From assembly GCA_023957275.1 (NCBI GenBank), contig JAMLHF010000022.1:1-61981 (forward strand): a stretch of DNA of 61,981 nucleotides, given 5' to 3'. Numbering within the stretch: position 1 is the first letter of the stretch; each line of letters opens with the position of its first letter. The stretch comes from Lentimicrobium sp. (GTDB taxonomy: Bacteria > Bacteroidota > Bacteroidia > Bacteroidales > Lentimicrobiaceae). Shown piece by piece: positions 1-61,981 of the stretch. Made by a program: the position numbers and the translations under genes. The notes beneath the pieces were generated by a model. The model had not been told where the DNA came from. It ran no database searches and saw nothing but the letters and a program-made list of their open reading frames with translations.

Positions 1-332
1 TGCGGAAATGCGGGGCTCTGCATAAACTGGCTGATTTTCCCGAAGCTTTCAAAGCCAGTAATGTCGCCCATTTCAATATTAAACGGCGATTTGACAAAGA
101 CATATTTACCGCCGGCTTCAAGCTTTGGGTAATACGAAGACCTGACCGCTCTTCGCTGTTGAAGGGTGATTTCCCTGTCAATCTGAGTAGCGGCAAGTTT
201 GCGGTCTTTTTCAACGGAAAGCCTGATGAGTTCGGTAAGTTCCGGCGATAACCCGCTGATTTGCGCCTTCATTATCAACGGAAGGCAGAACAGCAAGGCA
301 AGCAGGCTTATTTGCACAACATTTTTTTTCAT
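1..332 (-). CDS. TolC-like outer membrane efflux protein, N-terminal part (cut by window edge)
   Basis: The reading frame opens at 332 and runs leftwards off the window, so only about 110 residues are visible. It begins with a Sec signal peptide (basic start, Leu-rich core, ending in KAQ). A helical segment follows with the pattern RKLAATQIDREITLQQRR and then SSYYPKLEAGGKYVF. That is the usual start of the outer membrane efflux (TolC/OEP) family, where the first long helix is followed by the first beta strand. TolC proteins form the outer membrane duct of tripartite efflux pumps. It lies directly downstream of a TetR-type regulator on the same strand, the common order for a regulated RND pump, so an adaptor and inner membrane pump probably follow outside the window. 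The family call is fairly sure; the substrate is unknown. Confidence 0.75.
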   Translation of the reverse strand, partial: MKKNVVQISLLALLFCLPLIMKAQISGLSPELTELIRLSVEKDRKLAATQIDREITLQQRRAVRSSYYPKLEAGGKYVFVKSPFNIEMGDITGFESFGKISQFMQSPAFP

Positions 333-460
333 AATCCGGTTTTGATATTTAATTCATAAGGTTTTTGATCGGTTTTCATTATCAGGAAAACTTTCTAAGA
401 TTTCGACAATAATAACATTAGACTAAAATAGTATTATGGTCGAAAGTAATTTAAAAAAAA
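333..460 (-). promoter_or_regulatory. Candidate promoter/operator between TetR gene and tolC-like gene
   Basis: This AT-rich gap holds TTTCGAC at 401-407 and its reverse complement GTCGAAA at 439-445, an inverted pair. The same GTCGAAA box occurs upstream of the TetR gene at 1139-1145. On the minus strand a TATTTTAG sequence lies between the two boxes and resembles the Bacteroidetes -7 element TAnnTTTG. I infer that the TetR protein binds these boxes and controls the efflux gene. The sharing of the box is seen directly; the binding is inference. Confidence 0.4.
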
Positions 461-1045
461 TCACCGGCGCACCAGTCCGTAAAAAAGAATATTGATAAGG
501 TCGTCGAGCCGTTTTTCCATATCGAAATCTGCGTTGTTTTGCCAGAACATCGGAATTTCAAGTCCTTTCATGGCAGTAACAATGGCTATGGCAGCCAGGC
601 GGGTGTTTTCGATATTGAATTCCATTTTTTCGGCACCTTCCTTCAGGATGGCTTCCACCATTGAAATTTCCTCATCGTCATATTTTTTACGGATGTTTTC
701 AACAAAATCAAGGTGACTCAGGTACTCACTCCGGATCGCATCGTAATAGTTGGCCAGCTTTTTAAGCGTATTCATCCGCACAAGCACATAGACCTTGAGT
801 TTCTCCCTGGGGTCGCCGATGGGTTTGATTGCTTCCTGTAATTCCCGCTTGAGCATGGATGCCTCCTTTTCAACAACTGCCTGAAAGATGTCCTCCTTGC
901 TTTCAAAATAATAATAAATAGAACTCTTCCCTTTGCGTGATGCAAGGGCAATTTCATCCATTGTGGTCTTTTTAAAACCAAAACGGCTGAAAATCTGTCT
1001 TGCAACTGTTACGATTGAGCTTTTAACTTCTTCTTTATCGAGCAT
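461..1045 (-). CDS. TetR/AcrR family transcriptional regulator
   Basis: This 194-residue protein is of normal length for TetR regulators. The N-terminal helix-turn-helix is clear: IVTVARQIFSRFGFKKTTMDEIA followed by GKSSIYYYFESKEDIF, roughly residues 12-55, the most conserved part of the family. The C-terminal ligand-binding half is helical and not recognisable to a subfamily. It is transcribed leftwards and is followed after 128 bases by a TolC-like gene, so it most likely represses an efflux pump and itself. GTCGAAA boxes occur upstream of both genes. The start at 1045 is chosen because the family homology begins about ten residues later. Confidence 0.9.
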   Translation of the reverse strand: MLDKEEVKSSIVTVARQIFSRFGFKKTTMDEIALASRKGKSSIYYYFESKEDIFQAVVEKEASMLKRELQEAIKPIGDPREKLKVYVLVRMNTLKKLANYYDAIRSEYLSHLDFVENIRKKYDDEEISMVEAILKEGAEKMEFNIENTRLAAIAIVTAMKGLEIPMFWQNNADFDMEKRLDDLINILFYGLVRR

Positions 1046-1130
1046 GATCCGGAAATTTTCCTGGTTCTGTTTGCGGCTGCAAAATTACACCGGCCATTTC
1101 CGAAAAGCAAGAAAAAGATCGAATAATTTA

Positions 1131-1145
1131 GTCGAATGGTCGAAA
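1131..1145. promoter_or_regulatory. Tandem GTCGAA boxes upstream of the TetR gene
   Basis: GTCGAAT at 1131-1137 and GTCGAAA at 1139-1145 form a direct repeat about 90 bases upstream of the TetR start codon. The same heptamer appears as an inverted pair in front of the downstream tolC-like gene (401-407, 439-445). Shared boxes at both promoters are what an autoregulated repressor would produce. Function is inferred. Confidence 0.35.
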
Positions 1146-1323
1146 AATATTATTCCATTGCAATAGCAAATTCCTTAAGTATTTGTAAAACAGCGCATTA
1201 TTACAATGATTTCAGAAAAGAAATTTTCGGCTGAAACAGATTATCCGCAGGTAAACCGGTTATTTGTTTTCCCCTGACGCTGCCATTTCAGGTCAGCCGT
1301 ACAGTTTACCTGATCTGAGCTGA

Positions 1324-2730
1324 TTACCCGGACTTTCTGTTATCCTTTTTTTTTCGCTTGCGCAGTTGCAGGAGGGTTATCGTAAATATTGCAAGCGACA
1401 GTATCAGGAAAGCAGAAAATGCGATGACAGTATTTCTTCGTTGTGCGGCTTTGTATCGCTGATGTTCTGCACTTAGTTTTTCACGCGCAGCCATCAGCCT
1501 TTCCTTCTCCGACAACATGGCCTCGAACCTGGCTTGAAGTAATGCAAGTTTTCCGGCCCTGTCTTCAGCCTGTATCGTGTCTTTCAAAGACTGCAGTTTT
1601 CCGGCATAAGCATTGGCTGCGCTGCGGTTTCCCCTGCTGTTGTAATGATCGCGCAGTCCTGCATAGAACTTCAGCCTCCCGTTCCGGTCACCGGAGGCGA
1701 TGGCTTTGCGCAGGCTTTCCAAAAGGTTTTCAAGAACATGATCTCTCACGGTTTTTACAGGTGCAATGGCCTTCAGATTGGAAAGGGCAAGTTCCTCATT
1801 TTCGGAATCGCCCGTAATGCGGCTGATGTTCAGTGTTTGTCTGAAGTAATGTCCGGCTCCGGCCGTATCGCCTTCCGCTTTGGCAATCATTCCGAGTTGA
1901 GTGTAAATCTGCAGCAGCTCATTTTCACCGGCACCGGTATTACTGATCAGCACAAGGGCCTCTTCGAAATTTGTTCGGGCAGAGTCGGTTTTCCCTTCTT
2001 CGAGGTAAGCAGTACCAATGGCTTTCAGGATGGGGTAGGCGCGGCTGTTGTTGCCTGTCTTCCTCTGAATTGTCATGGCTTCCCTCAGGTAGTCCCGGGA
2101 AATATCAAAACGCTTCATTTTGAGATTAATTTCCCCAAGGTTGATGAGGGCATGGGCCCTGACCCGGTCATTTTTCGTCAGACCGGCAATTTCGGCTGCC
2201 TGCCGGAAATAGTTCTCCGCATCCGGCATGTTGCCCGTTTTGTAGTGCACATCACCGACATTTACCAGGTTGCCGGCCATACCGGCACTGTCGCCCAGCT
2301 GTTGCCTGATCTCCAGCGAAGCAGAAAAATGTTCCAGCGCCTTGCCCTGGTTCCCTGACATCATAGTTTGCCCCAGAATGGTATGTGCCATGGCTGCACC
2401 GGCGGGCTCGCCACCTTTCTGGAACCACGGGACAGACTTGACCAGGTTTTCAATAAACCCCTCAGTATTATCAAGTGACTTTTCTACCAGGGAAAGATTG
2501 AAATAGCCGGCTGCGACATATTTATAGATGCCGGCTTTGTCAGCCAGGATGATCATTGAGTCGGCAATCATTCGGGCTGCTTCATGCTGATTTGTATTGA
2601 AAAGGGAGTCAAATGCTTTCTCAAGCCTGACCAGTTCAGGCGTGTCTGCTTTTTTGCCGGGATGGTTCTCCTGTGCTGAAAGTTGACCGGGTATCAACAG
2701 AAGAGTAATGACCGCCGAATACAACAGCAT
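1324..2730 (-). CDS. Exported TPR protein with C-terminal membrane helix and basic tail
   Basis: The frame is open from 2832, but I prefer the ATG at 2730. It gives a clean signal peptide (LLYSAVITLLLIPGQLSAQ), while the longer start adds an unlikely leader. The mature part is a string of tetratricopeptide repeats (for example ALEHFSASLEIRQQLGD and DAENYFRQAAEIAGLTKND), then a coiled coil (residues about 380-430), then one membrane helix (VIAFSAFLILSLAIFTITLL) and a basic tail ending RKRKKKDNRKSG. In Bacteroidetes this layout usually continues into a histidine kinase or LuxR-type DNA-binding domain. Here it stops after the basic tail, so it is a sensor-like protein without an output domain. 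The partner is unknown. It is divergent from asnS. Confidence 0.7.
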   Translation of the reverse strand: MLLYSAVITLLLIPGQLSAQENHPGKKADTPELVRLEKAFDSLFNTNQHEAARMIADSMIILADKAGIYKYVAAGYFNLSLVEKSLDNTEGFIENLVKSVPWFQKGGEPAGAAMAHTILGQTMMSGNQGKALEHFSASLEIRQQLGDSAGMAGNLVNVGDVHYKTGNMPDAENYFRQAAEIAGLTKNDRVRAHALINLGEINLKMKRFDISRDYLREAMTIQRKTGNNSRAYPILKAIGTAYLEEGKTDSARTNFEEALVLISNTGAGENELLQIYTQLGMIAKAEGDTAGAGHYFRQTLNISRITGDSENEELALSNLKAIAPVKTVRDHVLENLLESLRKAIASGDRNGRLKFYAGLRDHYNSRGNRSAANAYAGKLQSLKDTIQAEDRAGKLALLQARFEAMLSEKERLMAAREKLSAEHQRYKAAQRRNTVIAFSAFLILSLAIFTITLLQLRKRKKKDNRKSG

Positions 2731-3007
2731 TGCTTTCAAGTCTTTACAGAAGGCCTTTCCGAGTATTAAACCCATCAATAACGCGTGTGGAATTAACCGC
2801 ATAAAGATAGCGCCATCGCAGGAATCCGCCAAACAGATGCCGGCAATTTGTTTGCCAGGCAGAATTTATCAATAGTTATCTCCTCATGCCGCAGGCGGAA
2901 ATCCGGTATCCTTATATCAGTGAAACACAATACCAAAGACACAATAATAAGACGCTCAACATCTCGTCCGGTATTCCTTCATCTGTGATTGGATAGGTGT
3001 TTTTTCA

Positions 3008-3015
3008 TAACTTTG
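3008..3015 (+). promoter_or_regulatory. Candidate -7 element for asnS
   Basis: TAACTTTG matches the Bacteroidetes -7 consensus TAnnTTTG exactly and lies 60 bases upstream of the asnS start. I see no good -33 TTTG at the usual distance, so support is partial. Confidence 0.35.
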
Positions 3016-3075
3016 CCGCTGCTTTTCCCTGGGTGGAAAATTATTTTTGTTGACAATTAAACACTTCTGAATCGG

Positions 3076-4482
3076 ATGGAATCAATTAAAAGAACGCGTA
3101 TTGCCGATATTCTGCACAACTGGCAATCTATTGGTATCGGAAATACTGTTAACCTCAAAGGCTGGGTGCGCACCAAGCGCGGAAATAAGAATGTGGCTTT
3201 TATAGCGCTGAACGATGGTTCCATCATTCACAGTATTCAGATAGTTGTTGAACTGGCCGGATTTGATGAAGGCGCTATGAAGCTGATTACCACGGGATCT
3301 TGTATTTCTGTGAACGGCACGCTGGTTGAATCGCCCGGGCAGGGGCAGGCTGTTGAGGTGCTGGCAAAGGAAATTGAAGTTTACGGAAGCGCTGATCCGG
3401 AAACCTATCCGCTTCAGAAGAAAGGTCATACGCTGGAATTTCTGCGCGAAATCGCCCACCTGCGCCCCCGGACCAATACCTTCGGGGCCGTGCTGCGTAT
3501 GCGCCATGCCATGGCTTATGCCATACACAAGTATTTTAATGATAATGGATTCTATTACCTGCACACCCCCATCATCACCGGATCGGATGCCGAGGGAGCA
3601 GGCGCCATGTTCCGGGTAACCACGCTCGACGCGAAGAATCCGCCGCTTACCGTAACCGGTGAAGTGGACTACAGCCAGGACTTTTTCGGGAAAGCCACAA
3701 ACCTCACCGTTTCGGGTCAGCTCGAAGGAGAACTGGGTGCACTGGCCTTGTCGAACATCTATACATTCGGTCCGACTTTCAGGGCTGAAAATTCAAACAC
3801 ACCCCGTCACCTGGCCGAATTCTGGATGATTGAACCCGAGATGGCATTCTATGACATCAACGACAACATGGACCTGGCCGAGGATTTTCTGAAGTACCTG
3901 GTGCGTTATGCCCTGGAGCATTGTAAGGATGACCTTGAATTTCTCAACAGGATGTATGACAACGAACTGATCGACCGGCTCAGGTTTGTTGTGGAAAACG
4001 ATTTTAAACGGCTCACCTATACCGAAGCCATTGACATCCTGAAAGCATCGGGTCAGAAGTTTGAGTTTCCGGTTGACTGGGGAACCGACCTTCAGAGCGA
4101 ACATGAGCGCTACCTGGTGGAGAAACACTTTCAGCGTCCGGTTATCCTGACGGACTATCCCAGCCACATCAAGGCATTCTACATGAAGCAGAACGATGAC
4201 GGCAAAACCGTGAGGGCCATGGATGTGTTGTTCCCGCGCATTGGTGAGATCATTGGCGGTTCACAGCGCGAAGAAGTGCTCGAAAAACTGATTCAGCGCT
4301 GTCGCGAAATGCATATTCCCGAGAAAGACATCTGGTGGTACCTCGATACCCGCCGCTTTGGCACCGCCCCGCATGCCGGTTTCGGGCTGGGGTTTGAGCG
4401 CATGATGCTCTTTGTAACCGGGATGGCCAACATCCGCGATGTGATCCCCTTCCCGCGCACGCCGCAAAATGCCGAGTTCTGA
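3076..4482 (+). CDS. asnS: Asparagine--tRNA ligase
   Basis: Class II aminoacyl-tRNA synthetase that charges tRNA-Asn with asparagine in the cytoplasm. At 468 residues it is the normal length. The N-terminal OB-fold anticodon-binding domain is clear ([20 protein letters not shown], about residues 24-43). The catalytic core shows motif 2 ([16 protein letters not shown], about 235-250) and motif 3 ([11 protein letters not shown], about 435-446). The pattern fits AsnRS rather than AspRS, because the protein is short and lacks the bacterial AspRS insertion domain. Its start follows a plausible upstream region, and rpoN follows 165 bases downstream on the same strand. Confidence 0.96.
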
Positions 4483-4647
4483 TGATGTTGTGATGTTGCA
4501 GGATTGTCAGTTGAAAAAGGGTTCAGGCACGTGCGGGGAAAAGGTTCAGCACCGGAAAATTCAATAAAAAGGAACCTGAAACGTTATTGATAAAGGGATT
4601 ATTTCGTAACTTTCCCTTAAATTCGCCGGATAAAAACAGGAATTTGC

Positions 4648-6111
4648 ATGTTAACCCAGAAACTTCAGCAGAAACTTCTACAGAAACTGTCACCGCAGCA
4701 GATTCTGCTTATGAAACTGTTGCAGATTCCATCCATTGCCCTGGAACAGCGGATCAAGCAGGAGATTGAGGAGAATCCGGCCCTTGAAGATGCGGCCGAC
4801 CCCGAGATGAGTACCGATGCCGAGGAGCCTTTACCCGACACGGAACCGGATCCGGTGGAAGAACTGGAACGTGAACGCGAGGATTTCGACATTACGGATT
4901 ATCTTGACGATGATGATATCCCTGCCTACCGACTGAATTCGGGCAATACCAGCGCCGACGATGAACACCGGGAGGTTCCCTATGCTTCGGGGATCAGCTT
5001 CCATGAGATGCTTATCTCCCAGCTGGGCCTGCGTCACCTCGACGAAAGACAGGTGGCCATCGCTACCTATATCATCGGAAACCTGGATGATTCCGGTTAT
5101 CTCAACCGGAACCTGAGCGCCATGGTTGATGACCTGGCATTTACACAGAATATATCCACCAGTGTTGAGGAACTGAATGAACTGCTGAAAGTGGTTCAGG
5201 AGTTTGACCCGCCCGGAATCGGGGCCCGCGACCTGCGCGAATGCCTGCTGATTCAGCTGCGCCGCCAGGATTATACCCCCGCCGTTGAGCTGGCTACACA
5301 CCTTGTTGAAAGGTATTTTGACGAGCTGACCAAGAAGCACTACGATAAAATTACCCGTAAAGCAAGGGTTACCGAAGAAGAATTGCGCGATGCGGTGAAT
5401 GAAATCCTGAAACTGAACCCAAAACCGGGGAATTCGATGGGGGAGACTTCCAGGACGAATCACTACATCATGCCTGATTTCTTTGTTTACAACAAAGATG
5501 GAGATCTTGAACTTCAGGTCAATTCCCGGAATATGCCCGAGCTGAGGCTCAGCCGTACCTATGTGGATATGCTTGAAACCTACGCTGAGAGCAAGTCGAA
5601 AAGCAACAGCCAGAAAGAGGCGGTGATGTTTATCAAGCAGAAGATCGACTCTGCCAGGTGGTTTATTGACGCCATCAAACAACGGCAGAATACCCTCTAT
5701 GTTACCATGACGGCCATCATGGAATATCAACGGGATTATTTCCTTACCGGTGATGAAACCAAACTGCGGCCGATGATCCTCAAGGATATTGCCGAGCTGG
5801 TAGGACTTGATATTTCCACCGTTTCGAGGGTCGCCAATTCTAAGTATGTTCAGACTCCATTCGGGACTTTTTTGCTGAAAACCTTCTTTTCCGAATCCAT
5901 GCAAACCGATTCGGGGGAAGAAGTTTCCACCCGCGAGATCAAGAAGATCCTTTCCGATTGCATTGAGGCGGAGGAAAAGGGCAAACCGTTGACCGATGAA
6001 CAGCTGACCGACATCCTGAAGGAGAAAGGCTATAACATTGCCCGCCGCACCGTTGCCAAATACCGTGAGCAACTTAACATACCGGTGGCCCGGCTCAGAA
6101 AGGAGCTGTAA
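4648..6111 (+). CDS. rpoN: RNA polymerase sigma-54 factor
   Basis: Alternative sigma factor for promoters of the -24/-12 type, which need AAA+ activators. The protein has 487 residues. Region I is the Gln/Leu-rich N-terminus (LTQKLQQKLLQKLSPQQILLM) followed by IEENPALE. An acidic region II lies at about 50-90. The C-terminus carries the RpoN box ARRTVAKYRE at residues 465-474, which reads the -24 element. All parts expected of an intact sigma-54 are present. It follows asnS on the same strand, and a near-consensus -7 element (TAACTTTC, 4607-4614) suggests its own promoter. Confidence 0.96.
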   Translation: MLTQKLQQKLLQKLSPQQILLMKLLQIPSIALEQRIKQEIEENPALEDAADPEMSTDAEEPLPDTEPDPVEELEREREDFDITDYLDDDDIPAYRLNSGNTSADDEHREVPYASGISFHEMLISQLGLRHLDERQVAIATYIIGNLDDSGYLNRNLSAMVDDLAFTQNISTSVEELNELLKVVQEFDPPGIGARDLRECLLIQLRRQDYTPAVELATHLVERYFDELTKKHYDKITRKARVTEEELRDAVNEILKLNPKPGNSMGETSRTNHYIMPDFFVYNKDGDLELQVNSRNMPELRLSRTYVDMLETYAESKSKSNSQKEAVMFIKQKIDSARWFIDAIKQRQNTLYVTMTAIMEYQRDYFLTGDETKLRPMILKDIAELVGLDISTVSRVANSKYVQTPFGTFLLKTFFSESMQTDSGEEVSTREIKKILSDCIEAEEKGKPLTDEQLTDILKEKGYNIARRTVAKYREQLNIPVARLRKEL

Positions 6112-6154
6112 TCGCCCGGAAAATTCTTTTATTCATTTTTATAATAACTGCCCT

Positions 6155-6925
6155 ATGGATCTGGCCCTCAGAGACCGTTTTACTGAATTATGGAAGAATT
6201 ACTTCGGAGGTACCGCCCTCCCCATCGCCTTTTTTTATACAGAAGCCGAAACCTCGGCCGGGATGGCACCCAGGGCTGAAAAATGGAGCTGCTTCATCGG
6301 AGCACTTTCGCAGGTGCGTCGCGGCAAATCACTGGCATTTAGCGCTGAATCCATCGGATGTGCCGGAGGAAAGCGCTATCTGGGCTTTGGCAATAAACTC
6401 CGCCCCGGTTTTGAGTACTTTCTTTCGTGTGGCAATCAGGAGATTGAAGGGGAACGTTACCTGCGCACGCCCGCCCAGGTTGAAAAGTTTTTGAAGGATG
6501 CTCCCTGGAAACCGGCGCCGGCTTCGCGCATTGTTTTCCGTCGCTGGGATATGCTGGAAGCAAAGGATGAGCCGGAAGTGGTAATCTTTTTTGCAACGCC
6601 CGATGTGCTCTCAGGCCTCTTTACACTGGCCGGGTTCGACAGGGATGACTTACAGGGGACCATTGCCCCCTTTGGCTCCGGATGTGCTTCCATAATACAG
6701 TATCCGCTGGCCGAAGCCTTTCATGAAAAGCCCAGGGCTGTGCTCGGTATGTTTGATGTTTCAGCCAGGCCTTTTGTAAAATCCAACGAACTGACCTTTG
6801 CCCTGCCCATGAATCGTTTTACCGAGATCATTCATTATATGGATGAAACCTTCCTCACCACCCACGCCTGGGAGAAGGTCAGAGACAGGATAAACCGGAA
6901 TGCCGGGCAGGAATCAGCGGATTAA
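6155..6925 (+). CDS. DUF169 family protein
   Basis: The start at 6155 is preferred because the family homology begins at once (LALRDRFTELWKNYFGG); the upstream in-frame ATG at 6038 lies inside rpoN. The 257-residue product shows features I recognise from the DUF169 family: an early WSCFIGAL segment, GCAGGKRYLGFG, and a FGSGCASIIQYPL segment near the middle, with cysteines in each. Members are soluble and their biochemical role is unknown to me; the conserved cysteines suggest a metal or thiol function, but that is inference. It sits 43 bases after rpoN and may be cotranscribed with it. Confidence 0.75.
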   Translation: MDLALRDRFTELWKNYFGGTALPIAFFYTEAETSAGMAPRAEKWSCFIGALSQVRRGKSLAFSAESIGCAGGKRYLGFGNKLRPGFEYFLSCGNQEIEGERYLRTPAQVEKFLKDAPWKPAPASRIVFRRWDMLEAKDEPEVVIFFATPDVLSGLFTLAGFDRDDLQGTIAPFGSGCASIIQYPLAEAFHEKPRAVLGMFDVSARPFVKSNELTFALPMNRFTEIIHYMDETFLTTHAWEKVRDRINRNAGQESAD

Positions 6926-7051
6926 CCTGCAATCAGCAATGATGGCGCAGTCTTCAGCATGAATTTGTTGCCTGTTTTGGTCCTGTATTTTTGCCGGAAT
7001 ACCGGCTTATTCCGGTTTTCTTGTTACCTTTACATTAAAATAATTGCAGCT

Positions 7052-9202
7052 ATGTTTCTTAAAAAATCAGCAACCGGCGCCCTGCTGGTCCTTCTTGCGT
7101 TGGCAGCCTGTAATCCGACATCTGAAAAATCATTAAAAATAAATATGCAAAGCGATTTTCCCGCGCCCCCGGTTGCGGCAATCAAACCGGTTACATTCAA
7201 CGAGTCGGGCGGTGAGCGGACCGACAATTACTACTGGCTCAAAGAAAAGGAAAACCCCGAAGTGATCGCTTATCTCGAAGCTGAAAATGCATACTGCGAT
7301 ACGGTGATGAAATCGACATTGCCGTTGCAGGAAAAACTTTTTACCGAGATGAAAGGCCGCATCAAGGAGACCGATGAAACGGTTCCGCAGCTCGATAACG
7401 GTTACTATTACTATTCCCGCACCGAAGAGGGTAAACAATACCGCATATACTGCAGGAAAAAGGGTGATCTTTCCGCGGCTGAGGAGGTGGTTTTTGATGT
7501 CAATGCCATGGCAGAAGGGAAGCCTGCTTTTATTTTTGCCGGATTCGACATCAGCACCGATAACAGACTGGCCGCCTATCTTTCTAACGAAACCGGTTCA
7601 TTTGCCGATTTCACACTTAGGGTCAAAAACCTGGAAACGGGGATGGATCTGCCGCTGGAGATCGGCAAGGTTCAGGGCTTTGCCTGGGCCGGCGACAGCA
7701 AAACCCTGTTTTATACCCTGGGCAATGAGGCGCTCAGGGCCTGGAGGGTTTACCGGATGGTGCTGGGCAGCGATCAACCGGCCGAACTGGTATTTGAGGA
7801 ACCCGACGAGCAGTTTATTGTGGATGTAAGTAAAACCAAAACCAACGACTACCTTTTGATCACCACCGCCAGCAGCACCACCTCGGAGGTGCATTATCTG
7901 CCTGCCGCGGAGCCTGCCGGAAAGTTCAGGGTTTTTGTTCCCCGGGTGAAAGATGTTGAATACCATGTTTATCATCATAAGGAAAAGTTTTTTATCAGGT
8001 ACAAGGACAGAGACAACCTGAATTTCATGGTATATGAAGCCCCTGTTACGGGATTTGAAAACCGGAACAACTGGAAAGTCTTCCGTGCCCACGATAAAGA
8101 TACCCGCATCGGCAGCCTGGAAGTTTTTAAGGATTATCTGGCGATGCAGGTGCGCAGGAACGGTTTGAACGAGATCCTGGTGTATGGACTCAGGGATAAC
8201 AGCGAAAATACCATACGCTTTCCCGAGCCGGTTTATACAGCATACCTGAGCGGTACGCCTGAGTATGATGCACCTGCATTAAGATACAGCTACAGCTCAT
8301 TGAACCGCCCGACAAGTGTTTATGATTATGATTTCGCCTCCGCCCAAAGCAAGCTGCTGAAGCAGCAGGAGATTCCTTCCGGATTTAACCCGGATGATTA
8401 TACCGTTGAGCGCATCTGGGCAACGGCGGCCGACGGGGCAAAGGTTCCGATGTCGGTTGTATATAGTAAAACCCTGAAAAAAGACGGCAGCAATCCTGCG
8501 TTGCTTTACTCTTATGGTTCTTACGGAGCCAGTTCCGACGCTTATTTCAGTTCAGGATTTTACAGCCTCATCGACAGGGGATATGTATTTGCCATTGCTC
8601 AGATACGCGGCGGCAGCGATATGGGTGAGCAGTGGTATGAAGATGGAAAGCTGCTGAAGAAGAAGAATACTTTTACCGACTTTATCTCCTGCGCCGAGAA
8701 ACTCATTGAGGATAAATTCACCTCATCCGCGAAGCTGGCCATTATGGGCGGCAGCGCCGGCGGACTGCTGGTGGCCGCGGTTACCAATATGCGTCCCGAT
8801 CTGTTCAACACCGTGGTGGCCCAGGTGCCTTTCGTGGATGTGGTAACCACCATGTTCGACACCAGTCTGCCGCTGACAACGCAGGAATATGAGGAATGGG
8901 GCAATCCCAACGAAGAGGAATACTATCGCTACATGCTTTCCTATTCTCCGTATGATAACATTACGGCACAAAATTATCCCAATATGCTGATTACCGCCGG
9001 GCTGAATGATTCCCAGGTTTTGTATCACGAGCCGGCCAAATATGCCGCCAAACTTCGGGCGATGAAAACCGGCAACAACCTGCTGCTGCTGAAAACCAAT
9101 ATGGAATCGGGCCATGGCGGGGCTACCGGCCGCTTTGATGCATTGAAGGAAACAGCCTTTGAAATGGCATTTATCCTCGACAGGGTTGGGATAAGGGAAT
9201 AG
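7052..9202 (+). CDS. Prolyl oligopeptidase family (S9) lipoprotein, oligopeptidase B-like
   Basis: A serine peptidase that cleaves short peptides, probably anchored in the cell envelope. The ATG at 7052 gives a lipoprotein signal (LLVLLALAAC), while the longer frame from 6959 adds an implausible leader. The 716-residue product has an N-terminal propeller region preceded by DNYYWLKEKENPEVIAYLEAEN, typical of oligopeptidase B and prolyl oligopeptidase. The C-terminal alpha/beta hydrolase domain has the triad S568 (MGGSAGGLL), D653 (GLNDSQV) and H688 (ESGHGG). Oligopeptidase B normally prefers Arg or Lys; the exact specificity here is not certain. It stands alone, with short gaps on both sides. 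Confidence 0.92.
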   Translation: MFLKKSATGALLVLLALAACNPTSEKSLKINMQSDFPAPPVAAIKPVTFNESGGERTDNYYWLKEKENPEVIAYLEAENAYCDTVMKSTLPLQEKLFTEMKGRIKETDETVPQLDNGYYYYSRTEEGKQYRIYCRKKGDLSAAEEVVFDVNAMAEGKPAFIFAGFDISTDNRLAAYLSNETGSFADFTLRVKNLETGMDLPLEIGKVQGFAWAGDSKTLFYTLGNEALRAWRVYRMVLGSDQPAELVFEEPDEQFIVDVSKTKTNDYLLITTASSTTSEVHYLPAAEPAGKFRVFVPRVKDVEYHVYHHKEKFFIRYKDRDNLNFMVYEAPVTGFENRNNWKVFRAHDKDTRIGSLEVFKDYLAMQVRRNGLNEILVYGLRDNSENTIRFPEPVYTAYLSGTPEYDAPALRYSYSSLNRPTSVYDYDFASAQSKLLKQQEIPSGFNPDDYTVERIWATAADGAKVPMSVVYSKTLKKDGSNPALLYSYGSYGASSDAYFSSGFYSLIDRGYVFAIAQIRGGSDMGEQWYEDGKLLKKKNTFTDFISCAEKLIEDKFTSSAKLAIMGGSAGGLLVAAVTNMRPDLFNTVVAQVPFVDVVTTMFDTSLPLTTQEYEEWGNPNEEEYYRYMLSYSPYDNITAQNYPNMLITAGLNDSQVLYHEPAKYAAKLRAMKTGNNLLLLKTNMESGHGGATGRFDALKETAFEMAFILDRVGIRE

Positions 9203-9252
9203 CCGCCTATGCGGGAAAAGAAGATGTTGAATACTTTTTAATACGGTGACCC

Positions 9253-10008
9253 ATGTCAGATGAGAAGATCTTTGACCGGCTTGACCGGTTGATGAATGAA
9301 CGGGACTTTGTATCGGGCATCCACAATTACTGTGACCGTTGGTGCGAGCGCTGTCTGTTTACCTCAAAATGCATGGTATATGCCATGGAGGAGGAAGAGC
9401 AGCGGGAGGCTGAACGGGCAGGCAAAACTGAAACTGATCCATTTGCCTATGTACACCAGGTTTTTCAGGAAGTTTCGGAGAAATTGCGGCAATGGGCGGA
9501 TGAACAGGGCATTGATCTGAACGCTGAACCCGATGAGGATGTGAAAATCGCGGAGGTTAAGCGCAAATCCGGGGCATCGGATTTTGTATCCATCGAATCT
9601 GAGGCTTATGGTAAGTGGCTGATGAACTGGCTGAAAGAAAACCACACAGAAACGGAGACAATCAAGATGGAACTTGGAAATACTGATACGCATGCCCTGG
9701 CTGCTTTTACCGATGCCCTTGAAGTACTGGGCTGGTATATGTTTTTCCCTGCTGCCAAATTCCACAGGGCATCTTCCGATCCATATGAAGATAGCGACAC
9801 CGGACACGCCGACAGGAATGGATCGGCCAAGGTGGCGATCATCGCCGTTGAAAGGACAATGGCCGCCCTGGCTGTCGTGTTAAGGTATATGCCCTCCCAT
9901 GAAGATGAAATGTTAGATGTACTGATCAGGCTTGACCGAATCAGAAAACAGGCTTTGCTTGACTATCCTGAAGCCATGGCTTTTAAAAGACCCGGGCTGG
10001 ATGATTGA
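9253..10008 (+). CDS. Conserved-looking protein with N-terminal cysteine cluster, unknown function
   Basis: This 251-residue soluble protein has no signal peptide. Its most striking part is CDRWCERCLFTSKC at about residues 27-40, a CxxxCxxCxxxxxC cluster that could hold zinc or an iron-sulfur centre. An acidic, charged stretch follows (MEEEEQREAERAG). The C-terminal half is helical, with a segment KVAIIAVERTMAALAVVL. I do not recognise a named family. It follows the S9 peptidase by 50 bases on the same strand and may be in the same transcript. Function is unknown. Confidence 0.7.
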   Translation: MSDEKIFDRLDRLMNERDFVSGIHNYCDRWCERCLFTSKCMVYAMEEEEQREAERAGKTETDPFAYVHQVFQEVSEKLRQWADEQGIDLNAEPDEDVKIAEVKRKSGASDFVSIESEAYGKWLMNWLKENHTETETIKMELGNTDTHALAAFTDALEVLGWYMFFPAAKFHRASSDPYEDSDTGHADRNGSAKVAIIAVERTMAALAVVLRYMPSHEDEMLDVLIRLDRIRKQALLDYPEAMAFKRPGLDD

Positions 10009-10183
10009 TTCATGATTCAGCAAAGGCCATAAAAGGCAATCATCTGCAATTCCCAATACGATTACTGCCCATATTTAACGGCAGCCCTGAGGTTTACAAC
10101 AAGCAGAACCTGCGCTGGCCGGTGATAATTTGAATATCCGCATTACTTTTTTTGAACATATATACTTTTTTTTGTGCAGGCTG

Positions 10184-10214
10184 TTTGTATTCTTACAGTT
10201 TTTTTGTATATTTA
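10184..10214 (+). promoter_or_regulatory. Candidate Bacteroidetes-type promoter for the cytidylate-kinase-like gene
   Basis: TTTG at 10184-10187 and TATATTTA at 10207-10214 are separated by 19 bases. That is close to the Bacteroidetes -33/-7 arrangement (TTTG, about 19-21 bases, TAnnTTTG), with one mismatch in the -7 box. It lies 22 bases upstream of the start codon. The rest of the gap after 10008 holds no gene that I can see. Confidence 0.45.
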
Positions 10215-10236
10215 AAGCAACTAAAATAATGTTGTT

Positions 10237-10923
10237 ATGGATAACATGTTATTAAGAATACTGCTCGACAGCTTTGAGCGTCAGCAGAAGCCGGAAACGG
10301 GAGCGTCACCCGGCGGGCCGTTTATCACCATTTCAAGGGAATATGGCTGTCAGGCGAATGTATTGGCTGAATCTCTCAGCCGGGCGATCGCAGCCAAAGG
10401 GTCGCACTGGAGAATTATGAATAAGGAGATTATTCTTGAAGCCGCCCGCGAACTGAATCTTGACCCTGAAAAGATCAAGGCCATTGAGGGTTCAATGGAG
10501 AGAGGTGCGATGGATGAAATATTAAGTTCATTAACTACAAAATATTACAAAAGTGATCGGAAGGTGCGGCAGACCATCGCCAATGTTGTGATGTCGGCTG
10601 CACACACCGGCAATGTGATTATTGTGGGACGGGGAGGTGCCGCTGTGACCATGGGATGGCCCAATGCACTGCACATCAAACTTACAGCACCGGTGCAGTG
10701 GAGGCTTGATGCGCTGATTGCCCGGCATAACCTGAAGCGGGAGGAAACGGTCAAGCAAATGGCATCAATTGATCATAAGCGATTTAAACTGCAGCGCGAT
10801 TATCTGAAGGGGGGCATTGACATCAATGATCTGTATGACCTGGTGATCAACTGCAGCAAAGTCACGCATCCCGAGATCGTAGGGATCGTTATTTCTATGC
10901 TGGAGAGCCGAAAAATGATTTAG
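10237..10923 (+). CDS. Cytidylate kinase-like family protein
   Basis: A 228-residue protein with a degenerate P-loop-like start, PFITISREYGCQANVLAESLSRAI (about residues 28-51). This is typical of the cytidylate-kinase-like family, whose members begin with ITISRExGsGG. Later segments NVIIVGRGG and APVQWRLDALIARHNL fit the LID and nucleoside-monophosphate kinase fold. True CMP kinase (cmk) phosphorylates CMP; members of this second family are common in Bacteroidetes and their substrate is not established. The glycine-rich loop here reads YGCQAN rather than GSGG, so ATP binding may differ. A near-consensus promoter lies just upstream. Confidence 0.8.
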   Translation: MDNMLLRILLDSFERQQKPETGASPGGPFITISREYGCQANVLAESLSRAIAAKGSHWRIMNKEIILEAARELNLDPEKIKAIEGSMERGAMDEILSSLTTKYYKSDRKVRQTIANVVMSAAHTGNVIIVGRGGAAVTMGWPNALHIKLTAPVQWRLDALIARHNLKREETVKQMASIDHKRFKLQRDYLKGGIDINDLYDLVINCSKVTHPEIVGIVISMLESRKMI

Positions 10924-10954
10924 ATGCTGCCCACATAATCCCGATAGATGAACA

Positions 10955-11716
10955 ATGACGGACGACAATACCAAACCGGCTTCAGCCGGCAGTAATTTCA
11001 TTGAGCATACGAAATATCACAACCTGTTGATTTCTGATCAGCTTCGGGGCTATCCTGCTCCACCTTTGCAGCCGGCTTATGATCCGGCGCTTGTGCGTTA
11101 TCATTTGCCCGATCCGCTCACGGCGGCTGCCGGATATAAAGCCGATGTACACCAGGTAATTCCGGAACGCAGCAGCATACGGAGTTACCGTGATAAACCC
11201 GTTACCGGAGAAATGCTTTCACTTATGCTCTGGGAAACCCAGGGGGTGAAGAAAAATGTGCGCAACATCCACACCCTGCGCACGGTCCCTTCGGCCGGCG
11301 CACGCCATGCCCTGGAAACCTGGTTGCTGATTAACTTGGTGGAAGGCATCACGCCTGGTTTATACCGTTACTTACCGCTTATCCACAGCCTGTTGCAGGT
11401 AAGTGTGGCAGATGACATTGCCGGCAGATTTACCAAAGCATGCCTCGACCAGCAGATGGTAAGAAAGAGTGCTGTAACCTTTTTCTGGACCGCCGAAATT
11501 TACCGTATGAAGTGGCGTTACAGCGAACGGGCTTACCGGTATATCTTTCTGGATGCCGGACATGTGTGCCAGAACCTGTACCTCAGCGCCCAATCCATGG
11601 GTTGCGGAGTTTGCGCCATAGCTGCCTTTGACGATGATCTGCTGAACGCAGCCCTGGGTGTTGACGGGGAATCGCAGTTTGCCATTTATGCGGCAAGCTG
11701 TGGTTTGCGGGTTTAA
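10955..11716 (+). CDS. SagB-type nitroreductase family protein
   Basis: An FMN-dependent oxidoreductase of the nitroreductase fold, 253 residues. The signature RRSxRxY appears as PERSSIRSYRDKPVT (about residues 70-84). TVPSAGARHALETWLLI and the C-terminal MGCGVCAIAAFDDDLLNAALG are typical of the SagB/ThcOx branch. That branch includes the azoline dehydrogenases of RiPP pathways, but no cyclodehydratase or precursor gene lies nearby. A role in peptide modification is therefore not supported and it is better seen as a stand-alone member. The gene starts 31 bases after the cytidylate-kinase-like gene and converges on ubiE. Confidence 0.85.
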   Translation: MTDDNTKPASAGSNFIEHTKYHNLLISDQLRGYPAPPLQPAYDPALVRYHLPDPLTAAAGYKADVHQVIPERSSIRSYRDKPVTGEMLSLMLWETQGVKKNVRNIHTLRTVPSAGARHALETWLLINLVEGITPGLYRYLPLIHSLLQVSVADDIAGRFTKACLDQQMVRKSAVTFFWTAEIYRMKWRYSERAYRYIFLDAGHVCQNLYLSAQSMGCGVCAIAAFDDDLLNAALGVDGESQFAIYAASCGLRV

Positions 11717-11737
11717 GGCCGGACAGCTGTTCCGGTG

Positions 11738-12460
11738 TTATTTTATGGCAGTTACTATGGCCGTTGCCCCCAGCAGATAAGGCTGGCCGCTTACCTTGCT
11801 GAATCCTGCCTCCAGCAGAACTTCTGAGATTTCAGGAATGGAATAATAGTTAATGGCAGAATGTGCCAGGTAGTCGTATGCCGGTCGGTTTCCGGAAAGC
11901 AGGCCACCGATGGGCGCGGTAATGTATTTCTGGTAAAAATGGTAACCCGCCCTGATAAGCCTGTTGTTTGGCTGGCTGGTTTCCAGCACCACAAACCTTC
12001 CGCCCGGTTTCAGCACCCGGAACACTTCACTGATATGCAAAAGCGCATCAGGATTTTCAAACGTCAGGTTGCGGAAACCAAACGAAATCCCGACCGCATC
12101 GAAAAATTCATCTTCAAAAGGCATATTTCCGGCATCACCCTGAATCAACTTTACCTTGTCCTCTCCAAATACGGCAACTTTTTCTTTCGCCCTGGCCAGC
12201 ATGGTATGGCTGAAATCCAGTCCGTAAAGCTCCGTGCTTTGCTTTGCCGAGCGGGCGAGATGCATGGTAAGGTCAGCAGTGCCGCAGCAGAGGTCGAGCA
12301 CCCGTGAAGGGTTTTCCTCCAGAATGGTTGCCGAAGCCTTACGCCTCCATCCCTCATCCAGGTTCAGGGTTAGGATGCGGTTGAGGATATCATATTTGGG
12401 AGGGACTTCGGTGAAGATTTGCTGGGTCGGGCGGTAGCCCTTTTCGTCTCGGAACATCAC
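11738..12460 (-). CDS. ubiE: Demethylmenaquinone methyltransferase (MenG/UbiE)
   Basis: A SAM-dependent C-methyltransferase that makes menaquinone from demethylmenaquinone, the last step of menaquinone synthesis. The 240-residue length is normal. Family signatures are present: FTEVPPKYDILNRILTLNLDEGWRR near the N-terminus, SAM-binding VLDLCCGTADLT (about 56-67), and GFRNLTFENPDALL. The start at 12460 is the only good ATG before the homology. Quinone synthesis without ubiquinone genes fits an anaerobic Bacteroidota. It converges with the SagB-like gene, with 21 bases between the stops. Confidence 0.95.
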   Translation of the reverse strand: MMFRDEKGYRPTQQIFTEVPPKYDILNRILTLNLDEGWRRKASATILEENPSRVLDLCCGTADLTMHLARSAKQSTELYGLDFSHTMLARAKEKVAVFGEDKVKLIQGDAGNMPFEDEFFDAVGISFGFRNLTFENPDALLHISEVFRVLKPGGRFVVLETSQPNNRLIRAGYHFYQKYITAPIGGLLSGNRPAYDYLAHSAINYYSIPEISEVLLEAGFSKVSGQPYLLGATAIVTAIK

Positions 12461-12608
12461 GATGGGTTGGTTATATTTACTGGGTGTTTTGTTTCAGCAC
12501 TCAAAATTACACAGATTCCTGAAGCCGAAGCTATTTCTGAAATGACCATTTCAGATATCCATTTTTCAGATTTTTGCATTCAGCGATCTTAAAGTTGCCG
12601 CATTTTCC

Positions 12609-12616
12609 TACTTTTG
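12609..12616 (+). promoter_or_regulatory. Candidate -7 element for the M3-like peptidase gene
   Basis: TACTTTTG matches the TAnnTTTG consensus and lies 24 bases upstream of the start at 12641. The -33 partner is weak, as there is no TTTG at the usual spacing. Confidence 0.35.
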
Positions 12617-12640
12617 CAGAGATCCTAAACTTATTTTAAC

Positions 12641-14695
12641 ATGCGTAACATAATCATTATCATGGCAATGGCAACATTGATTGCCGTAAGTGGCTGCAAC
12701 GAAAAGCAGGAAGCAGTTACCGGCGGGCCTGTAAAGGCCTTTATTGAACAAACCGCTGTCGAAAAAGTTATTCAAACGCTCAATGATTCTTTGGGCGAAG
12801 CTCCGAAATTCCGCATTGAGCGCGGGGTGCAGCAAGTGGCAAATCTATGGCGCGAAAGCGATGGCACGGTTGAGGATTTTGAAGATTTTTGTCTCGGGAA
12901 CTTTGTGGCCGAGGAGCCTGCCCTTGAAAATCTTTACAGGAAACTGGAAAGGAATTTTGAAATCTTCAATGGCTATTTTCACAAGATGGATGTGCTGCTC
13001 AAAGAGCCTATTCAGCTCGAAGGCCCTGAAATCGAGCCCGTGGATATGATGTTTGGCAGTTATAATGCAGCCGCTCACCTGACCGACGACTTTTTTAACA
13101 ATAAAATCGCCTTTCTCACCGCACTTAACTTCCCTTTCTATTCCCTGAAAGAAAAAACGGAAAAAGGATCCGGGTGGAGCCGGCTGGAATGGGCCTACGC
13201 CCGTATGGGCGACCGCTTTACTTCGCGGGTTCCTGCTGAGATCATTCAGCAGGCTTCCAAAACCCTGACCGAAGCCGATGCATACATTTCTGATTACAAT
13301 ATCTATATGGGCCGACTGGTAAATGATAAGGGCGAGAACCTGTTCCCTGACGGAATGAAGCTGATTACCCACTGGGGCCTGCGCGATGAACTGAAATCGA
13401 ATTATGCAGGTGCTAACGGGCTCGAAAAGCAGCGTATGATCTACGATGTGATGAAGCGCATCATCGATCAGAGCATACCACAGCAGGTGATCAACAAGGA
13501 TGAGTACACCTGGAATCCGGCGGATAACAAGCTGTTTAAGGATGGTGCTGAAGTACAGGGAAATCCTGAACCCGAAAAGCGTTATGAAGTTTTGCTCGGC
13601 AACTTTCATGCGATGAAGGCGATAGACGCTTATAATCCGAATTTTCCTACCTACATCAGCCGTGCTTTTGAGGAATACATGGAAATTCCGCAGGAAGATG
13701 TGGAGCGTCTGTTTACTGAATTTGTTTCTTCACCTCAGGTAAAGGAAGTGGCTGCATTTATCAGCCAGCGTCTCGGGCGCCCGCTGGAGCCTTTCGATAT
13801 CTGGTACAACGGTTTCAAATCCAGGGGTGGTTTACCCGAAGAGCAGCTTACCGCCATCACCTCAAAAAAGTATCCTGATCCGAAAGCGTTTCAGGCAGAT
13901 CTTCCCAACATTCTGGTGAAACTGGGCTGGCCCCAGGAGAAAGCCGGGCAGATTACCTCACTGATTTCGGTTGATCCTTCAAGGGGCGCCGGACATGCCT
14001 GGGGCGCCGAGATGCGCAACGACATTGCCCGTCTGCGAACCAGAATCGGAGCAGATGGCATGGATTATAAAGGATACAATATTGCCGTACATGAATTTGG
14101 TCACAATGTGGAGCAAACAGTCACCATGAACGATGTGGATTACTATATGCTGCAGGGAGTTCCCAACACCGCGTTTACGGAGGCCGTGGCCTTTCTTTTC
14201 CAGAAACGCGACCTTGAACTGCTTGGCATGCCCAACGCCGATCCTGACAAGGACCACATGATGGCCCTCGATAATTTCTGGGCCTCCTACGAAATTATGG
14301 GTGTTTCGCTGGTGGATATGAAAGTATGGAAATGGATGTACGAAAATCCGGCCGCTACTCCCGCCGAGTTGAAGGAAGCGGTGATTTCGGCCGCCAAAGA
14401 AGTGTGGAATAACTATTACGCCGGCATCCTTGGCGGAAAAGATGAACCCATCCTGGCCATTTATTCCCACATGATCGACAATCCGCTCTATCTGTCAAAT
14501 TATCCGATGGGTCACCTGATTGATTTTCAGATTGAACAGCAGGTAAAGGGTAAAAATCTGGCAGATGAGTTCAACCGCATGTATACCCAGGGAAGGCTGG
14601 TTCCCCAGGTGTGGATGAAAGGGGCTGTTGGTCAGGAGATTTCCATTAAGCCTACCATGAATGCCGCAACCGAAGCGCTCAAAGCATTGCAATAA
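12641..14695 (+). CDS. M3-like zinc metallopeptidase lipoprotein
   Basis: A 684-residue protein with a lipoprotein signal peptide (IIIMAMATLIAVSGC). The zinc motif HEFGH lies at residues 484-488 and a third ligand candidate E514 sits in FTEAVAF, 26 residues after the second histidine. This is the gluzincin layout of thimet-oligopeptidase-type (M3) enzymes, which have HEFGH and a Glu about 25 residues later. The C-terminal part (YPMGHLIDFQIEQQ) also fits that fold. Overall similarity to classical M3 enzymes is low by eye and the N-terminal half is not recognisable, so it may be a separate family of the MA clan. It probably degrades peptides at the envelope. A strong terminator follows at 14721. 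Confidence 0.7.
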   Translation: MRNIIIIMAMATLIAVSGCNEKQEAVTGGPVKAFIEQTAVEKVIQTLNDSLGEAPKFRIERGVQQVANLWRESDGTVEDFEDFCLGNFVAEEPALENLYRKLERNFEIFNGYFHKMDVLLKEPIQLEGPEIEPVDMMFGSYNAAAHLTDDFFNNKIAFLTALNFPFYSLKEKTEKGSGWSRLEWAYARMGDRFTSRVPAEIIQQASKTLTEADAYISDYNIYMGRLVNDKGENLFPDGMKLITHWGLRDELKSNYAGANGLEKQRMIYDVMKRIIDQSIPQQVINKDEYTWNPADNKLFKDGAEVQGNPEPEKRYEVLLGNFHAMKAIDAYNPNFPTYISRAFEEYMEIPQEDVERLFTEFVSSPQVKEVAAFISQRLGRPLEPFDIWYNGFKSRGGLPEEQLTAITSKKYPDPKAFQADLPNILVKLGWPQEKAGQITSLISVDPSRGAGHAWGAEMRNDIARLRTRIGADGMDYKGYNIAVHEFGHNVEQTVTMNDVDYYMLQGVPNTAFTEAVAFLFQKRDLELLGMPNADPDKDHMMALDNFWASYEIMGVSLVDMKVWKWMYENPAATPAELKEAVISAAKEVWNNYYAGILGGKDEPILAIYSHMIDNPLYLSNYPMGHLIDFQIEQQVKGKNLADEFNRMYTQGRLVPQVWMKGAVGQEISIKPTMNAATEALKALQ

Positions 14696-14720
14696 ATCAT
14701 AAGCTGCGTTGCTTATTTTT

Positions 14721-14757
14721 AAAACCTGTCCGGACTCAAATCCGGGCAGGTTTTTTT
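14721..14757 (+). terminator. Rho-independent terminator after the M3-like peptidase gene
   Basis: AAAACCTGTCCGGA, six loop bases, then TCCGGGCAGGTTTT form a 14-pair stem with one G-T pair, followed by a run of T. It lies 26 bases after the stop codon. Confidence 0.85.
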
Positions 14758-14919
14758 CATCGCTTTGCCCAAAACCGTCATAACCCCTTCCGGTTTACCG
14801 GTTTATAACCCCCGTTTGCCCTGATTAAACAGAAACTGACCGTTTTGCGTTATAACTTACCAACTGCTTCATTCAATTTTGCAGATTATTTAAACTTTTT
14901 CGGACCTTAATTTTATTTT

Positions 14920-15846
14920 ATGCAAACAATACTTGGAGCAGGCGGTGCCATCGGGAAAAAACTAGCCAAGGAGCTGACCGCCTATACAAAGGAGATAAGG
15001 CTGGTAAGCCGCAATCCCAAAGCCATAAATCCTGATGATCAGCTGATGAAAGCCGATCTGACCGTTGCCGGAGATGTGGACCGGGCGGTGGCAGGATCTG
15101 AAATCATTTATCTGACCGTCGGGGTGGAATACAGCGCGAAAGCCTGGCAGCAAAAGTGGCCGCTTATCATGCGCAATGTTCTTGACAGCTGCATCCGCCA
15201 TCAGGCGAAGCTGGTGTTTTTTGATAATGTGTATACTTACGATCGTAACCACCTCGGCAATATGACCGAAGAAACACCGGTAAGACCAAGCAGTAAAAAA
15301 GGCGAAGTCAGAAATCAGGTGGTCAATATGCTGCTCGATGAAATGAATAGTGGCCGCATCACTGCTTTAATAGCGCGGGCGGCTGATTTCATCGGCCCTG
15401 CCAACAGTGTGCTGATAGAGATGGTTTACAAAAATTTCACCAAAGGGAAGAAGGCAAACTGGTTTTCACAGGTTGACAAGGTCCACAGCTTTACCCACAC
15501 GGATGATGCTGCAAGGGGAACAGCCATCCTTGGCAATACCCCGGATGCATATGGTGAAGTGTGGCACCTGCCTACTTCGGATGAACGCATTACCGGAAAA
15601 GAGTGGATTGCGCTTTTTGCCGGGGAAATGAATGTGGCGCCAAAATACAGCACCCTGCCCGACTGGATGCTTGCGTTACTCGGGCTGTTTATTCCGGTAT
15701 TAAAAGAGCTCAAAGAAATGGCCTATCAGTATGACCGGGATTATTTTTTCGACAGCAGCAAATTCAACCGGCGTTTCAGTTATGTTCCCATCCGGGCTGA
15801 AGAAGGAGTAAGGGAGCTGGTGAAGTCCCTGAAAGCTGAAAATTAG
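14920..15846 (+). CDS. NAD(P)-dependent epimerase/dehydratase-like protein
   Basis: A 308-residue atypical short-chain dehydrogenase. The nucleotide-binding loop GAGGAIGKKLAKEL is at the very N-terminus (residues 6-19). It is followed by VSRNP, a D-x-T turn (ADLTVAGDV) and IIYLTVG. YTYDRN at about residues 106-111 may stand in for the usual YxxxK region, but the Lys is not evident, so catalysis of the classical type is uncertain. The C-terminal half carries HSFTHTDDAARGTAILG, typical of NmrA/epimerase-like proteins. Substrate unknown. A -7-like box (CAATTTTG, 14874-14881) lies upstream. Confidence 0.8.
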   Translation: MQTILGAGGAIGKKLAKELTAYTKEIRLVSRNPKAINPDDQLMKADLTVAGDVDRAVAGSEIIYLTVGVEYSAKAWQQKWPLIMRNVLDSCIRHQAKLVFFDNVYTYDRNHLGNMTEETPVRPSSKKGEVRNQVVNMLLDEMNSGRITALIARAADFIGPANSVLIEMVYKNFTKGKKANWFSQVDKVHSFTHTDDAARGTAILGNTPDAYGEVWHLPTSDERITGKEWIALFAGEMNVAPKYSTLPDWMLALLGLFIPVLKELKEMAYQYDRDYFFDSSKFNRRFSYVPIRAEEGVRELVKSLKAEN

Positions 15847-15980
15847 TCCTTAGTATTTGCCCGGATACAAACTCGGTCCCGGAATTATTAGAGGACAATG
15901 ATTCATTTGCTCCCCGACAGGGTCGGCAGGTTTGTGGCTTTTTGATTGGATAATGCCCTGAGAATTATTATCTTTAAGGC

Positions 15981-16715
15981 ATGAAAGCATTGTTGCTCCA
16001 CCCCGGCCCCGGCAGGCTGCTTCGTTTTATATCCACTGCAGGGGCAGGATTAATTTTGTCATTTATGTCACCACTTTATGGTCAGGATGATTATGCCGCT
16101 GCCCGGGAGAGCATGGTTAAGTACCAGATTGAAGCGGAAGGCGTAACGCACCGGGCCACCCTGGCAGCCATGCGCAAAGTGCCGCGCCACCTCTTTGTGC
16201 CCGCAGATCTGAAATCGCATGCTTACCGCGACATGCCGCTGCCGATAGGATACGATCAGACCATTTCGCAGCCCTATATGGTCGCCTACATGACCCAGGC
16301 CATAAAGCCTGTGCCCGGGATGAAAGTGCTTGAGATAGGAACCGGTTCGGGCTATCAGGCCGCTGTGCTGGCTGAGATTGTCGACAGCGTTTTTACGATC
16401 GAGATCGTTGAACCCCTGGGAAAACAATCAGCAACCTTGTTGAAAAGGATGGGTTACACAAATATAAATGTCAGGATAGGCGATGGTTTTGCGGGATGGC
16501 CGGAGCACGGGCCCTATGATGCCATTATTGTGACCGCTGCTGCTGAAGAGATCCCTCCCCCGCTGATTGCCCAGTTAAAAGAAGGCGGCAGTATTGTGAT
16601 TCCGCTGGGCAGGCCCGGAAGCGTTCAAACCCTGGTGAAAGCGACAAAAATCAAAGGCCGGTTGGAAAGAAAAAGCCTGCTGCCGGTAAGGTTTGTGCCT
16701 TTTGTCAGGGACTAA
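15981..16715 (+). CDS. pcm: Exported protein-L-isoaspartate O-methyltransferase
   Basis: PCMT methylates the carboxyl of isoaspartyl residues and starts repair of damaged proteins, using SAM. The core is complete: YDQTISQPYMVAYMTQAI, SAM motif VLEIGTGSGYQAAVLAEI, and the C-terminal region IPLGRPGSVQTL. The unusual part is the N-terminus: residues 1-35 look like a signal peptide (LLRFISTAGAGLILSFMSPLYGQ), which would send the enzyme to the periplasm, where SAM is not expected. A shorter cytoplasmic start (for example the Met of SMVKYQIEAEGV) is possible but would give no obvious leader benefit. It stands alone. Confidence 0.88.
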   Translation: MKALLLHPGPGRLLRFISTAGAGLILSFMSPLYGQDDYAAARESMVKYQIEAEGVTHRATLAAMRKVPRHLFVPADLKSHAYRDMPLPIGYDQTISQPYMVAYMTQAIKPVPGMKVLEIGTGSGYQAAVLAEIVDSVFTIEIVEPLGKQSATLLKRMGYTNINVRIGDGFAGWPEHGPYDAIIVTAAAEEIPPPLIAQLKEGGSIVIPLGRPGSVQTLVKATKIKGRLERKSLLPVRFVPFVRD

Positions 16716-16727
16716 TCCGGAATCCGT

Positions 16728-18278
16728 TTAACCGGGATTCTCTGTTTCGGCTATGGGTGCATGTCTTTCACTGAGGATGGTTGCCAATGGCTGCTGTTTC
16801 AGCATGGCTTCGATCCAGGCGGTGAAGTCAAATATCCTTAGTAGTTGCTGCTCAAAAGGATCCTGCTGCATGCCAAGCAGGTCCGGCAGGTATTTTTCAA
16901 AAAGTTTCCCCCTTTTTCGCTTGTTGTCAGGCAACTGCTTGATCAGAAACTTCAGCATGAATTGCTCAATTTTGTAGCCTTTTTCGCTTGCGGCCAGGTC
17001 GCGCCTGATCGACCTGATCTCATAGCGGATCAGCTCCTCGTCGCCCAGTTTGTAAAGGATCATCAGGTTTACCAGCCTGATGGTGCGGTAGAGCGGCAGG
17101 TAGTAGAAACTTTTGCCCCGGACAATGATCTGGCTGAGGAACTTGTGTGCCTCCTGGTACTTTCCGTTTCCGAAAAGCACCAGGGAAGTATACAAACAAA
17201 GTTCAGCCTGCCTGGAATGGCTCAGCAGATGAAATTTATCGTACAATGCTTCCCTGTAGTGTTCCATCAGGTGGTTACACCCGGCAAAATCGCCGCGGTC
17301 GAGGAATGGGAACAACTCATACAGAAATGCTACACAGGTCAGCAGCACCCTGAAATCGGCCGATTGGCTTTCAATTTTTCGAAGCTGGTCGGTAAAATAA
17401 CGCATCCCTTCATAATTGTGAATACTCCGGAGGCTTTCAAGCACGCCTTCGAGGGTATAGAGGTAATACACCGGCGGCTTACTCCAGAGATGCTTATTGG
17501 CTTCGAAGAGGTTGTTCAGTTCGTAGTAAGACCGGAGGGCTGATTTGAAATCACCTACGCTGATCAGGTAGTTCGATTGAAACAGCTGATGCAGTTTACT
17601 GACTTCAAAGTTTTCGGGGGACAGGGATGCCACAAGGCTAAGCTCACTGTAAACCAAATCATTCAGTTGGTTTTTTTCTTTTTGTGACCGGGCATAACCC
17701 TTGTACACGACCCTGTGTTTCAAAATTTCGTAAAGCGAGCTCTGCTCGTTGATCTTCCTGATGTATTTCATCGATTCCGTTAGCCTGAATTGCTTTTTCA
17801 GCAGTTCCTGTTCTTTCAGATTAGGGAAGTTCAGCGCAAGCAGGTAATCAAGCTCCAGGCGGTTGGCCAGCAGCAGGGCATGGTAGTTTTCATAACGTTC
17901 GGCCTGGGCCATTACCTGATTGAGGGTATCGAAGCACTCATCGAACAGCGATTTTTCAAAAAGTACGCGGGCTTTCAAAATTTTGTTGAAGAGAGAGAAA
18001 AAGCTGTCCTGATTTTTACGTAGTTCCAGCATGGTGTCAAGCAGGATTTCGAAAAGGTATTTTACCGTAGTGTCGAAAGCGGCTGACGGGCGCTTTGCGA
18101 GAAAAGTCTGACGAAGTACCGCCGGCGCATCCTCTGCACCCTTTTCGATAAGATCATATAATATAAGGTAGTCGGGCACGGCTTTTTTCCGTCCAACCAT
18201 TTGTCTGAATGTTTTCTTTTCAGGCAGGCTCATGGAATGGATCATCTGCACAAGTGACTCAAAACGGGTCTTTTTCAT
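16728..18278 (-). CDS. Large alpha-helical protein of unknown function
   Basis: A 516-residue protein without signal peptide or membrane segment. It is rich in Leu, Tyr and charged residues and almost entirely helical by eye, with repeated helix pairs of about 35-40 residues (for example RYENYHALLLANRLELDYLLALN). This suggests a TPR-like solenoid, but no repeat is close to the TPR consensus. The N-terminus (SLPEKKTFRQMVGRKKAVPDYLILYDLI) is well ordered. I have the impression of a Bacteroidota-wide family but cannot name it. It is divergent from the ribokinase locus across a 303-base AT-rich gap and may or may not relate to it. Confidence 0.7.
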   Translation of the reverse strand: MKKTRFESLVQMIHSMSLPEKKTFRQMVGRKKAVPDYLILYDLIEKGAEDAPAVLRQTFLAKRPSAAFDTTVKYLFEILLDTMLELRKNQDSFFSLFNKILKARVLFEKSLFDECFDTLNQVMAQAERYENYHALLLANRLELDYLLALNFPNLKEQELLKKQFRLTESMKYIRKINEQSSLYEILKHRVVYKGYARSQKEKNQLNDLVYSELSLVASLSPENFEVSKLHQLFQSNYLISVGDFKSALRSYYELNNLFEANKHLWSKPPVYYLYTLEGVLESLRSIHNYEGMRYFTDQLRKIESQSADFRVLLTCVAFLYELFPFLDRGDFAGCNHLMEHYREALYDKFHLLSHSRQAELCLYTSLVLFGNGKYQEAHKFLSQIIVRGKSFYYLPLYRTIRLVNLMILYKLGDEELIRYEIRSIRRDLAASEKGYKIEQFMLKFLIKQLPDNKRKRGKLFEKYLPDLLGMQQDPFEQQLLRIFDFTAWIEAMLKQQPLATILSERHAPIAETENPG

Positions 18279-18581
18279 AATCGGGGTCGAAGCTGTTTAT
18301 GGATGGAGCGCTTTTGACTGCTTCATCCGGATCAGTTTAAATTTCATGATGGAATCCTTAGCCAAAATTAACATTTCTTTTATTGTAAAAGTATTCAAAA
18401 TTATGGTTTCAGGTCAAAATATTTGTGATGAAAAAATCACTAATAAATTGATAATAAACATAATACAATTTTATCACTATATTATTCAAAGAATTATGAA
18501 TTATAGTCTGAGATGATTTATTGATTTTTTTAGCAGGTTGTTATTTATAGATTTGCCTCTCAAACTAACGCAAATATATAT
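18279..18581. promoter_or_regulatory. AT-rich divergent control region before the ribokinase/SusCD locus
   Basis: This 303-base gap is clearly richer in A and T than its surroundings and holds no gene that I can support. TAGATTTG at 18548-18555 matches the Bacteroidetes -7 consensus TAnnTTTG and lies 27 bases before the ribokinase start, so it probably starts the long rightward transcript. No clear -33 box or palindromic operator is seen. No regulator gene of SusR, hybrid two-component or ECF/anti-sigma type is next to the locus. Confidence 0.45.
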
Positions 18582-19505
18582 ATGCAACGCAAGAAATTAG
18601 TTGTGGTAGGTAGTTGTAATACCGATATGGTTATTAAAGCCGACCGTTTGCCTATTCCGGGTGAAACTGTGCTTGGCGGGACTTTTTTTATGAATCCCGG
18701 GGGTAAGGGGGCCAATCAGGCGGTTGCCGCTTCCCGTATGGGCGGTAATGTGACTTTTATCTCCAAAACCGGCAATGATGTTTTTGGAAAGCAATCGGTG
18801 GTATTGTATAATTCCGAGAACATCAATACCGACTACATCTTTTCTGATCCGAATAATCCTTCGGGGGTAGCCCTGATTACAGTGGATTCGCGTGGTGAAA
18901 ACTGCATTGTGGTGGCTTCCGGTGCCAATGCATCGCTGTGTCCGGCCGATATTGAAAAGGCAGGCAGAGAAATCGAAAGCAGCGACCTGGTGCTGATGCA
19001 ACTTGAAATTCCGCTGGATACCGTTGAATATGTAGCCGAGCTGGCCAGCCGTAAAAATATAAAGGTCATTCTGAATCCTGCGCCTGCCCGGGCATTGTCG
19101 GACCAGTTGCTGAAGAACATCTACATCATCATCCCGAATAAGAGCGAGGCAGAGATCCTCTCGGGTATCAAGGTTTCCGATTACGATTCGGCCAGGCAGG
19201 CTGCCGACATCATCAGTGCCAAGGGCTGCGATATCGTGGTGATTACCCTTGGCAGTCAGGGAGCACTTATCAAAGATCACGATGAATACCATTTTGTGGA
19301 CGCGGTTAAGGTAGATGCAGTGGATACCACCGCTGCCGGCGACGTATTCTGCGGAACCGTGTGCGTTGGGCTTTCCGAAGGCAGGACCATACTTGAATCG
19401 GTACAGCTGGCGGCCAGGGCTTCGGCCATCACGGTTACCCGTATGGGGGCCCAGTCGTCGATTCCTACCCGCGCAGAGTTGTTAACTTTTGATCAGAATC
19501 AATAA
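18582..19505 (+). CDS. rbsK: Ribokinase
   Basis: A PfkB-family sugar kinase that makes ribose 5-phosphate from ribose and ATP in the cytoplasm. The 307-residue length is normal. Signatures: VVVGSCNTDMVIKADRLPIPGETVLGG is split here as VVVGSCNTDMVI and PGETVLGG; PGGKGANQAVAASRMGG binds ribose; the C-terminal DTTAAGDVFCG carries the catalytic Asp (about residue 248) and the anion hole. As first gene of a SusC/SusD locus it is the main clue that ribose is the released sugar. It ends 11 bases before the SusC start. Confidence 0.92.
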   Translation: MQRKKLVVVGSCNTDMVIKADRLPIPGETVLGGTFFMNPGGKGANQAVAASRMGGNVTFISKTGNDVFGKQSVVLYNSENINTDYIFSDPNNPSGVALITVDSRGENCIVVASGANASLCPADIEKAGREIESSDLVLMQLEIPLDTVEYVAELASRKNIKVILNPAPARALSDQLLKNIYIIIPNKSEAEILSGIKVSDYDSARQAADIISAKGCDIVVITLGSQGALIKDHDEYHFVDAVKVDAVDTTAAGDVFCGTVCVGLSEGRTILESVQLAARASAITVTRMGAQSSIPTRAELLTFDQNQ

Positions 19506-19515
19506 ATTTCGCTTT

Positions 19516-22473
19516 ATGAAAGCAGCCATATTCAGAAGAAAGATTGCAGGTGCAGGAACAGCCATGATGCTGCTCCTGTCGTTGCTCTTGTTGTCAGGTT
19601 CCGGTTATGCCCAGCAGGCCGATGTGCTGAGGGTCAAGGGAACGGTTACTGACCTGGGCACAGGAGAAACCCTCCCGGGGGTTAACATCTCTATAAAAGG
19701 TACCCAGACCGGAGCCGTTACGGATATCTACGGTAAATACAGCCTTGACGCGTTAAAGGGATCAGTGCTGGTCTTCAGCTTCGTAGGTTATGAAACCACT
19801 GAGGTTACCCTGGGTTCCCAGTCTACCCTTAATGTCAGGCTTAAACCTACCGTTGAATCCCTCGAAGAGGTGGTGGTAATCGGCTATGGCCTGACCACCC
19901 GTAAGGAGGTTACAGGTTCCATTGCCTCGGTGAAGGCGGATGACTTTAACCGCGGCGCCCACAGCAGCCCCATGGGATTGCTGCAGGGTAAGGTGGCGGG
20001 GCTTTCCATTACCCGCCCCGATGGTGCCGATCCGCAGGCAGGATACCAGATTCTGCTGCGCGGAACCAATACGCTGACCTCCGGACAGGGACCACTGGTG
20101 ATTGTTGATGGTGTGGCCGGGGTAGACCTGAAAAATGTGAGTTTTGAAGAAGTTGAATCCATTGATGTGCTGAAGGATGGTTCTGCGGCCGCCATATACG
20201 GTACCCGCGGCTCAAACGGGGTGATCATCATCACCACCAAAAGGGCCAGAACCGGACAGAGCAAGGTGGAGTACTCGGGATATCTTTCAGCTCAGGTAAA
20301 TCCCCGCATGGTGGAAAACCTGACAGCGGCGCAGTTCAAAGAAGCCGTTGAGCAATACGCTCCTGACAAGGTGGGCAGTTTGTACGGCGCCGAAACCGAC
20401 TGGTTTAAGGAGATTACCCGTCCTATGCCGGTTAGCCACAAGCACAACCTGGCAATTTCCGGAGGAAACGAGAACTTCTCGCACCGCACGGTTTTCTTTG
20501 TGGACAAGGCAGAAGGCTTACTCAAAGACAATGAATCGAACCGTTACCTCCTGAAAACCAACATCAATCAGAAAGCGCTGGGCGATCTGCTTACCCTCGA
20601 TTATAACCTGAGTTACGGTATGCGCAATTACAAGCCGGCCAACTATGACCTGTTCTACCAGGCCTTTATCCGCAACCCTACGTCCCCGGTTTATGATCCG
20701 GGCAATGAATATACCGGGGGTTACACCCTGATCTCGGGTATGGACTATTACAACCCGGTGGCCATGCTCAACGAGCGTATCCGCAATGGCAAAACCGATG
20801 ATATGGGCGCCAATGTAAGGGCTACCCTGAAACTCAGTAATCATTTGAACTGGGTGAATCTGGTTTCCGTCGAAAAATCAGCATGGGAAGAGCTTTCCTA
20901 TCGCACAAAGTATTATCCCAGCCGGCTGGGCCGGAACGGAGAGGCCGAAATCAGCAATGGCCGGAGCAGTGACCTGCAGTATGAAAGTACAGTGAATTTC
21001 ACCGAATCTTTTGAGAAACACAATTTGCAGGCGCTGGCCGGATATTCGTTCGAGGAATTTGAATCGAACAATTCTTACATGATCAACTCGGGTTTTGATA
21101 CCGATATTTACGGGCCTCATAACATCGGATCAGGCGTTGCGCTTTCCGAAGGTACCGCGTCTATGGGCTCCTATAAGGGCAAAAGCAGGCTGATTTCGTT
21201 TTTCGGCCGGGTAATGTATAATTTCGATGAAAAGTACCTGGCTTCCGCATCCCTGCGGAGAGAAGGTTCATCAAGGTTCGGTAAGAATCATAAATGGGGA
21301 TGGTTCCCCTCGGTCAGTTTGGGATGGAGAATCAACAAAGAGGACTTTCTCAATGATGTTCAGTGGGTCAACGACCTGAAAATCAGGGTGGGATATGGCG
21401 TCACCGGGAATCAGGACATCGGCAATTACCGTTCGCTGTTGCTGATGGGGCGCGCCGGTAAGTTTTACTACAACGGGGAGTGGATCAACACCTATCAGCC
21501 GGTGACCAATCCCAATCCCGACCTGAAGTGGGAAAACAAATCGGAAATCAATGCCGGCGTCGATTTTGCAATGTTTGATAACCGGCTGAGCGGTACCCTT
21601 GATTATTATTACCGGAAAAGTACCGACCTTCTGTACACCTACAACGTATCCGTTCCACCCTATCTTTACAAGGAATTGTTTACCAATGTCGGGACCATCA
21701 GCAACCGGGGGATTGAGCTTACCCTGAAACATGTGTCAGTTAATAAAGGAAAGCTTAACTGGACCAATATGCTCACCTTCAGCCGGAACAAGAATATCCT
21801 GGAAAAATTCTCGAATGAAGAGTTTACCGACACATCTTATGATCTTGGCTGGATTGGCGGTGCCATTGGTGTGAATGCCCAGAAGATCCGTGAAGGTGAA
21901 GCGCTGGGAACTTTTTACGGACCCGTGTGGATTGGGCTGGATGAGCTAGGCAACGACCTGTTTAAAAATGCCAATCCTGTCGGGCTGGTGAACCCTGAAG
22001 ACTGGGAGGTTATCGGGAATGCATTTCCTGACTTTACCCTGGGATGGGGAAGCTTTTTAACATACGGAAACTGGGACATCAGTTTTGCCCTGCGTGCCAG
22101 TATCGGAGGGGAAGTATTGAATACTTACCGGCTTTATTACGAGAACTGGGGAACCTTCGGTTTGAACAATGTTACCCTGACCCAGTTCGAAAATCCTGAA
22201 TTCAGGGGCAACGCCCGTTACTCTTCCAAATACGTGGAAGATGCCACTTATGTGAAGCTGGATAATATCTCGGTGGGTTATAACATGCCGGTCAGCCTGA
22301 AATACATCACCCGCCTGAGGGTATACGCGACGGCACAGGATGTATTCTGTCTTACCGGATATAAGGGCCTGGACCCGGAGGTGAACCTCGGCGGCCTGAC
22401 CCCCGGCATTGAATACCTCTCTTATTATCCACGAACCACCCTGTTGACACTGGGCGTTAATGTTACATTCTAA
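19516..22473 (+). CDS. SusC/RagA-type TonB-dependent outer membrane transporter
   Basis: The outer membrane channel of a SusCD uptake complex, energised by TonB. The start at 19516 gives a good signal peptide (AMMLLLSLLLLSGSGYAQ); a start at 19489 would overlap rbsK. In order: a carboxypeptidase-regulatory-like N-terminal domain (VKGTVTDLGTGETLPGVNIS, about residues 36-110), a plug domain (EEVVVIGYGLTTRKEVTGSI and SIDVLKDGSAAAIYGTRGS), and a 22-strand barrel ending TLLTLGVNVTF with terminal Phe. All features of a complete SusC are present at 985 residues. It is paired with the SusD gene 13 bases downstream. Confidence 0.95.
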   Translation: MKAAIFRRKIAGAGTAMMLLLSLLLLSGSGYAQQADVLRVKGTVTDLGTGETLPGVNISIKGTQTGAVTDIYGKYSLDALKGSVLVFSFVGYETTEVTLGSQSTLNVRLKPTVESLEEVVVIGYGLTTRKEVTGSIASVKADDFNRGAHSSPMGLLQGKVAGLSITRPDGADPQAGYQILLRGTNTLTSGQGPLVIVDGVAGVDLKNVSFEEVESIDVLKDGSAAAIYGTRGSNGVIIITTKRARTGQSKVEYSGYLSAQVNPRMVENLTAAQFKEAVEQYAPDKVGSLYGAETDWFKEITRPMPVSHKHNLAISGGNENFSHRTVFFVDKAEGLLKDNESNRYLLKTNINQKALGDLLTLDYNLSYGMRNYKPANYDLFYQAFIRNPTSPVYDPGNEYTGGYTLISGMDYYNPVAMLNERIRNGKTDDMGANVRATLKLSNHLNWVNLVSVEKSAWEELSYRTKYYPSRLGRNGEAEISNGRSSDLQYESTVNFTESFEKHNLQALAGYSFEEFESNNSYMINSGFDTDIYGPHNIGSGVALSEGTASMGSYKGKSRLISFFGRVMYNFDEKYLASASLRREGSSRFGKNHKWGWFPSVSLGWRINKEDFLNDVQWVNDLKIRVGYGVTGNQDIGNYRSLLLMGRAGKFYYNGEWINTYQPVTNPNPDLKWENKSEINAGVDFAMFDNRLSGTLDYYYRKSTDLLYTYNVSVPPYLYKELFTNVGTISNRGIELTLKHVSVNKGKLNWTNMLTFSRNKNILEKFSNEEFTDTSYDLGWIGGAIGVNAQKIREGEALGTFYGPVWIGLDELGNDLFKNANPVGLVNPEDWEVIGNAFPDFTLGWGSFLTYGNWDISFALRASIGGEVLNTYRLYYENWGTFGLNNVTLTQFENPEFRGNARYSSKYVEDATYVKLDNISVGYNMPVSLKYITRLRVYATAQDVFCLTGYKGLDPEVNLGGLTPGIEYLSYYPRTTLLTLGVNVTF

Positions 22474-22486
22474 GACGACGACAGCC

Positions 22487-24013
22487 ATGAAAAAAATGAA
22501 ATATATCGTTCTGTCCCTGGTTGGAGCCTGTGCGCTCACCATGGTATCGTGCACCGATCTGGAGGAGGAAGTTTATTCAGACATCCCGCTTGATAAATTC
22601 TTCCAGACCGAACGGGACGTACTGATGAATGCCGGAAGGGCATATACCAAGCTGCAGCGGTTTCCTGAAGAACAGCGGTTGTGGTCGCTGATTGAGAATT
22701 CGTCGGACGAGATGGTGATTCCCGGCCGCGACGATGGTTTGTGGTGGGAGCAGGGCCGCTGGGATGAACTCCACACCCACCGCTTCAACTCAAGTAATAA
22801 AATCCTGAGGCAGTCCTATGAGTATGTGTTTGAAGGGATCAGCGCCTGCAACGAAGTGATCTACGAAACCGAAGAATCTGAAATAACATTCGAGGGTAAG
22901 GACCGCATCGTTTCGGAAATCAAGATCCTGAGGGCGCTGTTTTACTACTGGGCCATCGACAACTGGGGCAACGTACCTTTTACGATCGACTTCACCGATA
23001 AGGAACTGCCCGAACAGAAAGACCGGAAGTTTATCTTCAGTTTTATAGAGCAGGAAATCCTGGATCATGTGGATAACCTGCAGGATCAGCCTACTGCCGC
23101 GCATTACGGAAGGGTTACCCAGGGGATGGCCTGGACATTGCTGGCAAAACTTTACCTGAATGCCGAAGAGTGGATCGGGGAAAGCAAATACGAACAGGCC
23201 GTGGATGCCTGTAACAAAGTGATTGCGCTCAATGCATACTCAATTGAAGATGATTATTTCACAAACTTTAAGGTGAAGAATGAAAACAGCCGCGAGAACA
23301 TTTTCGTGATTGTAAACCACTCTGTCTATACCAAGGACCGGCTATACTGGTATACCCTTACCCTGAACGATGCCAGCAGGGCTACTTTCGGGTTCAAGGG
23401 AGAGATGTGGGACGGCTTTGTACTGGAACCCGAGTTTTTCAATAAGTATGCTGAAAACGACCTGAGGCGGAATTCCTTCCTCTTCGGGCAACAGTATGAT
23501 ATGAACGGTAATCCGATCTATTTTATTGAGGAAAACGATACCGTCTGGTTTGAGTACACCCCCACCATTGGTAATTACCGTGCACGAAAAAAATGGGAAG
23601 GCGCCCGCTGCTGCAAGTATGAGTACCAGAAAGACCTGGAGTATTATGTAACCGATATGGAAAATGATTTTGTGCTTTTCCGTTATGCCGATGTGCTTTA
23701 TACCAAACTTGAGGCGCTCTGGCGTCTGGGCAGGGCCGGCGAAATGCTGAACGATCCGGAGTTGCAGAAAATCAGGACGCGGGCGGGCATGCCTCCTTAT
23801 CAGGCTTCCGATATTACGGCGGAAGAGCTGCTGGATGAGTTTGGCCGTGAGTTTGCCTGGGAAGCCCGGCGCCGGCAGGATCAGATCCGGTTCGGCGTTT
23901 GGGGGAATACCTGGTGGAACAAACCGGCATCCGGCCCCACTGCCAAACTCTTTCCGCTACCGCAGACCGCACTCAGCGCCAATTCAAAACTTCGCCAGAA
24001 TCCTGGCTACTAA
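22487..24013 (+). CDS. SusD/RagB-type surface lipoprotein
   Basis: The lid of the SusCD complex, which binds substrate at the cell surface. The start at 22487 gives a lipoprotein signal (IVLSLVGACALTMVSC); an upstream ATG at 22460 lies inside the SusC gene. The 508-residue product shows the RagB/SusD features: helical TPR-like N-terminal part (EIKILRALFYYWAIDNWGNVPF is split here as LRALFYYWAIDNWGNVPF), and the C-terminal FGREFAWEARRRQDQIRFG and PLPQTALSANSKLRQNPGY, the usual SusD ending. It is followed after 11 bases by the first ADP-ribosylglycohydrolase-family gene. Confidence 0.94.
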   Translation: MKKMKYIVLSLVGACALTMVSCTDLEEEVYSDIPLDKFFQTERDVLMNAGRAYTKLQRFPEEQRLWSLIENSSDEMVIPGRDDGLWWEQGRWDELHTHRFNSSNKILRQSYEYVFEGISACNEVIYETEESEITFEGKDRIVSEIKILRALFYYWAIDNWGNVPFTIDFTDKELPEQKDRKFIFSFIEQEILDHVDNLQDQPTAAHYGRVTQGMAWTLLAKLYLNAEEWIGESKYEQAVDACNKVIALNAYSIEDDYFTNFKVKNENSRENIFVIVNHSVYTKDRLYWYTLTLNDASRATFGFKGEMWDGFVLEPEFFNKYAENDLRRNSFLFGQQYDMNGNPIYFIEENDTVWFEYTPTIGNYRARKKWEGARCCKYEYQKDLEYYVTDMENDFVLFRYADVLYTKLEALWRLGRAGEMLNDPELQKIRTRAGMPPYQASDITAEELLDEFGREFAWEARRRQDQIRFGVWGNTWWNKPASGPTAKLFPLPQTALSANSKLRQNPGY

Positions 24014-24024
24014 ATAACGCATTT

Positions 24025-26016
24025 ATGAAAAGAAAAAACCTTCATTTCCGGGTTCAGGCAACACTGTTGTTGATGCTGCTTCCCTTTTTCCTGTCGGCAG
24101 GCAAACCCCTGCGCATCAAAAAGAGCGATTTGCGCGACAAAATTGAGGCTGCATGGGTCGGGCAGATGATAGGAAATATTTACGGACTTCCGCATGAAAA
24201 CAAGTATGTAAATGCCCCCGGCCCGGAGAACTGGCCATACGGCTACACGAAAAATCTGGACAAGCTGCAGAAATACGACGGGGCATTTTCCGACGATGAT
24301 ACCGATCTGGAGTATATGTACCTGCTGCAGATGATGAAGCATGGTCCCGAACCCACCTATGCACAGCTGCGCGATGCCTGGATGTATCATATCCGCGACC
24401 GGGTGTGGCTGGCCAACCGGGGCGCCCTCGGGTTGATGCATTACGGATATACGCCGCCGTTTACCGGCAGCAAAGAACTGAATCCGCACTGGTATCAGAT
24501 TGATCCTCAACTGATCAATGAAATATGGGCGTTCACCGCTCCGGGAATGATAAAATATGCCGCTGACAAGTCGGAATGGGCCGCCCGCATCACCAGCGAT
24601 GACTGGGGCGTGGAGCCCACCATCCATTACGGTGCGATGTATGCTGCCGCCTTCTTCGAGAAAGATATCCGTAAACTGATTGATATCGGACTGAAATCGC
24701 TGCCTGCTGACGGAAGGTATGCTGCCACCGTAAAGGATATGATCAGCTTGCATGCAAAGTACCCTAAGGACTGGAAAGCTGCCTGGCAGGAAATGGCGCA
24801 GAAGTATTACATTCATGAGCACGACATGACCAAAACCATCTGGAATGCCAACCTCAACGGAGCCTGTGCCATACTGGCCATGCTCTACGGCGAAGGTGAC
24901 TTTCAGCGTACGCTCGATCTTTCATGCGCCATGGGATTTGACGCCGATAACCAGGCCGCCACGGTGGCCGGGCTGATGGGGGTGATGTACGGCATGAAAG
25001 GCCTGCCCGAAAATCTTTATCTTCCCGTAAAGGGCTGGACGAAACCCTTTAACGACAAGTACATCAATATTACCCGTTACGACCTGCCCGACACGCAGAT
25101 CTCGGTAATCATTGACAATACCCTTCAGCAAACGATAGATCTGATTGTAAGCAAGGGCGGGAAAGTAACGGGAAAACCCGGCAGTGAAGTGATAGTAATC
25201 AATCCGGATGCTGACTTCCGCGCGCCCATGGAATTTTACTATGGTCCTGATCCGGTACTCGTGGCCGGCAAAGCCGTTGATTTCAGCTTTTATACTCCGG
25301 CCAACAAAATTTACAACTGGTCCTTGATTTCAGGTACACTGCCCGCCGGTCTTACCTTTACAAACGGCCGGCTGACCGGAACTCCTGTGAAAGCCGGAGA
25401 TTACAGCATAGTATTGCAGATCAGCGACGGCAAAGAAAAACAAGCCCGTGAATTCAGCCTGCTGGTGCGTGGGCACAACCTGGCCCGCCTGGCCGATACG
25501 ATCTACTCGAACGTCAGGAAACTGAATGAAAAAGTGCTGGATTCATGCTGGTACACTTTTGGCAAATCGTTGTATGCCAAAGAGATATCAGTGATCAATG
25601 ATGGAAAAACTTCCGGCCCGGGCTCGGTATTCTACAGCCTGGCTGCCAAGGCAAATATACCCAAAGTGGATTACTACGGATACGGTTGGAATGAACCTCA
25701 GGAGGTTGAAATGATTGTATTTAATACTGGTGGAATGGAGGAGTTCGGTGGTTGGTTTACTTCTCTGAATGTGCAATATCTGAATGAAGCAGGCAGATGG
25801 GTGCCGGTTGAAAAATCCATTGTCAATCCCCCGCTGCCTGCTTCGGATATTGTGTTTATCCAGCCCCATTACGCAGAGTATGTGCTCCGTTTCGATCCGG
25901 TTAAAACCAAAGGTATCCGGATAATCGGAGATGCCATGGTGCAAAGCCACTGGAACAAATACACTAAAAATGTTTCAGCCTTCACTTCCATTACCGAGCT
26001 AAGTGTTTACCCGTAA
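24025..26016 (+). CDS. Exported ADP-ribosylglycohydrolase-family protein with Ig-like and discoidin-like domains
   Basis: The start at 24025 gives a signal peptide without lipobox (LLLMLLPFFLSAG). The catalytic domain follows. Its first metal motif is DDDTD (D91, D92, T93 form the classical DDT) and its second is GFDADNQAA (D306, D308), so the binuclear magnesium site looks intact. Members remove ADP-ribose from proteins or small molecules; many exported ones have unknown glycoside substrates. Near residues 425-485 is a putative-Ig (He_PIG) domain (GTLPAGLTFTNGRLTGTP), then a discoidin-like beta domain to the end, likely to bind the substrate or a surface. It is the first of three family members in a row and lies in the ribokinase/SusCD locus. 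Confidence 0.88.
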   Translation: MKRKNLHFRVQATLLLMLLPFFLSAGKPLRIKKSDLRDKIEAAWVGQMIGNIYGLPHENKYVNAPGPENWPYGYTKNLDKLQKYDGAFSDDDTDLEYMYLLQMMKHGPEPTYAQLRDAWMYHIRDRVWLANRGALGLMHYGYTPPFTGSKELNPHWYQIDPQLINEIWAFTAPGMIKYAADKSEWAARITSDDWGVEPTIHYGAMYAAAFFEKDIRKLIDIGLKSLPADGRYAATVKDMISLHAKYPKDWKAAWQEMAQKYYIHEHDMTKTIWNANLNGACAILAMLYGEGDFQRTLDLSCAMGFDADNQAATVAGLMGVMYGMKGLPENLYLPVKGWTKPFNDKYINITRYDLPDTQISVIIDNTLQQTIDLIVSKGGKVTGKPGSEVIVINPDADFRAPMEFYYGPDPVLVAGKAVDFSFYTPANKIYNWSLISGTLPAGLTFTNGRLTGTPVKAGDYSIVLQISDGKEKQAREFSLLVRGHNLARLADTIYSNVRKLNEKVLDSCWYTFGKSLYAKEISVINDGKTSGPGSVFYSLAAKANIPKVDYYGYGWNEPQEVEMIVFNTGGMEEFGGWFTSLNVQYLNEAGRWVPVEKSIVNPPLPASDIVFIQPHYAEYVLRFDPVKTKGIRIIGDAMVQSHWNKYTKNVSAFTSITELSVYP

Positions 26017-26028
26017 AAAACTGAAAAG

Positions 26029-27672
26029 ATGAAGCATACTATCAGAAATTTTTTTGTAATGCCCTTGCTCGCCCTGTTGCTGGCGGGTATCATGACTTCA
26101 TGCGATAAAACAGGCAGCAGTGGCCCTGTTGCCGGAACTTCTGTAAAGCTGTCGCACGAACAACTGAAAGACAAAATTAAGGGCGGATGGGCCGGACAAA
26201 CCATAGGCGTGGTCTATGGCGCACCGGTTGAATTCAAATACCAGGGCTCCACCATTGATGAATACCAGCTGATCCCCTGGCATGAACATTACGTTAAGTA
26301 TTGGTGGGAGAAGAAACCCGGGCTGTTCGATGATATTTACACAGACCTTAACTTTGTAAATGTATTTGAGAAATACGGTCTTGAAGTCAGCACCGATACC
26401 ATTGCCGCATACTGGGCCAACACGGCCTATCACCTGGCGCATGCCAATCAGGCTTCGCGTTACAATATCCTCAGGGGGTTGAAACCACCCCAGACGGGCC
26501 ACTGGCTGAACAATCCCCATGCCGATGATCTTGATTTTCAGATAGAAGCTGATTTCATCGGGCTTATGGCTCCCGGTATGGTGAACCATGCAACTGAAAT
26601 TGCCGACAGGGTCGGGCATATCATGAACAGCGGCGACGGATGGTACGGCGGGGTGTTTGTTTCGGCGCTCTACTCCCTGGCATTTGTTTCCGATGATGTT
26701 GAATTTATTGTGGGGGAAGCCGTAAAGACCATCCCCGAAGGCACGAAATTTCACGATTGCGTCGCCGATGTGATTAAATGGCACAAGCAGTATCCTGACG
26801 ACTGGAAAGCCACCTGGTTTGAACTTCAGAAGAAATGGAACAAAGATGTGGGCTGTCCCAAAGGGGTTTACCTTTCATTCAACATCGATGCCAAGATCAA
26901 TTCCGCTTACGTGGCCATCGGGTTGCTTTATGGTAAGGGCGATTTCTCCCGCTCAGTCGACATCGCCACGCGCTGCGGGCAGGATGCCGATTGCAATGCA
27001 GCCACTGCGGGCGGTGTGCTGGGCGTAATGCTGGGCTATGATGCCATCCCTGAATTCTGGCTGAACCCGCTGAAAGAGGTTGAAACGCTGAACTTCGAAA
27101 GCACCGAGATGTCGCTCAGCAAAGCTTATGAAATGAGTTACCGCCATGCCCTGGGTATCGTTCAGCTTGCCGGCGGGAAGACCGAAGGTGAAACTGTAGA
27201 AATTCCTTATGAAAATCCGGTTGCGGTCGCGTTTGAGCAGAACTTTGTGAATTGCCACCCCATTGCCCGTGAGAAAATTGACCGCTCGTTTATGGATGAG
27301 ATTACCTTTAATTTTACCGGAAACGGCTATATTCTGTATGGAAATATGGTAAAAAGGGCCAAGGTGGATCCCGACTACATCGACCGGATTTCCAAAAGGC
27401 TGGGTTCTGAAGTATTTGGTCTTGCAGAACTGGAAGACCCTTATGTAGCTGAGGTTGAAGTATACATTGACGGAGAACTGGATGAAACGGTTTACCTGCC
27501 TATGAAGAATACCTCACGCCGGCTGGAACCGGCCTGGAAATACCAGCTCCCCGAAGGCAAGCATGAGGTTCGCCTGAAATGGGTCAACAATACCCCGGAT
27601 TATGAAATCCGGATCAACGACCTGATCGTTTATTCCGAAAATCCTCCCATTAGTCCTTTACCCGTTAACTGA
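26029..27672 (+). CDS. ADP-ribosylglycohydrolase-family lipoprotein (paralogue 2)
   Basis: A 547-residue protein with a lipobox signal (LLAGIMTSC). The family fold is recognisable from KIKGGWAGQTIGVVYGAP, typical of the glycohydrolase entry, and the second metal motif GQDADCNAATAGG (D319, D321). The first metal motif differs from the classical DDT: it reads DDIYTD at 101-106, with the Asp pair shifted two residues upstream. The C-terminal 130 residues form a beta-sandwich (FNFTGNGYILYGN and YIDGELDETVYLPM) resembling carbohydrate-active accessory domains. It is clearly homologous to the next gene. The stop overlaps the next start by one base (TGATG), so the two are translationally coupled. 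Confidence 0.87.
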   Translation: MKHTIRNFFVMPLLALLLAGIMTSCDKTGSSGPVAGTSVKLSHEQLKDKIKGGWAGQTIGVVYGAPVEFKYQGSTIDEYQLIPWHEHYVKYWWEKKPGLFDDIYTDLNFVNVFEKYGLEVSTDTIAAYWANTAYHLAHANQASRYNILRGLKPPQTGHWLNNPHADDLDFQIEADFIGLMAPGMVNHATEIADRVGHIMNSGDGWYGGVFVSALYSLAFVSDDVEFIVGEAVKTIPEGTKFHDCVADVIKWHKQYPDDWKATWFELQKKWNKDVGCPKGVYLSFNIDAKINSAYVAIGLLYGKGDFSRSVDIATRCGQDADCNAATAGGVLGVMLGYDAIPEFWLNPLKEVETLNFESTEMSLSKAYEMSYRHALGIVQLAGGKTEGETVEIPYENPVAVAFEQNFVNCHPIAREKIDRSFMDEITFNFTGNGYILYGNMVKRAKVDPDYIDRISKRLGSEVFGLAELEDPYVAEVEVYIDGELDETVYLPMKNTSRRLEPAWKYQLPEGKHEVRLKWVNNTPDYEIRINDLIVYSENPPISPLPVN

Positions 27673-29246
27673 TGACCATGATAAAAAAACTGATCTTTCT
27701 TCCGCTTATCCTGTTGCTGGTGGTATCATGCCAGCCAGGGATGAAAAAGCAGACTGAGCTCCCCGAATCGGTCACCCTTTCGAAAGAAGCGCTGTCTGAT
27801 AAAATCAGGGGCGGCTGGGCCGGTCAAACCATCGGCTGCACCTACGGAGGGCCAACCGAGTTCAAGTTTAAAGGCACCATGATACAGGATTATCAGGAAA
27901 TGGTGTGGTACGACGACTATATCGGAGAAATTTATAAACTCGATCCGGGTTTGTACGATGATGTTTACCTTGATTTCACATTTGTTCAGGTGATCGAGCG
28001 CCTTGGCGTCAATGCGCCTGCCGACTCCTTTGCCGTTGCCTTTGCCCGCGAAGATTACAAGCTCTGGCATGCCAACCAGGCGGCGCGCTACAATATCCTG
28101 AATGGCATCATGCCCCCCGAATCGGGGCACTGGATGAATAATCCCCATGCCGATGACATTGATTTTCAGATAGAAGCCGACTTCGCCGGTCTCATGTTTC
28201 CCGGAATGATCAACAGTGCGGCTGAACTCTGCGACCGCACCGGACACATTATGAATTACGGCGATGGATGGTATGGTGGCGTTTTTGTGGCCGGAATGTA
28301 TGCCACGGCATTTATTTCTGACGATATCGCTTTTGTGATTGAGCAGGGACTGAAACCCATTCCTCCGCAAAGCAAGTTTCACCAGGTAATCAGCGATGTG
28401 ATTGCCTGGCACCAACAGTATCCTGATGACTGGAAAAAATGCTGGTTTGAAGTTGAGAAAAAGCACACTTCCGAAAAAGGCTGCCCCGAAGGGGTTTTCA
28501 ATGCGTTTAACATCGATGCATCGGTGAATGCCGCCTATGTGGTAATCGGACTGCTCTACGGGGAAAAGGATTTTTACAAAACCATGGACATTGCTACCCG
28601 CTGCGGACAGGACTCTGACTGCAATCCTGCCACAGCAGCCGGAATTCTGGGCGTAATGCTGGGCTACAGCAGGATTCCTGCATTCTGGAAGCCCGCCATC
28701 GAAAAAGTGGAGGATGTGATGTTCCCTTACTCCGATCTTACGTTGAATCAGGTTTATGATCTCAGCTACAAGCATGCTCTTGAGCAGGTGGAAGCCAACG
28801 GCGGTGCCGTGGGCAGCAACGACCTGACCATAAAAGTTCAGGCCCCGGAGCAACTCAGGTTTGAGGAGTCTTTCCCGGGAATGTTTCCCGTTAAGGAGTT
28901 GCTCGTGCGTACCGACCACCTGGAGGAAAGTATAAAAATAGACTTCAGCGGTACAGGCATTGTGGTGCTGGGCAATGTAAAAAGCCGGTGTATTGATGAA
29001 TCCCGTGATTTTGTTGCCCTGCTGGATGTATACATCGATGGTGAAGTGGCAGAACAGGTAAAAATGCCCTTTGATTACATCACCCGCAAGTATGATATTT
29101 TTCACAGGTATATGCTCCCCTCAGGTGAACACAAGCTTGAAATCAAATGGGTAAACCAGCATCCTGATTTCAGGATTTATTTCAAATCATACGTGGTATA
29201 TGATGACAAACCCCTTGAACCCCTGAGTAAAAAAGCAAACCTCTGA
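27672..29246 (+). CDS. ADP-ribosylglycohydrolase-family lipoprotein (paralogue 3)
   Basis: A 524-residue lipoprotein (signal LIFLPLILLLVVSC). The start is 27672, or 27678 two codons later; both are plausible and the latter gives a cleaner signal. It is about as similar to its upstream neighbour as a diverged tandem duplicate: same entry motif (KIRGGWAGQTIGCTYGGP), same C-terminal beta domain (FSGTGIVVLGNV, YIDGEVAEQVKMP). The first metal motif is DDVYLD (residues 96-101) and the second is GQDSDCNPATAAG (D314, D316). With Leu where the classical motif has Thr, the substrate or metal geometry may differ. It ends in an ATGA overlap with the first esterase gene. Confidence 0.87.
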   Translation: MTMIKKLIFLPLILLLVVSCQPGMKKQTELPESVTLSKEALSDKIRGGWAGQTIGCTYGGPTEFKFKGTMIQDYQEMVWYDDYIGEIYKLDPGLYDDVYLDFTFVQVIERLGVNAPADSFAVAFAREDYKLWHANQAARYNILNGIMPPESGHWMNNPHADDIDFQIEADFAGLMFPGMINSAAELCDRTGHIMNYGDGWYGGVFVAGMYATAFISDDIAFVIEQGLKPIPPQSKFHQVISDVIAWHQQYPDDWKKCWFEVEKKHTSEKGCPEGVFNAFNIDASVNAAYVVIGLLYGEKDFYKTMDIATRCGQDSDCNPATAAGILGVMLGYSRIPAFWKPAIEKVEDVMFPYSDLTLNQVYDLSYKHALEQVEANGGAVGSNDLTIKVQAPEQLRFEESFPGMFPVKELLVRTDHLEESIKIDFSGTGIVVLGNVKSRCIDESRDFVALLDVYIDGEVAEQVKMPFDYITRKYDIFHRYMLPSGEHKLEIKWVNQHPDFRIYFKSYVVYDDKPLEPLSKKANL

Positions 29247-30856
29247 TGCAACGAAACGGCAGATTCTTCCTTAAATTAATTCTGTTGCCGGTATTTCTGG
29301 TGCTTGCAGCCCTTGCCGGCTGCAAAAAGGAGAAGCCTGACAACGGGACTACGCTGCCTTTTGAGCGTTTGCGCAAGGATTTGTCGGTACAGAGCAGTCT
29401 GCTGAACAGGGCCATTAACTATGCCGTGCTGTTGCCACCGGAATACGAACATGGCCAGGATACCTACCCGGTAGTCTATCTGCTCCATGGCTTTGGTGAC
29501 AATGAAAAAGCCTGGTACCAGGGGGGCAATGTCCGCTATTATGCCGATCAGTATGCCGGCGAAACGGGTCCGGTGATCTATGTGATGCCCCAGGGTTTCA
29601 ACACCTACTGGGTTAATAAATATAGCGGGACTTATCCCTACATGGATATGCTGATCAACGAACTGATGCCAGCCGTTGAATCGGAATTCCGCGTCAGTAA
29701 GGAAGCTTCGCAGCGTGCCGTGATGGGCTATTCCATGGGCGGATACGGTGCATTGATTCTGGCGGCCAAAAATCCGGAAGTTTTCGGAACGGCCGTTGTG
29801 CTCAGCATGTCGTTCCGCACGGATGCGCAATACCTCAATGAGCCACAGGGGGTTTTCGACAGTCAATGGGGGACGGTCTTCGGCGGGATGGGTAAATCGG
29901 GCAACGATCGCCTTACTCCTTACTTCCTCGAACACAGCCCGTTTCATTTTTTTACGGAAGCAGGCGATCCTTCACGCGGTGGACAGCGTTACTTTATCGA
30001 CTGCGGCGACGATGAGGAAAGCTTGTCGGAAACCAACGATGCGATGCACCTGTTGATGCGAGATCAGGGCATCTATCATGAGTACCGGGTGCGCAACGGG
30101 GCCCATTCGTGGGATTACTGGCACAAATCCCTGCCGGAGGCATTCAGGTATATCGGCCATGCATTCCGAAATCTTCCATATTCCGATCAGGGTGACGATA
30201 CTTTTACTGACAACCCTGTTCAATCCGCCAGGATTCATACTCATTTTACTGTAGCAACCCAGCAGCCTTTCTATGTAGTGGTGCCGGAGGGCTATGCTAC
30301 CGAAAGCAATGCCTATCCGGCGATTTATATTTTACATGACCGTTCTGCCGGGATGGAACAGGAGGAATCGGCGGATCTGCTGGCCAGGATGGATGCCAAT
30401 ATTTCCGGACTGCGGCTGCCAAAATCGTTGATTGTGGAGATCCCGACTGTGAATGAAATACTTTCCCTGGAAACATTAAGCGGGATCAAAGAAATGGTAA
30501 ACCTGGAATACCGGGTAAAAACTGAAGGAAAATTTGCTGTAATTGCTGGTAATGGAGGCGCCGGAGCAACTCTGTATACTATGCTGCCCGAACTCGGGAG
30601 TCTCTTTAATGCATGTTTGTTTTTTGATGCTGAACTGCCCTCCGGCGCCTCCATGACCGGAACCGACCTGGCCTGTTACCTCGATATCACGGATCAGGGC
30701 AATAACTATCAGCCTTATCACTCATTTTATATGAGCCTGAGACAGCAGCAGATTCCCCATGAATACAGGGTAAGACAGGGGTTGCCTTCGCATGGCAGTT
30801 TCCTTGCTGGATTGAGTGAAGCATCGGTTTTTATAAAGGACAACCTGAAAAAATAG
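29246..30856 (+). CDS. Two-domain esterase lipoprotein, second half catalytically degenerate
   Basis: A 536-residue lipoprotein (signal LVLAALAGC) made of two esterase-like halves. The first half (about 30-300) belongs to the esterase D/feruloyl-esterase-like alpha/beta hydrolases: YPVVYLLHGFGDNEKAWY, nucleophile S163 in GYSMGGYG, acidic residue near D252-D256 and H287 in GAHSWDYW. The second half (about 330-536) repeats the fold (YAIY-like PAIYILHD, EYRVRQG) but the nucleophile elbow reads GNGGAG (435-440), with Gly at the place of Ser; H516 may remain. So one half is likely active and the other may bind ligand or the partner half. It probably removes acyl groups from the substrate of this locus. 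ATGA overlap with the gene upstream. Confidence 0.85.
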   Translation: MQRNGRFFLKLILLPVFLVLAALAGCKKEKPDNGTTLPFERLRKDLSVQSSLLNRAINYAVLLPPEYEHGQDTYPVVYLLHGFGDNEKAWYQGGNVRYYADQYAGETGPVIYVMPQGFNTYWVNKYSGTYPYMDMLINELMPAVESEFRVSKEASQRAVMGYSMGGYGALILAAKNPEVFGTAVVLSMSFRTDAQYLNEPQGVFDSQWGTVFGGMGKSGNDRLTPYFLEHSPFHFFTEAGDPSRGGQRYFIDCGDDEESLSETNDAMHLLMRDQGIYHEYRVRNGAHSWDYWHKSLPEAFRYIGHAFRNLPYSDQGDDTFTDNPVQSARIHTHFTVATQQPFYVVVPEGYATESNAYPAIYILHDRSAGMEQEESADLLARMDANISGLRLPKSLIVEIPTVNEILSLETLSGIKEMVNLEYRVKTEGKFAVIAGNGGAGATLYTMLPELGSLFNACLFFDAELPSGASMTGTDLACYLDITDQGNNYQPYHSFYMSLRQQQIPHEYRVRQGLPSHGSFLAGLSEASVFIKDNLKK

Positions 30857-30859
30857 AGC

Positions 30860-32425
30860 ATGAAACGGATTAGTTGTCTGTTGATAAGTTGCCTGCTGCT
30901 CCTGACTGGTTTTAATGCCAGCGCAGGTGACAAGCTGGTGATGGAGAGCATGACCATGCACAGCAGGATACTTGGTCAGGAGGTCCGTTTTTCGGTGATT
31001 CTGCCGGAGGGTTATTATGCTGAAAATCGTCGCTATTCTGTGGTTTACCTGCTTCACGGGCTGGGCGACGATGAGACCTCATGGCTGGAATACGGGCGCA
31101 TCGGGCAATACAGCCGCAAAGCCATGGCATCCGGTGATATCGCCCCGGTGATATTCGTGATGCCCCAGGCTTTCAGGACTTATTATGTGAACGACTATGC
31201 CGGAGAATTTCCTTATCAGGACATGCTTGTGCAGGAATTTGTCCCTCACATCGACAGCCTTTTCAGAACGATTCCCGATGCCGGCAACCGCGCGGTGATG
31301 GGTTACTCCATGGGCGGTTTCGGGGCGATGGTGCTCCACCTGGCCCATCCCGGAGTGTTTGGTGTTTCCGTCCCCCTGAGTATGTCGGTAAGAACCGACG
31401 AACAGTATATGACCGAAGAAGCCTCAGGCTGGGATGAGCAATGGGGCCGGCTTTTCGGCGCTCCCGGGCTGACCGGAGCCGACCGCATCACCGGTTACTA
31501 CAAGTTGCACAGCCCGTTTCATACCTTGCCCGGGCTTGGTGAAGCGCAGAAAAAGAACCTGAAAATTTACATGGTAAACGGCGATGAAGAGCAGACCCTT
31601 TGCCGCAGCAATGAAATGCTGCATATCCTGATGCACCGTTTTGACGTTCCGCATCATTACAGGGTTATTGATGGCGGTCACAGCTTCAGGGTGTGGCAGG
31701 CCGCGTTGCCCGGCGTACTGCGCTATATCAGCGATGCCTTCGAAGGTAAACCTTACCGGGGTGATCTTATGGATTCTCCTGCAGCAGGGCTGCTTCCTCA
31801 TGAGCAGATGATGGTGGTGAATACCGGTGGTGAGCGGGTATTTGCTTATGTGCCGGATGATTACCAGGTATCCGACAGAAAGTATCCCGTTGTTTATTTT
31901 ACCGGAATCACTGGGCAGGAACAGATGGTTTCGATCAGCTCTCTGGTCGACCACGGGATCCACGCGGGCAAGACAACGCCCATGCTGATTGTGTTTCTTC
32001 CCGAGAAGGATGAGACCGGGATATTGACATTGATTGATCAGCTTGAAAAGCAGTTGCGCATTCGTTCCGGCTACCGGTTCAGGTCTGTTGCAGGATATGG
32101 TAAGAGCGCGGAAACCACGCTGCGGTTGCTTAACGGGGAGATGCGTTTCAGCAGTTGTCTGCTCACAGGCGCCGTTATGAGCAGTGCTGAAGCAGACGAA
32201 ATCCTCTCATCCTTTGAAGTGGAAAAGCTGAAAAGAACCAGTCTGTTCATTGATGCGCCCGACAACGGCTGTTGTGCTGAGGGCAATGGCGAATTACATA
32301 TGATGCTGCGCGATATGGAGGTAAACCATGAATACAGAGTGAGACAGGGTAACGGAGACGAAGGCTGGATCGAAAGGGGATTAGGAGAAGCGATTAACAC
32401 CATTTCAGCCAGATTTCACAGATAA
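30860..32425 (+). CDS. Two-domain exported esterase, second half catalytically degenerate
   Basis: A 521-residue homologue of the preceding esterase, with a signal peptide but no clear lipobox (LLISCLLLLTGFNASAG). The first half has YSVVYLLHGLGDDETSW, nucleophile S150 in GYSMGGFG, an acidic GDEEQ segment and GGHSF as the histidine motif. The second half (about 310-521) again has the fold, but the elbow reads GYGKSA (412-417) with Gly in place of Ser and no matching histidine near EYRVRQGNGDEG. The same architecture and the same lost serine as its neighbour point to tandem duplication of an already two-domain gene. It starts three bases after the upstream stop. Confidence 0.85.
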   Translation: MKRISCLLISCLLLLTGFNASAGDKLVMESMTMHSRILGQEVRFSVILPEGYYAENRRYSVVYLLHGLGDDETSWLEYGRIGQYSRKAMASGDIAPVIFVMPQAFRTYYVNDYAGEFPYQDMLVQEFVPHIDSLFRTIPDAGNRAVMGYSMGGFGAMVLHLAHPGVFGVSVPLSMSVRTDEQYMTEEASGWDEQWGRLFGAPGLTGADRITGYYKLHSPFHTLPGLGEAQKKNLKIYMVNGDEEQTLCRSNEMLHILMHRFDVPHHYRVIDGGHSFRVWQAALPGVLRYISDAFEGKPYRGDLMDSPAAGLLPHEQMMVVNTGGERVFAYVPDDYQVSDRKYPVVYFTGITGQEQMVSISSLVDHGIHAGKTTPMLIVFLPEKDETGILTLIDQLEKQLRIRSGYRFRSVAGYGKSAETTLRLLNGEMRFSSCLLTGAVMSSAEADEILSSFEVEKLKRTSLFIDAPDNGCCAEGNGELHMMLRDMEVNHEYRVRQGNGDEGWIERGLGEAINTISARFHR

Positions 32426-32456
32426 CGGATTATTAACACACCAAAAACAAGCAGAT

Positions 32457-33464
32457 ATGTTTATCGTAAGTAGTTACTCGCTGGCAGTCGCCCTTTGCTT
32501 CATCACCATGTTGTGCTGGGGATCCTGGGGCAATACGCAGAAACTGGCCGCCAAAACCTGGCGCTATGAATTGTTTTACTGGGATTATGTAATCGGAGTG
32601 GTACTGCTCTCGCTGCTGATGGGTTTTACACTGGGAAGCACAGGGGAGCAGGGCCGCAGTTTCATTCCTGACCTGATGCAGGTAAGTGCGGCCAACTTCG
32701 GCAGCGCATTCCTGGGAGGTATTATTTTCAATGCATCCAACATCCTGCTGTCTGCTTCCATCTCTCTGGCCGGTATGGCGGTTGCTTTTCCGGTAGGCGT
32801 CGGACTGGCCCTGGTACTGGGGGTGTTTATCAACTATTTTGGTGCACCATACGGAGATGCCGTCCTGCTGTTCAGCGGGGTTGCCTTTATCGTTTTTGCA
32901 CTGATCTTCAATGGCGTGGCTTACGGAAAGATTACGAAAAACAAGGATAAGAATGTGGCACGTAAAGGCCTCTATATCGCCATTGCTGCCGGTATCCTGA
33001 TGTCGTTCTTCTACCGTTTTGTGGCTGCCGCAATGGACCTCAACAACTTTGAATCGCCCACGCCAGGAATGGTTACGCCATACACCGCGGTATTTATTCT
33101 TGCGCTGGGGATGCTGTTCAGCAACTTCTTCTTCAATACCTACCTGATGAAGAAGCCTTTCGTAGGGGAACCGGTAACCTACAAAGCTTATTTCAGCGGA
33201 GGATTTTCCACGCACATGGTGGGTGTACTCGGTGGTCTGATCTGGGGTATTGGTACTTCTCTGAGCTATATTGCCACCGGGGAAGCCGGAGCAGCCATTT
33301 CTTATGCACTCGGACAGGGCGCAACCATGGTCGCCGCCTTCTGGGGCGTATTTATCTGGAAAGAATTCAGGGGATCTACCAAAACCATTAACCTCCTGCT
33401 TTTCCTGATGTTTTTGCTTTTCACCTCCGGCCTCGCGCTGATCATTGTGGCCGGTAATCAGTAG
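32457..33464 (+). CDS. GRP-family sugar permease (glucose/ribose porter type)
   Basis: A 335-residue inner membrane protein with about ten hydrophobic helices, in the drug/metabolite superfamily fold of the glucose/ribose porters. Family features include the N-terminal CFITMLCWGSWGNTQKLA and FGSAFLGGIIFNASNILLSASISLAG, then FPVGVGLALVLGVFINY and the C-terminal WGVFIWKEFRGS. In this locus it most likely brings the released sugar, probably ribose, across the inner membrane to the ribokinase encoded at the start. From memory, related ribose-utilisation loci of Bacteroides also combine SusCD, ribokinase and a permease of this kind. Start chosen at 32457, 31 bases after the esterase. Confidence 0.85.
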   Translation: MFIVSSYSLAVALCFITMLCWGSWGNTQKLAAKTWRYELFYWDYVIGVVLLSLLMGFTLGSTGEQGRSFIPDLMQVSAANFGSAFLGGIIFNASNILLSASISLAGMAVAFPVGVGLALVLGVFINYFGAPYGDAVLLFSGVAFIVFALIFNGVAYGKITKNKDKNVARKGLYIAIAAGILMSFFYRFVAAAMDLNNFESPTPGMVTPYTAVFILALGMLFSNFFFNTYLMKKPFVGEPVTYKAYFSGGFSTHMVGVLGGLIWGIGTSLSYIATGEAGAAISYALGQGATMVAAFWGVFIWKEFRGSTKTINLLLFLMFLLFTSGLALIIVAGNQ

Positions 33465-33521
33465 AATTTTAATTCCAATCACACAATAACTCTCATTCAT
33501 TAACCAAAAACCAAAAAAACA

Positions 33522-34292
33522 ATGAAAAAGTTTTTTTCAATCATGGTGCTGGCAGCCATTACTGCCATGAGTTTCACAGCATGCGACAACAAGGACGACG
33601 ACGGAGATGATCCCATTGTTGTACCTCCCGCAAAAATCAAAACCATCAGCGTGAATTACGGAGACGGCGTTGAAGGCTATGAGTTTATTTACGACGCCAA
33701 CGACAAGGTTTCAAAAATCTACAATTCATGGGAAGGCGCTGTTGTTGATACCATCAAATATGATTACTCGGTAGCCGGCAAACTGACCATCACCAAGGAA
33801 GACTGGCCCACCACCTACGAACTCAATGCAGAGGGTCTGGTCGTGAAAGAAATCTGGGATGAAACCAGTTATGCTTCCTATGAGTATGACGCCAATGGTT
33901 ACCTGACCGGAATCAATGAATTCTGGGATGGCGCCAACCACAAGAAATATGAGGTTGAAGTGACCAATGGCAATGTTACCAAACATACCAGGTACAATGA
34001 CGAAGGTGTTGTTAACCGTTACAAAACCTTTACTTACACCGCCGGCGAAAACACTGCCAAGATCCAGCAGGCCAATGCCGTGGATTCAAACTGGAAAACG
34101 GTGGGCGGAATCTTTGGCAAGCCCAGCAATAAACTGGTTGACTATCTTGAATACTGGGATCCGGGCGACGAAGCCAACAAGAAAACCACAACCATTACCT
34201 ACACTTTTGATGCTGAGAACAGGATTGCAACCATGACCCGCTCAGGTGACGGATGGCAGGAACTTTACGCCTTTTCTTATTACGAAGACTAA
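33522..34292 (+). CDS. Lipoprotein with YD-like beta repeats (DUF4595-like)
   Basis: A 256-residue lipoprotein (signal VLAAITAMSFTAC) with an acidic linker after the cysteine (DNKDDDGDD). The rest is a run of beta hairpins of about 20-25 residues with a recurring pattern of the type YDANGYLTGI, FTYTAGENT and FDAENRIATM. This is the RHS/YD-like arrangement seen in Bacteroidales surface lipoproteins of the DUF4595 kind. No catalytic motif is visible. It closes the ribokinase/SusCD locus 57 bases after the permease and just before a good terminator, so it may be a surface binding protein of this system; that role is inference. Confidence 0.7.
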   Translation: MKKFFSIMVLAAITAMSFTACDNKDDDGDDPIVVPPAKIKTISVNYGDGVEGYEFIYDANDKVSKIYNSWEGAVVDTIKYDYSVAGKLTITKEDWPTTYELNAEGLVVKEIWDETSYASYEYDANGYLTGINEFWDGANHKKYEVEVTNGNVTKHTRYNDEGVVNRYKTFTYTAGENTAKIQQANAVDSNWKTVGGIFGKPSNKLVDYLEYWDPGDEANKKTTTITYTFDAENRIATMTRSGDGWQELYAFSYYED

Positions 34293-34372
34293 AAAGAAAA
34301 TGAGCCGGCCAATGATTAAAGAGATATTTACTCTTCCTGATAATGATTGGTTGGTGTGTTTTTGAGGAGGGA

Positions 34373-34417
34373 AAAGAGGTGCTTTGCAGGCTATCTGCTG
34401 GCACCTCTTCCTTTTTT
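34373..34417 (+). terminator. Rho-independent terminator at the end of the ribokinase/SusCD locus
   Basis: AAGAGGTGC and GCACCTCTT form a perfect nine-pair outer stem with a smaller inner CAG/CTG stem, followed by CCTTTTTT. It lies about 80 bases after the last stop of the locus. Confidence 0.8.
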
Positions 34418-34530
34418 CCTGTGAGGGTGAAAATCGGACAGATCCTGTTCATCAGGGCAGGGGTAAGTAAGTGTGAAGAAATTACTTATTGCTCATAAGG
34501 TTCAGGTAATACAATAATAATCTGCTTTAT

Positions 34531-36012
34531 ATGCGAAACATCAGGTACAAAGGAATGCTTGCCGGGTTGCTGATCCTTTTTACAGGTCTGCTGTTGCCGG
34601 TTCCGCCGGGAATGTCGGAAAGCGCGCGCAATGCCGGGCTGGTAACCATACTTATGGCTGTCTGGTGGATTACGGAAGCCATTCCGATCTATGCCACTGC
34701 TTTCCTGCCCATGGTTTTGTTTCCGTTGCTTGGCGTTTTACCGGCCGGAGATACTGCCATTAATTATGGCCATGACTTTGTATTGATGATGATTTCCGGC
34801 TTTTTCCTTGCCAAAGGCATAGAGGCGCAGAACCTGCATAAACGGATCGCTTTGGTGCTGATCCGCGCCCTGGGGACCAGCCGCCCGGTGATTCTGATGA
34901 GCATCATGCTGGTGACCGCTTTCCTTTCGATGTGGATTGCCAATGTAACGGCTGCCCTGCTGATGCTGCCGATCGGCATGGCGCTGATTACCAAAGAGGA
35001 ATCTTCGGGGTTGACCAGCCATTTCGGAACTGCCCTGATGCTGGGGATTGCCTATTCTGCCAGCATCGGCGGAACTGCCACGCTGATCGGTTCCCCCACC
35101 AATATGATTTTTTCAGGAGTCCTCGCCAAGATGTTTCCCGAAGCGCCTTCCATCAGTTTTCTAACCTGGTTGAAAATCGGTTTTCCCCTGGTGGTGGTGT
35201 TTCTTCCGATTGTCTGGATTTACCTGGTGAAGCTTTTCAGGGTGCGTGAAAGCATTCCGGGAAGCCGGGAGCTGATCGGCGATGAACTGAAATCCATGGG
35301 GCCTATGAGTCAGGGCGAAAAGCGGGTGATGTGGATATTTATACTTACTTCGCTGGGCTGGATTTTCCGCGAAAACCTCGTGATTGATAACTTTGTGTTA
35401 CCAGGCTGGAGCAACCTGCTGGGAATGGAACATTATGTCCATGACAGCACGGTGGGAATGTTTTCGGTAATGCTGCTCTTTATGATCCCTGACGGAGCCG
35501 GGAAACGCCTGCTCGAGTGGAAAACGGCCGTGCAGATTCCCTGGGGCGTCGGGGTGATTGTCGGCGGAGGTTACGCCATGGCATCCGGATTTAAGGCAAC
35601 CGGGCTTGCCGGATGGCTGGGCCTGCAACTGGCCTTTGTCAGTGATTATCCTATGTTTGTTGTGTTGCTGATTGTGGTGGGATTTATTCTCTTTTTTACA
35701 GAAGTAAACTCAAATACAGCCACCGCCAATATATTTTTACCGGTGCTGGCCAGCATGGCAGTCGCGGGGAACATCAACCCGCTTTTGCTGATGATTCCGG
35801 CAACTTTCGCCTGTTCTTTCGTGTTTATTATGCCTGCCGGAACAGGTCCGAATACGGTAATTTTCGGCAGTAACCGGGTCACCGTTCCTGAGATGGCCAG
35901 GGCCGGTTTGGGCCTGAAAATCATCAGCATGGTGCTGCTGCCCGTACTGCTTTATTTTCTGATTGAGCTTTTTATGGGTATGGATAAAACTTTACCGGCC
36001 TGGGCAGGTTGA
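34531..36012 (+). CDS. DASS/SLC13-type sodium:anion symporter
   Basis: A 493-residue polytopic inner membrane protein. The family signatures are clear: WWITEAIPIYATAFLPMVLFPLLG near residues 45-70, SASIGGTATLIGSPTNMIFSG (the first SNT-type sodium site, about 177-197) and the second repeat TEVNSNTATANIFLPVLASMA (about 390-410). Members import di- and tricarboxylates, sulfate or related anions with sodium. The exact substrate cannot be told. The gene stands between two loci and has its own upstream gap with no other gene. It converges on the metal-efflux adaptor gene. Confidence 0.92.
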   Translation: MRNIRYKGMLAGLLILFTGLLLPVPPGMSESARNAGLVTILMAVWWITEAIPIYATAFLPMVLFPLLGVLPAGDTAINYGHDFVLMMISGFFLAKGIEAQNLHKRIALVLIRALGTSRPVILMSIMLVTAFLSMWIANVTAALLMLPIGMALITKEESSGLTSHFGTALMLGIAYSASIGGTATLIGSPTNMIFSGVLAKMFPEAPSISFLTWLKIGFPLVVVFLPIVWIYLVKLFRVRESIPGSRELIGDELKSMGPMSQGEKRVMWIFILTSLGWIFRENLVIDNFVLPGWSNLLGMEHYVHDSTVGMFSVMLLFMIPDGAGKRLLEWKTAVQIPWGVGVIVGGGYAMASGFKATGLAGWLGLQLAFVSDYPMFVVLLIVVGFILFFTEVNSNTATANIFLPVLASMAVAGNINPLLLMIPATFACSFVFIMPAGTGPNTVIFGSNRVTVPEMARAGLGLKIISMVLLPVLLYFLIELFMGMDKTLPAWAG

Positions 36013-36041
36013 GCAATTCACACCGTTGAGGGATAACCGGC

Positions 36042-37169
36042 TTATTCAGCCAGCAGATTATAGCCCCCCTTGATCAACACATTTTCAAGGCCTTCCGGAC
36101 TAAGAATTTCGGTATGACCATACATACTTTCCCCGGTTTTAACAATTTTCTTCATGAATACCTTTGCCTGTGCATTTACTGAAGTCTGCACAAGGACTAC
36201 TGTGCTGCCGTCCCCGGTAAATAGGGCTTCATCCGGAAGCGCTGTTACCGGTCTTGATCCGGTAATGATTTCTGCCTCAACAAACAGCCCGTGTATGAGG
36301 CTGGGTTGGTGCTCAGGCAGAATATTGCCAATCACAGTAATGGTTCTCGATTCAGGGTCAATAGCCCTGCTGTAAGAACTTACCTTCCCCTTGTACTTTT
36401 GGTGGGTTTGGTTGGGGCTGTAAAAGATGATATCCTGATCTGTTTTCAGTGATATAAGGTCTTTTTCATATAGAGAAATCTTAAGCTGAAGAGAATTCAG
36501 GTCAACCAGTTCCATCAGCATCTGATCACTCCGGGTGAACAGGCCGGTTACCGCCGCCACTCCGGTAATGTATCCGTTAATCGGCGCGTAAATGCCAAAT
36601 TCCTGCACAATTTGTCCTTCGGCAGTATTCATGGTGTTCAATCCGGCCATGCTCAGCAAAGATTGAAGACTTTTGCTCCGGGCAAGCAGCGTTTTATAAT
36701 CTGCTTCTGCCTGCAAGTAGGTCTTCATTGAAGCAACATTATCGCCAAGCAGGGTCTTCTGCCGTTCGTATTCTGCTTTTGCCGGCTCCAGGGCTGAACG
36801 GGTCTCGGCATATTCCTGCTGCAAGCGGATAAATTCACCACTTTCTATGGTGCAAAGCAGCTGTCCTTTTTTTACCTGATCGCCGGTTTTGACCTTTATT
36901 TGCTTCACTTTCCCCTCAAAAAGGCTGCTTATTTTTGCCTGACCGGCAGGGGAGGCGATTACTTCTCCCCTTGCCTTTATGGATCGCGTAAATGTAAGTT
37001 TTTCAGGGTTTCCTATTTGCATTCCTGCAACTTCAAATTGCGCCGGTGTTAATGAAATCATCTCTGAAACTGATTCATTATCTTCTGCCGGCGGCTGATC
37101 GCCAGAACTGCATGCGAACAATAAACTCAGTGCGGTTATCAGCAATGGAATTTTATGTGTTGTTTTCAT
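36042..37169 (-). CDS. RND efflux periplasmic adaptor lipoprotein (CusB/CzcB-like)
   Basis: The membrane-fusion subunit of a tripartite pump, 375 residues, with a lipobox signal (LITALSLLFAC). The barrel-sandwich halves are visible as KARGEVIASPAGQAKISSLFEGKVKQI with VKTGDQVKKGQLLCTIES, and later YAPINGYITGVAAVTG. Between them is a helical hairpin (QQEYAETRSALEPAKAEYERQ). It links the RND pump encoded immediately upstream (six-base gap) to the outer membrane part. No His/Met-rich metal-binding tail is seen, so metal choice is not told by this gene. Confidence 0.9.
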   Translation of the reverse strand: MKTTHKIPLLITALSLLFACSSGDQPPAEDNESVSEMISLTPAQFEVAGMQIGNPEKLTFTRSIKARGEVIASPAGQAKISSLFEGKVKQIKVKTGDQVKKGQLLCTIESGEFIRLQQEYAETRSALEPAKAEYERQKTLLGDNVASMKTYLQAEADYKTLLARSKSLQSLLSMAGLNTMNTAEGQIVQEFGIYAPINGYITGVAAVTGLFTRSDQMLMELVDLNSLQLKISLYEKDLISLKTDQDIIFYSPNQTHQKYKGKVSSYSRAIDPESRTITVIGNILPEHQPSLIHGLFVEAEIITGSRPVTALPDEALFTGDGSTVVLVQTSVNAQAKVFMKKIVKTGESMYGHTEILSPEGLENVLIKGGYNLLAE

Positions 37170-37175
37170 AATTCA

Positions 37176-40100
37176 TCAGTCAAGGGTTAAATAATTAAGA
37201 TCCAGAACTATCTGATTATAGGCAGCTACATTATCGAGGTGATCAAGCTGGATTTCTATGGCATTTTCCAGACTCTGAATTAATCTGAAGAAGTCTGTTT
37301 CGCCATTTTTAAAACTCAGATTTGCCGCCCTGATGATTTCTTCTGAAAGCAGCCTGCCGTGGTTTTCGTAATAACCGATGGCTTCGCTGTATGCATTCAG
37401 TTCATTTTTGAGCGAATTTTTTGCAGCTTCCACCCTGATGTGGTAATCTCCGAGCCTTGCCAGGGCAATTTCATATTCAAGTTTTGCCGAATTAATTTTG
37501 GCGCGCTGACCTCCCCGGATCAGGGGCATGGCCAGGCCGGCCTGGTATCCAAAGTAATTCTGTGCACCGGCATAAGAATTGGTGCCATTGAACCATGTGA
37601 AGCTGATTTCGGGCAGGCGTGCATTTTTTTCCTCTGCAATCCTGCTTCTTGTTATTTCGGCTTCTGCCTGTACAAGTTCAGCCTGAGGATTTACCATGCC
37701 TGCGTGTTCATTCAGGCTTAGTGGTTCCAGCATTTTATAAGTGATGTCGTAAGCAGTATCAGCCTGCAGCAGGCTTTGAAATGCAATTGCGGCCTTGTTC
37801 AACTGCGCAGTTATTTGCTTTAGCTGCAGCACAATCTGTTGTTGTCTGGCCTTTGTATTCAGCATTTCGAGGTATGTATGCCCCCCATGCTCATAGCTCA
37901 GGGCTGCAGCAGCGGATAAATTGCTGTAGAGGCTGTCGAGGAATTGAAACCGCATTTGTTTATTCCTGAGATACAGCAGCTGATTTGCAGCTTTGTGTAC
38001 TTCCCTGGTTAGTTGATATTTGCTCATTTCCAGGTTTTTGACAGCTGCTTTTGTTTCTGCGAGTCCGGTTTTTCGCTGTGCCATTAACAGGGTAGGGAAG
38101 CTGAAGGATTGTTCAGCGCCGATAATATACAGGGGTTTACCGTTTTCGGCAACATTGTTCTGATCAAAGCCATAATATATTCCTGTTTTGCCAAGGGAAG
38201 ATCTGGCGGGCATCAGTGCTTTACTTTGTTCCGCCTGCAGTTCTCCGATTTTTATGGAATGATTGTTAGCTAGGGCTATGGATACTGCCTTTTCGGGAGA
38301 AATTTCAACAGGCTGGCTTACTGCAACCCCAGCCGGGAGCAGCAGCAATAAAAGCAGGGGCAGGTTTTTCCGGGTACGGAAAGGCCATAACCTGATGCTG
38401 TTCCGGTTTTCGAAAATTGCATAAAGCAGCGGGAGTGCGATCATGGTCAGCATGGTTGAGGTTATCAGTCCGCCAATCACTACGGTAGCGAGCGGGCGTT
38501 GCACTTCAGCTCCCGAATTTGTGGAAACAGCCATCGGAAGAAAACCCAGGGCAGCAGCAGCAGCGGTAAGAATCACCGGCCTGAGCCGCTGCCGTGTCCC
38601 GGTCATGATGCGTTCGCGCATGTCTGAGATTCCCTGTTCTTTCAATTCTTTCAGATGTTCAATCAGTACAATCCCATTCAGCACGGCTATTCCGAAAAGG
38701 GCGATAAACCCGACGCCTGCTGAAATGCTGAATGGCATGCCCCTGATCCAGAGCAGGAGCACACCTCCGACAGTTGCCAGGGGAATCGCCGAGAATACCA
38801 TGGCAGCCTCTTTAAAAGACCCGAATGCAAAGTGCAATAAAATGAAAATTAACAGCATTGCTATGGGAACAGCCAGTTGTAACCGCTTTGATGCGTTGCG
38901 AAGGTTTTCAAACTGTCCACCGTAGGATACCGAGTATCCGGGGGGAAGATTCAGCCGGGCATCCAGTATATCTTTCACATCTTTTACTACGGATTCCATA
39001 TCCCGGTTGCGCACATTGATACTTACCACCACCCGGCGCTGCGTATTGTCGCGCGAAATTTTGGCGGGGCCGGTGGTATAGGTGATGTCGGCCAGTTCAC
39101 TCAGGGGGACCAGGGCACCGCCCGGCAGGGGAACCCTCAGGTTCCGGAGGTCTTCAATGTCTTTTCGTGATGCCTTGTCCAGCCTGATAACCAGGTCGAA
39201 ACGTTTTTCTCCTTCGAAAATACTTCCGGCTTCGGCACCGCCAAATCCGGCTGCAATATAATGATTCAACTCCCGGGTGTTGGTGCCGTACCGGGCAATC
39301 ATATCGCGCCTGTATTTCACGCTCATCTGGGGTAGTCCGGCCGTTTTTTCAACAATAACATCAGCGGCACCCTCCACCCCGTCAATAAGCCGTTTAACCT
39401 CAAAGGCTTTCTGATCGAGCAACTCCAGGTCTTCACCAAAAAGTTTAATGGCCACATCAGCCCTGACTCCTGTGATTAATTCGTTAAAACGCATTTCGAT
39501 GGGTTGGGTGAATTCATATTCAATCCCGGGAATTACCGAAAGCGCTTCCTTAAACTTGTCGGCCAGTTCATCTTTACTTTCAGCCGATACCCATTCCTTT
39601 TTTGGTTTAAGTTTGATGATGATATCACTTTCTTCCATCGACATGGGATCCGTGGGAACTTCTGCAGCCCCGATGCGGCTGACAATCTGATCAACCTCCG
39701 GGAAATTTTCGATCAGGATATTTTCCATTTGCGTTGTCAGTTTAATGGTTTCCGACAACGAGGTTCCTGTCTTAAGTACCGGTTGTATCACAAAATCGCC
39801 TTCATCAAGGGTGGGAACAAATTCGCCTCCCATTCTGGAGAAAAGGATGCCAACCATAATCAGCGAAAGGGCAGCCATCCCAAAGACAGTTTTTTTGTGG
39901 TCATAAGCCCATTCAATCACTGGTTTGTAACTCCGGTAGGCGAAGTTCATGATCCATGCCGAGATGCTTTTCTTATTTTCTTTAACAGGTCTCAGGAAGA
40001 TTGATGCTGCGACCGGCAGCCAGGTAAAACAAAAAATAATGGCTCCTATCAGCGCGAAACTGAAAGAAAGGGCCATGGGCCTGAACATTTTACCCTCAAC

Positions 40101-41516
40101 CCCGCTGAGCGACAGAATGGGAATGAAAACGATAAGAATGATGAACTGCCCGAAGATGGCCGAATTCATCATTTTGGAGGCACCCGTAAAGGTAATACTG
40201 TCGACGAGTTTCTGGCGTTTATTTCCGGCAAGGCCATCCAGTTCAGTTTTTCGTGTATTCAGGCTTAGTGCAATAAACTCCACGATGATGACTGCTCCGT
40301 CGATGATAATTCCGAAGTCAATGGCTCCGAGGCTCATAAGGTTGGCATCCACCCCGAAAATGTACATCATTGCAATGGTGAACAACAGCGAAAGAGGAAT
40401 CAGTGAGGCAATAACCATTCCCGATCTGAAATTGCCCAGCAACAGTACCACCACGAAGATCACAATCAGACAGCCCAGGAGCAGGTTTTCAGCAACTGTA
40501 AAGGTGGTTTTACTGATCAGCTCGCTGCGTTCAAGGATTGGGTTGATATAAACTCCTTCAGGCAGTGTTTTCTGGAGTTCAGCCACACGCTGTTTCACTT
40601 CCCTGATTACTTTGCTTGAGTTAGCGTCCTTCAGCATCATTATCTGACCAAGCACTTTTTCACCTTCGCCATTGCCGGTAATGGCTCCGAAGCGGTTGGC
40701 ATAACCTTCATGAACTTTGGCAACGTCACCCACCAGCAGGGGAACGCCATTTACATTTCTGATGACAGTTTTATTGATGTCTTCAACGGATTTCATCAAT
40801 CCTTCCCCGCGGATGAAATAGGTTTCATGTTGCTTTTCGATGTATGCGCCTCCGGCTACACTGTTGTTCTGTTCAAGCGCTTCCAGCACCTCTGCAATTG
40901 TAACATGCATGGCATTGAGTACCGAAGGGTTAACCGCCACTTCGTATTGTTTAAGAAACCCGCCCCAGGTGTTTATTTCAACAACACCCGGAATGCCCGA
41001 TAACTGACGCTTTACAATCCAATCCTGAATTGTTCTTAATTCCATCACGTCGTACCTTTCCTCATAACCGGGCCTGGTATCGAGGATATATTGATAAATT
41101 TCCCCCAATCCCGTGGTGATGGGCCCCATTTCGGGTGTACCGAATCCCTCAGGAATGTTATCCGATGCACTCTTGATCTTTTCTGCAATCAGCTGCCTGG
41201 GCAGAAAGGTGCCCATATCGTCGTTGAATACAATGGTAACCACAGACAGTCCGAATTTTGAAACCGACCTTATTTCCTGAACACCGGGCAGATTGGCCAT
41301 CTCAAGTTCAACCGGATAAGTGATAAACTGCTCTACATCCTGGGTTGAAAGATTTCCGGAGGTGGTGATTACCTGAACCTGGTTGTTGGTGATATCCGGC
41401 ACGGCACCGATGGGTATCCGGGTAATGGAAAACAACCCAAAACCGGCAACAGAAAGCGTGAATAGGATTACAATCAGCTTATTACGGATGCTGAACCCGA
41501 TAATTCTTTCAAGCAT
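37176..41516 (-). CDS. cusA: Heavy-metal RND pump (CusA/CzcA family) fused to a TolC-like domain
   Basis: A 1446-residue protein; ordinary CusA/CzcA pumps have about 1030-1050. The N-terminal 1050 residues are a complete HME-RND pump: IRNKLIVILFTLSVAGFG as first helix and IPIGAVPDITNNQVQV. The proton-relay motif lies in helix 4 with D400, D406 and E413 (DFGIIIDGAVIIVE). From about residue 1060, after a hydrophobic stretch resembling an internal signal (LPLLLLLLLPAGVAVSQ), a TolC-like domain follows (EISPEKAVSIALANNHSIKI, later LRKQ-type coiled coils). The pump and outer membrane duct would thus be made as one chain, possibly cleaved at the internal signal. I recall such fusions in other Bacteroidota. 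Substrate probably Cu, Ag, Zn, Co or Cd. Confidence 0.92.
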   Translation of the reverse strand: MLERIIGFSIRNKLIVILFTLSVAGFGLFSITRIPIGAVPDITNNQVQVITTSGNLSTQDVEQFITYPVELEMANLPGVQEIRSVSKFGLSVVTIVFNDDMGTFLPRQLIAEKIKSASDNIPEGFGTPEMGPITTGLGEIYQYILDTRPGYEERYDVMELRTIQDWIVKRQLSGIPGVVEINTWGGFLKQYEVAVNPSVLNAMHVTIAEVLEALEQNNSVAGGAYIEKQHETYFIRGEGLMKSVEDINKTVIRNVNGVPLLVGDVAKVHEGYANRFGAITGNGEGEKVLGQIMMLKDANSSKVIREVKQRVAELQKTLPEGVYINPILERSELISKTTFTVAENLLLGCLIVIFVVVLLLGNFRSGMVIASLIPLSLLFTIAMMYIFGVDANLMSLGAIDFGIIIDGAVIIVEFIALSLNTRKTELDGLAGNKRQKLVDSITFTGASKMMNSAIFGQFIILIVFIPILSLSGVEGKMFRPMALSFSFALIGAIIFCFTWLPVAASIFLRPVKENKKSISAWIMNFAYRSYKPVIEWAYDHKKTVFGMAALSLIMVGILFSRMGGEFVPTLDEGDFVIQPVLKTGTSLSETIKLTTQMENILIENFPEVDQIVSRIGAAEVPTDPMSMEESDIIIKLKPKKEWVSAESKDELADKFKEALSVIPGIEYEFTQPIEMRFNELITGVRADVAIKLFGEDLELLDQKAFEVKRLIDGVEGAADVIVEKTAGLPQMSVKYRRDMIARYGTNTRELNHYIAAGFGGAEAGSIFEGEKRFDLVIRLDKASRKDIEDLRNLRVPLPGGALVPLSELADITYTTGPAKISRDNTQRRVVVSINVRNRDMESVVKDVKDILDARLNLPPGYSVSYGGQFENLRNASKRLQLAVPIAMLLIFILLHFAFGSFKEAAMVFSAIPLATVGGVLLLWIRGMPFSISAGVGFIALFGIAVLNGIVLIEHLKELKEQGISDMRERIMTGTRQRLRPVILTAAAAALGFLPMAVSTNSGAEVQRPLATVVIGGLITSTMLTMIALPLLYAIFENRNSIRLWPFRTRKNLPLLLLLLLPAGVAVSQPVEISPEKAVSIALANNHSIKIGELQAEQSKALMPARSSLGKTGIYYGFDQNNVAENGKPLYIIGAEQSFSFPTLLMAQRKTGLAETKAAVKNLEMSKYQLTREVHKAANQLLYLRNKQMRFQFLDSLYSNLSAAAALSYEHGGHTYLEMLNTKARQQQIVLQLKQITAQLNKAAIAFQSLLQADTAYDITYKMLEPLSLNEHAGMVNPQAELVQAEAEITRSRIAEEKNARLPEISFTWFNGTNSYAGAQNYFGYQAGLAMPLIRGGQRAKINSAKLEYEIALARLGDYHIRVEAAKNSLKNELNAYSEAIGYYENHGRLLSEEIIRAANLSFKNGETDFFRLIQSLENAIEIQLDHLDNVAAYNQIVLDLNYLTLD

Positions 41517-41553
41517 AAAATTGATTTTTTCGGGATTTGCATATTTTACAGGA

Positions 41554-42183
41554 TTATTTGATCAGATTATAACCCTCTTTCGCCGAGGTATCTCCCGGGC
41601 GGTTCATCAAGGCCTTGCCAAAAAGGACTTTGGCTTCCCTGAGTTTTCCCATCCGGTAATTGGTCCAGCCGAACATAAGCAGGGCATCGTAGTCGAAAGG
41701 ATACAGATTTGCGATTTTTTCGAAATACTTGTAAGCTGTCTGATACTCCTGGCGGTTGTAATAGATCATCCCCAGACGGTAATTCACTGTGTAATGATTG
41801 GGATCAATTTTCAGCGCTTCATTGTAACGGTTAATTACCTGGTTCCAGTTGCCCAGTGCTGCGGCGGGCAGCACAAATCCTAACCGGGCTTCAACTGACA
41901 TGGGCATCAGTTGTATGGATTTATTGTAGAAGGCAGTGGATTCGGTAAACCATCCGGCCTGATAGGTAAGCCACCCCAGCCTGAGGTTGATCTCGTAGGA
42001 AGACTCATCATAAACTTTTTTCAGAGCTTCAATAGCTTTGCTATATTCCGCATTGTTTTCAAGGGTATAGCTGTTTTTAAAAACCTCCTCGAGCTGGACC
42101 TTTTCCTGGGCCAAAACCCTTAAAGATGCTAAAGCCATCAGAATCATCAGGCTGATCATTGATTTTTTCAAGGCAGATTCCAT
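41554..42183 (-). CDS. Exported TPR protein
   Basis: A 209-residue protein with a signal peptide (MISLMILMALASLRVLAQ). About four tetratricopeptide repeats follow, for example AEYSKAIEALKKVYDESS and YTVNYRLGMIYYNRQEYQTAYKYFEKIAN, giving a small periplasmic scaffold. It overlaps the upstream beta-barrel gene by 16 bases and is followed 37 bases later by the RND pump gene. So it is part of that operon and may help assemble the envelope complex. No enzyme motif is seen. Confidence 0.82.
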   Translation of the reverse strand: MESALKKSMISLMILMALASLRVLAQEKVQLEEVFKNSYTLENNAEYSKAIEALKKVYDESSYEINLRLGWLTYQAGWFTESTAFYNKSIQLMPMSVEARLGFVLPAAALGNWNQVINRYNEALKIDPNHYTVNYRLGMIYYNRQEYQTAYKYFEKIANLYPFDYDALLMFGWTNYRMGKLREAKVLFGKALMNRPGDTSAKEGYNLIK

Positions 42184-43493
42184 GTTAAACCTCCTGTTAT
42201 GCTAAGTGTTTGGTAATTGTATGTGTAAATATTTCCCACTCCCGGTTCAGGATAAAAAAGCTCCGACCCCTCCCGGAGAAAAAACTGCGTCCTCAGGCTG
42301 AGTCTGAGATGGTCATTGTAGCTGTATATGAGCCTTGCAGCGATGCGGTTTTTTGTTTTATCGAAAGCGTTGTAAAATACCTGCAGGTTATTTTCAGCCG
42401 ATCCGGTGAGGTTACCTGCAGTAAATAAAATTTCTCCCCAGATTGATCTGATAAGTTTCCCGCCTATCATCTGGTTGAAAATCAGGTTTCGGGAGTATTC
42501 GTTCTGATTTAATGTGATCGTCGTGTGGCTGTAAAGGTTCAGATTTCCGTAAGGCCTTACGATGCATCCCAAAGAAGACTGGGCATACCTGAGTTGATCT
42601 GCCTGCAGCGACCAGAAACCAACAGAGGCCTCCCACAACGGTGAGAGGTAACTTATTTCACCCCCGTATGCAATATCATAATAAGTCTTTTCTCCGGAAG
42701 GTCCTATCATCCAGGCTACTAAACTGTCATCACTCTGCAGGGGATTGGAATACCTGACATTGGACAATCTGAAAGAGGGGCTTATCCTGATTTTCCGGCC
42801 TGCAATCAGCGAGGGCGAAAGGTATGCTTCTGACTGCCGCACGGAATAATTTCCGCTCAAGGAATCAAAACCTGTAATTTCAACTATCCTTGTTTTATTG
42901 AAACTCATTGCTGACACGGCTGCATTGATCATCAGGCTTGAACCGGCCGGAATCAGCGCTCCCGCCAGTGAATAGAAAGAGTTTTTGTTCAGATAGGCTT
43001 CGGAATAAAGCCCGTCTCCCGTTTGCCTGCGCTGATCATACCGGCTGCTGTGGTCAGAAAAAGCCGGACCGGTTTCCAGATAGATCAAAGGGTTAAATAA
43101 GCGATTGGCTACCCGGTTTGAGTTGTCTGAAGGCAGGCTTTTCTGAAATATTTTCGCTTTATCGGGCTGCCCGCTGTACAGGTATGATTTAATGAGCAGC
43201 GAAATGGTGAACTCATCATAGCTGTTGAACTCCCTTGCTTTTTCCAGATGGCGGGCCGCCCTGGCATAACGTTGCAGTTCAAACGCCGCTATTCCGGTTC
43301 TCAGACGGATATAGAAGTAATCCCAACCTTCATTAATTGCCTGCTCACCGGTTGTAAGCAGGCTGTCCCACTTCTGTTCTGCATATAGTCTGTATGTAAG
43401 TGCTTCGTAATCAATGGCAACCGATCCTATCGCGGATAGTTTTCCGGAGAAAGATAGCAGTATTAGCAGGAAAGCCAGGAAGCGCAGGCGCAT
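42168..43493 (-). CDS. Exported TPR/outer membrane beta-barrel protein
   Basis: A 441-residue protein with a signal peptide (FLAFLLILLSFSGKLSAIG). The N-terminal 120 residues are helical with TPR-like units (AAFELQRYARAARHLEKAREF). The rest, from about residue 150, alternates short hydrophobic/polar strands with turns (RIVEITGFDSLSGNYSVRQSEAYLSPS, split by a turn, and LSLRTQFFLREGS). That pattern is expected of a beta-barrel of about 12-14 strands, ending in an aromatic-containing strand. This TPR-plus-barrel layout resembles YaiO-type outer membrane proteins. It lies between the urea-transporter/M23 fusion and the TPR gene in one leftward operon. Confidence 0.7.
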   Translation of the reverse strand: MRLRFLAFLLILLSFSGKLSAIGSVAIDYEALTYRLYAEQKWDSLLTTGEQAINEGWDYFYIRLRTGIAAFELQRYARAARHLEKAREFNSYDEFTISLLIKSYLYSGQPDKAKIFQKSLPSDNSNRVANRLFNPLIYLETGPAFSDHSSRYDQRRQTGDGLYSEAYLNKNSFYSLAGALIPAGSSLMINAAVSAMSFNKTRIVEITGFDSLSGNYSVRQSEAYLSPSLIAGRKIRISPSFRLSNVRYSNPLQSDDSLVAWMIGPSGEKTYYDIAYGGEISYLSPLWEASVGFWSLQADQLRYAQSSLGCIVRPYGNLNLYSHTTITLNQNEYSRNLIFNQMIGGKLIRSIWGEILFTAGNLTGSAENNLQVFYNAFDKTKNRIAARLIYSYNDHLRLSLRTQFFLREGSELFYPEPGVGNIYTYNYQTLSITGGLTWNLP

Positions 43494-43500
43494 GATGGGT

Positions 43501-45693
43501 TCAGTTATATTTGAATTTGATTGTTGTATTTATTTTGTCCGAATTGATGCTGACGGATTGCAGACGGTTTTCCGCAATCGTCAGGCTGAAGTGACAGGCA
43601 GCAAAATTTAAACCGGCAACGGTCAGTTTACAGGAAGATCCGATTTGAAACCGGTTGCCGGCCAGATCCTTCTTCATTTCAGTGATGGTCATTTTATACC
43701 CGGGCTTAACGAAAAGGTAAAAAGGGGCAACAATATCCTGTATTATCCTTAGCCATGAAACCCCGAATGAAGATGGAGGGAAGGTATCCCGGATGGTCAG
43801 ATCCTTATGATAGACCAATGGCACCTTGAAAGCCGAGAGATAGAAAAAATAAAGCAGGCAGTTGCGGCTCCCTTCATAATGGGTGAAGAAAAACATTGAA
43901 CCATCGGTGGAGTAATAGGCTTTTGCACCTGTGGATGAATCTTCGATAAACTGATTTTTGTAAAGGTCAGCATTCACTTTCCAGGTGCCGTCAGGGAAGG
44001 TTTCGTTATCACAGCCATACTCAATGTTTTGGCCGGGGACGAATTGAAATGCCTTTACCAGGGCAGGCTCAGGGGCAAGGTTACTCACCTGCTCATTTTT
44101 TAACGGAATTTCATAGAGCTTCAGCTTAACAGGGTTCTGGTAGCTGAGGTATTGTGAAACAGGGTAGTCAAGGGTTGCCGAGCCGATGTAAGGCGTAGAC
44201 TGAAGTTGGAAATGCAGGTGCGGAAACGGAGATCTGCCGGAATTGCCGCAGCTGGCTATCATCTGTCCCTTATAAACGTAAGATCCCTGTTTTACCTTTA
44301 TGCTGCCTTTCTTGAGGTGACTGAGTTTGGAATAGAGCCATTCCGAATGTCTGATTACAATGGTATTGCCCCAGTTGCGGCCAAGGTTGATTTCTCCCGG
44401 GGGGTTATCTTCAATGCTGTCAGCAATTTCTTCAACCCAGCCATCGGCCGGTGCTGTTACAGGTTTTTCAAAGCAATAATAATCGGAAACTTTAGTCCCG
44501 TCGCCCGAAAATTCTTTACCGGCTTCATCCGTAATCACAAAATCCCAGGCATGCCGCCACTCTTCCTGATGGGTGAATTCTCCGTTGTGGCCCTGGTTTA
44601 CAGTCCAGACTCCGAAAAAGGGGAGTGACACGGGCAGGTAGCTTTTATTACGGAATCTTTCCCCGGAATTTTGTCCGATGTATAAATTCAGTTCGGGAGA
44701 ATAATGCTGAACGGCCACAGGTTCCGGTTTCCGCAGCATCTTTTCCCTGAACTTCATGGCGTAGAGGAAAAGCAATACCATCAGGTTAAATGGCAAAGAA
44801 TATACCGGCAGCTGGAATATTCCCAGTAATTCTGCAAATCCCGCGGTAATCATTGAAATGATGGGGGTTACCAGGATAACCCACAAAAACGACCAGCCTG
44901 ATGCAATCATAAAGAAACCTCCGATGGCAATGGCGGTAAGAATATGGTTGAACCCGATAAAACCATAGTTCAGTTCATTCATGTTTGCTCCTATCAGCAG
45001 GTAAAAGCCCCAGGCTGAAGCAAACCCGGTTACTGACAGCAGGAAGGCTATCCGGGAATAGAAAAGCAAGCCTGCAGCAATCAATAATCCGGCAAAAAGG
45101 TGATACTGAAAGAAGATGGCTCCCAGGGATTTGAAATATGTTTTAATAAAAAGCGGCCAGCTCACATCTCCGAACCATTCGTAAATCCTGACAATGAAGG
45201 GACCACCTCTTTCATAAATGGTATTCATGGTGTATATGCCCGATTCACCGGGGATCATGGTGGAATAATTCCTGGCGGCAAGGGTTGCTATCCAGAGTGA
45301 AAGCAGGAACGGGAGTGTAAGGTAGGGCAGGGCATATTTACTTAAAAATCCCTCGAAGGCCAGGGTAATAAAGAGGGCGGCAAGGGCGGTGGCAACCAGC
45401 AACAGGTATAACTCCGGACCCGGCTGAAAGGAAAGTCCGAGGCCAAGACCGGTCAGCAGGGGATTAAAACCATAGAACCCCGATAATATACTCTGCCGGT
45501 TCAGTCCAAGTCCCCAGGCGAATGCATTGGCCGTCAGCAGGGATAGCAATCCGGCAGCCCCTGCATATACATCAAAAAAAGAAACCATCAGAAGCACAAG
45601 GCCGAACCAGGGATTTTTCGAAAAGAAAACCATGGTATAGCTGTTCAACGTACTGGTATATACCTTGTTCAGAAGGTTGGCTGGATCTGACAT
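43501..45693 (-). CDS. Urea transporter-like membrane domain fused to M23 peptidase domain
   Basis: A 730-residue fusion. Residues about 15-310 are a urea-transporter (UT) domain, recognisable from GLLSLLTANAFAWGLGLNRQSI and FYGFNPLLTGLGLGL, with its second repeat near YGFIGFNHILTAIAIGGFF. Residues about 375-520 are an M23 (LytM-like) domain with H381, D384 (HAWDF) and H492/H494 (HLHF), and a typical GNTIVIRHSEWLYSKLSHL strand pair. The His-Asp spacing is one shorter than in the usual HxxxD. The last 200 residues are beta-rich and not recognisable. The domain order suggests a channel with a periplasmic peptidoglycan-directed or binding module. It follows the ECF sigma gene by 35 bases. Confidence 0.85.
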   Translation of the reverse strand: MSDPANLLNKVYTSTLNSYTMVFFSKNPWFGLVLLMVSFFDVYAGAAGLLSLLTANAFAWGLGLNRQSILSGFYGFNPLLTGLGLGLSFQPGPELYLLLVATALAALFITLAFEGFLSKYALPYLTLPFLLSLWIATLAARNYSTMIPGESGIYTMNTIYERGGPFIVRIYEWFGDVSWPLFIKTYFKSLGAIFFQYHLFAGLLIAAGLLFYSRIAFLLSVTGFASAWGFYLLIGANMNELNYGFIGFNHILTAIAIGGFFMIASGWSFLWVILVTPIISMITAGFAELLGIFQLPVYSLPFNLMVLLFLYAMKFREKMLRKPEPVAVQHYSPELNLYIGQNSGERFRNKSYLPVSLPFFGVWTVNQGHNGEFTHQEEWRHAWDFVITDEAGKEFSGDGTKVSDYYCFEKPVTAPADGWVEEIADSIEDNPPGEINLGRNWGNTIVIRHSEWLYSKLSHLKKGSIKVKQGSYVYKGQMIASCGNSGRSPFPHLHFQLQSTPYIGSATLDYPVSQYLSYQNPVKLKLYEIPLKNEQVSNLAPEPALVKAFQFVPGQNIEYGCDNETFPDGTWKVNADLYKNQFIEDSSTGAKAYYSTDGSMFFFTHYEGSRNCLLYFFYLSAFKVPLVYHKDLTIRDTFPPSSFGVSWLRIIQDIVAPFYLFVKPGYKMTITEMKKDLAGNRFQIGSSCKLTVAGLNFAACHFSLTIAENRLQSVSINSDKINTTIKFKYN

Positions 45694-45728
45694 AAAAATC
45701 AGTCTGAAAATTAAATAAGCAGGGGGAA

Positions 45729-46304
45729 TCAGTCGATGTAATCTTTCATTCTCGGATCACTCATAATTGCCTTTTTCAAACGCTCCTTGCAGTTGTACTT
45801 CTTGGTTTTGGCATAATTTTCCGATCCGTAGCCCATGGTGTCTGCGATATCCTTTGATGAGTACTTCTGAAGCGATAACAGGAGTATCCGCTGACAGTCT
45901 TTTTCCATGGCGTTGAAATGCTCGCGGTAAATCCTGTACTTCATCTGTTCTGCTTCAGCAGTTTCCCTGGTGGCCGATTCCGGTATGTTAAAGAACTTTT
46001 CGATGAGGTCAAAATTGGTAGCTCCCTTACGTTTTGTCTTAAGCTTCTGCATCCAGAGATTCCGGCTGATGGAATAAAGGTAGGTAAGGAAAGAGCAGGT
46101 CAGGTAGAAGTCATCTTTCTGAACATTTTTGAGCACCACGATCAGGGATTCCTGGAAAATATCTTCGGCATCTTCATCATTGCCGGTATTTTTCTTGATC
46201 AGGTACCTGATGGTAGGGAAAAATTCCTGGTAGACATGCTTGATGATATAATCGCTGTTGAGCTTAAGCCCTTCCACGATTGCCCTGTCGGAAAAATGTA
46301 TCAT
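45729..46304 (-). CDS. ECF-type sigma-70 family factor
   Basis: A 191-residue sigma factor with only regions 2 and 4. Region 2 includes GNDEDAEDIFQESLIVVLKNV (about 41-61) and FLTYLYSISRNLWMQKL (about 70-86). Region 4 is QRILLLSLQKYSSKDIADTMGY with a following basic recognition helix. It heads a leftward group with the urea-transporter/M23 fusion, barrel, TPR and metal RND genes, so it may direct their transcription. No FecR-like anti-sigma gene is next to it, so control must be exerted in another way, perhaps by transcription of the sigma gene itself. Confidence 0.88.
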   Translation of the reverse strand: MIHFSDRAIVEGLKLNSDYIIKHVYQEFFPTIRYLIKKNTGNDEDAEDIFQESLIVVLKNVQKDDFYLTCSFLTYLYSISRNLWMQKLKTKRKGATNFDLIEKFFNIPESATRETAEAEQMKYRIYREHFNAMEKDCQRILLLSLQKYSSKDIADTMGYGSENYAKTKKYNCKERLKKAIMSDPRMKDYID

Positions 46305-46460
46305 CCAGCCCTTGAATTAATGACTTCTCTTATGCTTCACGCAGGACTTAGCCGGAATTGCTCAGGAATAGCCGCTGTTTAGCCCTGCAGTGGTTAAATA
46401 TGCTCTTTTTGAGTTCATAAAATTATAAAATTATGTTTGTTTGGCAAATAATTATACAAA

Positions 46461-47822
46461 TTATCTGAGTTTAATCAGGTGTTCCGGTGTTTTCTCGCCT
46501 CCGGTCACTGATTCAAGCGTTTCGGATTCCCTGATCACATGGGCATTTCCGTTTTCGTCAATCAACACCACATTTGGCCTGAGGGTGATAAACTGCATCC
46601 ACTGTGTAACATTATACGCGCCTGTATGATGGATAACAACCTGATCGTTGATGTTCAGCATCGGCAGGTTGACACTTTCGCGCACGCAATCGATGTTCAT
46701 GCACAGGGGACCGTAGAGTGTGGTGTCCTCGCGATGCTGCGAAACGCCCTGGGCGACGGTGACCTGGTGCTGATACCAGAAGGCGGTGAAAAGAAGATTA
46801 ACCCCGGCGTCAAGGATGGTCGCCCTCCTGCCTGAAGAAAGCCTTTTATTGGCGATCACGGATGAAATAATATAACCTGCTTCATCTACCAGGGCACGGC
46901 CGGTTTCAAGAATAAGCAACGGCAATTCTCCGGGGCTGAAATGGCTGTTAATCAGTGCACTGCTGATGGCTTCTGCATATTCGTCAAACGAAGGATTGGT
47001 ATCGCTGCCCGGCAGGTATGACCCTTTTAGCGTATTTTTTGAGGCAAATCCACCACCGATGTCTATGTATTTGAGATGGTGATTGAATTTCTGCTGCAGC
47101 GATCGCGCCAGATCAGCAAGCTTTGTGGCGGCAATGGCATAAGCTGTTGCTGTCATGATAAAGGTCCCTATATGGGTGTGAAGCCCCATCAGCTCAAGCT
47201 TGCCTGAATGCATGATCTTATTCAGGGCATCCCATGCCTGACCGCTCTCATAGTTAAATCCAAATCGGTCCCACATCGGGTAAATTCCGGTATCCATGTT
47301 TACCCGGATGGATACCCTTGGCTTTTGGGAGGTTTTTTCTGCTACTTCAATCAACAGGTACAACTCGTCCAGGTGATCGATATGGATAAGGCTGCCCTTT
47401 TCAGTTGCCATGATCAGTTCTTCCCGGCTTTTACCAGGTCCGTTGAAGATGATTTTTCCCGGATCCACCCCATTGGCAATGGCTTTGTCATATTCGAATC
47501 CTGAAACCACTTCAGCCCATGCCCCTTCCTGATGAAAGATGTTGCATACGGCTGACAGGTAATTTGTTTTATACGACCATGCAAATTGTACATTAGGGTA
47601 TCGGGTCGAAAAAGCCTTGAAAGCTTTACGATAAGTGCTTCTGATCGTTTGTTCGGAAAGCACAAATAGTGGAGAACCATAGGTTTTTACAAGTTCTTTA
47701 ACAGCCATGCCATCGATGTGGGTGGTCGGGGCCTGTTCGGTTCTTATCCCTGATTTACCCGGCATCCCTGCTTCCAGTTTTATAATATGCGGACGTTCAT
47801 AATGTTTCTTTTCCATGTTCAT
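46461..47822 (-). CDS. PLP-dependent decarboxylase of the diaminopimelate/ornithine (alanine-racemase fold) type
   Basis: A 453-residue fold-type III PLP enzyme. PLP lysine K85 is in WSYKTNYL. A histidine stacking on PLP is likely in GLHTHIGT, and the phosphate-binding loop is GGGFAS. Residues expected for a decarboxylase are also present: GPLCMNIDC with C374 contributed across the dimer, and GAYNVTQW with the C-terminal Tyr. It resembles LysA but is probably not the lysine-pathway enzyme, since it is coupled to an ATP-grasp gene and a PqqD-like gene: its start overlaps the ATP-grasp gene by 26 bases. Substrate unknown; perhaps an amino acid or the product of the ligase. Confidence 0.85.
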   Translation of the reverse strand: MNMEKKHYERPHIIKLEAGMPGKSGIRTEQAPTTHIDGMAVKELVKTYGSPLFVLSEQTIRSTYRKAFKAFSTRYPNVQFAWSYKTNYLSAVCNIFHQEGAWAEVVSGFEYDKAIANGVDPGKIIFNGPGKSREELIMATEKGSLIHIDHLDELYLLIEVAEKTSQKPRVSIRVNMDTGIYPMWDRFGFNYESGQAWDALNKIMHSGKLELMGLHTHIGTFIMTATAYAIAATKLADLARSLQQKFNHHLKYIDIGGGFASKNTLKGSYLPGSDTNPSFDEYAEAISSALINSHFSPGELPLLILETGRALVDEAGYIISSVIANKRLSSGRRATILDAGVNLLFTAFWYQHQVTVAQGVSQHREDTTLYGPLCMNIDCVRESVNLPMLNINDQVVIHHTGAYNVTQWMQFITLRPNVVLIDENGNAHVIRESETLESVTGGEKTPEHLIKLR

Positions 47823-48882
47823 CTTTTTTTAGTTCCCCGTTTACTGAGTAATTTTCAAATTCGCTGCGGTCAACAATCATATCCCAGGCATACCGGATAA
47901 AAAGTTTACCTACTTCGTAGTTTGTATAAGGCTCAACCTTCTCACCAAGGGCGAGTCTGGTGAGCGCTTCCGGAATATTCTGACCTACGCCTACCGCCAG
48001 GTAAACCCAGGCCGGAATTCTCGGGTTAATTTCCATCAGATAATACCGCCCGTCGTTTGATTTCATCATCTCCAGCTCAAATCCCCCTCTCCATCCTGTA
48101 GATTCAACAAAACGCCGGGTAAGGTCCATCAGGTTTTCATCGGCAATGCTGATACCGGCCCAGGCTTTTCCTTTATCAGTGATGTATTGCTTGCGCATCG
48201 GCACTGCTGCGATGGTGTTTCCATTTCCATCTCCCAGCCCGGTTACATTGTATTCGGTTCCGTGCACAAACTTCTGCAGAATTACAGGATATCCCCATTT
48301 CGCGGCAATTTTATTAAAATAATTCCGGGCCTGTTCCATATTGTAGGCAATGTAAGCGTCATACCACTTTCCTTTAACCATTAGTGGGAAGTCCAGCTCC
48401 TTTTCATGCTTATAAATCTCTGCCGGATCGGTGATGGCAATGCCCAGAGGAACATCAATTCCGTATTTTTCGCCGAATTTTGTGAGGTTGACCTTGTGCC
48501 GTTCTTCGAACTGCTCAAATGTGGGCAGAAACATTCGAATGCCCATCTGCTTCAGTTTCGGCTCCAGTTTCATGAATGAATAAAGCTCCGCGTCGAAGTT
48601 TGGAATGATTACATCGATGTTTTCCCGGCTGTGTATATAGGTCAGCCGTTCCATCAGCTCGTCCGTTCCGGCAGTGGGGTATGGTATCTGATAGGTATGG
48701 TTGGTGAGGTTGGGCATGTATATGCCTGGCTCCAGCGACTCATAGGCCAACCCGATAATCCGGGCATCAAAGGATGCAGCTTCAAGCAGCCCCCTGATAA
48801 CGGCAACGCCCGGGCCGGGACTGTCGATGGCGTTCAGGCCTGTAACTGCAATGGTATACCGTGGTTTACTCATCCTTATCAA
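47797..48882 (-). CDS. ATP-grasp domain protein (carboxylate-amine ligase type)
   Basis: A 361-residue soluble protein with the ATP-grasp fold related to carbamoyl-phosphate synthase and D-Ala-ligase-like enzymes. The pre-ATP-grasp domain starts YTIAVTGLNAIDSPGPGVAVIRGL. The central ATP-binding lobe includes DFPLMVKGKWYDAYIAYN and VILQKFVHGTEYNVTGLGD. The C-terminal metal loop is YYLMEINPRIPAW. Such enzymes join a carboxylate, activated as acyl phosphate, to an amine or thiol. The start at 48882 overlaps the PqqD-like gene by 17 bases, and the end overlaps the decarboxylase gene, so the three are translated together. The first few residues could also start at the second Met (MSKPRYTIAV). Confidence 0.88.
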   Translation of the reverse strand: MIRMSKPRYTIAVTGLNAIDSPGPGVAVIRGLLEAASFDARIIGLAYESLEPGIYMPNLTNHTYQIPYPTAGTDELMERLTYIHSRENIDVIIPNFDAELYSFMKLEPKLKQMGIRMFLPTFEQFEERHKVNLTKFGEKYGIDVPLGIAITDPAEIYKHEKELDFPLMVKGKWYDAYIAYNMEQARNYFNKIAAKWGYPVILQKFVHGTEYNVTGLGDGNGNTIAAVPMRKQYITDKGKAWAGISIADENLMDLTRRFVESTGWRGGFELEMMKSNDGRYYLMEINPRIPAWVYLAVGVGQNIPEALTRLALGEKVEPYTNYEVGKLFIRYAWDMIVDRSEFENYSVNGELKKDEHGKETL

Positions 48883-49114
48883 GAAGTTGGTGCATTTTCA
48901 TTATTCCTGCGAACTCATGGAGGTCTTTCTCAAAACTGTTCCGCTCAACCGAATACATTTCAGTGATTTTATCAATAATTTCCTGCCAGGTATGACCTTC
49001 GCGAAGCAAATTAATGATCTCGGCGCCCACAGGATTCACGGTAAAGGATTCTCCGGTGGCAGGGTTAAATAAAAACCCTGTGTCGCTGATGGCAATCTGA
49101 TGTTTGATTTTCAT
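48866..49114 (-). CDS. PqqD-like small protein
   Basis: An 82-residue protein of the PqqD superfamily: GFLFNPATGESFTVNPVGAEII, then a helical part LLREGHTWQEIIDKITEMY and FEKDLHEFAGIMKMHQLL. PqqD-type domains bind the leader of a precursor peptide and hand it to modifying enzymes in RiPP pathways. Here no precursor peptide gene is visible within several hundred bases. The gene is first of a three-gene overlapping operon with an ATP-grasp ligase and a decarboxylase. The C-terminus is acidic (LLDKDE). The family call is good; the pathway is unknown. Confidence 0.82.
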   Translation of the reverse strand: MKIKHQIAISDTGFLFNPATGESFTVNPVGAEIINLLREGHTWQEIIDKITEMYSVERNSFEKDLHEFAGIMKMHQLLDKDE

Positions 49115-49208
49115 AACCTTTTAATATTTAGGTTGCACTATCTGACAAAGTAACGCAATTGCAACAGTTTATAATTTATACAATTCTGCGAAAAGCGTAC
49201 AAGATTTT

Positions 49209-49248
49209 ATTACCTTCCATAAATCAGCCCGGGGCTACGGAAGGTAAT
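49209..49248. terminator. Nested inverted repeat between the AraC gene and the PqqD operon
   Basis: ATTACCTTCC at 49209-49218 and GGAAGGTAAT at 49239-49248 pair perfectly over ten bases. The loop holds a second palindrome, AGCCCGGGGCT. It lies six bases after the AraC stop codon in the direction of transcription, so it can act as its terminator, although the T tract is better on the plus strand. It could also be a binding site. Confidence 0.55.
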
Positions 49249-49253
49249 TTTTA

Positions 49254-49886
49254 TTATTGCTCCTTTCCCGGTTGTTCAGTCAGTGACTGATCTCCGATAA
49301 GATCAACCGGCATCCGGGAATAACCACCTTTTTTATACTCAGTTACCGATATTCCGGTCACCTGTCTGAACTGTGCCGAAAGGTACTGAACAGAACTATA
49401 GCCCAGCTGCACAGCGATCTCGCTCAGGGTGTACTCATCGTATTCTATCAGCTCCTTCACTTTTTCAATCTTATGGAGAATGATGAATTTTTCGAGGGTG
49501 ATGTGCTCATGCCTCGAAAAAAGGTTGGTCAGGTAAGTATAGGAGAGTCCCAGCCTTTCCACCAGGTAATCGGAATTTCTGATCATTGAATTCACGTTGC
49601 CCGCTTTGTGAATCAGTTCAATAACCGCAAGTTTTATTTTTTCCACAATCTGACGTTCCCGGCTGAAGATGGGCTCAAATCCATGGGCTGAAAGTAATTC
49701 TGTATAATACTCACGGTTGTGCTCCAGCGGATTAAACATGATTTCCACTTCTCCGGGCTTGATATTAAGAATTGTGGCTCCCTCTTTTTCAAGAAGTTGC
49801 CTTATCACTACAAAGCAACAACTGCAGATCATGTTGCGTGGATAAAGGACAACTTTTTGCTGAGGTTTGTGCACTTCAAGGTTCAT
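49254..49886 (-). CDS. AraC-family regulator with N-terminal HMA-like metal-binding domain
   Basis: A 210-residue protein. Residues 1-80 look like a ferredoxin-fold heavy-metal-associated domain: MICSCC (M19, C21, C23, C24) matches the MxCxxC metal loop with an extra cysteine, followed by VVIRQLLEKEGATILNIKPGEVEIMF. The C-terminal 100 residues are the two AraC helix-turn-helix units (VERLGLSYTYLTNLFSRHEH and LSEIAVQLGYSSVQYLSAQF). Such a fusion suits a regulator that senses Cu, Ag or a similar metal. It is transcribed in the same direction as the PqqD-like operon and lies 3 kb from the ECF/metal-efflux cluster, which it could control; this is inference. Confidence 0.85.
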   Translation of the reverse strand: MNLEVHKPQQKVVLYPRNMICSCCFVVIRQLLEKEGATILNIKPGEVEIMFNPLEHNREYYTELLSAHGFEPIFSRERQIVEKIKLAVIELIHKAGNVNSMIRNSDYLVERLGLSYTYLTNLFSRHEHITLEKFIILHKIEKVKELIEYDEYTLSEIAVQLGYSSVQYLSAQFRQVTGISVTEYKKGGYSRMPVDLIGDQSLTEQPGKEQ

Positions 49887-50838
49887 GGTACTAATTTATG
49901 CATTTTTAGCCTGATTTATAGTCTAAGGATAAAGAAGGAAGGCAACCGGTTGAGCCTGATTTAATCCCGTAGCCGGGTCTGCAGATCATTGGCCGGCATG
50001 TACCGCAACCTTCCGTGTTATTTATCCGTCCGATGGCTGCAGAATGTATAAATAAATGCACATATCTGCATATTACTTTGACACGAAACATTGCATTTTC
50101 CTGCGGTCAGATGAAAATATCGTTATTCCAGGCGGATTGCATGATGTGGGGACATTTTGAAAAATAATGATATACAGTGATATAAATTGACAGGATTTAT
50201 AAAAGTCAGCCAGTATTCTGCGGAAGCTGTACAAGCCATACTGCCGGCAAGGGAGCTGCTCATCATGCGGCGCAGACATGGTATCTCCTCTTTTTTTACA
50301 TATTTTGAATCACTATTGTCCGGTTAAAATATGAAGAGAACCTGCCACCAAGATACCAAGACACTAAGTACCCCTAAATGAGAAAAATAAATTCGTGCAA
50401 CCTGGTGCCTTTGAGCCACTTCGGCAGGCTCAGTGCATCGCTTTGCGGCGAAAAAGTGAAAGTAAGCCGTAACTAGTTACATTCTTCTGAAACCCATAAC
50501 TACTATGCATACTGGTCAAATTTTATTATTTTTCCCGGACAACAATGATTTTGAATTAGTTTTCAGGGGGAATTATTTGCCGGCTTCACTTCAATTTCCT
50601 GATTTCACTCAAAGTGGGAATAATCAACAATAAATTAGTAAAATTGCAGTTTAATAGTTCAGTTTTAAACAGGTATTCCGGGGCAGGGCAGGTGTTGACC
50701 CGGATAAACTGATTTATGGCCCGGAATTGTTGAAAGTTCCGGGTTCATGAAACAAAACGGGGGCAATTGCATTATAACAGTTACAAAGAAAATTGTCCGG
50801 ATGTTTCGTAAGACCATTAAAATTTAAATTATCATCGA
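49887..50838. other. Gene-poor stretch of about 950 bases
   Basis: I see no gene here that I trust. Short open frames exist but lack family resemblance and ribosome-binding context. Contents: a degenerate repeat (ccaccaagataccaagacac, near 50347-50366), a small inverted repeat TGAGCC/GGCTCA at 50412-50432 in a sequence of the type cggcaggctcagtgcatcg that I recall as common between Bacteroidetes genes, and CCCGGAA/TTCCGGG at 50720-50743. The last 100 bases are AT-rich and likely carry the porZ promoter. Confidence 0.6.
50341..50460. repeat. Degenerate intergenic repeat segments
   Basis: The stretch begins with units of the type ACCAAGA/ACTAAGT (gccaccaagataccaagac, actaagta) and then carries a hairpin TGAGCC-acttcggca-GGCTCA at 50412-50432 followed by gtgcatcg. 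Both kinds are, from memory, common dispersed intergenic sequences in Bacteroidetes. Copy number in this genome cannot be judged from one window. Confidence 0.4.
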
Positions 50839-53172
50839 ATGAGAAAGGCTGTATTTTATTTAGTTATCTTTTTTCAGGCATTTCTGTTTCTCCCGTTTAC
50901 CGGACTTTCGCAGGAAATCGGTATTGGTGAATGGCGCGATCATCTGCCTTACCGCAAGGTAATCGCGGTGGCCGAAGGCAACGGAAAGATTTATGCGGCA
51001 ACTCCTTACAGTCTTTTTTATTATGATATCAATGACAACAGCCTGAACCGGCTGAGCAAATACAACGGACTGAGTGATGTGGGAATCAGCAGCATCAAGT
51101 ACAATGAATCGCTGAATACGCTGGTGATCGCTTATACAAATGCCAATATTGACCTGCTCAGAGACGGTGAAATTATCAATCTGTCTGACATCAAGCGCAA
51201 ACCCATACTTGGTAATAAAACCATCAACCGAATCGTATTTATTGGAAAAAGGGCTTACCTGGCCTGTGGATTCGGGATTGTGGTGCTCGACATTGAGAGG
51301 GAGGAGTTTCCTGAGCCTATCTATTATATCGGTACGCAGGGCAGTGCCATCAATATCAACGACATTACCTACAATCCGGTTGATTCCGTTATATATGCTG
51401 CGACCGATGAAGGTATTTACCGGGCGCCGTTTTATGGCTCGAATCTGGCCGACTACCGGGCCTGGTCGCGCGAAAGTTCTTTTGTTCTCCCATCGGCTAC
51501 CTACAATCATATTGCCGCATTAAATAACCGGATTTATGCGAATAAAAAAGGGCCTTCCTATGCGACCGATGCCATGTTTGTAAAGATTGACGGGGTTTGG
51601 GAGCCTTTTCAGGAGAACAACACCTCCAACCGGTCAAGCCTGGAGGTTCATTACGATCGCCTGGTCGTCTGCAACAACCTTTCTGTTGAATTATTCAGAC
51701 CCGATGGTTCGCTGGAGCATAAACTTTATACCTATAATCCCGGAAATGTCATTCCAAAAGATGCTATTCTTGATAAGGACGGAAATGTGTGGGTAGGTGA
51801 TGAATTTGAAGGCCTGGTCAGGATTTCAGATTTTTCAGTTGCCGAGCGCTTTCTCCCGGATGGTCCCGGTTTTCCGGATGTTTATGCCATGGCATCAGGG
51901 AAAAATGATGTGTGGATTGTTCCGGGGGGCAGAAATTCTTCTTTCGGAGCAATTTACCGGCAGGCAAGGTTTACCGGATTTGTCGACGGGAAATGGAAAA
52001 CCATTGATCAGAAACAGGATACCTTATTGGAGGACATGCGCGATGTGTTGTCCGTTGCCGTTGACCCTGCCAACCATAAACGGGTTTACCTGGGTACCTG
52101 GGGTTATGGCTTGCTCGAATACGAGAACGAACAGTTTTCTCGTTTATATACCAGTGAAAACAGTAGTCTTGAAGGGGCTACAGTCGGAAGCGATTGGTAT
52201 GGTATCGGCGGTCTTTCGTTTGATGAGCCGGGAAATTTATGGGTAACCAACTCAAGCGCGCCTTCGGTATTGTCTGTACGGAAAAATAATGGAGAGTGGA
52301 AATCATTCAATCTTGGTTCTGTGGCCTCCGGTGTGGATATTGGAAGGGTTGCAGTTGACAAATCGGGTCAGAAATGGCTGATGCCCCGCGATCATGCGCT
52401 GATCGTATTTAACGACAACAATACGCTGGATGATCCTTCAGATGATAAAGTTAAGAAACTTACTTCCGTTGCCGGAAATGGCAATTTACCGGGATCATTT
52501 ATTCTGAGTATGGCCGTTGACCGCGAGGGCTTGGTGTGGGTTGGTTCCAACGAAGGCGTGGCGGTATTCTATTCACCGGCCAACATTTTCAGCGGGCAGA
52601 ATTTTGATGCCCAGCGTATCCTGATAGAGCAGGACGGATATGGTCAGTATCTGCTCGAAGCCGAAGCGGTGACCGCCATCGCCGTTGACGGGTCGAACCG
52701 GAAGTGGTTCGGTACCGACCGGGCGGGCGTTTTTCTTATGTCGGCCGACGGCACCAAGGAAATCCTGCACTTCACTGAAGAGAACAGCCCTTTACTCAGC
52801 AATTCGATTACAGATATTACTATTAACGAGTCGGGAGAGGTTTTTTTCGGCACTTCGCAGGGGGTAATTTCCTACAGAAGTGAATCCGTAACGCCCACAC
52901 AGGACCTGAAAGAGGTGGTGGTATTTCCGAATCCGGTGCGCGAAAGCTATGAAGGTGCCATCGCCATCCGCGGTTTGGTTGAAAATTCCAGCGTGAAAAT
53001 TACCGATATCAGCGGAAATATTGTTTATTCAACCCTCAGCGAAGGCGGACAGGCGCTATGGAACGGGCGCAATTTTAACGGCGACCGCGTTAACACCGGG
53101 GTGTACCTGGTTTATGTCACCAACAGCGATGGTTCCAAAACCACGGTGACCAAAATCATGTTTGTTAACTGA
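50839..53172 (+). CDS. porZ: Type IX secretion system protein PorZ
   Basis: A 777-residue exported protein. The signal peptide ends at FTGLSQ. It starts IGIGEWRDHLPYRKVIAVAEGNG, the typical PorZ opening. Two beta-propellers follow, built of repeats of the kind ISSIKYNESLNTLVIAYTNANI and NVWVGDEFEGL. The last 80 residues form a T9SS C-terminal domain (VVVFPNPVRESYEGAI to GVYLVYVTNSDGSKTTVTKIMFVN, beginning and end). PorZ sits at the cell surface with PorU and delivers anionic LPS for attachment of T9SS cargo. The length matches the Porphyromonas protein and the next gene is recO, which I recall as its usual neighbour. Confidence 0.88.
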   Translation: MRKAVFYLVIFFQAFLFLPFTGLSQEIGIGEWRDHLPYRKVIAVAEGNGKIYAATPYSLFYYDINDNSLNRLSKYNGLSDVGISSIKYNESLNTLVIAYTNANIDLLRDGEIINLSDIKRKPILGNKTINRIVFIGKRAYLACGFGIVVLDIEREEFPEPIYYIGTQGSAININDITYNPVDSVIYAATDEGIYRAPFYGSNLADYRAWSRESSFVLPSATYNHIAALNNRIYANKKGPSYATDAMFVKIDGVWEPFQENNTSNRSSLEVHYDRLVVCNNLSVELFRPDGSLEHKLYTYNPGNVIPKDAILDKDGNVWVGDEFEGLVRISDFSVAERFLPDGPGFPDVYAMASGKNDVWIVPGGRNSSFGAIYRQARFTGFVDGKWKTIDQKQDTLLEDMRDVLSVAVDPANHKRVYLGTWGYGLLEYENEQFSRLYTSENSSLEGATVGSDWYGIGGLSFDEPGNLWVTNSSAPSVLSVRKNNGEWKSFNLGSVASGVDIGRVAVDKSGQKWLMPRDHALIVFNDNNTLDDPSDDKVKKLTSVAGNGNLPGSFILSMAVDREGLVWVGSNEGVAVFYSPANIFSGQNFDAQRILIEQDGYGQYLLEAEAVTAIAVDGSNRKWFGTDRAGVFLMSADGTKEILHFTEENSPLLSNSITDITINESGEVFFGTSQGVISYRSESVTPTQDLKEVVVFPNPVRESYEGAIAIRGLVENSSVKITDISGNIVYSTLSEGGQALWNGRNFNGDRVNTGVYLVYVTNSDGSKTTVTKIMFVN

Positions 53173-53248
53173 AGCGTCGCGTTTTTAATTTTCATTGATA
53201 CGGGTGTTTCAGGCCGGTCCTGAACCGGTTTTCAGTCGTTATAATCCG

Positions 53249-53256
53249 TATTTTTG
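53249..53256 (+). promoter_or_regulatory. Candidate -7 element directly before recO
   Basis: TATTTTTG matches TAnnTTTG and ends only four bases before the recO ATG at 53261. If it is used, the transcript would start at or within the start codon, giving a leaderless message. Cotranscription from porZ (88-base gap) is the simpler alternative. Confidence 0.25.
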
Positions 53257-53260
53257 ACCC

Positions 53261-53986
53261 ATGCTTATTTCAACGCATGGCATCGTATTTCACACCACCC
53301 GGTATGCCGATTCCGGGGCTGTAGTGAAGATTTATACCGAAAAATTCGGGCTGCAGTCATTTCTGGTGAAGGGCCTGTTCAGCCGCAATTCAAAGATGAA
53401 AGCCGCTCTTTTTGGTCACCTCAGCATCCTCGATCTGGTGATTGACCGAAACGAACACAGAAACCTGCATTATATCCGCGAAGCCGGCATTTATATCCCG
53501 CTTCAGCGGCTGCAGGACGACATGTCCCGAAGTTCCCTGGTGCTGTTTATCAATGAACTGCTCTACAAATGCATCAGGGAGGAAGAACCCAATCCCGCGC
53601 TTTTCAGTTTCCTGGTAACCGTGTTGCAACTGCTCAACGAGCCGGGGATTTCGCTTCACGCATTCCATTTGCTGTTTATGTTGCGGCTTACCCGTTTTCT
53701 GGGGTTCAGTCCCAGATTTGCCAAAGCCGGTTCAGGCGGGATTTTCGATATGGAAGAAGGGCTGTTTCTGGATTCGGAACCCATGCACCGCTATTTTATT
53801 TCCGGGCCACCGGCTGAGGCCCTCGAACGGCTTCAATTGATGGAATTTCATGACCTGCAGGACTTTGAAATTTCCAGGTCAGTGCGCGATACCCTGCTCG
53901 ACCGGCTGATAGATTATTACCGTCTGCATATTCCCGATCTGGGTGAAATGAAATCGGTAAAGGTGTTGCAGGAAATTCTCGGATAG
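53261..53986 (+). CDS. recO: DNA repair protein RecO
   Basis: A 241-residue protein that helps RecR load RecA on single-stranded DNA in gap repair. The N-terminal OB-fold is typical: LISTHGIVFHTTRYADSGAVVKIYTEKFGLQSFLVKG (start and end of that segment), beginning right at the chosen start. The C-terminal helical domain includes LFMLRLTRFLGFSPRF. No zinc-finger cysteines are seen, which is acceptable in Bacteroidota. It follows porZ by 88 bases on the same strand and converges with the membrane protein gene, with three bases between the two stop codons. Confidence 0.93.
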   Translation: MLISTHGIVFHTTRYADSGAVVKIYTEKFGLQSFLVKGLFSRNSKMKAALFGHLSILDLVIDRNEHRNLHYIREAGIYIPLQRLQDDMSRSSLVLFINELLYKCIREEEPNPALFSFLVTVLQLLNEPGISLHAFHLLFMLRLTRFLGFSPRFAKAGSGGIFDMEEGLFLDSEPMHRYFISGPPAEALERLQLMEFHDLQDFEISRSVRDTLLDRLIDYYRLHIPDLGEMKSVKVLQEILG

Positions 53987-53989
53987 AGA

Positions 53990-55498
53990 TCAGACTTTCC
54001 GGTACAACCGGAAGAACTGGTTTCGCCAGATCAGTTCAATCTCCCTGCGGTTCGTTCTGATATAGTTTTCCAGCGCCGGATCGGGCAATTCCGAATACAG
54101 CAGGAAATGGGTCGGGCCTATAGCCTCAAATTGTTTATAGACTTCCACGGGGGTGCTTTCGGGCAGGTGCGCCATGCTGTTTCTTCCGGAAAACCGCGCC
54201 AGTGCCCTCGGCTTGATAAAAACGATCAGGGCATCTCCGGGCGTGATGGCACTGACCTGCTCAAAGGCATTCTGCGCATGCACGGCATATGGACCTTCCT
54301 GAATTTCCGCCGTACTCTCCTGCAATTCCTTTAATGCCGGCATATACGTTACCAGCATCATTACGGCCGCCAGGACTGACAGCGCAATTCCGCCCCTGCC
54401 GGGATTCATGGCACCGGCCGCCGTGGCAATATAATTAAGTATCAGGGGCGCGAGGGGCAGCAGGAACCTGAATCCGGAATTGTGGTAGGGATAGACCAGC
54501 AGCAGTCCGAGGTATGCAAGCGTCACCCATTCCGCTATTCCGGGGCCGCGCCTGAATGCAACGATGAGCCCGGTAAGGGCAAAGGTGACCGCCGCGGAAC
54601 CGGCAATAAAACCAAACCAGAAAATCTGTGAATCAAGGCTGATAAAAAACAACCGCAACACCTCGGTATAGGTATAGAGATTCATGGCAACGGTTTCCGA
54701 CAGGCTCCCCAGCGAGAAAGTATTGAGATAGGAAGAGGCGCCGGAAGCCCCGCGCATAAAAATCAGGTTCAGCAGCAGCGCAATGCCCAAAGCAGCGCCA
54801 ATGGACAGGGCGGGATCCGCCGCAGATTTCCACAGGTTCTTTATTGCTCTTTTTCTGAGGAGCGCCATTATCAATTGCCAGCAGGTGTACATCGCCAGTC
54901 CGGCTGCAAGGGTGAATCCTGCCGTTTTCACCGAAATGGCAACCCCTGTGACCACACCGGCAAGCAGCCATTTCCGCCGGGATGACGGAAGCTGAAGGCT
55001 TGGTATCATTGTCAGAAACAATATAAACAGGAATGCAAAGGGGATATCGGCCATTACCTCTGCTTTCAGCCCCATCACATAAGGATTGTAATATACCATC
55101 AGGCTGAGGGCAAGCGCCGGGATCAGTCCGAAATGCCTTTTCAGAAAGAGGACGCTGAGCAGGGCTGTTGCCAGAAGAAAAACAGAAATAAGATAATTGT
55201 AAGGCGGAATATAATTGCCATATTTGCCCGTTATGGCTGAAATCATTAACGGGAATCCGGGAGGATAGGCTTTCGGGCCCAGGCTTGGGTAAAATTCGTT
55301 GTAAACATAACCGGTCTGAGGCATGGGATGGAAGCGGGCAATATTTTCGGCCTGGGCAAGGTATTGGGCAAAATCATCGCCCCAGTCGTGGTCGGCCCGG
55401 ATATTCAGGAAAAGCAACGGCAGGAACAACAGCAGGGCAATGGCTGCCGCCACGGATTGCCTGTTAAAGAATGCAGGAAGTTTCAATCCTGATTTCAT
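53990..55498 (-). CDS. Polytopic membrane protein, glycosyltransferase family 39-like
   Basis: The frame is open from 55600, but the ATG at 55498 is preferred since the first membrane helix follows at once (SVAAAIALLLFLPLLFLNIRA). The 502-residue product has about ten to twelve membrane helices and a large first outer loop with DHDWGDDFAQYLAQAENIA, where the Asp pair after the first helix is typical of GT-C glycosyltransferases such as ArnT/PMT-type enzymes. The motif YPPGFPLMISA also fits. These enzymes transfer sugars from polyprenyl carriers outside the inner membrane. Acceptor unknown. It lies after the phosphofructokinase gene, separated by a strong terminator. Confidence 0.75.
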   Translation of the reverse strand: MKSGLKLPAFFNRQSVAAAIALLLFLPLLFLNIRADHDWGDDFAQYLAQAENIARFHPMPQTGYVYNEFYPSLGPKAYPPGFPLMISAITGKYGNYIPPYNYLISVFLLATALLSVLFLKRHFGLIPALALSLMVYYNPYVMGLKAEVMADIPFAFLFILFLTMIPSLQLPSSRRKWLLAGVVTGVAISVKTAGFTLAAGLAMYTCWQLIMALLRKRAIKNLWKSAADPALSIGAALGIALLLNLIFMRGASGASSYLNTFSLGSLSETVAMNLYTYTEVLRLFFISLDSQIFWFGFIAGSAAVTFALTGLIVAFRRGPGIAEWVTLAYLGLLLVYPYHNSGFRFLLPLAPLILNYIATAAGAMNPGRGGIALSVLAAVMMLVTYMPALKELQESTAEIQEGPYAVHAQNAFEQVSAITPGDALIVFIKPRALARFSGRNSMAHLPESTPVEVYKQFEAIGPTHFLLYSELPDPALENYIRTNRREIELIWRNQFFRLYRKV

Positions 55499-55551
55499 GA
55501 TCCCCGGTTTAAAGCAAAAGCAAAGGTAATGAAACCTGTGTGAACTGAAAA

Positions 55552-55589
55552 CCGGCGGGGCGCAATTACTCATCATCGCGCCCCGCCGG
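55552..55589 (-). terminator. Terminator after the phosphofructokinase gene
   Basis: CCGGCGGGGCGC and GCGCCCCGCCGG pair perfectly over 12 bases with a 14-base loop. On the minus strand the stem is followed by TTTT. It lies about 20 bases beyond the phosphofructokinase stop codon. Confidence 0.85.
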
Positions 55590-55609
55590 AATATAGTCAC
55601 AACTATGTT

Positions 55610-56827
55610 TTACCAGTTCAGGATCTTCCTGAAGTCATAATTTTCGGGATCGGAAACATATTTCCGGGCGGCTTCGTAATCGGCCGGCTCAATGTACTGC
55701 AGACTGTCTTCAAACACCATTTTCGACTTTTGCCCATCCATATTCACCAGGCGGGGCTTCACTTTCCCGTTTTCGTCTTCCACGTCCTTCAGGTAAAGGG
55801 GCGTGATGTCGCCGTTGGGGCCACTTACCACCATACAACTGGTCAGGCCCTGGTCGAAGAGGTGCTTCACGCCTATGCCCATCAGGGCGCAGTAGAGCAT
55901 ATCAAAGGCGATGGGCTGCACGCAGCGTACCTCGTAACCGATTTCTACAGGACGGCTTTTCACGTTCAGTTTCAGTTCCTTCGTTTTTTTCTGCAGGAGT
56001 TCGTTGAAGATATGCGCCTTGCTTACATTGCCCAGTTCCGGGTGACCGTGGTCGTCGAAGGTAAAATGAATGCCCGAAGAGGTGATTTCATCGTCGGTCA
56101 TAAAGTGGAAGACCCCCTCGCTGATGATGGCGACGCCGTAGCTGATGCCCAGGATTTTACGCTTGATCATGGAGGAAATCACCAGCCTGAGGATGCGGTC
56201 GAAGGTAACTTCGGCCTTGTTGAACATCTCAGGAATGATGATCATGGGATAATGACAGGCGGCGCCGATGCCGAAGGCCAGGTGGCCGGCTTCGCGGCCC
56301 ATGGCCGAAACCACAAACCAGTTGCCGCTGGTGCGCGCATCTTCATAAACGGTGGTTGCCAGCCGCACCCCTTCCTGTTTGGCGCTCTGGTAGCCGAAGG
56401 TAGGAATACCGTCGGGCAGGGGCAGGTCGTTGTCGATGGTTTTCGGAACGTGGATGTTCTGAATCTTCACGTTATTGGCGGCAAGGAATTTCGATATGCG
56501 GTTGGCGGTGGAAGCGGTATCGTCGCCACCGATGGTGACCAGCAGCTTCACGTTGTTGCTGACGAAAAAATCTGTATTAAAATCGGCATCTTTGGGTTTG
56601 TGCCGGCTCATAATCAGGAATGATCCGCCCTGGTTGTGGATACGGTCGGCCATCTCAAAATCGATGTCGATGGTTTTAGGACTTCCCGTAAACAGGGTCT
56701 TGTATCCTTCGTGCAAACCGATGATGCGGTAACCATCCTTCAGAAAAACCTTGGCCACCGAGGCAATTACTGAGTTGATTCCGGGTGCGGGGCCACCGCC
56801 TGCCAGTATGGCAATTGATCCTTTCAT
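55610..56827 (-). CDS. pfp: Diphosphate--fructose-6-phosphate 1-phosphotransferase
   Basis: A phosphofructokinase of 405 residues that acts in glycolysis. The family pattern is clear: ILAGGGPAPGINSVI at the N-terminus and PKTIDNDLPLPDG at 128-140. The nucleotide-binding motif reads GGDDT at 100-104; the second Asp (D103), where ATP enzymes have Gly, is the known mark of pyrophosphate-dependent enzymes. I therefore call it PPi-dependent, which would make the step reversible. Later AMGREAGHLAFG and EIGYEVRCVQPIAFD fit. It stands alone and ends at a strong terminator. Confidence 0.9.
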   Translation of the reverse strand: MKGSIAILAGGGPAPGINSVIASVAKVFLKDGYRIIGLHEGYKTLFTGSPKTIDIDFEMADRIHNQGGSFLIMSRHKPKDADFNTDFFVSNNVKLLVTIGGDDTASTANRISKFLAANNVKIQNIHVPKTIDNDLPLPDGIPTFGYQSAKQEGVRLATTVYEDARTSGNWFVVSAMGREAGHLAFGIGAACHYPMIIIPEMFNKAEVTFDRILRLVISSMIKRKILGISYGVAIISEGVFHFMTDDEITSSGIHFTFDDHGHPELGNVSKAHIFNELLQKKTKELKLNVKSRPVEIGYEVRCVQPIAFDMLYCALMGIGVKHLFDQGLTSCMVVSGPNGDITPLYLKDVEDENGKVKPRLVNMDGQKSKMVFEDSLQYIEPADYEAARKYVSDPENYDFRKILNW

Positions 56828-57276
56828 TTTAATGCCGGGTTATATTTTACAGATTTGTTTATGCCTTTTATGCAGGCAGGCGCAAATTTAGGAAGATTTG
56901 TGGTTTTATTTCCGGAATCATTCACCGTTTGGTCAGCAATCGCGTGACCGCGGGGGTAATTCGTTATTTGATGTGCCGGAGTTAAAGATGTACCTGGTAA
57001 TTTGTAATGCATTTATAAAATAGTTTCACAGAGATACACAAAGATTCACAGAGAAGGCGCAGAGATTCAAAGAGGGTTGTATTCTTCTCAGTGTTACTCC
57101 GTGATACCTCGGTGAGCCCTGTGTAACTGTTTATTTTACAAGGATCCAACGAGTACCATTTTGAGAGATAAACCTTTAACCTGTAAGGATTATTTTTTTT
57201 CTGATAAATATTTGGTTTTTAATGACCTGCTAGTAATCCCGATGGGAAAACCCAGCGCATCATTTAACGAAAAACC
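56828..57276. other. Intergenic stretch with no intact gene
   Basis: About 450 bases lie between the phosphofructokinase start and the remnant toxin gene. It contains a long imperfect inverted repeat at 57024-57128 and otherwise AT-rich sequence. I see no coding region that I can support and no RNA gene. Confidence 0.55.
57024..57128. repeat. Degenerate CACAGAG-type repeat forming an imperfect inverted repeat
   Basis: The left arm is built of units such as TTTCACAGAGATACACA and ATTCACAGAG. The right arm has matching complements such as CTCAGTGTTACTCCGTG and CCTGTGTAACT. From memory, this kind of cacagag/ctctgtg element is a common dispersed intergenic sequence in Bacteroidetes. It sits beside remnants of a toxin-antitoxin module. 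Confidence 0.5.
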
Positions 57277-57339
57277 CTAAATATCCTGAATTCTTGAAGC
57301 TATCCTGAAAGAAATGTTCTGATCCAACAATAGCTTCAT
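57277..57339 (-). pseudogene. N-terminal remnant of a DUF5615 (PIN-like) toxin
   Basis: Reading leftwards from the ATG at 57339 gives 20 residues starting MKLLLDQNISFR, then a TAG stop at 57279-57277. MKLLLDxNxSxR is the hallmark N-terminus of DUF5615 PIN-like toxins, where the Asp is a metal ligand. Normal proteins have about 110 residues, so this copy is broken. The ATG overlaps the stop of the antitoxin remnant (ATGA), the usual coupling in such modules. Confidence 0.75.
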
Positions 57340-57635
57340 TCCGAAACCTGAAGTTTACGCTCCCTGTCGGAAGCAAACAGTAAGCATGCCCTGATGTCTT
57401 CCTTTGTCAACTCAGGGTAATCGGCCAGAATGTCTTCGAATGACAAGCCGGATATCAGCTGTGGCGGTGGCTTCCGGAAAGCTTTCACCGGCTCCTCTGG
57501 AGAGAATCTGTGTTGTTCTTTATATGCAGCATATTGATAAACAGCACAGTAGGCCAGCATACTGCCGGTCGTATAATTTGACTTGACTTTAGCGGAAGAT
57601 TGACTTATCTTGCGGAGCAATATATTCATAGGCAC
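57336..57635 (-). pseudogene. DUF433 antitoxin remnant with damaged N-terminal half
   Basis: The last 44 residues (LSFEDILADYPELTKEDIRA, then LLFASDRERKL) match the C-terminal half of DUF433 antitoxins very well. The N-terminal half should carry the GxPCIRGTRI DNA-binding segment. Instead it holds unrelated, low-complexity sequence (YAAYKEQHRFSPEEPVKAFRK), so the gene is probably a fusion of junk to the remaining half. It overlaps the toxin remnant by four bases. Whether any product is made is not clear. Confidence 0.7.
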
Positions 57636-57770
57636 CCGGGCTCTTTACAATTCAATTACAACTGCTTCAGGCAGAATTATTATAATGAATGAATAGCTTA
57701 AGTTTATGCTTTACAGGCTGTTCAACCTTTTTTGAAAATATTTATAATTATGTTTTTAAACATCTGAATC

Positions 57771-59162
57771 ATGAAAAGAATTTTTACCCTTTTACTATGT
57801 ATGATTAGTCTTGGCGCATTTTCCCAGGTCTTTAATAAAACGTATTCTTTTTTCGGAAACGCGGAAGCGGCCCGGGTAGATTTCGAAGAAACCGGTTACA
57901 GGATGATTGGCTCAGGTAGGGATATTGATGGCGATTTTGTTTTTGTACTTCACCTGGATTTTTTTGGTGACACCATTAAAACCAGAAAAATGTATTTTGA
58001 TTTTCAATTTTTTCATGGACTCTACCCTAGTCTGGAAATTACTGACCATGTTGGCAATCATTATATTGTTGTTTCGCGCAGCGCTGATTCAGCCCTTATC
58101 GTAAAATATTCTCCTGAATGGCATGAACTAAGGCGAAAAAGCATCCCAACCTTCGACACTTACCAGACTTACGCTATCACGCATACTGCCGATAACCATC
58201 TGGTGCTTGTTTGCGGGAATGATTTATTGAAACTTGATACTGATTTTAACATTATCTGGCATAAACAGTATGGCGGAGAAACCAATGGAACGGAATCTGA
58301 ATCAAAACCATATTCTGTCATAGAAGCTGAGGGCGGCGACTTGTTCGTTTATTCGATGGACTACTTACGTGTATTCCATTTCGAGTATCCGCCTCATTAT
58401 GCTTACCTGCGCATTTTCAATAAGGATGGTATGCTGCGCGACAGTATTGCAACCACGCTGAGATATGAATGTTTGCCATATGAAGACGGGTTTATTTGCA
58501 CAGGGTATTACATGAATTTACTTGCTTTTCCACCTGTTACAGGTAATTCTCTGATACACCATGATCTCGGTGGCGCGCAGGTTTTATTGAAAAATCTGGC
58601 TTATGTTGACAGTAGTTGTATCGTACAAAGACCAGTACAAAATCATGAAGGCAATCTGATTTTTTTTGGAGCTAATTGCGCTGATTTTAATAGAAATATT
58701 TATATGCACGCTGCTTCCATAGAAGGAGACAGCCTGTGGACAAGACAATTTCCTTTTCCTGATTATGAAAAGAGCTGGGTTACTGATATCAAGGTTGCCC
58801 CTGATGGGGGTTATCTTTTTTCAACATATCATGAAGCCAATGACAACCGGGTATTTCCCGGATTAATCAAAACCGATGCCATGGGCAACATCAGTAGTCT
58901 GGGATTTGAAGAAAGTGTAATCAATGAGAAGGTCAGGGTTTATCCGAATCCTGCCGCCGGATTTGTAGTTTTCGAACTTGACCAGCCATCGCCCGGGCGT
59001 ATAATAACCATAACCGACATTACCGGAAGAACGGTTGCTGAGATACCTGCCAACAGCGTAAAAGTCGTATGGGAGCCGGCAGGGGCAAAGCCTGGCGTAT
59101 ATTTCTACAGATTGCGGGAACCCTCAGGAACCACCGGCGGTAAACTGCTGATCGCGCCCTGA
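57771..59162 (+). CDS. T9SS-exported protein with C-terminal sorting domain
   Basis: A 463-residue secreted protein. The signal peptide is LLLCMISLGAFSQ. The middle is a beta-rich region with propeller-like units (ITHTADNHLVLVCGNDLLKL, VAPDGGYLFSTYHEAND) and has no enzyme motif. The last 75 residues are a type A T9SS domain: VRVYPNPAAGFVVFEL, ITDITGRTVAEI and PGVYFYRLREPSG. So it crosses the outer membrane by the T9SS and is attached or released at the surface. By eye it is more AT-rich than the housekeeping genes nearby. It sits between two toxin remnants, in an accessory stretch. Confidence 0.85.
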   Translation: MKRIFTLLLCMISLGAFSQVFNKTYSFFGNAEAARVDFEETGYRMIGSGRDIDGDFVFVLHLDFFGDTIKTRKMYFDFQFFHGLYPSLEITDHVGNHYIVVSRSADSALIVKYSPEWHELRRKSIPTFDTYQTYAITHTADNHLVLVCGNDLLKLDTDFNIIWHKQYGGETNGTESESKPYSVIEAEGGDLFVYSMDYLRVFHFEYPPHYAYLRIFNKDGMLRDSIATTLRYECLPYEDGFICTGYYMNLLAFPPVTGNSLIHHDLGGAQVLLKNLAYVDSSCIVQRPVQNHEGNLIFFGANCADFNRNIYMHAASIEGDSLWTRQFPFPDYEKSWVTDIKVAPDGGYLFSTYHEANDNRVFPGLIKTDAMGNISSLGFEESVINEKVRVYPNPAAGFVVFELDQPSPGRIITITDITGRTVAEIPANSVKVVWEPAGAKPGVYFYRLREPSGTTGGKLLIAP

Positions 59163-59198
59163 GTGAATCAGGGTATGGCAAGATCAGATGCAGTAAAG

Positions 59199-59357
59199 CT
59201 AATGTAAATTATTAATTTCTAAGCATCCCATCTCGGCATAAGCAGGATCAGTCAGAAATGCCTTTATTGTATCATGGTTTTTTCTGAGTATCCGTTCAAT
59301 GTTATTGGTTTTGGTATTTCCGGTTCTCAGCCAGATTATTTTGGGTGGCGATCCTTT
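59199..59357 (-). pseudogene. C-terminal remnant of a DUF5615 (PIN-like) toxin at the IS boundary
   Basis: On the minus strand the frame reads KGSPPKIIWLRTGNTKT, then NNIERILRKNHDTIKAFL and a C-terminus MGCLEINNLH before a TAG stop at 59201-59199. PPKxIWLRTGN and the closing acidic helix are the C-terminal hallmarks of DUF5615 toxins. The frame is cut exactly at the left end of the IS630 element. The sequence right of the element does not code for the missing N-terminal part, so more than a simple insertion took place. It is missed by ordinary gene calling because it has no start codon. Confidence 0.75.
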
Positions 59358-59386
59358 ATATAGAGTCTATTATTTATTTACACATA
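59357..59386 (+). repeat. Left terminal inverted repeat of the IS630-type element
   Basis: TATATAGAGTCTA at 59357 onward and TACACATA at 59379-59386 match, in reverse orientation and with identical spacing (22 bases), TATATAAAGTCTA and TACACATA at the right end (60482 down to 60453). The outer TA on each side is likely the duplicated target. Confidence 0.8.
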
Positions 59387-59393
59387 ATTTTAT

Positions 59394-59401
59394 TATCTTT
59401 G
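59394..59401 (+). promoter_or_regulatory. Candidate transposase promoter -7 element
   Basis: TATCTTTG matches TAnnTTTG and lies 24 bases upstream of the transposase start at 59425, inside the element. Confidence 0.4.
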
Positions 59402-59424
59402 TAGAAATATTAATCTACAAGGTA

Positions 59425-60472
59425 ATGGGAAGACATGTATTAGAAGTAAAAGGTTACACGCCGGATGACATCAAGGCTCTATTTCGCAAAGATGAGCGCT
59501 ATACCATTGGTTTGAGATTGTATGCGGTATATCAGGTTTCATTGGGCACATCAAGCAGGAAGCTTGAAGATCTTTACAACACCAGCTTTAAGCAGATAAC
59601 CAATTGGGTTCATCGGTTTGAAGAACAAGGCATTGATGGATTGCGTGACAAACCTGGCAGGGGGAGGAAATCGCTGTTAACTCAGGAGCAATCAGATCAT
59701 CTGCGTAATCTGATGTTAAACGAATCACCTGTCGCTCATGGCTATAATACAGAAACATGGACAGGGCCAATGATACAGCAGTATATCAGCAATAAGTTTG
59801 GGATAAACTACAAAAAAGCCCAGGTGTACAATATTATAAAATTATCAGGGTTTTCTTATCAGAAAGGAAAGGCCACATACCCTGAAGCCCAGCAGCAAGC
59901 CAAAGATGAATTTTCAGAGGTTTTAAAAAAAACTCTATGAAAAAACGCCGGAAACAGTAGTCCTCTATGAAGATGAATTTAGTTTGAGCAACACTGCAAC
60001 TGTTTCATATCAATGGTCTGCACGTGGCAAACAGCCAAAAGTATGTTGTAAGCAGCGAAGAAGAGAACGTCAGACTGTTTTTGGGACAGTAAACCCACTA
60101 ACAGGACAAATTGTGATTTCGTTTGAAAACAAAGGTAATGCTACGACTTTTAAAAAACACCTTAAAAAAGTAGTCAAATCATTCAAAGGCAAAAAGATCA
60201 TACTCATTCTCGATAATGTGAGGTATCATCATGCCAAAAGACTAAAGCCTTTTCTCAGTCAACATGCAAACCATTTGGAGTTAATGTTTTTACCTCCATA
60301 CTGCCCGGATTTGAATCCAATCGAGAGAGTTTGGTGGTTTATGAGAAAGAAGATCACACATAATCGTTATCTGGAATCACTCGAAGAAAGAAAAGCCAAA
60401 TTCTGGATGATGTTCTCACACTTTCTTCATCCGAACGATCAATTGAAAAATATATGTGTACTTATTAATTAG
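59425..60472 (+). CDS. IS630-type transposase, split in two frames at an A8 tract
   Basis: The first frame (59425-59940) begins MGRHVLEVKGYTPDDIKALF and carries the N-terminal helix-turn-helix (TSFKQITNWVHRFEEQGIDG) and linker (GRGRKSLLT), ending at a TGA just after AAAAAAAA (59925-59932). The second frame is open from 59927 and carries the catalytic domain: first Asp in VVLYEDEFSLS, second in ILILDNVRYHHAK, Glu in CPDLNPIERVWW. Moving from frame one to frame two on the A8 run needs loss of one A (or a +1 shift), which would give a full-length protein of about 350 residues. Programmed slippage is likely, since all catalytic residues are kept; simple decay by one mutation is the alternative. 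Confidence 0.85.
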
Positions 60473-60482
60473 ACTTTATATA
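60453..60482 (-). repeat. Right terminal inverted repeat of the IS630-type element
   Basis: Read on the minus strand it starts TATATAAAGTCTA and contains TACACATA at the same distance as in the left repeat. The transposase stop codon (60470-60472) lies inside it. Confidence 0.8.
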
Positions 60483-60503
60483 ATCACCTTCAGCACAAAC
60501 ATC

Positions 60504-60549
60504 AAAAAGAACACCCGCCGCGATCTCCGCCGGCGGGTGTTCTTTTTTT
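60504..60549. terminator. Strong hairpin terminator between the IS and the T9SS gene
   Basis: AAAAAGAACACCCGCCG and CGGCGGGTGTTCTTTTTTT form a stem of about 17 pairs with a short loop, with A and T tracts on both sides, so it can work in both directions. It lies 70 bases beyond the stop of the leftward T9SS gene. Confidence 0.88.
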
Positions 60550-60618
60550 ACTTCAGGGGGCCTGAAACTTCTTCTGGACTACTACATAGCCGGGGGGAAT
60601 CACCGTTCCGGCTTCCGG

Positions 60619-61981
60619 CTAATTTCTGATCAGTTTCACCGTTTTGCGGTATCCGTCCGCTTGAATATTCAGCAGATATATGCCCTGCGGAAGTCCCGGA
60701 ACTTCAAAATGCAGGCTTTCACCCTCCTGATGGTTGTAAAATGCTTTCTGCATGATTACTCTTCCGGTGAGTTCGCTCAGTTCTATGGTGACAGAACGGT
60801 TGCTCATTCCTGAAATTGCAATGTTATATGCACCGGCGCCCGGGTTCGGGTACACGCGGATTTCCGGCTCCCTGAATCCGGTTGCTGCAGAGGTATTCAC
60901 CGTGACGGTCATCGTTACCGGAATAATGAGCTCCGGATTCTCAGGGTCGTTAGAAAGAATGGTCAGATTTCCATGATACGTACCAAGCTCCATTCCTGTC
61001 GCATCGCAGGTTACTAAAATCTCCTGAGTGCCGGCCGGAGCAAGGTTGCCTTCGGTAATGTCAGCGCTCAGCCAGTTGCCGGTGGGTATGGCACGGACAA
61101 ACTTTACAGAAATATTTTTTGCCTGGTGACCGCCGTCTCCATAGCTGTCTTCAATCCAGAATTTCCATATACCCTGCATTTCTTCACCGGCAATCCGGGT
61201 CATGGAAACTGCGTAGCTGCCGTTCGTCTGACCTGAGGCCAGCATTACAAGGGTTCCTGAAGGGGATTCTGCCCAGAAGGAGCCTTCCGAAGGGTAGTTG
61301 TCAGTGGTCCAGTTATAGGATACAATCAGTTCAATGATGGTTCCCGGTTCGGCGAGACTCAGCGAAGTCCATCCGCTCTCGGTCAATGTATTGTAATTAT
61401 AAGCAGTGGCGGCCGGGCTGTTGGTCAGTGTCCGGGTTAGGGTATCCGGGATGTCCGTTGAAACCGAGATATAATAATTAAGGCTGATTTGACCGGGATT
61501 GCTGAGGCCGAGTGATAAACCGGCCGTATCGTTCTGCATGGTGGTGGCTTCCAGCATCTGTGGTGTGGCGGCTGCCTGTGCGAAGAGCTGCTCTCCTATA
61601 TAAAACTCATGGGGGTCCGGTTGGCCGATAAACGGATGATTTTCACTGCGACCGGAAGCATCTGCTGCATGGATGTAGTATTGAACAGTGCTGCCGTATT
61701 CCGGGGCAGGCAGGGTTGCCGACCAGTTTCCGCCCATGGAATTGATCATCTTAATCGTATCATAGGTTGAATATGGGTTCGGATTGATCCTGTAAATCAG
61801 AAGTACCGAATCGGCAATCACTTCCGCACCGCTGTATGCGGTTACATTGGCCGCAAAAGCCAGGGTACCGCCGGTTTCAATATTGCCGAGCAGCGGGATA
61901 TGCCGGATTCTGAGCATTTCCGGATCTGCCATCTCATGGGTACGGCAATGAAGCGCATCGGTTGATTCCCAGGGGGTGCCT
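60619..61981 (-). CDS. T9SS-exported protein, C-terminal part; possibly peptidylarginine/agmatine deiminase-like (cut by window edge)
   Basis: The frame is open to the window edge at 61981, so the N-terminus is missing and the internal Met at 61932 is not the start. The visible 454 residues begin with ESTDALHCRTHEM, which resembles the catalytic-cysteine segment (ALHCRTH) of the peptidylarginine deiminase group; the Cys codon is at 61947-61945. An Ig-like domain follows (GTLAFAANVTAYSG), then a proprotein-convertase P-like domain (GTIIELIVSYNWTTDN, GIWKFWIEDSYGDGG), then a beta domain (LTILSNDPENPELIIPVTMTV) and a type A T9SS domain (IRVYPNPGAGAYNIAI to GYRKTVKLIRN). Export by T9SS is well supported; the deiminase call rests on one motif. 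Confidence 0.7.
   Translation of the reverse strand, partial: GTPWESTDALHCRTHEMADPEMLRIRHIPLLGNIETGGTLAFAANVTAYSGAEVIADSVLLIYRINPNPYSTYDTIKMINSMGGNWSATLPAPEYGSTVQYYIHAADASGRSENHPFIGQPDPHEFYIGEQLFAQAAATPQMLEATTMQNDTAGLSLGLSNPGQISLNYYISVSTDIPDTLTRTLTNSPAATAYNYNTLTESGWTSLSLAEPGTIIELIVSYNWTTDNYPSEGSFWAESPSGTLVMLASGQTNGSYAVSMTRIAGEEMQGIWKFWIEDSYGDGGHQAKNISVKFVRAIPTGNWLSADITEGNLAPAGTQEILVTCDATGMELGTYHGNLTILSNDPENPELIIPVTMTVTVNTSAATGFREPEIRVYPNPGAGAYNIAISGMSNRSVTIELSELTGRVIMQKAFYNHQEGESLHFEVPGLPQGIYLLNIQADGYRKTVKLIRN

Follow-up and report, generated by a model that had tools for sequence, protein, structure and literature searches.

A Rus-like operon of Lentimicrobium sp. with three PF03747-family enzymes and two predicted esterases

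The closest described counterpart of the locus reported here is the ribose-utilisation (Rus) system of Bacteroides thetaiotaomicron. In a published study of this system, the PUL BT2803-2809 shows its highest activity on ribose, and RusR governs this ribose-activated PUL (PMC12596196). The present locus lies in a Lentimicrobium sp. genome, within a window (the whole stretch of DNA analysed) of 61,981 nucleotides. Family PF03747, three members of which are encoded here, is named for the removal of ADP-ribosyl groups, and its members of known function cut ADP-ribosyl bonds. In the loci compared below, PF03747 genes instead stand mostly beside a ribokinase, a sugar permease or a nucleoside hydrolase, and many members are therefore argued to be nutritional ribosidases.

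Operon, enzymes and regulator

The features are as follows.

16728-18278, minus strand: RusR-type gene of the BT2802 family (NF058569), divergent from the operon
18279-18581, no strand: intergenic region of 303 bases, putatively regulatory
18582-19505, plus strand: ribokinase (RusK-like); TIGR02152 and PRK11142 above cut-off
19516-22473, plus strand: SusC-type TonB-linked outer-membrane transporter (RusC-like); TIGR04056, 734.7 bits
22487-24013, plus strand: SusD-type lipoprotein (RusD-like); PF07980, 77.1 bits
24025-26016, plus strand: ARH1, PF03747 domain with a putative Ig domain He_PIG (PF05345, 34.6 bits) and a further C-terminal part, 663 aa
26029-27672, plus strand: ARH2, PF03747 lipoprotein, 547 aa
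27672-29246, plus strand: ARH3, PF03747 lipoprotein, 524 aa
29246-30856, plus strand: EST1, PF00756 esterase lipoprotein; 130.4 bits
30860-32425, plus strand: EST2, PF00756 esterase with a signal-like N-terminus; 128.7 bits
32457-33464, plus strand: GRP/DMT-type sugar permease (RusT-like); PF07168 72.5 bits and PF06800 32.8 bits, above cut-off
33522-34292, plus strand: lipoprotein with an RHS-like repeat (PF05593, 28.3 bits) and an acidic N-terminus
about 34365-34420, plus strand: intrinsic terminator, a hairpin and U run 3' of the lipoprotein gene
34531-36012, plus strand: DASS-family sodium-coupled anion symporter, 3' of the terminator; TIGR00785, 266.1 bits (cut-off 198.6)

Between 18582 and 34292, ten plus-strand genes form one tight operon in the order ribokinase, SusC, SusD, three exported PF03747 proteins, two exported PF00756 esterases, GRP-type permease and lipoprotein, with spacings of 10, 13, 11, 12, -1, -1, 3, 31 and 57 bases and a terminator after the last gene. 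The single-strand operon of the preliminary description is thus confirmed, with all ten genes at the coordinates above. The terminator hairpin has a predicted energy of -30.3 kcal/mol against a shuffle mean of -18.6 (z -3.73; 1 of 200 shuffles equally good), and it is absent from the listing of a separate scan with a loop limit of 8.

The ribokinase scores 369.7 bits with TIGR02152 (cut-off 299.65) and 352.4 bits with PRK11142 (cut-off 341), aligns over nearly its whole length with the solved ribokinases 4x8f and 1gqt, and is the only one above cut-off in the genome. The SusD N-terminal region contains ...LTMVSC. A gene labelled 'GRP family sugar transporter' adjoins rbsK in three annotated plasmids. 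The terminal lipoprotein, with its acidic stretch CDNKDDDGDD, is perhaps a surface ligand-binding protein.

ARH1, ARH2 and ARH3 are the only PF03747 matches in the genome (108.1, 130.9 and 132.4 bits; cut-off 26.2). The ARH1 start is corrected to the ATG at 24025; its N-terminus is signal-like, and a lipobox was not found. Acidic metal-binding residues were located through alignments with 6dre and 1t5j: E58, D90-D92, D306 and D308 of ARH1 are kept in all 44 aligned rows, and E63, D96, D97, D314 and D316 of ARH3 in all 71. We take these conserved acidic residues to be metal ligands. ARH2 carries the motifs GLFDDIYTD and CGQDADC and forms a clade of its own (support 100). In ARH3, an N-terminal domain predicted to have the ARH fold is followed by a C-terminal beta-strand domain. 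The AlphaFold model of ARH3 has a mean pLDDT of 92.8, and in fold comparison it comes closest to solved ARH3 and DraG proteins (TM by target up to 0.77), the first of them being the ARH3 structure 6hgz (TM 0.75 by target length). These top matches are true ADP-ribosyl hydrolases and share 12-14% identity with the query.

The three PF03747 proteins are distinct, conserved lineages, and the suggestion that each handles a different linkage would fit that pattern. Some ARH3-type genes elsewhere stand among GH97, GH30, GH92, GH26, GH123 or DUF2961 genes, so enzymes of the ARH3 clade may have further glycosides among their substrates.

EST1 and EST2 share 34% identity and the same two-part plan, and the closest solved relative of EST1 is the ferulic acid esterase 7xrt (E 3.9e-43). 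A Ser-Asp-His triad was assigned by position; the putative triad residues S163, D255 and H287 of EST1 and S150, D242 and H274 of EST2 are each kept in 43 of 43 rows. The C-terminal domains are degenerate: every Ser, Asp and His in them falls below 95% conservation. The esterases had been called double-domain, which holds for their two-part build but not for catalysis, since the putative triad lies in the N-terminal half only. With two such proteins in the operon, ester groups on the substrate, also proposed earlier, are probable on sequence grounds.

The preliminary description saw no regulator next to the operon. One candidate in fact lies 303 bases away and divergent from it, at 16728-18278 on the minus strand: its product matches the NCBIfam family NF058569, 'BT2802 family ribose utilization protein', at 684.8 bits (cut-off 550), has no Pfam match at E 0.01 and is modelled by AlphaFold as all helix (mean pLDDT 85.3). 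In related loci the RusR-type gene is likewise divergent and adjoins the ribokinase gene. The region 18279-18581 probably holds divergent promoters and an operator. Near its right end is TAGATTTG, which resembles the Bacteroidota -7 element; a 10-mer count over 26 spacers between RusR and ribokinase genes gave only A+T-rich words as candidate operator motifs.

Linkage between regulator and permease was surveyed in 295 genomes of the order. All 13 strong RusR-family matches (at least 386 bits) have a homologue of the operon's permease no more than 16 kb away, and none of the 20 weak matches (188.1 bits or less) shares a contig with one. Weak relatives of the RusR-type gene across the phylum (21-24% identity) were considered as the Bacteroides RusR, and this reading was dropped because their neighbourhoods lack a ribokinase or permease (0 of 16 opened; 20 regions were fetched, the other four being strong relatives) and because the genus that carries them lacks the permease in 17 of 17 genomes and PF01156 in 11 of 12. 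A Rus locus like that of B. thetaiotaomicron was not found in the genomes carrying these weak relatives, and their genus is probably not Bacteroides.

Related loci and their carboxylate neighbours

All three PF03747 genes are present in 48 of 80 related loci from several Bacteroidota orders, so the substrate should be common. Counts were made by tblastn because ORF picking concealed genes beneath antisense frames (L044, L082-L086). Carriers of the triple operon range from ruminant-stomach MAGs to free-living isolates; Gelidibacter japonicus (L065) carries the whole operon, with citDEF genes adjoining it, and in Ferruginibacter sp. HRS2-29 (L056) the contig breaks off within SusC, with the ribokinase out of view. 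What had been put forward as a new variant is therefore a real architecture but a widespread one, and PF03747 tandems are also known in ABC-transporter loci (five regions were opened, of which L279 and L280 are not tandem operons). The titles listed in a search of open-licence literature include no report of a triple-PF03747 Rus architecture or of ribosyl citrate-type compounds, and none that links PF03747 with citrate lyase.

Loci with a single kind of PF03747 gene (n = 26) have a ribokinase or permease in 18 cases and a nucleoside hydrolase in seven; neither ribokinase nor permease was found in eight. Among the 37 permease loci scored across the sample of the order, a ribokinase occurs in 29, a PF03747 gene in 15 and a nucleoside hydrolase in 10. 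PF03747 and ribokinase genes also occur together on plasmids of Agrobacterium, Deinococcus and Mycolicibacterium. The triple operon probably derives from the smaller cassette of ribokinase, PF03747 enzyme and permease, which in some cases includes a nucleoside hydrolase.

A linkage newly noted in this analysis is that between the triple-PF03747 Rus operon and carboxylate genes. A DASS carboxylate transporter, CitDE/CitF genes or both lie beside 33 of the 35 non-rumen-type loci with usable flank, and the DASS symporter adjoins the operon in 23 of the 35; such neighbours accompany none of the 26 single-PF03747 loci and none of the 13 rumen-type loci. In the Lentimicrobium sp. genome citrate lyase is encoded on a different contig. 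With 124 of the 295 genomes of the order encoding CitF, finding it in any one of them says little; in the CitDE fusion, the CitE portion reaches 259 bits, under the citE equivalogue cut-off of 443. The DASS gene lies beyond the terminator, so co-transcription with the operon is not required. Citrate lyase, or else a CitE-like lyase accompanied by a CoA-transferase, is also encoded in some unrelated ABC-transporter loci with more than one PF03747 gene. On the strength of the operon's neighbours in related bacteria, the other half of the imported compound may be a citrate-like hydroxy acid. The linkage narrows the search for the substrate and can be tested in named isolates.

Candidate substrates

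The ribokinase, SusCD pair, GRP-type permease and RusR-family neighbour bear out the earlier assignment as a Rus-like ribose locus. We consider it probable, though well short of assured, that the locus is a Rus system specialised for an ester-decorated ribofuranoside. In the scheme we infer, the surface lipoprotein and SusCD would bind the compound and bring it through the outer membrane, after which EST1 and EST2 would take off its acyl groups with their N-terminal domains. Still outside the cytoplasm, the metal-dependent enzymes ARH1, ARH2 and ARH3 would each cleave a ribosyl linkage of a different kind. Free ribose would enter through the GRP-type permease and be converted by the ribokinase to ribose 5-phosphate, with the RusR-family protein controlling the operon. 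The acid freed by the esterases or ribosidases is probably a hydroxy acid resembling citrate; the DASS symporter next to the operon would import it, and the citrate lyase encoded elsewhere in the genome would cleave it.

More tentatively, these loci might serve a nutrient that is widespread but still without a name: ribose joined through ester bonds, glycosidic bonds or both to a hydroxy acid resembling citrate (citrate itself, citramalate or malate). Ribose release would fall to several PF03747 enzymes and use of the acid to a C-C lyase, either CitDEF or a CitE-like lyase paired with a CoA-transferase. The SusCD/Rus operon and the ABC loci of other lineages would then be independent assemblies that handle one kind of molecule, and PF03747 proteins largely nutritional ribosidases rather than ADP-ribosyl hydrolases.

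The substrate could instead be an O-acetylated, ribofuranose-rich polysaccharide of bacterial origin (O-antigen, capsule or exopolysaccharide), which the esterases deacetylate, with the linkage to DASS and citrate-lyase genes incidental. SusCD and surface lipoproteins imply an oligomer, the esterases are CE1-like, and ribofuranose is frequent in O-antigens. We nevertheless regard such a polysaccharide as rather unlikely: a profile search of the operon's ten genes returned no glycosidase family for other sugars, and the proposal leaves unexplained both the DASS/CitDEF genes beside 33 of 35 loci and the citrate lyase or CoA-transferase/lyase pair near PF03747 genes in some ABC-type loci.

Nucleoside scavenging, with PF03747 enzymes standing in for nucleoside hydrolases on ordinary nucleosides or on alpha-nucleosides such as alpha-ribazole, seems improbable. 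Sister cassettes do pair PF03747 with PF01156 nucleoside hydrolases, and no PF01156 gene is present in the operon or, at E 0.001, in the whole genome as assembled (0 matches), so that the absence first noted within the locus extends to the genome. Growth on nucleosides, however, would not explain the need for a SusCD pair, two esterases and three distinct enzymes, and no base-catabolism family was found among the operon genes by profile search.

Slightly less credible still is a furanose other than ribose, taken by a ribokinase-like enzyme. PfkB kinases can be promiscuous, and ARH3-type genes stand near DUF2961 in L103 and L209 and, by clustering, in L107; set against this, the kinase passes both ribokinase equivalogue cut-offs and a RusR-family gene adjoins the operon.

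Least likely, and in our view quite doubtful, is use of ADP-ribose, poly-ADP-ribose or ADP-ribosylated protein as the nutrient: the characterised PF03747 members act on ADP-ribosyl bonds, the metal site is conserved, a profile search with the PF03747 proteins finds 6dre and 2woe and the ARH3 model is closest to vertebrate ARH3 and bacterial DraG, but the reading is weakly supported because none of the ten genes matched a pyrophosphatase, phosphatase or nucleotidase family in a profile search, PF03747 accompanies a plain ribokinase, a GRP-type permease or a nucleoside hydrolase in most loci with a single copy, and where the 1t5j alignment has Thr ahead of DD, ARH3 has Tyr, ARH2 Phe and ARH1 Ser. 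The ADP-ribosyl conjugates suggested in the preliminary description thus fare poorly, even though the predicted ARH3 fold is itself that of an ADP-ribosyl hydrolase.

Comparison with described systems

The Lentimicrobium operon shares with the Rus locus of B. thetaiotaomicron (BT2802-BT2809) a BT2802-family gene, a ribokinase, SusC, SusD and, by family, a GRP-type permease. It differs in having three PF03747 enzymes, two esterases, one ribokinase and no nucleoside hydrolase. A plasmid cassette of Parabacteroides distasonis (L284), an example of the smaller cassette, has a ribokinase, an ARH3-type PF03747 protein (56% identity), a GRP transporter and a divergent BT2802-like gene in common with the operon, but it contains one PF03747 gene and one nucleoside hydrolase, and neither SusCD nor esterases. 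The yegTUV operon of Escherichia coli similarly unites a putative nucleoside symporter, a PF03747-type protein and a sugar kinase (PMC10819704). It differs in its one PF03747-type protein, its lack of SusCD and esterases, and a GntR-type repressor that responds to ADP-glucose (PMC10819704).

ABC-transporter loci differ in their mode of import, and their PF03747 enzymes are apparently cytosolic; a SusCD pair and RusR were not found in them, and several plasmid examples (e.g. L286, L289) showed neither kinase nor lyase. Loci L276-L278 and those on rhizobial plasmids (L285, L287, L288) resemble the Lentimicrobium operon in carrying several PF03747 genes (two to four), and their additional genes include an esterase (L278), a citrate lyase (L277), a CoA-transferase with a CitE-like lyase (L285, L288) and a ribokinase (L287).

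A predicted divergent regulator and Rus membership

The ten genes of the operon (ribokinase, SusC, SusD, the exported PF03747 proteins ARH1, ARH2 and ARH3, the exported PF00756 esterases EST1 and EST2, a GRP-type permease and a lipoprotein) are all called on the forward strand at 18582-34292, as the preliminary description held, and the terminator 3' of them is confirmed at about 34365-34420. Intergenic gaps across the operon are, in order, 10, 13, 11, 12, -1, -1, 3, 31 and 57 bases. The claim that no regulator is encoded next to the operon does not hold, however, as a RusR-type gene diverges from the ribokinase, with its start 303 bases away:

16728-18278, reverse strand: RusR-type gene, BT2802 family

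This gene scores 684.8 bits (cut-off 550) against NCBIfam NF058569, "BT2802 family ribose utilization protein", and has no match in a Pfam search. BT2802 is presumably RusR itself, consistent with the gene numbering. The AlphaFold model of the protein is helical throughout (mean pLDDT 85.3). Among 295 genomes of the order, the family has 33 matches at E 1e-20: 13 strong ones (at least 386 bits), each 2.6-15.9 kb from a homologue of the window's permease, and 20 weak ones (at most 188.1 bits), none on the same contig as a permease homologue. A distant paralogue family of the RusR-type gene (21-24% identity) is common in Bacteroidota and lies away from ribose genes in all 16 loci read (L148-L151, L156-L167).

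By the features open to testing in sequence, the operon belongs to the Rus family. Glowacki et al. 2020 reportedly described Rus variation across Bacteroidetes, and ADP-ribosylglycohydrolases may be among the accessory Rus genes. The operon's three PF03747 genes are the only such matches in the 4.4 Mb genome, its ribokinase is the sole one over cut-off, and PF01156 is not found in the whole genome, in agreement with the reported absence of a nucleoside hydrolase. Lipoboxes are present in ARH2, ARH3, EST1, SusD and the last protein of the operon; ARH1 and EST2 have signal-like N-termini and lack a lipobox. In Bacteroides thetaiotaomicron, the Rus PUL BT2803-2809 is controlled by RusR, rusT is a putative ribose transporter, and PUL activity is highest on ribose (PMC12596196).

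Elsewhere in the window, 15981-16715 encodes a protein-L-isoaspartate methyltransferase (PF01135) with a signal-like N-terminus, perhaps exported. By eye, the translation of a 1446-aa reverse-strand ORF at 37176-41516 seems to join an RND-type efflux pump to a TolC-like outer-membrane factor; the ORF is adjoined by an adaptor-like gene at 36042-37169.

The PF03747 enzymes and esterases

The putative metal site is invariant in both alignments: E63, D96, D97, D314 and D316 in 71/71 rows for ARH2/ARH3, and E58, D90-D92, D306 and D308 in 44/44 rows for ARH1. D96/D97 align with the first-motif DD of 1t5j, and D314/D316 with the second-motif DxD of 6dre, 1t5j and 2woe; in ARH enzymes, the acidic residues at these positions bind Mg. 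The residue preceding DD, a Thr in 1t5j, is Ser, Phe and Tyr in ARH1, ARH2 and ARH3, respectively. The ARH1 profile finds no solved relative at E 0.01. The AlphaFold model of ARH3 is confident (mean pLDDT 92.8, pTM 0.91). In Foldseek it best matches vertebrate ARH3 (6hgz, E 2.2e-7, 12% identity, target-length TM 0.75), DraG (2woc) and further ARH-fold proteins; the 50 matches listed span E-values from 2e-7 to 3e-5. A beta domain (about 384-511) lies C-terminal to its ARH domain.

The esterases described as double-domain do have two domains, but the putative triad is confined to the first, where it is invariant (43/43 rows each for EST1 and EST2). The second keeps a Y-R motif (EYR in EST2), the sole one kept among the residues tested. 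Among solved structures, EST1 is best matched by a ferulic acid esterase (7xrt).

Some ARH3-type enzymes may act on other glycans, since ARH3-type genes occur with other glycosidases. A PF03747 gene is adjoined by GH97, GH30 and DUF2961 in L103, and ARH3-type genes lie with GH123 in L107 (DUF2961 by clustering only) and with GH92, DUF2961 and GH26 in L209. L108 pairs an ARH3-type gene with a sulfatase, yet has ribokinase and permease too. The DUF2961 genes near ARH3-type genes in these multi-glycosidase clusters (L103, L107, L209) hint at furanosidase roles beyond ribose.

Distribution and probable origin of the triple operon

The ARH2/ARH3 alignment, used to scan one genome per species, gave 156 confirmed relatives, and gene content was counted by tblastn in the best 80 of these loci. 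ARH1, ARH2 and ARH3 occur together in 48 of the 80; 39 also have ribokinase, SusC, SusD, an esterase and the permease, and the complete ten-gene set, ordered as in the window, is present in 28. Another six loci have two of the three ARH genes: a contig edge truncates five of them, and the sixth, L068, has no ARH1. Among the named carriers are members of Bacteroidales and Cyclobacteriaceae (L049, L063, L064, L066, L087), as well as Ferruginibacter (L056, truncated at a contig edge) and Gelidibacter japonicus (L065, in which the last two genes are exchanged). The 39 fuller loci have a RusR-type gene in 20 cases, a LacI-type in 10 and neither in nine; of these nine, three have a contig edge at the start (L054, L072, L073) and six have citrate-lyase genes upstream. 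Thirteen loci are here termed rumen type (L074, L075, L077-L086, L088): one esterase is found in 13/13, LacI in 12/13 and the permease in 10/13, and the source is a named ruminant organ for five, a RUG code for four and not given for four.

The remaining 26 of the 80 loci contain PF03747 genes of the ARH2/ARH3 kind (single-kind loci); L096 and L116 have two copies, the other 24 a single copy. Ribokinase is present in 15, permease in 16, one or the other in 18 and nucleoside hydrolase in seven; by tblastn, eight have neither ribokinase nor permease. A permease-first survey of the order sample, where 36/295 genomes have the permease, fetched 38 loci and scored 37, the other having no permease ORF called. 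Ribokinase occurs in 29, PF03747 in 15, nucleoside hydrolase in 10 and the triple operon in five, four of which are probably the same records as L050, L053, L058 and L106. A Parabacteroides distasonis plasmid has, by RefSeq names, rbsK, an ADP-ribosylglycohydrolase family protein, a nucleoside hydrolase and a GRP family sugar transporter, with a divergent BT2802-like gene (37%). A cassette of ribokinase, PF03747 and permease is probably the parent of the triple operon. In a quick-method PF03747 tree (109 rows: 106 of 211 collected sequences, thinned by locus number and length, plus the three from the window; three long rows flagged unsure), the operon's ARH1, ARH2 and ARH3 form separate groups, with support of 100 for ARH2, 93 for ARH3 (drawn open) and 86 for the single-copy branch (open).

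Three sampled congeners (G399, G516, G613) have no match to the permease, CitF or the RusR family, so the operon is accessory. The joint absence would fit a shared gain or loss of the ribose operon and citrate lyase.

Citrate-lyase neighbours and the possible substrate

We infer that the substrate yields both ribose and a hydroxy acid. Across loci, the operon's neighbours are a sodium-coupled anion symporter (DASS), a CitD-CitE fusion (CitDE) and CitF, the first of which is in the window:

34531-36012: DASS symporter, TIGR00785

CitF of L059 passes TIGR01584 (523.0, cut-off 501.45). The L040 fusion passes in its CitD part (66.7, cut-off 63.5) but not in its CitE part (259.4, cut-off 443.4), which leaves citrate as such uncertain. 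Of the non-rumen-type loci, 35 hold all or part of the operon and extend 1.5 kb or more to its right (six more had no flank); DASS and/or CitDE/CitF adjoin the operon in 33 of the 35: DASS in 23, CitDE/CitF in 15 and both in five. Neither is in the flank of L043 or L106. CitDE/CitF lie downstream in nine loci (such as L040, L056, L059, L076); in the other six (Cyclobacteriaceae, Gelidibacter) they are upstream of ribokinase. Within fetched flanks, DASS and CitDE/CitF occur in 0/13 rumen-type and 0/26 single-kind loci; the rumen-type operons show the acid part to be dispensable or to be dealt with elsewhere.

In 50 genomes hand-chosen from the 80 loci, CitF exceeds the Pfam cut-off in 36/37 non-rumen-type operon genomes (some as fragments), 3/4 rumen-type and 0/9 single-kind genomes (Fisher p 2e-8, kinship ignored). 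CitF is common in the order (124/295 genomes), which counts against the linkage argument; the known operon carriers in that sample have it in 6/6 (p 0.005 versus the rest, 0.02 versus other permease carriers). The window's genome has CitF on a different contig (L256). In 20 CitF neighbourhoods, chosen to exclude genomes with known adjacency save L272, the operon is seen in L272 only.

Five multi-PF03747 regions of the phylum scan were also opened. In L276-L278, three or four PF03747 genes stand side by side within an ABC-transporter operon; a PF00756 esterase is encoded in L278, and in L277 CitDE (50%) and CitF (63%; 465.8, under the TIGR01584 cut-off, in family) lie directly 3' of the PF03747 genes. 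Beta-lactamase-fold genes are present in L276 and L277. L279 and L280 were rejected as tandem PF03747 operons. Two queries returned 33 and 35 plasmid records with PF03747 relatives, of which 20 stretches were opened (seven unannotated, read by BLAST alone). Nine have a ribokinase-like gene (L281-L284, L287, L291, L294, L295, L300; opposite strand in L295), with a doubtful tenth in L293; three, all Sinorhizobium or Ensifer, have a CitE-like lyase (L285, L288, L298); the remaining seven have neither. The three lyase loci run ABC transporter, two PF03747 genes, then lyase, with CoA-transferase annotated in L285 and L288, and their sister L287 has ribokinase in the lyase's place. Two plasmid lyases tested against citE score 147 bits, far under the cut-off of 443.

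The organisms and transporters of these ABC and plasmid loci are unrelated to the window's, so several PF03747 enzymes and lyase chemistry were probably paired independently more than once, although examples are few. A hydroxy-acid link to a Rus-type operon was not found in the literature searched; this link is apparently the new part, and the triple-PF03747 locus is a variant of Rus.
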